Source: a virus
Length of the DNA stretch: 21,743 nucleotides
Direction: 5' to 3' (one strand)
IMG/VR virus record: IMGVR_UViG_3300042691_027643
Span: 1-21,743 of that record
Numbering within the stretch: the first letter of the stretch is position 1; each line of letters begins with the position of its first letter. Positions 1-21,743 of this stretch are shown here, piece by piece. The notes under the pieces are model-generated. The model saw only the letters and a list, made by a program, of their open reading frames with translations. It did no database searches and was not told where the DNA came from. A program made the position numbers and the translations under genes.

Positions 1-2
1 TC

Positions 3-1886
3 TTCGGCAACGACAGCAAGATCGCCCGCCAGATCAGCGACCGGCAACGCAAGGCCGACAACGCCAAGAGCGACGACGTCGCCGCGCTCTCCGACGAGTG
101 GGCCACATTCCTCTCCAAGCTGGGCGGCGGCGAGATGCAGGGGCAGCAGCTTCTTTTCGACCTCTCCCGCATGGACGAGGAGATCGACGGCGTGGCCTAC
201 AGCCAGAACCAACTGGTCGCCATCACCATGATGTGGATGCAGCCGAAGGGTCGCCAGCACATGGAGGGATTCATGGACAGCGACGGCCAACCGGCGGGCA
301 AGTGGCACTACAACCAAGCCTTCGTCAACAAAGCCGAGGCGCTCCTGCGACCGGAGTCCAAAGCCATCCGCGAATACCTCCTCCGCAAATACGACGAGGA
401 ATACGAGGCCATCAACAAAGTCTACCGCAAGGTCTACGGGCTGAACCTCCCGAAGAACCAATTCTACTCCCCGCTGGTCGTCGAGAGCATCGCCGCACCG
501 GCACAGGCTGGCATCGATCCGGTGACCGGAGGCGTTTTTGCCGCCGGAGCCAACTCGCCCAGCGCACTCCGCTCCCGCGGCGGGGCCATCGCCCAGCCGG
601 TCTTCCGCGATGCGGTGCAGACCTACTTCGGCCACATGCTCCAGATGGCGCACTGGAAGGCTTACGCCGAGTTCAACAGCGAAGTCTCCGCTCTCTTGGG
701 CCACCGCGACACGCGCAACGTGGTCAAGGGCAAGGCAGGCGAGCAGGCCGCAACGGTGATGAACAACTGGCTGCAATACTTCCAACAGGGCGGCAACAAG
801 GACGCGGCCAACCATCTGGCCATCAACCAGTGGATCAACCGGATGACCGGCAACTTCGCGGCCATCTCCCTCTTCGGGCGCGTCTCGACCTTGGCCCTCC
901 AAGTCACCCAGCTTGGCGCGGCATCGGCCAAGATGCCGGTGGGCGCGTATCTTTCCCGCTTTGGCAAACTCATGTCCGGTCGCTTGGGGTGGACAACCGC
1001 CCTCGACAGCGACTACATCCAGCGCCGGATCAAGGACATGCCGCCCGCGGTCGCCTTGGCTATGCAGGGATTGCGGGCCGAGAAACCCAGCCAGATCCGC
1101 AACGCCGCCCGCTGGCTGGGTCAGCACTTGAGCGGGTTCGACGGACTTTTTACCGCGGGCACCTACGCCATCGTTTACGACTACCAGCTATCCCAAGCCC
1201 GCCAGAACGGCATGGGCGGGCAGGAGGCCGCGGACTACGCACGCGAGGCCACCGAGCGCATCGTGGACGAAATCGCCCAGCCGACGCGGGCCGGTGCGCG
1301 GTCGATCTACGAACTCAACTCGACCAACCCCGTGGCGCGGGCCGTCTGGGCCTTCTCCTCCGAGTCGCGCAAGAATATGGGCTTGCTCATGTATAACGGT
1401 GCCAAGGGCGGTAGTCGCAACTTTGGTAAGGCGCTGACCTACGTCCTGCTGCTCAACGGTCTGGTGGGCATTGTCATTCGCAATGCTTTCCGCGACATGC
1501 GCGACGAGGACGACGATGAGGTCTTCGACGAGAAGAACTGGGGCTGGAAGCGTCTGGCCGCGCAGTTTATCAGCGACCCGATCTACGGCATCCCCGTGGT
1601 GGGCGAGACGATTGAAGGCGGCATCTATACAGCATTCGGCGTCTACAAGCCCTCCGGCTCCGTTTTCGATGTGGCCCGCGGAGTGCCCGCCGCCACGCGC
1701 ATGGTGACGCAATATCCGGCGCAAGTGCTGGAAGGCGAAGCCGAGTTCCGCGACATCGTGGCCGACGTCAACCGCGTCCTCGCCGCCGCCGGTCTTTTCA
1801 ACAGCAACATCGCCGGAGCCGCGGCCATCAGCAACTTGGCCAAGGACGTCTTTGAGGTCACAGACAACGCGCTACGCGACGAATAA
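3..1886 (+). CDS. Large phage virion protein, C-terminal part (5' partial)
   Basis: The frame is open from the first bases of the window, so this is the last 627 residues of a longer protein whose start lies upstream. It is rich in long helices with many Gln, Ala and Asn. Near the C-terminus there is a hydrophobic stretch (YVLLLNGLVGIVI), an acidic run (RDEDDDEVFDEKNWGW), and a Gly/Pro-rich hydrophobic segment (DPIYGIPVVGETIEGG). This tail layout is familiar from the C-termini of very large phage polyvalent or internal virion proteins, which are packaged in the capsid and ejected with DNA. That assignment is recognition by style, not by a catalytic motif. Its place just before the tailspike fits a late virion gene. 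A bipartite repeat follows the stop codon directly. Confidence 0.6.
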   Translation, partial: FGNDSKIARQISDRQRKADNAKSDDVAALSDEWATFLSKLGGGEMQGQQLLFDLSRMDEEIDGVAYSQNQLVAITMMWMQPKGRQHMEGFMDSDGQPAGKWHYNQAFVNKAEALLRPESKAIREYLLRKYDEEYEAINKVYRKVYGLNLPKNQFYSPLVVESIAAPAQAGIDPVTGGVFAAGANSPSALRSRGGAIAQPVFRDAVQTYFGHMLQMAHWKAYAEFNSEVSALLGHRDTRNVVKGKAGEQAATVMNNWLQYFQQGGNKDAANHLAINQWINRMTGNFAAISLFGRVSTLALQVTQLGAASAKMPVGAYLSRFGKLMSGRLGWTTALDSDYIQRRIKDMPPAVALAMQGLRAEKPSQIRNAARWLGQHLSGFDGLFTAGTYAIVYDYQLSQARQNGMGGQEAADYAREATERIVDEIAQPTRAGARSIYELNSTNPVARAVWAFSSESRKNMGLLMYNGAKGGSRNFGKALTYVLLLNGLVGIVIRNAFRDMRDEDDDEVFDEKNWGWKRLAAQFISDPIYGIPVVGETIEGGIYTAFGVYKPSGSVFDVARGVPAATRMVTQYPAQVLEGEAEFRDIVADVNRVLAAAGLFNSNIAGAAAISNLAKDVFEVTDNALRDE

Positions 1887-1933
1887 TCTTTTGACCCATG
1901 ATCACTGCGAAGGTTTAGTCAAACCAATACCCT
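1887..1933 (+). repeat. Bipartite repeat site 1 (TTTGACCCA ... GGTTTAGTCAAA)
   Basis: The left arm TTTTGACCCA lies at 1889-1898 and the right arm GGTTTAGTCAAA at 1912-1923. The outer six bases are inverted (TTTGAC/GTCAAA). The site fills the gap between the large virion gene and the tailspike gene. Read as a sigma70-type promoter it gives TTGACC (1891-1896), a 17-bp spacer and TTTAGT (1914-1919). The same arms recur elsewhere in the window. Promoter, operator or mobile-element remnant cannot be separated from sequence alone. Confidence 0.7.
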
Positions 1934-4162
1934 ATGGCCGTCCAGTCCGACACATCTCGCATCCAATACGCAGGCAATAACTCGACCACCACGAGCTATG
2001 CCGTGCCGTTTGTTTTTCAAGAGAACAGCCACTTGAAGGCCATCGCCCGCACCTCCGCGGGCGTCGAGAGCGTCGTCACGCTGACCAACCACACCGGAGC
2101 CGGTAACGTCAACGGCGGCACTGTCCGCACCGCGGTGGCCGTTCCGGCGACCAGCACGCTCACGATCTACCGCGAGGTGCCAGCGACCCAGACGACCACC
2201 TACGCCGAAGGCGGCGACTTCCCCGCAGCCAGCCACGAGCGTGCGCTCGACAAGCTCACCCAGATTGCCCAGCAGCTAAAGCGCGGCGTCGAAAACAGCG
2301 TCCGGTTAAGTGAGGCCACCCCACTTAACCCAATCCCCGTGCCCAGCAGTGCCAACCCGCATGTGCTGACGACCGTCAACGGCGGTGCGCCAACGTGGGA
2401 AACGGTGCCGTCCGTTTCTTTTCCTGCGAGCATTGCCGACTTGGGAGACGCCACAACCGTCAACGCCGCCGACGAGCTAATCATCCAGCAGGGCGGGATC
2501 ACCAAACGCGCCACCAGCGCCGAGTTGGCCAAGGGGTTGAATACGATCAACGGCACGATCAACGTCAAAGACTTTGGCGCGGTGGGCGATGGTGCGGCGG
2601 ATGATACGGCGGCAATTCAAGCTGCGCTAAACTCAACGGCCACATCCGTCTATTTCCCTTCTGGTTCGTATCGCGTTGCCAACAATGGAACAACAGGCGA
2701 TCCAGCAATCACCAGCAGCGTGGCCAACCGGCGCATTTTTGGCGAGGGCATCATAACGGCGACCAGCCAAGTTAAGCGGGCGCTTGGAATTACCGGAAAC
2801 AACACGACCGTCACGCTGCACTTCGACGGGAACCTAAACATTGGAACGGCCATCTACGTTGCCGCTGACAACCCTGTTATCACAGGATGTCGCATTTCAA
2901 ATCTTGATGGCAAGACGACATGGCAAGGCGTGGGTGTTCATTTGGCGTTTGATGGTCGTGACACAGCGGCCCTCGTGTCAAACAATGTCATCCGCAACTT
3001 GCAGGGCGCAGGAGACGGCGTTGGAGGTAATGGCGTCGGAATGCAGCGGGCCGTGCTTGTTGAGACGGATCAAAATTGCAACAACGCGGTTTTCATCACT
3101 GGCAACAGCATTGACACTGTTGAAGGAGAAGAGGGAGACGCAATCGTGGTTGCTGGTGGAACCAGCGCCTCGCCGTTGACGCTGCCGTGCGTCATCGCCA
3201 ACAACGTGGTCAAGTCGTGGAATCGAAGAGCGGTAAAGATCGCGGCCAACGGAGTAACGGTCACAAATAACTACTTCACCAACAATTTGCCAGCGTCTTT
3301 GCCGACGCTCCAGCGAGTTATTGACGCAACATCAGGATCAAATCTTTCATTTATCGGAAACACTTTTGATCGTTGCCTCTATCACGCGCAGATTGCTGTA
3401 TTTTTAGACAGCCCTCAAGTTGGCAATAACATCAAGGTGCTTGGAAATACAATATCTGGCGTTGGTTCCACAGTGGCGTCGAGCCTCATGACGGTCAGAA
3501 GCTATGGAACCGGCGTCACGTTTCAAAATAATTGCGTGGTAGCTGAAAGCCACACTGCGGCAAGTATAGACATAAGAAACTCTGCCAATGTGATGGTGTC
3601 TGGAAATACACTTGTTAGCGGAAGCGCGCAGCCGATTAGCATCGACTCATGCACTGATACGAGAATGGTTGGTAACGTAACGAATTCTGATGGGCGATAT
3701 ATTCACTATCACGACTATGAATCTGGAGAGTGGGTGACAAACATCAACAACCAGACAGCCGCAAGGTCGTTTGTGTTTTATAATTCTGACACGACTTTGT
3801 CTGACGGAGAGTTGATCGCTGCGCTTGCATGCCGACAGAACGATTCATCGTTTCCAAACGGTATTCATGGGTCACTAGAATTTAGGGCAGAGGGATCGTC
3901 TGGAAGCACCGGCATAAGAATTTGCGCTGGTAGTGGCGTATCTCCCAACGTCGAAAGGGTGAGGGTTACATCTGGCGGCAACATGGGCATCGGAATCACG
4001 CCAACCAGCAAACTCCACGTTGACGGCGATGTAACCGTCTCCAACGCCACGACTGCGACAACGGCCACGGCGGGAGCGCGAACATTGCCCGCAAATCCCG
4101 AAGATTTTCTTGTCGTTTCAATCAACGGCACCAGCCGCAAAATTCCTTACTACGCAACATGA
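1934..4162 (+). CDS. Tailspike / tail fibre with T7 gp17-like anchor and beta-helix domain
   Basis: This 742-residue receptor-binding protein has three parts. Residues 1-120 resemble the phage T7 gp17 N-terminal anchor that joins fibres to the tail: a beta-rich region, then YREVPATQTTTYAEGGDFPA and a helix (LDKLTQIAQQL). Residues 209-250 carry the entry motif of the pectate-lyase-3 superfamily (VKDFGAVGDGAADDTAAIQAAL, then VYFPSGSYRV). Many short Asn/Gly/Val repeats follow, as expected for a right-handed parallel beta-helix. The C-terminus has a fibre-like signature, GIGITPTSKLHVDGDV, but no obvious peptidase/chaperone domain. Such proteins bind or degrade surface polysaccharide. The beta-helix half is visibly less GC-rich than its neighbours, suggesting exchange of the host-range module. 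The stop overlaps the next start (ATGA). Confidence 0.85.
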   Translation: MAVQSDTSRIQYAGNNSTTTSYAVPFVFQENSHLKAIARTSAGVESVVTLTNHTGAGNVNGGTVRTAVAVPATSTLTIYREVPATQTTTYAEGGDFPAASHERALDKLTQIAQQLKRGVENSVRLSEATPLNPIPVPSSANPHVLTTVNGGAPTWETVPSVSFPASIADLGDATTVNAADELIIQQGGITKRATSAELAKGLNTINGTINVKDFGAVGDGAADDTAAIQAALNSTATSVYFPSGSYRVANNGTTGDPAITSSVANRRIFGEGIITATSQVKRALGITGNNTTVTLHFDGNLNIGTAIYVAADNPVITGCRISNLDGKTTWQGVGVHLAFDGRDTAALVSNNVIRNLQGAGDGVGGNGVGMQRAVLVETDQNCNNAVFITGNSIDTVEGEEGDAIVVAGGTSASPLTLPCVIANNVVKSWNRRAVKIAANGVTVTNNYFTNNLPASLPTLQRVIDATSGSNLSFIGNTFDRCLYHAQIAVFLDSPQVGNNIKVLGNTISGVGSTVASSLMTVRSYGTGVTFQNNCVVAESHTAASIDIRNSANVMVSGNTLVSGSAQPISIDSCTDTRMVGNVTNSDGRYIHYHDYESGEWVTNINNQTAARSFVFYNSDTTLSDGELIAALACRQNDSSFPNGIHGSLEFRAEGSSGSTGIRICAGSGVSPNVERVRVTSGGNMGIGITPTSKLHVDGDVTVSNATTATTATAGARTLPANPEDFLVVSINGTSRKIPYYAT

Positions 4163-4338
4163 TCGACAGCACGCAGACAACCGAAACAACGGTGACGGCC
4201 ACGTTCAGCAACGGAACGGCCAGCCGCACCATAAGCTTTGACCGCGCTCGTTACGAGAGCAACGGGGCAACGCCAAACTACGAGGCCATGATTGAAGAAG
4301 AGCACGCCGCATGGTTGGTGTGGCTGGGTGAGCCATGA
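4159..4338 (+). CDS. Small hypothetical protein (59 aa)
   Basis: This short gene starts with ATG overlapping the tailspike stop and ends in ATGA overlapping the next start, so it sits in a coupled chain. The product is polar, Thr-rich at the N-terminus (MIDSTQTTETTVTATF) and acidic/aromatic at the C-terminus (EEEHAAWLVWLGEP). No signal peptide or membrane segment is visible and I do not recognise a family. Its position among fibre genes suggests a tail accessory role, which is inference only. Confidence 0.65.
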   Translation: MIDSTQTTETTVTATFSNGTASRTISFDRARYESNGATPNYEAMIEEEHAAWLVWLGEP

Positions 4339-4673
4339 TCCTTGAACTGAAAACATCCGCCGCCATGCTGACCGCCGGAACATTCGGTGTGTTCGCTACG
4401 GCCACGCCGGTCATGGAAAGTTTCGGCTGGCTTCGCACGGTGGCAGAACTGGGCAGCTTTGGCCTCGTCGCCTTTAGCGCGATCATGCTGTTGGTCAAAG
4501 TCGCTCCGGCCTTTATTCACCACTTGGACAAGGCCCGCGACTCTTTCTTGGTCGAACTTAAATACGAGCGCGAACAGCGCAACGCGCATAGCGAGAAGAT
4601 CAATGCCTCGCTGCACCAGATCGATCAGTCGCTGCGCGACATCCACCACAGCGTGAAGGAGGTTGCTAAATAA
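4335..4673 (+). CDS. Small membrane protein with C-terminal coiled coil, possible holin
   Basis: The 112-residue product has two hydrophobic stretches, around residues 9-27 (AMLTAGTFGVFATATPVM) and 38-58 (AELGSFGLVAFSAIMLLVKV). A charged amphipathic helix follows to the end (heptad-like Leu/Ile with Glu/Lys/His). Two membrane segments plus a charged cytoplasmic tail fit phage holins and other small inner-membrane phage proteins. A second, more convincing holin candidate lies in the lysis cassette at 8341-8505, so this one could be a pinholin, an antiholin or a tail-associated membrane protein. It overlaps both neighbours by a few bases. Confidence 0.6.
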   Translation: MILELKTSAAMLTAGTFGVFATATPVMESFGWLRTVAELGSFGLVAFSAIMLLVKVAPAFIHHLDKARDSFLVELKYEREQRNAHSEKINASLHQIDQSLRDIHHSVKEVAK

Positions 4674-4927
4674 TGAGCGTCAAAATTCAAGACTGGAACC
4701 GCGTAGCATCGCAAGTCGTCCTCGTGGCACAGGGGCCGGATGGGAAGCCTGCGTTGCTCAACGAAAACAAGCCCGCGTGGGACTACCGCGCATTTACTTG
4801 GACAAGCGGCAACGCCACGCAAGTTGTCTACCGGCAAGGTGGAGCCAGCGGCACCATAGTGCTGACAGAAACTTTCACCTACGACGGCGACGGCAACCCG
4901 CTCACGCAGACGCTGACCTACCCGTAA
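4673..4927 (+). CDS. Hypothetical small beta-rich phage protein (84 aa)
   Basis: The start overlaps the upstream stop as TAATG. The product is mostly predicted beta-strand, with an aromatic, Gly/Thr-rich second half (FTYDGDGNPLTQTLTYP) typical of small phage tail accessory proteins. There is no signal peptide or membrane segment. It sits between a small membrane protein and a tail fibre, so a virion or fibre-associated role is likely but unproven. Confidence 0.65.
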   Translation: MSVKIQDWNRVASQVVLVAQGPDGKPALLNENKPAWDYRAFTWTSGNATQVVYRQGGASGTIVLTETFTYDGDGNPLTQTLTYP

Positions 4928-4928
4928 C

Positions 4929-7037
4929 ATGCCTTGGAAATACAACCCGTTTACCGACGCGCTTGATCAGACTGGATCGGGTGGTGGTAGCTACATCGAC
5001 GGCGAGGTCGAATACCATAGCAATCTTCCGGTGACCGCCGGAACGCCCGCGGTGAATAGCGCGTTCCTCGTGAGAAAAGGCGAGGGGCTATATTTCATCT
5101 CGCGCAAACCGGCAGGAATCTGGGTGCGTGAACTGAACAACGGCAACCTCGACGATTGGAAATACGCGGGCACGTTTAGTGATTTGTATCGGGATGCGAA
5201 TTTTAGAATCATAAACGATACGGACATCACCAAAGAACTGAAGTTCGACGCCAGCAGCATCGCCACCGGCACCACCCGCACGATCAGCGTCCCGAACAAA
5301 AACGTGACGCTCGATGACGCAGGCGACTCCCGCACCCCGTCATCGCATGCGGCAAGCCATGCGGCGGGCATTAAGGCCAGTTACAAGGGCCAAGTGGCAG
5401 GCATGACTTCGGACGTCTTTATCCGCGCCAACACCGCAGGCACCGCAGGCAACAGCATTACACTTACATTTAATGGCTCTCAGTCGGTAAGCAACCGCCT
5501 GTCTGCGTGGAACTCGGCTAATTCGTCCAACCAAGCAACTCTGGTTTCGGGCGATGGCGCACAAGTTCCCGACAACGGCGAGGAGATTGCGCTTTCGGGC
5601 GGGGTTGCGGGCGGTAGTGATCCGTTTAAGAACATCAACCAAGACCTTGGCACAACTGACAGCCCGAATTTTGCAGGCGCAACGATAAACCAAAGCGGCG
5701 CGTGGGGTCTTACGGTTAATAGCGGAAACAACGAAACAAACACCGCAGACTTTACTGGCAACAGCACCGACTACAACCTCATCCGCGTTCAGAACACTAC
5801 TGCCAACAGTTCATTCTACATGGCCTGCACTGGCAGCGGCTACGGTGGATCAAACTTTGGCGAATCCAACGCGGGTCAAGTGTCGCTTGAAGTCAACGGC
5901 GGCGGCACAAACAAAGTCGGATTGATCGGAAACAGGTTTGGCCCGCTTTGCCTTGGTGCAAACGACAAGATTCAGCTTCGCATTGACTCAAACGGAACGA
6001 CAATTTCCGACCCGACAGACATCACAAAAAAGGTGCGGCTCTCTGCCTCGTCCGTTAGTGCGGGCCAAACGCGGGTTGTCACGTTTCCAGACAAGAACAT
6101 CACGCTTGATGATACGGGAGACACAAGACCGCCCGCATCCCACACCCACGAACTGACCGCTCTTGCAGCCACAAACGCAACCAACGGCCATGTGCTGACC
6201 GCCAACGGATCGGGCGGGGTCACGTTTGCAGCGGCAAGCGGCAGCGGCGTCACCAGCGTCACAGGCACCGCGCCCATCGTTTCAAGCGGCGGAACCACGC
6301 CTGCGATTTCCGTCACAGTCGGCACGGGGGCCAACACGGTTGCGGCTGGCGACGATTCGCGCTTTCACACTCGCAGCCACGCGATGACAGGAACCAGCGA
6401 CCACACGGCGGGCAACTGGTCGGTCTTTTACAGCAACGGCAGCGGCCAAGTGACCGAGCTTGCCCTTGGCGCGGCCAACACGGTGCTGACTTCCAACGGT
6501 GCGTCGTCGGCTCCGAGCTTTGCGGCGGCGAGTGGCGGATCTGGCGGCGCAACCAATCTCTGGATTCCCGCCTCCGCATGGGTTCCGCGCACCACAGGCG
6601 GATGCGGCGTGGACAGCCGCGAGATCGGCGCGACCAACCGCGCCAACGTGGACGAGCTACTTTTCGACACAGGCACGGAAGAGTTTGCCCAAGCCCTCGT
6701 TGTCATGCCGAGCAACTACAACAACTCGACGCTGACCGCTCGCTTCTACTGGACGGCAGCTTCGGGATCGGGCGGCGTGGCGTGGGGCTTGAGCGGACGC
6801 GCTTACGGCGACGATGCCGCCCTCGACCAATCCAGCGGCACTCGCGTTGCAGTCACAGACACATTCATCACGGCTAACGATGTCCATGTGACGAGCGCGA
6901 CGAGCGCCGTGACCATTGACGGAACACCAGCGGCCAACAAGGCGATCAACTTTCAAATCTCCCGCGTGGTCGGGGATGCTGCCGACACCCTCGGCGTGGA
7001 CGCCCGCCTCCTCGGCGTGGAAATCATCTTCAACTAA
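4929..7037 (+). CDS. Mosaic tail fibre protein with duplicated module
   Basis: The 702-residue protein begins MPWKYNPFTDALDQTG, a common opening of small phage adaptor or fibre proteins, and is rich in Gly, Ser, Thr and Asn. A module of about 45 residues occurs twice, near residues 98-142 and 363-407: TDITKELKFDASS with NKNVTLDDAGD, and TDITKKVRLSASS with DKNITLDDTGD. Between and after these are fibre-type repeats (NGHVLTANGSGGVTFAAASG; NTVLTSNGASSAPSFAAASG). The last 160 residues, from ATNLWIPASAWVPR, form a separate beta-rich head seen at the tips of many phage fibres or appendages. The modular build suggests receptor binding with swappable tips. It follows the 84-aa gene after one base and overlaps the next gene as TAATG. 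Confidence 0.8.
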   Translation: MPWKYNPFTDALDQTGSGGGSYIDGEVEYHSNLPVTAGTPAVNSAFLVRKGEGLYFISRKPAGIWVRELNNGNLDDWKYAGTFSDLYRDANFRIINDTDITKELKFDASSIATGTTRTISVPNKNVTLDDAGDSRTPSSHAASHAAGIKASYKGQVAGMTSDVFIRANTAGTAGNSITLTFNGSQSVSNRLSAWNSANSSNQATLVSGDGAQVPDNGEEIALSGGVAGGSDPFKNINQDLGTTDSPNFAGATINQSGAWGLTVNSGNNETNTADFTGNSTDYNLIRVQNTTANSSFYMACTGSGYGGSNFGESNAGQVSLEVNGGGTNKVGLIGNRFGPLCLGANDKIQLRIDSNGTTISDPTDITKKVRLSASSVSAGQTRVVTFPDKNITLDDTGDTRPPASHTHELTALAATNATNGHVLTANGSGGVTFAAASGSGVTSVTGTAPIVSSGGTTPAISVTVGTGANTVAAGDDSRFHTRSHAMTGTSDHTAGNWSVFYSNGSGQVTELALGAANTVLTSNGASSAPSFAAASGGSGGATNLWIPASAWVPRTTGGCGVDSREIGATNRANVDELLFDTGTEEFAQALVVMPSNYNNSTLTARFYWTAASGSGGVAWGLSGRAYGDDAALDQSSGTRVAVTDTFITANDVHVTSATSAVTIDGTPAANKAINFQISRVVGDAADTLGVDARLLGVEIIFN

Positions 7038-7765
7038 TGAGAGCGCGAGTCCGCCATTTTCAGCCAAAGGATGCGGGTGCAAATCTTGTGCTTGATGCGC
7101 GATATATTGCTCAAGGCAACAACACAGCCGTCTCGTCTTGGGCTGATCGTAGCGGCAACGCCTACAACGCCGATCAAGCCACAGGAGGCAAGCAGCCCAC
7201 GTTTGAGACGGCAGGAGTTGGAGGACAAGGCGCTGTAAAATTTGACGGGGGCGATGTGTTAGAAATTTCTGGAGGATACACAAATTTACTCTCCGCAGAT
7301 AATACATGGTCGCTGGTTATGGTTACAAATCTTAGTTCATTTTCGGCGCAGCCTGTCGTTTTTGGCCGTAGCAATCAGTTCTTTTTTGAATATGGCGACA
7401 TGAACACAGTTTACTATTATGTTGGTGAACAAAATACTTATAGAACTTACGGAACAAGCAACGCTGCAATGTCTACAAACACAAGCTATGTTGCTGGTTT
7501 TACAAAAACAGCAGCGACAAGTGGAACATTGCGTGTAAACGGAACTTCACAGGCATCGTTTACAAATAGCGGAACTCCTGGTGGCTTGCAAACAACGCCA
7601 TCTGCAACAGGCAATTTATTTGTCGGCGGCTACACATCTACACCAACATTTGCGGCCACTGGTTATATCCCATTTGTTGCGTTTTTCACAACTGATCTAA
7701 GCGATTCGATGCGCAAGCGCGTTGAGCAGTGCGCCGCGCGTTCTTGGAAATTTAGCTGCAACTAA
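7037..7765 (+). CDS. LamG / concanavalin A-like lectin-fold tail protein
   Basis: The 242-residue product opens with a pattern typical of LamG-like jelly-roll domains in phage and surface proteins: LVLDARYIAQ, SSWADRSGNAYNADQ, GAVKFDGGDVLEISG, then WSLVMVTNL and the late strand LFVGGY. Such folds usually bind glycans, so a receptor- or polysaccharide-binding role at the tail tip fits its place after the fibre gene. The C-terminus has a basic helix (SDSMRKRVEQCAARSWKF). The gene body is strikingly AT-rich: 7381-7440 has 18 G/C of 60 by hand count. This suggests recent acquisition of the module. Confidence 0.75.
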   Translation: MRARVRHFQPKDAGANLVLDARYIAQGNNTAVSSWADRSGNAYNADQATGGKQPTFETAGVGGQGAVKFDGGDVLEISGGYTNLLSADNTWSLVMVTNLSSFSAQPVVFGRSNQFFFEYGDMNTVYYYVGEQNTYRTYGTSNAAMSTNTSYVAGFTKTAATSGTLRVNGTSQASFTNSGTPGGLQTTPSATGNLFVGGYTSTPTFAATGYIPFVAFFTTDLSDSMRKRVEQCAARSWKFSCN

Positions 7766-7768
7766 GCC

Positions 7769-8170
7769 ATGACCACCTATCTAATTTCACAAGGCCACTT
7801 TCGCGCCGAAACTGACGAAGCGGCGATTGCTAATTTGTTGCGGAAGGGCTGGGAATTGGCCCCGCCCAAACCCGACGAATCAGCACAATGGACAGACGGC
7901 GCGTGGATCGTGCCGCCTGCGCCGACCTACTCGCCCGAAGCATGGACAAGCCAGCACTTCTCGCCCATGCAGGTTTCCGCCCTTGCGCGTTTTGAAATGG
8001 CGCTGATGCAAGCGGGGAAGCCGCTTGGGCCGCTGATGACTGCGTTGAAAGCGTGGTTGGAAGGGATGCTGGTTGCTTCGGTTGACCCTACGCCGCGCAG
8101 CGATTGGCAGCAGCCGCCGTGTTCTTATGAGGCCGCGAGTGCGGAGGCGGTGGCGGGGTTGCAGAGCTAA
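7769..8170 (+). CDS. Hypothetical tail accessory protein (133 aa)
   Basis: This soluble protein has an N-terminal beta/alpha unit (YLISQGHFRAETDEAAIANLL), a Pro/Trp-rich linker (WTDGAWIVPPAPTYSPEAW) and a helical C-terminal part (VSALARFEMALMQAG). It resembles small proteins found after fibre genes, some of which are fibre assembly factors, but I see no diagnostic motif. It is the last gene before bipartite repeat site 2 and the lysis cassette, so it probably ends the tail transcription block. Confidence 0.6.
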   Translation: MTTYLISQGHFRAETDEAAIANLLRKGWELAPPKPDESAQWTDGAWIVPPAPTYSPEAWTSQHFSPMQVSALARFEMALMQAGKPLGPLMTALKAWLEGMLVASVDPTPRSDWQQPPCSYEAASAEAVAGLQS

Positions 8171-8209
8171 TCGTTTGACCCACGCTTCTCGTCGCGGTTT
8201 AGTCAAAAC
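8171..8209 (+). repeat. Bipartite repeat site 2 (TTTGACCCA ... GGTTTAGTCAAA)
   Basis: The left arm TAATCGTTTGACCCACG begins inside the stop codon of the upstream gene, with TTTGAC at 8174-8179. The right arm GGTTTAGTCAAA is at 8196-8207 and runs up to the start codon of the lipoprotein gene. As a promoter it reads TTGACC, 17 bp, TTTAGT, the same spacing as site 1. CGC/GCG inside the arms allows extra pairing if transcribed. The site separates the tail genes from the lysis cassette. A promoter whose -10 ends only 6 bases before the start codon would give a nearly leaderless message, which argues for caution. Confidence 0.7.
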
Positions 8210-8344
8210 ATGAAACCTCTCGTCCTACTCGCGCTCGCGCTCACCGGCTGCTCAACGCTGTCGGAAGTCCGCTTCGGGTGGGACATGAAAAACAACTCGC
8301 TGACGGTATCGATGCCGTTGGCCAAACCGACATCATCCAAATGA
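8210..8344 (+). CDS. Small lipoprotein of the lysis cassette (44 aa)
   Basis: The product starts MKPLVLLALALTGCSTLSE: a basic residue, a short hydrophobic core and a lipobox (L-T-G-C) with Cys14 as the probable lipidation site. About 30 mature residues would remain, with no membrane helix after them. A tiny lipoprotein immediately before a holin-like gene and an endolysin-like gene suggests an outer-membrane spanin-type subunit or another lysis accessory, but no inner-membrane spanin partner is evident nearby. The stop overlaps the next start as ATGA. Confidence 0.7.
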   Translation: MKPLVLLALALTGCSTLSEVRFGWDMKNNSLTVSMPLAKPTSSK

Positions 8345-8505
8345 AAAATCTCAAAACGACTGCACTTGGCATTCTCACCATCCTCGCCGCCGCCACTACC
8401 GCGGGCAGGGAGTTCCTCGCTACCGGAACCCTTCCCGACATTGGCCTGCTCGTGGCCAGCGTCCTCGCTGGCTGGGGTCTGATCACGGCACAGGATGCCC
8501 GCTAA
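8341..8505 (+). CDS. Holin-like small membrane protein (54 aa)
   Basis: The protein MKNLKTTALGILTILAAATT... has two hydrophobic segments, at residues 6-26 and about 32-49, joined by a short polar turn (GREFLATGTLPD). It ends in GWGLITAQDAR. This size and layout, with a Gly-rich second segment ending near AKD/AQD, is common in phage holin-like proteins that permeabilise the inner membrane. I chose the ATG at 8341, which overlaps the lipoprotein stop, over an upstream GTG at 8278 that would add polar residues in front of the membrane helix. The 3' end overlaps the endolysin candidate by 11 bases. Confidence 0.65.
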   Translation: MKNLKTTALGILTILAAATTAGREFLATGTLPDIGLLVASVLAGWGLITAQDAR

Positions 8506-9070
8506 AACGCCCAAGGCTCGACCGCGGATCACCGCGTCACAAGTCGAGGCGATTGTCCGCAAGCATGGCGTCAAGGACGCTGTGGTCATTGTGGGCATCC
8601 GCGGTTACTTCCGGCGCACGCTGGGTGACCCGACGTCGAACGACCGCGGAATCTGGGACGATGCGCTCGTCGTCATTTCCCCGACCGCGTTCGCAGGATT
8701 CAACGGCAACACCGACCCGTCGCTCTGGCGCACCGGCATCGCCTCGCTCGTCGAGGGCGTCCACCGCTACAAGAAGGGCAAGCACGGGATCTCCCGCGGC
8801 AACGGGTATCCGGCGCTGCGTCCTGCTACGCCGAACGAATCCTTGCCGGTGACCCGCGACGGGAAGAAGGGCCGCTCGCTTGGCGTGGCCATAAACATCC
8901 ACCGCGGAGGCAGCGTGAAATCGACCAGCCCGCGGGTGACGTCCTCGCTTGGCTGTCAAACGATCCCCAGCGAGCAGTGGGACAGCTTTATTGGCCTCGT
9001 TTATGGGGAGATGGATCGGTATTCGCAGAAGACCGTCCCGTATATTCTAACGTCGGAACAGCCCGCCTAA
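8495..9070 (+). CDS. Probable endolysin with YkuD-like His...Ser-x-Gly-Cys motif
   Basis: This 191-residue protein follows the lipoprotein and holin genes. Near the C-terminus it carries H136 (VAINIHRGG), then 14 residues, then S151-L-G153-C154 (SSLGCQTI). This matches the spacing of the L,D-transpeptidase/YkuD catalytic signature (His, 14-17 residues, Ser/Thr-x-Gly-Cys). Upstream blocks (GYFRRTLGDPTSNDRGIWDD; NTDPSLWRTGIASL) look like a conserved phage family, but the length is short for a classical L,D-transpeptidase and no signal peptide is seen. Release through the holin would explain that. The likely role is peptidoglycan cleavage at lysis, possibly as a carboxypeptidase or endopeptidase. 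The reaction itself is inferred. The 3' end overlaps the convergent integrase gene by 83 bases. Confidence 0.65.
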   Translation: MPAKTPKARPRITASQVEAIVRKHGVKDAVVIVGIRGYFRRTLGDPTSNDRGIWDDALVVISPTAFAGFNGNTDPSLWRTGIASLVEGVHRYKKGKHGISRGNGYPALRPATPNESLPVTRDGKKGRSLGVAINIHRGGSVKSTSPRVTSSLGCQTIPSEQWDSFIGLVYGEMDRYSQKTVPYILTSEQPA

Positions 9071-10190
9071 TAGCGTCGGCCATCGTTGCTATTGACGCAT
9101 GAGTGTAGCTGTTGCTGATTTTTGTCGAATCGTGGTCGCAGACGAGTTGCCGAACCCGTTGATCAACCCCTGCGTCGAGCATGAGGCCGTTGATCGTATG
9201 TCTCCAGCTATGAAAAGACTTATCCGACATCCCGCGACCCTTGCCTTTCTTTGCGGATACCGACCTTGCGATGCCAGCGTCGTCGAGTAACCGGATGAAA
9301 TGACGCGAGGCCACGCTGGCCGATAGCTTGGAAAGGCGAGGCGTGATGAGGCCGGTGCCGCGGAGGTTGGCCAACTCTCCCAGCAAGGGCACAGACACCG
9401 TCTTCGCCTTGCGGCTTTTTTTTTCCGGCACAAAGTGCAGGACGCCGTCTTGAATCTCATCGTATCGGCGGTGCGTGGCATCGCCAATCCGCATGCCGAA
9501 GTGCAACCCGAACAAGCAGGCGGTGCGCCACTCGTCGTCCGCGGCGGCAAGGATGGCTTCGATCTCCGCGGCGGTGAATGCCTTGCGCTTGGACGCGCCG
9601 TCGGTGCGGTGGAGCGAGACAAGCTCCGCGGGATTGCGGTCGAGGTGCCGCAGCAGGACGGCCCGCTTCAGCACCGACCGGACGGCTTTGATCGTGAAGA
9701 CAACGGTGGATTCGGCCAGACCGGAGTCAGCCAGCGACTGGCGAAACTCAACTATATCCTCCGGCGTTATGCCGCGAAGATCGTGACCGGCGCGGACACC
9801 CATCCAACGGGTGAAGTGAGCGAGGTCTGTGCGATACTTTTCCATCGACCGCGGCTTGGCCACCTTGGCCGCGAGCCAACCGGCGGCGGCGTCGTTCCAT
9901 GACGTCTTCTTCCGCGGGCTGGCGACGTTGGCCAACCGGAGCATGGCCTCAATGCGGCTCTGTGCCCAATGCTCGTCGATTGTTTCCGGCTGACGGGCCT
10001 CTCGCCCAGTGCGCTCCATCTCGTCCGCTACGGCCTTTGCAGCGCGTTTGGGCGTGGTTTTATGTGGCAGGCGGGTGGAGCGCATGGTAGTTCTCCAAAA
10101 GCCTCCGCGGGGGTATTCTGGCGAAGCGACCCATATACGCATGCGGGCCAGCCAGAACGGTGATTTAGGGACAGTGATGACGGATGCCAT
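8988..10190 (-). CDS. int: Tyrosine recombinase / phage integrase
   Basis: This 400-residue protein is encoded against all other genes. Residues 1-60 are basic with strands typical of an arm-binding domain, residues 98-190 form a SAM-like core-binding domain (WLAAKVAKPRSMEKYRTDLA), and residues 200-365 are the catalytic domain. The full active-site set is visible: R234 (GMRIGDATHRR), a Lys near 257-263, H327-x-x-R330 (FHSWRHT), H353 (VCDHDS) and the nucleophile Y362 (SNSYTH). It should integrate and excise the phage by recombination between attP and attB. Its 3' end overlaps the endolysin gene. Phage genes lie on both sides, so the sequence appears to be in non-integrated order. Confidence 0.93.
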   Translation of the reverse strand: MASVITVPKSPFWLARMRIWVASPEYPRGGFWRTTMRSTRLPHKTTPKRAAKAVADEMERTGREARQPETIDEHWAQSRIEAMLRLANVASPRKKTSWNDAAAGWLAAKVAKPRSMEKYRTDLAHFTRWMGVRAGHDLRGITPEDIVEFRQSLADSGLAESTVVFTIKAVRSVLKRAVLLRHLDRNPAELVSLHRTDGASKRKAFTAAEIEAILAAADDEWRTACLFGLHFGMRIGDATHRRYDEIQDGVLHFVPEKKSRKAKTVSVPLLGELANLRGTGLITPRLSKLSASVASRHFIRLLDDAGIARSVSAKKGKGRGMSDKSFHSWRHTINGLMLDAGVDQRVRQLVCDHDSTKISNSYTHASIATMADAIRRAVPTLEYTGRSSANTDPSPHKRGQ

Positions 10191-10415
10191 AGGGAGCCAA
10201 TTTACCCCAGCCAGTTATACAATCAAATACGAAAAATGCGTAAAATAAATGAGCGTTTTACTCTGTTACAGAAGCACTTACACAAAACGAGGGTTCGATA
10301 CATAAAAGCCCATTTTACTCTGTAGAACGCCACCGAAAGGCCAGAGTTAACACACCCAGTTACCACACCTTTTCCCCATTTGCATTTTTTTCCGCGCTGG
10401 GTTTGACTGGTACCC
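10191..10415. promoter_or_regulatory. AT-rich int/early intergenic region with short repeats; candidate attP or switch region
   Basis: This divergent 225-bp gap separates the leftward integrase from the rightward early genes. It contains two direct copies of TTTTACTCTGT (10256-10266 and 10313-10323), an inverted pair GTAAAA (10240-10245) and TTTTAC (10256-10261), and on the - strand a TATAAC sequence (10213-10218 on +) about 23 bases before the integrase start. GGTACC at 10409-10414 lies directly before the next gene. Such iterated motifs beside an integrase can be integrase arm sites or lysogeny operators. No attP core can be fixed without the host att site. Confidence 0.5.
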
Positions 10416-10601
10416 ATGCCGTATGCAGATCCGAAGGAGCAGAAGGAGGCTATGCGCCGTCGCTATCGGGAGCGGTATGAGAGCGAGCGCGGGTTCCGGC
10501 AGAAGGAAAGCCGCCGGAAGGCCAAGTATTACGCGACCAATTCCAAATACCGGAAGCGCGTCATCGCCAAAGCCAAGGCTCGCAAGAAGGCTACCGCGTG
10601 A
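10416..10601 (+). CDS. Small basic hypothetical protein (61 aa)
   Basis: The product is very rich in Arg and Lys and starts MPYADPKEQKEAMRRRYRER, ending in a strongly basic tail (VIAKAKARKKATA). This MPY-x-D-P-opening basic family is frequent in phages, but I know no established function; nucleic-acid binding is plausible from charge alone. It is the first rightward gene after the integrase region. No clear ribosome-binding site precedes it, so it may be translated from a short or leaderless message. The stop shares a base with the next ATG. Confidence 0.6.
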   Translation: MPYADPKEQKEAMRRRYRERYESERGFRQKESRRKAKYYATNSKYRKRVIAKAKARKKATA

Positions 10602-10906
10602 TGCTTTACGAAAAGCCAGTGCGCCGGATTAACTCCGCAATTTATGCGGGGATCATGGCCGTATTGGCCGCGCCGTTTGTCCTGCTTGTGGCGTTCACCA
10701 AGTCCATCGAAGCCGTCAGCCGGTGGGGCTGGTGGCGGGCCTACTGGGGCCGCGTGCAGTGGCACGACGACCAAGCGCGGCAATGCGGCACGCGGCAGTG
10801 GGCCAAGAGGTGGGGGCACTACGCCATGATGTGGCTGCTGGGCGCTCCGGTGTGGGTGCCGCTGGTGGTGCTGGGGTTTTGGATAGAAAACAAAATCGAC
10901 CGCTAA
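10601..10906 (+). CDS. Two-segment membrane protein (101 aa)
   Basis: Two clear hydrophobic helices are visible, near residues 14-33 (AIYAGIMAVLAAPFVLLVAF) and 76-95 (MMWLLGAPVWVPLVVLGFWI). They flank a Trp/Arg-rich loop (WGWWRAYWGRVQWHDDQARQ). I chose ATG 10601, which overlaps the upstream stop, over the adjacent GTG at 10598. Early placement next to the integrase suggests a role during lysogeny or superinfection rather than lysis, which is inference. I do not recognise the family. An A-rich tract and the promoter of the regulator operon begin at its stop codon. Confidence 0.6.
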   Translation: MLYEKPVRRINSAIYAGIMAVLAAPFVLLVAFTKSIEAVSRWGWWRAYWGRVQWHDDQARQCGTRQWAKRWGHYAMMWLLGAPVWVPLVVLGFWIENKIDR

Positions 10907-10953
10907 AAAAATTTAAAAAAAGACGTTGACGGGTTCAGTGAACCTGCTACTTT
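10905..10953 (+). promoter_or_regulatory. Candidate early promoter with A-tract UP element
   Basis: An A/T-only tract (10905-10921) is followed by a good -35 hexamer TTGACG (10926-10931) and, after 16 bp, a weaker -10 candidate TACTTT (10948-10953). The A-tract has the position expected of an UP element. The perfect palindrome GGTTCAGTGAACC occupies most of the spacer, so a protein bound there should block RNA polymerase. It would drive the RHH-HNH-RecT-RecE operon. Confidence 0.6.
10932..10944. promoter_or_regulatory. Operator copy 1: perfect 13-bp palindrome GGTTCAGTGAACC
   Basis: GGTTCA-G-TGAACC is a perfect inverted repeat lying between the -35 and -10 elements of the promoter before the first ribbon-helix-helix gene. 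An identical copy is at 11303-11315. Duplication plus promoter overlap make it a strong candidate binding site for one or both RHH proteins encoded directly downstream. Confidence 0.7.
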
Positions 10954-10974
10954 TTCTATCGAACCCACAAGGAA

Positions 10975-11223
10975 ATGCCTTCGCAGCACTCCCCAGACAA
11001 AGAACCTCTCTCACTACAGGTTCCGCGCACCACGGTCATGCGACTTCGTCGTATCGCTCGTCGTCGAAAAGTGCCAATGGCACAAATCGTCAACGAGATT
11101 TTGGCCGCTCAAACATCCACCACCGAACTAACAGCAAAAGACTATGCAGCAATTGCCCATGCTACAAAACAAGCGGAAGAAACCGGCAGACGTATTGCCA
11201 CTCAATATCCAGATACCCCGTGA
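10975..11223 (+). CDS. Ribbon-helix-helix (Arc/MetJ-type) DNA-binding regulator
   Basis: The 82-residue protein has the RHH layout: a short beta-strand (LSLQVP, residues 12-17), helix 1 (RTTVMRLRRIARRR) and helix 2 after a Pro turn (VPMAQIVNEILAAQ), then an acidic helical tail for oligomerisation. Alternating polar residues in the strand (S13, Q15) would read DNA bases. AAGGAA immediately before ATG 10975 is a close-set ribosome-binding site, and no later start would keep the strand. A palindromic operator lies in its promoter, so autorepression is likely. It overlaps the second RHH gene by 80 bases. Confidence 0.75.
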   Translation: MPSQHSPDKEPLSLQVPRTTVMRLRRIARRRKVPMAQIVNEILAAQTSTTELTAKDYAAIAHATKQAEETGRRIATQYPDTP

Positions 11224-11335
11224 CGTAAAGGCGCGGCTCCTCAAACAATCAAAAGCAGAGTTTCGCTCTTTGAGCGCCCACTGTGCCTTTCTTTTGTCTG
11301 AAGGTTCAGTGAACCTTGAGAAGGGGGAAGCGTGA
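11144..11335 (+). CDS. Second ribbon-helix-helix regulator (63 aa)
   Basis: A second RHH fold is visible in a different frame: strand LPLNIQIP (residues 18-25), helix RDVKARLLKQSKAEF and helix LSAHCAFLLSEG. ATG 11144 and ATG 11159 (residue 6) are both possible starts; both leave the fold intact. Its first part overlaps the end of the upstream RHH gene by 80 bases. Codons near residues 53-58 contain the second copy of the GGTTCAGTGAACC palindrome. It may act with the upstream RHH protein as a paired switch, for example as repressor and antagonist. Roles are inferred. Confidence 0.65.
   Translation: MQQLPMLQNKRKKPADVLPLNIQIPRDVKARLLKQSKAEFRSLSAHCAFLLSEGSVNLEKGEA
11301..11317. promoter_or_regulatory. 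Operator copy 2 / RNA hairpin: AAGGTTCAGTGAACCTT
   Basis: The same 13-bp palindrome as at 10932-10944 is here extended to 17 bp. It lies at the end of the second RHH gene, just before a strong purine-rich ribosome-binding site (GAAGGGGGAAG) and the GTG start of the HNH gene. As DNA it could be a second repressor site. As RNA it would form a six-pair hairpin with a five-base loop next to that ribosome-binding site. Confidence 0.65.
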
Positions 11336-11877
11336 ACTGGGACAAGTTTTTCAGAAGTCCGCATCTGATCGAATCGGCCAAGCGCCGATTGTCTGAACGG
11401 GTTGCCCGCAACGGGGAGTGTTTGCTGTGGCAAGGATGCCGTGGATCACGCGGCTACGGCCACATGGCCGTTGGTAAACGCAATCGCGAGGCAACGCATC
11501 GCATCGCGTGGGCCATCGCCAACAATCAGCGCCCTCCGGCTGGCATGCACGTTATGCATTCCTGTGACACGCCGCAGTGCGTGAATCCGGCGCACTTGTC
11601 GATTGGCACAGCCAAAGACAATCAGCGCGATTGCACAAGAAAAGGCCGCAGAAACGCGGCGAGGGGATCAAGTCACAAAAGTGCTAAAACAAACGAGGAC
11701 GCTTTGATTTTTGCAGCGGTGCTTTTTGCCGCCGGTCAAACGTATCGGAGTATTTCGGCAAGGCTTGGCATTTCTCGTGCGGCTTTAGTCAAAACCCTAC
11801 AAGGCCATCGCTGGCCCCACATTCAACCAGTGCTTCGCGCAATTCTTGGGCGCGAACAAGGGAGGGTCGCAGCGTGA
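11332..11877 (+). CDS. HNH endonuclease (homing type) with C-terminal HTH
   Basis: The core motif THRIAWAIAN ... GMHVMHSCDTPQCVNPAHLS (residues 56-90) is the classic phage HNH_3 finger: H76 and the CxxxxCxNPxHL array (C78, C83, N85, H88). After a basic linker, residues 120-161 form a helix-turn-helix (SISARLGISRAALVKTLQGHRW) typical of free-standing HNH homing nucleases. The start is GTG with a strong ribosome-binding site. Such genes are selfish elements or packaging-linked nickases; lying in the early operon, the former is more likely. The HTH-coding stretch contains a one-mismatch copy of the GGTTTAGTCAAA motif, which I treat as incidental. GTGA overlap couples it to the next gene. Confidence 0.85.
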   Translation: MNWDKFFRSPHLIESAKRRLSERVARNGECLLWQGCRGSRGYGHMAVGKRNREATHRIAWAIANNQRPPAGMHVMHSCDTPQCVNPAHLSIGTAKDNQRDCTRKGRRNAARGSSHKSAKTNEDALIFAAVLFAAGQTYRSISARLGISRAALVKTLQGHRWPHIQPVLRAILGREQGRVAA

Positions 11878-12092
11878 ACGATCTTCTTGAAAAAGCCCGC
11901 AGCATGCCGCCCGCGGCCACGCACCGCTACGACACCATCGTAGACGCCGTCGAGTGTCTCCGGCGCAAGGGGTGGACGTTCCGCGCCATTCACCAGTGGC
12001 TGCAAGAGCAGGAAGTCAACGTCCACGAGAACTACATCACTTTCGCGTCGGCTATGTGCAGGCGCATTCAACACCGCAGAAACAAACAATGA
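11874..12092 (+). CDS. Small helix-turn-helix-like hypothetical protein (72 aa)
   Basis: This helical protein starts at GTG overlapping the HNH stop. The segment IVDAVECLRRKGWTFRAIHQWLQEQ followed by ITFASAMCRRIQHRR has the spacing of a helix-turn-helix with a basic second half, suggesting DNA binding. Similar short proteins occur in accessory phage and plasmid regions, but I cannot name a family. ATGA overlap joins it to the next small gene. Confidence 0.6.
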   Translation: MNDLLEKARSMPPAATHRYDTIVDAVECLRRKGWTFRAIHQWLQEQEVNVHENYITFASAMCRRIQHRRNKQ

Positions 12093-12271
12093 ACACACCC
12101 GAACTCAACGTGCCAACCTTCCGGTTGCGCGAACTCACAACACTGGAGGTCAGCGTTACCGCAACGCTTTGCCGTCGGTGGAAATGGCGCAACGACAGTC
12201 CCTACTGGCGCAGTAGCGTCCGCGACTGCATCGCCGTCCTCCGCAAACTTAAACAGGCGAGGTGGGCCTAA
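12089..12271 (+). CDS. Hypothetical protein (60 aa)
   Basis: This gene is defined by ATGA overlap at its start and TAATG overlap at its end. The product is basic and Trp-rich in its second half (LCRRWKWRNDSPYWRSS). It has no membrane segment and no recognised motif. Coupling on both sides is the main evidence that it is real. Confidence 0.55.
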   Translation: MNTPELNVPTFRLRELTTLEVSVTATLCRRWKWRNDSPYWRSSVRDCIAVLRKLKQARWA

Positions 12272-12432
12272 TGGACTACCTCATCGTCGCTCTGATCGTG
12301 GCCATGTGGCTGATCAGCATCGTTGGCGCATTTAGCGCCGGTTGGATCACTGGCTGGGACAAGTCCGAAGCCAGTCACAAGTGGAGCCGGTGGATTCTCC
12401 GGCAATACGAAAACCGTTCCGTCCGATTTTAG
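12271..12432 (+). CDS. Small single-pass membrane protein (53 aa)
   Basis: The N-terminal half is a transmembrane helix (YLIVALIVAMWLISIVGAFS) followed by a charged, aromatic tail (WSRWILRQYENRSVRF). The start overlaps the upstream stop as TAATG. Short early membrane proteins are common in phages and often untested. No family is recognised. Confidence 0.55.
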   Translation: MDYLIVALIVAMWLISIVGAFSAGWITGWDKSEASHKWSRWILRQYENRSVRF

Positions 12433-12434
12433 GC

Positions 12435-13178
12435 ATGCAACCCACCAAAGAAAAACCCGCCGACGCAGCATGCCGCGCCGACGGGCCAATGAACACAGTG
12501 AATACAAATACAATGAACACCGAAAGTGGTCAACTGACGTTGGCCGAACCCAAGCACAAACCCGTCGAGATCAACCTCGACGCCCACGGGGTGCAACTGC
12601 GCTCCTTCGACGAACTGGGCCGCTTTTGCAAAGCGGTCGTTAACTCCACACTCGCTCCCAAGAGTTTCGACAAACCGGAGAAGGTGATGGTCGCAATCCA
12701 AGCGGGTTTGGAAGTTGGCCTCGCGCCCATGCAGGCTTTGCAGTCAATCGGCGTGGTCAACGGCAAGCCCGTCATTTTTGGTGACGCCGCGCTGGCCTTG
12801 GCCATGCGTCATCCCGACTTTGAGGACATCGAAGAGGTGGCAAGTGGCGACAAGGCAACTTGCACGATCAAGCGCCGTGGCCGCACGCCGTGCGTTCGCA
12901 CGTTTACGATGGAGGATGCTAAGCGTGCCAAGCTGGCGGGCAAGGACGGCCCTTGGCAAATGTATCCGCAGCGCATGCTGCAAATGCGTGCCCGCTCGTG
13001 GGCACTGCGCGATTCGTTTCCCGACGCGCTCAAGGGTCTGGGCATCCGCGAGGAGGTGCAGGACTACGTTCCGCGCAACGTGACCACCCGCAAGGTGGCC
13101 GACAGCGTGGTGCTACCGGAACCCGCAAACGCCGCCGACTTCTTTGACTCCGCGGTCAAGCAGGAGGAGTTGCTATGA
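12435..13178 (+). CDS. recT: RecT-family single-strand annealing protein
   Basis: The core is typical of phage RecT: FDELGRFCKAVVNSTLAPKS, EKVMVAIQAGLEVGLAPMQA, LQSIGVVNGKPVIFGDAALAL, then GPWQMYPQRMLQMRARSWAL and a final acidic block. RecT anneals complementary single strands at recombining ends and usually works with an exonuclease, here the RecE-like gene one step downstream. I chose ATG 12435 (247 aa), two bases after the upstream stop; ATG 12489 is an alternative. An upstream GTG at 12342 would overlap the membrane-protein gene and was rejected. The first 30 residues are low-complexity Asn/Thr-rich. Confidence 0.88.
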   Translation: MQPTKEKPADAACRADGPMNTVNTNTMNTESGQLTLAEPKHKPVEINLDAHGVQLRSFDELGRFCKAVVNSTLAPKSFDKPEKVMVAIQAGLEVGLAPMQALQSIGVVNGKPVIFGDAALALAMRHPDFEDIEEVASGDKATCTIKRRGRTPCVRTFTMEDAKRAKLAGKDGPWQMYPQRMLQMRARSWALRDSFPDALKGLGIREEVQDYVPRNVTTRKVADSVVLPEPANAADFFDSAVKQEELL

Positions 13179-13312
13179 GAGACGACATCTGCTGCGACGA
13201 GGAGGCGGACGCCGGTATGTGGCGTCGCGCCGAGGATCGTGCGCGTCTTTACGGCGTGCCGTTCGATCCGGTCTTGGAAGGCGTAGCCAAAGCGGAGGAC
13301 GACGATGAATAG
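13175..13312 (+). CDS. Small acidic hypothetical protein (45 aa)
   Basis: Wedged between recT and the recE-like gene, this reading frame overlaps both (ATGA at the start, 8 bases at the end). The product is acidic at both ends (MRDDICCDEEADAG and AKAEDDDE) with a short helix between. There is no known motif. Its retention inside the recombination pair suggests an accessory or regulatory partner, which is inference. Confidence 0.55.
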   Translation: MRDDICCDEEADAGMWRRAEDRARLYGVPFDPVLEGVAKAEDDDE

Positions 13313-14111
13313 CGGCATCCTCTCGTTACCGGACGCGCAGTATCGTGCCGCCGAAGGCATATCGAAGTCCGCGCTGGACTACATCGCGCCACCGCGGACT
13401 CCCGCGCACTACAAGGCATACATCGATGGGCTGCTCAAAACCGAGACGACGCCCGCCATGCGTCTTGGTTCCATGATCCACCGAGCGATTTTGGAACCGG
13501 ACGGCGTGGACTGGGTCGTCAAGCCGGAGGGCATGATGTTCACCACGAAAGAAGGCAAGGCGTGGCGCGAGGCACAGACCGCGACGATCATCACCGCCGA
13601 GGAGGAGGCAACCATCACCGGAATGCGTGATTCGGTTCACGCGCACCCCGCGGTCAAACGACTGTTGGCCAAGGCGAAGACAGAAGTTTCGCTGTTTGCG
13701 AATGGCGAAGACGGCGTGTTGAGGAAGGCCCGCATCGATGCGCTGCCCGAAAGCGGCAACTGCATCGTGGACATCAAGTCATGCGCGTCGGCATCGCCGG
13801 ATGCGATGTCAAAGAGCATGGCGGCATATCGCTACGATGTGCAGGCGGCATACTATCTCGACTTGGCCAAGCTGCTCTCGCTCGACAAGAGCGAGTTCCT
13901 GCTGGTGTGCGTCGAGAAGACAGCGCCGTTTGCCGTCGCAGTCTACGCCATCGATCACGATGCCGTCGAGTGGGGCCGGAAGCAGTATCAGTCCGACCTC
14001 GCTTTGCTCCGGCATTGCGAGGCCGAGAACCACTGGCCTGCCTTCACGCAGGAGATCACCACGCTCGCGCTACCGGCGTGGGCACAAAAACAAGCGGAGG
14101 CTGTGCTGTGA
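13305..14111 (+). CDS. RecE-like exonuclease (PD-(D/E)XK, exonuclease VIII type)
   Basis: The 268-residue protein carries the RecE/exonuclease VIII pattern: MRLGSMIHRAILEP (H59), TEVSLF (E127), RKARIDALPES (D145), CIVDIKS (D156-x-K158) and AYRYDVQAAYYLD (Q180-xxx-Y184). This order of acidic and Lys residues is the PD-(D/E)XK nuclease core, with the QxxxY helix of RecB-type exonucleases. It should degrade one strand of double-stranded DNA so that RecT can anneal the exposed strand. Early-operon placement next to recT supports a Red-like recombination pair. It is much shorter than E. coli RecE but typical for phage versions. Confidence 0.85.
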   Translation: MNSGILSLPDAQYRAAEGISKSALDYIAPPRTPAHYKAYIDGLLKTETTPAMRLGSMIHRAILEPDGVDWVVKPEGMMFTTKEGKAWREAQTATIITAEEEATITGMRDSVHAHPAVKRLLAKAKTEVSLFANGEDGVLRKARIDALPESGNCIVDIKSCASASPDAMSKSMAAYRYDVQAAYYLDLAKLLSLDKSEFLLVCVEKTAPFAVAVYAIDHDAVEWGRKQYQSDLALLRHCEAENHWPAFTQEITTLALPAWAQKQAEAVL

Positions 14112-14350
14112 AGAAGTTCCTTGTTGTTTATACGGATGGAGGCTCCCGCCACGAGGGTGAAATCGATGGCCGGTTTCGCACGCGGGCTGAAGCGGAAAAG
14201 TTCATTAAGGAACAAAACGCGAAAGAAGATTGGTCTGACTACGACAGCGCGTTCGATTGGACATACGAAATCTGCGAGGTCGTCACTTCGTTTGTTACCA
14301 CGGTGACGATCAAGCGCAATCTGGCCATTAAGGAGGTCAAGCCGCAATGA
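14108..14350 (+). CDS. Hypothetical protein (80 aa)
   Basis: This gene starts at GTG overlapping the recE-like stop (GTGA) and ends in ATGA overlap with the next gene. It opens with a beta-strand (KKFLVVYTDGG), then a helix (RTRAEAEKFIKEQNAKED), then a strand-rich C-terminus. The fold could be a small alpha/beta domain, but I do not recognise it. The gene is AT-richer than its neighbours. Confidence 0.6.
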   Translation: MKKFLVVYTDGGSRHEGEIDGRFRTRAEAEKFIKEQNAKEDWSDYDSAFDWTYEICEVVTSFVTTVTIKRNLAIKEVKPQ

Positions 14351-14676
14351 AGCAGTGGACACGCCAACTCGTGCCCACAAGCAAAGGACGGTGGGGGGCC
14401 AAGGTGCCCCCCGCCGAATGGCGGGCGCGTCTGATGACCGTCGAGGCACCGGCCCGCTATGCCTGTGCGCGGATTGTTTGGTGGGAGTTTTTCTCCATGC
14501 GACTCGTGCCGGAGCGTTGGGGCCATATCGACATGCTGCTCAAACGCCGCGACGAGGTGCCCGACGATGTTCTCGTCGAGGCGCTCGTGCAAGTAGGCGC
14601 ACCGCGGGCATGGGCCGAGAAGCGCGTCATCGTTAAACCGCGGGCACGCCGGAAGGTTGGGGGGAAATGGACATGA
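14347..14676 (+). CDS. Hypothetical basic protein (109 aa)
   Basis: The product is rich in Arg, Trp and Pro, with a helical centre (WGHIDMLLKRRDEVPDDVLVEAL) and a basic C-terminus (RVIVKPRARRKVGGKWT). It lies between the recombination pair and the RusA-like gene and overlaps the latter by 10 bases. The charge suggests nucleic-acid binding. No specific motif is visible. Confidence 0.6.
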   Translation: MKQWTRQLVPTSKGRWGAKVPPAEWRARLMTVEAPARYACARIVWWEFFSMRLVPERWGHIDMLLKRRDEVPDDVLVEALVQVGAPRAWAEKRVIVKPRARRKVGGKWT

Positions 14677-15068
14677 TCACCGCGCTAATTCTTGGCGAGC
14701 CGAACATCGTCACATGCCAACAAAAGGGCGTGATGGTGAGGAACGGCAAGCCCATGTTTTTCACAAAGAAGCGGGTGCAGGATTCGCGTGACGCGCTGAT
14801 CTTGCAGCTACGCAAATTCGCACCGCGCAAGCCAATCGACTATCCGGTGCTGATCCGCGTCAAGCTGGCCTACAAGCAGACCAAGGCGCGGCCAAACGAG
14901 CGACGGCATGGCAAAAGGCCGGATCTCTCAAATAGTTTTAAGTCGCTGGAAGATTGTTTGGTCAAAGCCGGTTGGCTGACTGACGACGCGCTGGTCGATC
15001 AAATTGTCGCGGAGAAGTTCCGCGTATCGGAGCCATACATTGAAATCACCATGAAGGAGGCGCTGTGA
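14667..15068 (+). CDS. rusA: RusA-like Holliday junction resolvase
   Basis: The 133-residue size and layout fit RusA: an N-terminal strand, a basic central part (KKRVQDSRDALILQLRKF), the signature KRPDLSNSFKSLEDCLVKAG (residues 83-102), the acidic pair WLTDDALVDQI (D106, D107) and the closing strand PYIEITM. RusA dimers cut Holliday junctions symmetrically and need a cluster of Asp residues. Here D86 and D106/D107 are kept, but the second Asp of the usual PD-x-DN motif is Ser88. The acidic pair E95-D96 lies nearby and may compensate. It closes the recombination operon and is followed by bipartite repeat site 3. Confidence 0.8.
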   Translation: MDMITALILGEPNIVTCQQKGVMVRNGKPMFFTKKRVQDSRDALILQLRKFAPRKPIDYPVLIRVKLAYKQTKARPNERRHGKRPDLSNSFKSLEDCLVKAGWLTDDALVDQIVAEKFRVSEPYIEITMKEAL

Positions 15069-15106
15069 GTCATTTGACCCACGCCTCCGGTTTAGTCAAA
15101 ATTTAC
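15069..15106 (+). repeat. Bipartite repeat site 3 (TTTGACCCA ... GGTTTAGTCAAA)
   Basis: The left arm TTTGACCCACGCC is at 15073-15085 and the right arm GGTTTAGTCAAA at 15089-15100. The arms are six bases closer than at sites 1 and 2: 11 bp between TTGACC and TTTAGT instead of 17. That is too short for a normal sigma70 promoter. It lies between the recombination operon and the HNH/replication operon. Confidence 0.7.
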
Positions 15107-15209
15107 GAACCGTCTGAAAGCGGTAAGCACAGCATGAAAAAACAAAACAACCAACCTTCTGATCCGTCGCCGTGGGCCGCTGTGTGCCTTCTTTCAGCGG
15201 CGGCGGTTC
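15107..15209 (+). repeat. Long-range inverted repeat around a mini-gene
   Basis: GAACCG-t-CTGAAAG (15107-15120) is complementary to CTTTCAG (15191-15197) and CGGTTC (15204-15209). Transcribed, it could form a 13-pair interrupted stem with a loop of about 70 bases that holds most of a 33-codon reading frame. A T-rich run (15215-15225) follows the second arm, but the long loop makes a classical terminator unlikely. A leader or attenuator structure is possible. Confidence 0.4.
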
Positions 15210-15235
15210 AGAGGGTTTTTGTTTTACGCCCATGA
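15134..15235 (+). CDS. Possible leader peptide / mini-gene (33 aa)
   Basis: ATG 15134 opens a 33-codon frame (MKKQNNQPSDPSPWAAV..., ending FVLRP) whose TGA overlaps the ATG of the HNH gene at 15232 as ATGA. The coupling, and its location inside an inverted repeat, suggest a translated leader. The product has no recognisable motif and the frame could be chance. Confidence 0.4.
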   Translation: MKKQNNQPSDPSPWAAVCLLSAAAVQRVFVLRP

Positions 15236-15765
15236 CATACGCAGAAAAATTGAAAGACCCACGCTGGCAGAAACGTCGGCTGGAAGTATTGGAAGCAGCG
15301 GGATGGAAGTGTTCCGAGTGCCAATCCGCCGACCAAACCCTGCACGTTCATCACAACTTTTATCGCTCGCGCACCGAGCCTTGGAACTATCCAGACCACG
15401 CGCTCCGAGTGGTGTGCGAGGAGTGCCATGAATTCGTTGATGAGCAGCGCAAAGAGTTTAAGGAATTAAGCGAGTCGCTGTTTGAAGATCCAGAAGGTGC
15501 TGGGTTCGCTGTTGAATCCGTCATTGGTTTTATGAAGGCACTTCGCATGTTCTACGCGCTTGGCACAAAGCCCGAACACACCGAGTCTTTGGCTGGTTAT
15601 GGTCAAGAATACGGCTTCGCAAGGTTCTTTGAGGGCGACCAGAAGCTCTTGGAGCCGCAGCTAAAGCGCAGCTTTGTCACGGGCGAGGTGGCTGATGGTC
15701 TTTGGAAGTTGCAGGCGAAAAACCTTGCGGAGCGGCTAAAGCGATATGAGGAGGCGGGATTGTGA
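15232..15765 (+). CDS. HNH-type zinc-finger nuclease-like protein (177 aa)
   Basis: The protein begins TYAEKLKDPRWQKRRLEVLE, then has a zinc-binding HNH-type array: C27-x-x-C30 (WKCSEC), L-H-V-H40-H41 and C62-x-x-C65-H66 (VVCEECHEF). This opening and finger are common in a phage and bacterial HNH family whose role is mostly unknown. The C-terminal 100 residues are helical and not recognised. I chose ATG 15232, which overlaps the mini-gene stop, over a GTG at 15172 that would add Gly/Ser-rich residues with no match to the family start. It is coupled by GTGA to the replication-like gene. Confidence 0.7.
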   Translation: MTYAEKLKDPRWQKRRLEVLEAAGWKCSECQSADQTLHVHHNFYRSRTEPWNYPDHALRVVCEECHEFVDEQRKEFKELSESLFEDPEGAGFAVESVIGFMKALRMFYALGTKPEHTESLAGYGQEYGFARFFEGDQKLLEPQLKRSFVTGEVADGLWKLQAKNLAERLKRYEEAGL

Positions 15766-16631
15766 AGCGGCCATCGTTTCAATTTTATCCCGCCGACTGG
15801 CGCAAGGATTCTGGGTTGCGACTATGCTCGCTGGCCGCTCGCGGCCTGTGGGTGGAGATGATGTGCATCGCCCACGAGTCCGAGGAATACGGCAAACTCA
15901 AACAAAACGGCAGGGGTTTTTGCCACAAAACCCTCGCAAAACTCGTGGGTTTGTCGCCGCAAACATGCCTCAAATTATTGAAAGAACTTGAGGAGAACAA
16001 AGTGTTTTCCCGCGACGAAGATGGCGCGATTTATTCGCGGCGAATGGTTAAGGATGAAGCACTTCGGAAGATTCGGGCGGAAGCCGGAAGCAAGGGCGGT
16101 AACCCTCTTTTGCTTGGACATTTGGTTAAGCAAAACGAGGAGCAAAATCCAACCCCTTCTTCTTCATCTTCATCTTCAGTAACTCCTCTCTCCCCGCCGA
16201 CACCGACGCTGGAAGAGTTTTTGGCATGGGCCAATCGGTGCAGCCTTCCCGCGGACATTGCCGAGGCGTGGTTTGACCGAGCCAACAGCAGGAAGTTCGC
16301 ATTTGAGGGCTACTGGACGGATCGTGACGGCAGGGCAATTACCGATTGGCGACGGGAGATTGCGTCCTACGCGAAGTATCGTGCCGCTAAACAGGCCGAG
16401 ATTGCTCACAGAAGCTCGTCCAAGGCTTTGACTAAACCAAAAGGGGTCTGGGAGGCCAAACAGGGTCTGGAAGCCTTAAAATCGAAATTAGAGCGAATGA
16501 AGTCCGACCCGCGGAACCGTCGGCATAAAACCGAGACGCCTTGGGAAACCGAGTGGACGGAAGAAGCGCGAGCCGAAGTCGCACGCATCCGCGCCAAGAT
16601 CAGCGAATTGGAAGGGGTGGTGGCGGCGTGA
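15762..16631 (+). CDS. Replication-initiator-like protein with winged-helix N-terminus
   Basis: Residues 1-100 (FQFYPADWRKDSGLRLCSL; ARGLWVEMMCIAHESEEYG; LAKLVGLSPQTCLKLLKELE) resemble the N-terminal winged-helix domain of phage replication organisers. A low-complexity linker follows (seven Ser at 133-139, then Pro-rich to about 149). The C-terminal half has WANRCSLP...AEAWFDRANSRKF...YWTDRDGRAITDWRREIASYAKY, a helical unit similar to DnaT/primosome-type domains that follow such linkers. It probably recruits helicase to the phage origin. The GTG start overlaps the HNH stop. The Ser tract is encoded by TCT/TCA-type repeats. One exact reverse-strand copy of the right-arm motif lies at 16427-16438. 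Confidence 0.65.
   Translation: MKRPSFQFYPADWRKDSGLRLCSLAARGLWVEMMCIAHESEEYGKLKQNGRGFCHKTLAKLVGLSPQTCLKLLKELEENKVFSRDEDGAIYSRRMVKDEALRKIRAEAGSKGGNPLLLGHLVKQNEEQNPTPSSSSSSSVTPLSPPTPTLEEFLAWANRCSLPADIAEAWFDRANSRKFAFEGYWTDRDGRAITDWRREIASYAKYRAAKQAEIAHRSSSKALTKPKGVWEAKQGLEALKSKLERMKSDPRNRRHKTETPWETEWTEEARAEVARIRAKISELEGVVAA
16427..16438 (-). repeat. Exact right-arm motif GGTTTAGTCAAA on the - strand, inside a gene
   Basis: The + strand reads TTTGACTAAACC, the exact reverse complement of the 12-base right arm. It encodes part of ALTKPKG in the replication-like protein. No left arm is adjacent. This may be chance, but with five + strand copies of the same 12-mer it belongs in the inventory. Confidence 0.5.
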
Positions 16632-16924
16632 GCGAAACACCGGAAACAGACGCGCAGCTAACGACGTTCACTTCGATCAGCAAGCTGAAGAAGCATTTCA
16701 CCAATCGGACTGGGACTGTCAGCGCGGAATTTGCCCGCAAGCTGGAACGTCAGCGCGACCGATATGCCCGTGCGCTGGAATTTATTGCAGAAGACAGCGA
16801 AGCGTGGCTGGCCAACCAGTGCGACGAGACATGCTGCGAAATGATCAAGTTGATCGAGAAATACGCCCGCGAGCATTTGAGCGATAAGTTTGCCCACGAG
16901 GATTTGACCACACCCGCACAATGA
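16628..16924 (+). CDS. Hypothetical helical protein (98 aa)
   Basis: The GTG start overlaps the upstream stop (GTGA). The product is helical and charged, with a basic middle (EFARKLERQRDRYARALEFI) and a Cys-containing segment (ANQCDETCCEMIKLIEKYA). The Cys trio could bind metal, but no standard finger spacing is present. Its last codons contain TTTGACCACA (16903-16912), similar to the left arm of the bipartite repeat. Confidence 0.55.
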   Translation: MSETPETDAQLTTFTSISKLKKHFTNRTGTVSAEFARKLERQRDRYARALEFIAEDSEAWLANQCDETCCEMIKLIEKYAREHLSDKFAHEDLTTPAQ

Positions 16925-16927
16925 GTC

Positions 16928-17143
16928 ATGCCCACAAACAGTCTGGAGGACTTTATTGCTTTCAGCATGCAGGACGACGAGGTCGCAGTGATGAACATCT
17001 TGGCCGAACACTGCCCGCTGGTCAGCGACAACGCCGTTTGGGCTGCGGACGTCCACAACACCGGAGAGGTGATCTCGTGGATCAATCGCAACCCGCAGCA
17101 CTTTCGTCGGATTGGTTTAGTCAAAACAAAGTCACGACGATGA
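16928..17143 (+). CDS. Hypothetical protein (71 aa)
   Basis: This small acidic protein has a helical core (LEDFIAFSMQDDEVAVMNILAEH) and the segment EVISWINRNPQHFRRIG. I do not recognise it. Its last codons (GLVKTKSRR) are encoded by the right-arm repeat GGTTTAGTCAAA at 17114-17125, suggesting that the repeat supplied a new C-terminus or lies at a module edge. The stop overlaps the next mini-gene as ATGA. Confidence 0.55.
   Translation: MPTNSLEDFIAFSMQDDEVAVMNILAEHCPLVSDNAVWAADVHNTGEVISWINRNPQHFRRIGLVKTKSRR
17114..17125 (+). repeat. Right-arm motif GGTTTAGTCAAA at a gene 3' end (site 4)
   Basis: This exact 12-base copy of the right arm is 15 bases before the stop of the 71-aa gene. No left arm is adjacent; the nearest similar sequence, TTTGACCACA, is about 200 bases upstream at 16903. 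If those two form a pair, they bracket a single small gene. Confidence 0.6.
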
Positions 17144-17256
17144 AACTTTCCGGCGGCACAGGCTGCGCCAACGTCAATGTGGTCATCGCCACCCAAAGAT
17201 GTGGGGGCCGTCGCGGTATCGCGCTATCCGCGGCCCGCCGGAACTTTTTCCCATGA
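17140..17256 (+). CDS. Possible mini-gene (38 aa)
   Basis: ATG 17140 overlaps the upstream stop, and the TGA overlaps the next start (ATGATG at 17253). The product is Gly/Ala/Arg-rich with two Cys (GTGCANVN; QRCGGRRG). The double coupling suggests it is translated. Composition and length leave open that it is chance. Confidence 0.4.
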   Translation: MKLSGGTGCANVNVVIATQRCGGRRGIALSAARRNFFP

Positions 17257-17615
17257 TGCTGGAACTCAACAAGCCGTTCCCCGTTGACACGCCGCTTGGC
17301 TATGGCTGGGCGATCATCGTGTCCCGCGAGAGCAATCTGGCCAACGACATCTGGACGGTCGTCATGGAGCGCGACGGCGCGTTTGTGCATTTCCGAAGCG
17401 AACAAATCTGGGCGCTGCCAAACGGCACGCTCGACATCAACACACAACCAAAACCATGCAATACAACGACGACAACCGAGGTGCCGCTTTTCCGCGGCAA
17501 TCAGACAACCCCAAAGCGCCCAAGTGGTCTGGCCCCGTCAAAATCGAAGGCAAAGACTACGAGATCAGCATCTGGGAGCAAACGAGCAAAAGCGGGAAAG
17601 ATTTCCTCTCGCTGA
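17253..17615 (+). CDS. Hypothetical protein whose 3' third overlaps the SSB-like gene
   Basis: From ATG 17253, residues 1-68 look like a real protein (FPVDTPLGYGWAIIVSRESN; DIWTVVMERDGAFVHFRSEQ; IWALPNGTLDI). From about residue 69 the frame runs 160 bases into the SSB-like gene and becomes Thr/Ser/Lys/Arg-rich (TTTTTEVPLF ... SKSKAKTTRS), as expected for an out-of-frame reading of that gene. The ancestral stop was probably lost near 17456. The N-terminal domain is not recognised. Confidence 0.55.
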   Translation: MMLELNKPFPVDTPLGYGWAIIVSRESNLANDIWTVVMERDGAFVHFRSEQIWALPNGTLDINTQPKPCNTTTTTEVPLFRGNQTTPKRPSGLAPSKSKAKTTRSASGSKRAKAGKISSR

Positions 17616-17722
17616 AATTCGGCCCGCCGTGGGTTCCGAAGGAGCAAGGCAACTACAACGCGCCGAAGCCCGCAGCGCCGCGGACGACTGACGAGCCGGT
17701 AGACGACGACATTCCGTTTTGA
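17456..17722 (+). CDS. Small SSB-like protein with acidic DDDIPF tail
   Basis: The 88-residue product opens MQYNDDNRGAAFPRQSDN, has a strand-rich centre (GKDYEISIWEQTSKSGKDFL, then SLKFGP), and ends TTDEPVDDDIPF. The last residues match the acidic, aromatic C-terminal tip by which bacterial and phage SSBs recruit partner proteins. The centre fits a small OB-type or related fold found in a common phage family. It likely binds single-stranded DNA or docks replication and recombination proteins, consistent with the RecT/RecE/RusA set upstream. The 5' part overlaps the preceding frame, and TTGA joins it to the next gene. Confidence 0.65.
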   Translation: MQYNDDNRGAAFPRQSDNPKAPKWSGPVKIEGKDYEISIWEQTSKSGKDFLSLKFGPPWVPKEQGNYNAPKPAAPRTTDEPVDDDIPF

Positions 17723-18153
17723 TCCTGCACGAGACAACGCAAGACCGGAACACCGAACGCCGGATCATCGAAGCCGTGGCACAAAAACACGGTTTCGATA
17801 CCGCGTTCTGTTCCAAAGCCTACCCCGTGGACTCCATGTTTGTCCGCGGGCGTAGGCCGGTCTGCTTTGTCGAGGCCAGACACCGCAACAACTCCAAGGA
17901 CAAGTATCCGACCTTCATCTGGTCACTGCAAAAATTCATCCATGCCCGCCAGTTTGCCGACGTCTTGCCCACCGTTCTGCTTGTCGAGTGGGAGGAGGGC
18001 ATCTACAGCGTCAAAATCTTCGACCAGAAGTATCCGGTGACCTACGTCAACCGCACCGGCACCACCGGACGCACCAGCGCGGACAACGAACCTTGCGTGG
18101 AAATCCCGACCAGCGATTTCCGCGAAGTCATCCCCAAAGAATACACATGGTAA
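17719..18153 (+). CDS. PD-(D/E)XK-like nuclease-fold phage protein
   Basis: The start is TTG at 17719, overlapping the SSB stop as TTGA; no ATG lies near enough to keep the N-terminal helix. The pattern is that of a small restriction-like fold: E14 in helix 1 (NTERRIIEAVAQKHG), D38 (YPVDSMF), E52-A-R54 (VCFVEARHRN), then a helix (YPTFIWSLQKFIHARQFA) and a strand (TVLLVEWEEGIYSVKIFD). Relatives normally have E-x-K; here the Lys is Arg, so catalytic activity is uncertain. It may process replication or recombination intermediates. The closest alternative is an inactive structural relative. Confidence 0.5.
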   Translation: MILHETTQDRNTERRIIEAVAQKHGFDTAFCSKAYPVDSMFVRGRRPVCFVEARHRNNSKDKYPTFIWSLQKFIHARQFADVLPTVLLVEWEEGIYSVKIFDQKYPVTYVNRTGTTGRTSADNEPCVEIPTSDFREVIPKEYTW

Positions 18154-18818
18154 AAATCGACTACGTCATCCAAACCAGCGCACGCACCGCCAACCGCCTG
18201 CCGGTGACCAAAAACTGGACACGCCACGTTGCCGCGCCTTCGACGGTGCGCTACGCGGGCGACGAACAAGTGGGCCGCGGCGATTACCTTTCCGCGACCG
18301 AGAAGACGCTCTACGCCATCGATACCTTCAAGCCGCACTACGATTGGCTGTATGTGATCGACGACGACGGCTACGTCAACGTGCGACGACTGGAACTGCG
18401 ACTGATCGATCTCGATCCCGACGAGCATCACGCCATTGGCCTTGTGCATGGCAAGCTGACGCACGAGGACGCCAAGCTACCGGCATTGCATGGAGGGTGC
18501 GGGTTTGCCCTGTCTCGCGCCACCGCATGTCAACTCCAGCAGATGCACTGGCATGGCGAAATGGTCACGCATCCGCGGAGCAGTGACGCCACCGTGTCGA
18601 TCAACTTGCACCGGATGCGCGTGGTGCCGACGCATGATGCCCATTTTACAAGCGAACTACCAACCGACGACAAGTTCATCGCGTGCCACCGCGTGTTGCC
18701 GACGACACCGGAGGCGATCATTCAACGAATCAATGGCGAACAACGTATGGTAGTTGAGGCGAGCGAAGCGAAGCCGAATAATGTTCTGGGGTGTAGTCAA
18801 ACTCTGGGTCAAGGCTAA
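18147..18818 (+). CDS. Fringe-like (GT31-type) glycosyltransferase
   Basis: From ATG 18147 (overlapping the upstream stop) the product is 223 residues. It shows the landmarks of Fringe/beta-1,3-glycosyltransferases in order: YDWLYVIDDDGYVNVRRLEL, with the metal/nucleotide-sugar DDD at 72-74; an IGLVHGKL strand; HGGCGFALSRATACQL (116-131), matching the GGAG(Y/F)-x-LSR acceptor-side motif; and SDATVSINL (146-154), matching the DDxT-type catalytic segment. The C-terminal HFTSE...ACHRV resembles the late Fringe motif. No membrane anchor or signal is present, so it should act in the cytoplasm, perhaps on DNA, a virion protein or a host glycan. Donor and acceptor are unknown. The last codons (CSQTLGQG) run into bipartite repeat site 5. 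Confidence 0.65.
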   Translation: MVKIDYVIQTSARTANRLPVTKNWTRHVAAPSTVRYAGDEQVGRGDYLSATEKTLYAIDTFKPHYDWLYVIDDDGYVNVRRLELRLIDLDPDEHHAIGLVHGKLTHEDAKLPALHGGCGFALSRATACQLQQMHWHGEMVTHPRSSDATVSINLHRMRVVPTHDAHFTSELPTDDKFIACHRVLPTTPEAIIQRINGEQRMVVEASEAKPNNVLGCSQTLGQG

Positions 18819-18828
18819 TCGTTTGACC
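18792..18828 (+). repeat. Bipartite repeat site 5, arms in reversed order
   Basis: A partial right arm (TAGTCAAA, 18794-18801) comes first, followed by GGGTCAA (18807-18813) and the left arm TAATCGTTTGACC (18816-18828). The latter is identical over 13 bases to site 2. GGTCAA (18808-18813) and TTGACC (18823-18828) can pair as a hairpin. The site covers the 3' end of the glycosyltransferase gene and the gap before the small terminase gene. Confidence 0.6.
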
Positions 18829-18853
18829 AAAGGAGTAGAAGAGACGCAGCGAC

Positions 18854-19261
18854 ATGACCTCACAAACCGAGAAAGACAAGCGGATCGATGCCATTGCCGA
18901 CTGGATCATCGGCGGCATGCGTTACTCTGATGCGCTTGCCAAAACTTGCACCGAGTTCAAGGTGTGCGACCGCACGGCCCGAAGCTACATCGGGCAGGCC
19001 AACGCGCTTGTCCGCGAGGCCCGCATGACCATGAAGGAGTCCGAGATATGCGAGGCGGTCGATTGCCTCAAGGACACCTACGGAAGCGCACGGCGCAACA
19101 ACGACCACTCCGCGGCGACCGGCGCAATGCGCGAACTGATCAAGCTGCTGGGGCTGGCCGAACCCGACAAGCAGGAGGTCAAGCATGACGTCACTGATCC
19201 GGTCAAAGCCTTGCTCAACAACGTGGTCAACAGTCCCGACCAACCCAAACCGCGTGGATGA
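18854..19261 (+). CDS. terS: Terminase small subunit
   Basis: The 135-residue protein sits directly before, and overlaps, the large terminase gene. Residues 10-50 form a helix-turn-helix-type unit (DAIADWIIGGMRYSDALAKT; FKVCDRTARSYIGQANALVR), followed by a long helical part suited to ring assembly (MKESEICEAVDCLKDTYGSA; AATGAMRELIKLLGL) and a polar tail. Small terminases recognise the phage pac or cos site and load the large subunit. GAAGAG(ACG) lies upstream of ATG 18854. Assignment rests on the fold and context. Confidence 0.75.
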   Translation: MTSQTEKDKRIDAIADWIIGGMRYSDALAKTCTEFKVCDRTARSYIGQANALVREARMTMKESEICEAVDCLKDTYGSARRNNDHSAATGAMRELIKLLGLAEPDKQEVKHDVTDPVKALLNNVVNSPDQPKPRG

Positions 19262-20801
19262 CAACGCCGATCTGACCGACCCGCTCTGGCGTCTGTCTCA
19301 TCTTTACCACATCAAACGGGCCGACGATGGCCGCGTGGTGCCCTTTGTCCCGCGACCGGAGCAGCAGCGCGTCTACGACATGCTGTTTCTGGAAGGCTGC
19401 AAGCGACTAATCATCTTGAAAGCCCGCCGGTTGGGCATGTCCACCGCGCTCGACGTTTTGCTGACCGACCAGATGCTTTGGAACGCGGGCACGCAGTGTT
19501 CGCTGGTTGATCAGACCGCCGCGGATGCGGAGCGCAAGCTGGCCACCATTGCCAAGGTCGCTCTCGACAATCTCCCCGCGGGCACGCTGCAACACATTGA
19601 GAAGGTGCGCGACTCCGGTTCGATCTTGGAGGTGAGCGTCAATGGCAATGCCGCGTCGTCCTTCTTTGCCGGATTGCGAGCGCGTGGCGGCACTAACAAC
19701 TGGCTGCACTTGAGCGAATGGGGAGTCATCCAAGCCGACGACCCGCGACGCTCCGAGGAGATTCTCACGGGCGCAATCCCGTCCGCGGAGCATGGCCGCG
19801 TCATTGTCGAAACAACGTGGAAGGGCGGGCGAGGGGGTCATTTGTGGGACATCGTCAAGCAGGCGATGGAAACACCGGACAGCGCGAAGACGGACAAAGA
19901 CTGGCGCGTCGTCTTCTTCCCTTGGTGGAAAGATCCGACTTACATATTAAAGGGAGACGTCCAAACCGTTAATAAGGCGACCAGCGAGTATCTCGACGAC
20001 ATGCAGGCCCAGACAGGCCACGCCTTCACGCCGGAGCAAAGGCTGTGGTATGACCGCCAAGCGAAGCAACTTGGTATGTTTATCTTCCGCGAGTTCCCCA
20101 CTACGGTGGAGGAATGCTTTAAGTCGCCGGTCGAGGGCGCGATCTACGCGGGAGAACTGGACAAGCTGCGTGCCGCCGGAGCCATCGGGCCGATCAAGGT
20201 GGACAACTCGTATCCGGTGCATACCTCGTGGGACATCGGGTCGCCGGTCAACACGGTCACTTGGTATTGGCAACTGGTCGCAGGCAACGAAGTCCGTGTC
20301 ATCGATGTGGACATCGATCTCGACCTCACTCCGGTGCAGCGCGTGGCCCACATGATGGCCAAGGGATACAACTACGGGAACCACTACTTGCCGCACGATG
20401 CCAGTGCCCAGAAGAACACGAGCGGGCGCAGCGACGAGGCCGAGTTGCGGGCCGCGGGACTCAACAACACGCGCATCGTGCCGCGGACGCATGACGTCTG
20501 GATCGGGATTAATAGACTCCAGCAAATGCTGCCACGCTTCAGCTTCCGCTTGCCACACTGCGAGGCAGGGGTCACCGCGCTCTCCAACTACGCCTACAAG
20601 CGGGCCAGCGCCACCGGCATCGTGGTGCATGAGCCAGTGCATAACTGGGCAAGCCACGCCGCGGACGCATTGCGAATGCTGGCCGAGGCCGAGGCCGCAT
20701 CGATGCTCAAGACCGGCACCGCACCGCGGGAACCCGCTGTGGTTGTCACTGGCATCCGCGACCTTGGTTGGAGCGACCGGAGGGCGGTGGTCAGACGATG
20801 A
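19254..20801 (+). CDS. terL: Terminase large subunit
   Basis: The 515-residue packaging motor has both expected domains. In the ATPase, RLIILKARRLGMSTALDV (51-68) is a divergent Walker A of the type seen in P22-like terminases, NWLHLSEWG (149-157) carries the Walker B/catalytic Glu155, and VIVETTWKGG is the coupling motif. In the RNase H-like nuclease, D327 (TSWDIGSP), D382 (YLPHDAS) and D471 (SHAADALRM) form the metal-binding triad. I chose GTG 19254, which overlaps the small-subunit stop by 8 bases; an upstream ATG at 19185 would add 23 residues read out of frame from terS. It translocates DNA into the prohead and cuts concatemers. Confidence 0.92.
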   Translation: MDDNADLTDPLWRLSHLYHIKRADDGRVVPFVPRPEQQRVYDMLFLEGCKRLIILKARRLGMSTALDVLLTDQMLWNAGTQCSLVDQTAADAERKLATIAKVALDNLPAGTLQHIEKVRDSGSILEVSVNGNAASSFFAGLRARGGTNNWLHLSEWGVIQADDPRRSEEILTGAIPSAEHGRVIVETTWKGGRGGHLWDIVKQAMETPDSAKTDKDWRVVFFPWWKDPTYILKGDVQTVNKATSEYLDDMQAQTGHAFTPEQRLWYDRQAKQLGMFIFREFPTTVEECFKSPVEGAIYAGELDKLRAAGAIGPIKVDNSYPVHTSWDIGSPVNTVTWYWQLVAGNEVRVIDVDIDLDLTPVQRVAHMMAKGYNYGNHYLPHDASAQKNTSGRSDEAELRAAGLNNTRIVPRTHDVWIGINRLQQMLPRFSFRLPHCEAGVTALSNYAYKRASATGIVVHEPVHNWASHAADALRMLAEAEAASMLKTGTAPREPAVVVTGIRDLGWSDRRAVVRR

Positions 20802-21187
20802 CGCCGCTCGACAAAGTCCGCGCCTTGTATACGGACAATTCTCCGCGCACCTTTGCCGAGGATCTGACCGCACACATGCAATGCGGCTACGTTTTCTCGA
20901 CGCCGGATTATTTGCTCATGGTGCGTCCGGTCTGGAGCAAGGCACCGCAAGAACACATCAACGACGTCTGGATGGCGTTCCCGCCGCAGCTTTGGGACGC
21001 TTGGTATGTCTACGCTTTCGCCCTGCGCGACGACGGAGGCTTGCAGGGTTTAGTCAAAAATCTTTTGACCCACATGCCCTTTTACCTTCCTCTCGTCGCA
21101 TGGGAGCGATCCGGCGACACCTTGTCGTTTTTCTCCACCGACAAACTTTTCCACAAATATGCGAAACTACACACGTTCACCCATTGA
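20798..21187 (+). CDS. Hypothetical protein containing repeat site 6 (129 aa)
   Basis: ATGA overlap joins it to the large terminase gene. The protein is aromatic-rich (DYLLMVRPVWSKAP; VWMAFPPQLWDAWYVYAFAL) with no membrane segment or signal peptide. Small proteins of this kind are common between terminase and portal genes; a possible role is host-range or acetyltransferase-like, but I see no motif that proves it. The stretch GLQGLVKNLLTHMPF is encoded by a full two-arm repeat, an in-frame insertion or a conserved regulatory site inside a gene. Confidence 0.6.
   Translation: MTPLDKVRALYTDNSPRTFAEDLTAHMQCGYVFSTPDYLLMVRPVWSKAPQEHINDVWMAFPPQLWDAWYVYAFALRDDGGLQGLVKNLLTHMPFYLPLVAWERSGDTLSFFSTDKLFHKYAKLHTFTH
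21047..21072 (+). repeat. Bipartite repeat site 6, reversed arms forming a perfect hairpin
   Basis: The right arm GGTTTAGTCAAA (21047-21058) is followed, after a few bases, by the left arm TTTTGACCCA (21063-21072). GTCAAAA-ATC-TTTTGAC (21053-21069) is a perfect 7-bp stem with a three-base loop, and GGG/CCC outside it could pair across a TTTA bulge. It lies within a coding frame, unlike sites 1-3. Confidence 0.7.
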
Positions 21188-21458
21188 TCTGACGTCGCGC
21201 TGCCACTTTGGCGGTGGTGGCTCCACGCCGCCTCCCGCACCGGCCATGCCCGCTTTCACGCCGCCTCCACTTCCTCCTGCCCCGCCGCCGCCACCGCCGC
21301 CACCGGAGATGCAGAACATGAGCGCGGGCGATGCGGCCAACCAGCAGCGCCAAGCCGCGGCCAAGCGCGACGGGTTCCGCAAATCCATCCTTGCCGGTGA
21401 AACCGGAGGATACCGCAACCCTGCCACAGGATCGGCCCCGAACAGCCTCCTTGGCTGA
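21159..21458 (+). CDS. Proline-rich small protein preceding the portal
   Basis: The protein has FGGGGSTPPPAP, a long proline run (residues 36-49, nearly all Pro), then EMQNMSAGDAANQQRQAAAKRDGFRKSILAGETGGY and a Gly/Ser/Leu tail. This Gly-Gly-Ser-poly-Pro...Lys-Ser-Ile-Leu family recurs next to the portal in podovirus-like genomes. Its role is not established; a virion assembly or head-tail accessory role is assumed. It overlaps the preceding gene by 29 bases. ATG 21159 is chosen because the GGGGS block lies upstream of the next ATG. Confidence 0.7.
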   Translation: MRNYTRSPIDLTSRCHFGGGGSTPPPAPAMPAFTPPPLPPAPPPPPPPPEMQNMSAGDAANQQRQAAAKRDGFRKSILAGETGGYRNPATGSAPNSLLG

Positions 21459-21461
21459 TGA

Positions 21462-21545
21462 ATGACGCTAACCTTCACGCTGGCTTGCTTCGCTGTGGGC
21501 ATTGTCCTGCTCATTGCCGCGGCTAACGACCCCGACCTCTGGTGA
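21462..21545 (+). CDS. Mini membrane peptide (27 aa)
   Basis: ATG 21462 opens MTLTFTLACFAVGIVLLIAAANDPDLW, a single hydrophobic helix whose TGA overlaps the portal GTG as GTGA. Coupling and the clean membrane helix suggest it is real. It would be an unusually short phage membrane protein, and function is unknown. Confidence 0.45.
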   Translation: MTLTFTLACFAVGIVLLIAAANDPDLW

Positions 21546-21743
21546 AAGATTCCGTCCAACTGGCCGACTGGGTGCTGATGCGCCACAACGACCTCGCCTC
21601 CGAGCGGGCACCGTGGGACACCGTCTGGCAGGAACTGGCCGAGTTTTGTTTGCCGCGCAAGGCCGAGATCAGTGCCAAGCGTTCGATGCCGGATACCTCG
21701 CGGCATGACGTCCTCTTTGACTCTACAGCCATGCAGAGCGCGG
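21542..21743 (+). CDS. Portal / head-to-tail connector protein, N-terminus (3' partial)
   Basis: GTG 21542 opens a frame that runs off the window. The start QLADWVLMRHNDLASERAPW, with DTVWQELAEFCLPRKAEIS following, matches the opening of podovirus head-tail connector proteins: a helix with Glu-Arg-x-x-Trp, then a Trp-x-Glu-hydrophobic helix ending in LPRK, then a polar loop before DSTAMQSA. The portal is the dodecameric channel through which DNA enters and leaves the capsid. Its position after the terminase genes is the usual packaging order. Confidence 0.75.
   Translation, partial: MKDSVQLADWVLMRHNDLASERAPWDTVWQELAEFCLPRKAEISAKRSMPDTSRHDVLFDSTAMQSA

Follow-up and report, generated by a model that had tools for sequence, protein, structure and literature searches.

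A dispersed 12-bp word at gene junctions in a family of uncultured phages is a candidate operator set

The closest described counterparts of the element reported here are sets of dispersed, asymmetric sites in other phages. The stoperator of L5 and cluster A mycobacteriophages, GGTGGMTGTCAAG, is bound by a monomeric repressor (PMC6550527, PMC9283540), and L5-type sites lose function when reversed (PMC9283540). It is an asymmetric word of 12 to 13 bp with a GGT...GTCAA(A/G) layout, its many copies are spread genome-wide over narrow intergenic spaces as well as some genes, with one in the early regulatory region, and the motif drifts between related phages (PMC6550527, PMC9283540). The element described below resembles it in these respects, the early-region copy being present in nearly all relatives. 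Phage P1 has 22 dispersed asymmetric 17-bp operators for a single repressor, C1 (PMC8546580), and a temperate phage with a single asymmetric word scattered in many copies is also what is seen here. Two further cases are similar. The 22-bp repeats of the T1-like phages T1, Stevie and TLS are asymmetric and predominantly intergenic, and their authors compare them with stoperators (PMC4319613, PMC11447400). In the Nostoc phages A-1 and N-1, a dispersed motif is described as asymmetric, located between ORFs and not consistently in gene direction, and its authors suggested stoperators (PMC4916379). A preliminary description of the present DNA stated that no described element has this form, which is too strong given the L5 stoperators and P1 C1 operators; the best reading of our analysis is that the system may work like one or the other.

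The DNA analysed here, the window, is the virus record IMGVR_UViG_3300042691_027643 at its full length of 21,743 nt (21.7 kb). Its gene content is that of a temperate tailed phage. A predicted tyrosine-type integrase (8988–10190, − strand; phrog_1) is evidence for a temperate life style, and the replication and recombination complement comprises RecT-like annealing, exonuclease VIII-like, RusA-like resolvase, replisome-organizer-like and SSB-like proteins. The large terminase (19185–20801) has weak named homologues, and a relative of it is encoded by 61 loci; the relatives are uncultured contigs, many of them partial. No relative of the terminase or the integrase, and no prophage, was found in the GTDB species genomes. 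The nearest named integrase belongs to an Akkermansia phage, and this match is too weak for a host to be named.

Six exact copies of a 12-mer, GGTTTAGTCAAA (B), and five of a partner element, TTTGACC(C/A)A (A, for example TTTGACCCA), had been reported in the window, and all were confirmed at their positions, given below site by site. The accompanying statement that B is far above chance also held. B is the commonest 12-mer of the window, with six copies against three for the next unrelated 12-mer, and it is both the most frequent and the most over-represented 12-mer in approximately 690 kb of relatives, where 230 copies were counted and 0.04 expected under a third-order Markov model; chance repeats are thereby excluded. 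The word recurs beyond the window, with 7 to 12 exact copies in each of eleven relatives with records of 37 to 42 kb and eight copies in one further 32-kb record, and its reversed (not complemented) control word gave no match in 16 records. As a positive control, the same k-mer count was applied to mycobacteriophage D29, and the known stoperator ranked first among 12-mers: it has 14 copies in the 49-kb genome, a large number of them 2 to 21 nt from gene ends, distances similar to those of B. Scanning IMG/VR for GGTTTAGTCAAAAC gave at least 75 new loci. Among the matches listed, 42 loci unrelated to the family contained a single B, as chance predicts, and no unrelated locus contained two or more, which makes multiple B sites a property of this phage family.

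The sites had been proposed to mark module borders. This is broadly right, although what they mark is gene junctions and not module borders specifically: in 15 records, 70 of 111 sites (63%) have a start or stop codon no more than 40 nt away, compared with 18% of bases, where the sites are not phylogenetically independent and the homology-based gene models are approximate. The typical junction consists of a stop codon, 2 to 26 nt, B, another 2 to 26 nt and an ATG. In the window, the copy at 1912–1923 (+ strand) begins 26 nt past the stop of the ORF at 135–1886 and ends 10 nt before a tailspike-like ATG (1934); B is also present at this junction in G001, G004, G007, G008 and G010, and in reversed orientation in G011. 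In the lysis region, the copy at 8196–8207 (+) follows the stop at 8170 by 26 nt, and an ATG comes 2 nt after it, at 8210. The small ORF beginning at this ATG starts with MKPLVLLALALTGC and is lipobox/lipoprotein-like and spanin-like. A third copy (15089–15100, +) is located 21 nt past the stop of the RusA-like gene. The copy at 21047–21058 (+) had been placed before terminase, but it lies inside the ORF at 20768–21187, which follows the large terminase gene, where it forms the codons GGT TTA GTC AAA; the site that does precede the small-terminase-like ORF (18854) is a one-mismatch version, GGTGTAGTCAAA (18790–18801, +), which is exact in L010 and L012. Two more copies fall inside ORFs, one reversed within the replisome-organizer-like gene at 15762–16631 (16427–16438, −) and one in the last codons (GLVK) of the ORF at 16928–17143, within 20 nt of its stop (17114–17125, +). 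A near-match, GCTTTAGTCAAA, at 11782 within an HNH ORF was treated as probable chance. After the 17114 copy, a stretch beginning ATGAAACTTTCCGGCGG (17138–17256) is conserved at the DNA level among relatives and opens only a short frame; it may represent a leader or non-coding element.

B is held by selection on DNA. Junction clusters were first gathered by exact B, and conservation was then re-tested in orthologues without requiring an exact site. In these unconditional scans, the 12-mer in the post-terminase ORF was exact in 52 of 52 orthologues; it keeps TTA, a rare codon that accounts for 2.7% of Leu codons, and many codons near it differ synonymously in 30 to 60% of comparisons. The copy in the ORF at 16928–17143 was exact in 34 of 35 orthologues. 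The antisense copy in the replication gene was exact in 22 of 27, with the other five losing only the first T of TTTGACTAAACC. Several conserved copies are well inside genes. Some copies have been gained or lost; one in a giant gene is exact in three of seven orthologues and absent from the rest. The word has also drifted. No B was found in the 8.7 kb of sister lineage L060, whose terminase is 58% identical, and this stretch has three copies of GGWTCTAGTCAAAACA, the variant word of the sister lineage being GGWTCTAGTCAAA. One GGWTCTAGTCAAAACA copy immediately precedes the capsid gene, at the position of the reversed pre-capsid site of the family. Such a change of word at an unchanged location would be expected if an operator drifts together with its protein.

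A protein site of another kind, serving replication, packaging, segregation or recombination at borders, would also be family-specific, dispersed, present in both orientations and conserved inside genes, and the phage encodes RecT and an exonuclease. We consider this improbable, since such a site would have no obvious reason to be so strongly concentrated at start and stop codons. As for recombination at borders, B falls well below the length that homologous recombination would need, and no exchanged modules are marked by the exact copies within the post-terminase ORF.

The orientation and anatomy of the sites bear on whether B is an operator or a promoter, both of which had been offered as a single possibility, a phage-specific operator or promoter set. 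Relative to transcription, 76 of the 111 sites (15 records, not independent) point along the gene and 35 against it. The orientation flips at two orthologous junctions: most relatives have a forward site at the tailspike and a reversed one before the capsid gene, but G011 has the former reversed and L011 has the latter forward. A sequence logo from 55 non-redundant sites contained exactly 12 informative positions in an asymmetric arrangement, with an abrupt left edge and a weaker A/C-rich stretch following, and no further strong positional information from −40 to +60. If promoters specific to the phage were built around B, for example with TTTAGT as a −10-type element recognised by a polymerase or sigma factor that the phage has modified, leaderless or short-leader transcripts would be made from each gene block. 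Such a role would fit the majority of sites, which run along transcription just upstream of start codons, as well as several sites at which TTTAGT-N6 ends exactly at the ATG and two junctions at which a partner TTGACC/TTGCGC lies 17 bp upstream of TTTAGT. However, the 35 opposing sites include some 1 to 2 nt before start codons and one conserved inside the replication gene; the logo has no −35/−10 information at fixed spacing; the next ATG is anywhere from 2 to about 40 nt away; and at other junctions A and B have a spacing of 11 or stand in the opposite order. The proteins scanned included no sigma factor and no RNA polymerase, and a consensus promoter scan gave no excess over shuffles. The antisense copies, the variable distance to the start codon and the missing second hexamer make the promoter version unlikely, and the operator version fits best.

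The internal structure of the word points to two recognition elements. In a search for GGT-N(n)-AGTCAAA, 268 matches had n = 2, 15 had n = 1 and 10 had n = 3, with close to none at any other n. All 15 of the n = 1 matches fell at one junction, and eight of the ten n = 3 matches, their spacer bases varying, shared one place in the integrase/early region, where they directly precede the start codon of the first rightward gene. A gap of 2 or 3 bp (1 bp at one junction) and an early 3-bp spacer of no fixed sequence suggest two half-elements, so GGT and AGTCAAA are probably recognised as separate halves. In the window, this early site is GGTACCAGTCAAA (10402–10414, −), a 13-bp variant of B with a spacer one base longer, which lies in the integrase/early divergent region and adjoins the ATG (10416) that opens the first rightward gene. 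It was absent from the initial list of sites and corresponds to exact B copies in relatives; nearly all relatives have either the 12-mer or the 13-mer GGTNNNAGTCAAA at this position. An early-site B was not recognisable in G011, and no promoter was found at the early site by consensus scan. The same intergenic region (10191–10415 in the window, with counterparts in L017, L020, L046, L077, L080 and L081) contains, in relatives, a sequence resembling a tRNA 3′ end, such as GGTTCGATTCCGACCCTCGCCTCT or GGGTTCGATTCCCTTCACCCGC, flanked by repeated TTTTACTCTGT words. From their sequence and arrangement, these are probably attP with its arm sites. The tRNA-like sequence differs between phages, and members of the family may therefore target different tRNA genes.

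The partner element was examined in the same relatives. The 8-mer most enriched near B is GGGTCAAA/TTTGACCC, and A, as TTTGACCCA, is a genuine companion in the lineage of the window, where it occurs at 1890–1898, 8174–8182, 15073–15081 and 21064–21072, with an A-like TTTGACCAA at 18822–18830 (all + strand). At the tailspike junction, TTGCGCCA stands in its place in G001, G004, G007, G008, G010 and L007, and at the 8174 junction CTTGACC(C/A)C is found in G004, G007, G008 and G010. After the terminase, where A is downstream of B, about 45 relatives have (A/C)TTGCGCCA. Most relatives have TTGCGCCA for TTTGACCCA at three sites (tailspike, post-terminase and pre-capsid), and some of them have it before the small terminase as well. 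A coordinated lineage swap from TTTGACCCA to TTGCGCCA was considered and is clean at several junctions, but some of these TTGCGCCA-bearing relatives retain TTTGACC ahead of the small terminase and behind RusA, so the swap is only partial. A is thus a genuine but variable second element, with two alleles or more.

The variability of A matters because A and B had been described as an inverted repeat. This holds in the close lineage of the window, where TTTGAC and GTCAAA are complementary and can pair, and fails beyond it, where TTGCGCCA replaces TTTGACCCA. Because complementarity of A to B is not general, neither the hairpin nor the inverted-repeat reading can stand. A role of B, or of A plus B, in RNA, as a hairpin or in processing, antitermination or translational control, would be in keeping with this pairing and with most sites being in intergenic mRNA in the sense orientation. 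We regard it as very improbable: folding is weak (z −0.5 to −2.5), TTGCGCCA cannot pair with B and no compensating change in B accompanies it, A is missing from many B sites, conservation extends to antisense copies, and no Rfam match was obtained. The suggestion that the repeats are the ends of a very small mobile element drew on their dispersed copies. It can be given virtually no weight, nor can chance repetition, because B stands alone at most sites, its order and orientation relative to A vary along with the A–B spacing, no unit with two constant ends exists, and the sequence of the site is under selection inside genes. The lack of −10/−35 information, the use of both orientations and the two orthologous flips argue together against promoters, RNA elements and mobile-element ends alike.

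We therefore favor, with a probability of roughly 55%, the reading that B serves as operator for a protein that the phage itself encodes, that binds DNA sequence-specifically and that silences gene blocks; this protein is most likely its lysogeny repressor. In the proposed mechanism, this protein would bind the dispersed B copies genome-wide, contacting the half-elements GGT and AGTCAAA across the variable gap. From the copy in the integrase/early intergenic region it would repress initiation or early elongation of the lytic program, and the dispersed copies, mostly between a stop and the next start, would act as roadblocks that silence each gene block in the prophage. Counted against the operator reading are the mixed orientation (76/35), with flips at two orthologous junctions, the missing early-site B in G011 and repressor candidates without a database match.

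Differences from the known systems were also evident. With the motif in its written orientation, all 15 exact 13-mers in D29 run counter to the gene closest to them, whereas about two thirds of B sites run along genes and some flip. The B spacer is one base shorter than that of L5 at most sites, and a homologue of the two-domain repressor (HTH plus stoperator domain) was not recognised among the conserved small proteins. Since uniform polarity was looked for and not found, and no cognate repressor was recognised, B was not filed as L5-type. Compared with the P1 C1 operators, B is unrelated in sequence and length and lies mainly between stop and start codons. The T1-like repeats differ in sequence and length, are reported to be oriented with transcription and occur in phages described as virulent (PMC4319613, PMC11447400), and A-1/N-1 have a different motif (PMC4916379). 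A tentative extension, which we consider doubtful, is that B represents stoperator-type silencing outside the established phage groups, distinguished by both orientations, two half-elements across a variable gap and a companion TTTGACC/TTGCGCC of lineage-varying allele beside an unvarying main site, with two proteins, one conserved and one changing in specificity.

Two small proteins are candidates for the repressor. One is a 72-aa HTH-like protein (11874–12092, +) that is kept in every relative covering the region, G011 included; its AlphaFold2 model (pLDDT 81) has four helices and gave no PDB match. The second candidate, a very basic 61-aa protein (10416–10601, +), is the product of the first rightward gene, whose ATG adjoins the early B-type site, and it too is kept wherever the region is covered, including in the most divergent member, G011. 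The conserved small proteins had no convincing Pfam, PHROGs or PDB match. Many relatives encode a fast-evolving winged-helix protein before the capsid gene (AlphaFold2 pLDDT 87). It is not a likely binder of B because searches failed to find it in L060 or in G011, a phage that nevertheless has seven exact B copies. Its gene adjoins one for a 96-aa putative metallopeptidase of the HExxH type (in L079, the region is 599–2008); the pair resembles a regulator plus peptidase and matched no curated family.

If B is a repressor operator set, sequence alone would have defined the system of immunity used throughout this family of uncultured temperate phages, and genome-wide operator silencing would extend beyond mycobacteriophage-like groups. 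The varying orientation of B would provide a test of whether RNA polymerase is stopped only by sites of one polarity, a mechanistic question that is open for L5, and the invariant 12-mer could be used as bait to fish out the repressor.

Other features of these genomes were noted. The HNH endonuclease ORF in the window (11332–11877) is directly upstream of the conserved gene for the 72-aa HTH-like protein and has no counterpart in the diverged relatives compared; it is a possible homing insertion. In L079, a giant protein of 2724 aa (10994–19165) has a below-threshold match to ART-PolyVal (ADP-ribosyltransferase) and is possibly an ejected virion protein. In the interval between replication and terminase genes, L080 contains a gene (11899–13035) with a match to Fringe-like glycosyltransferases.
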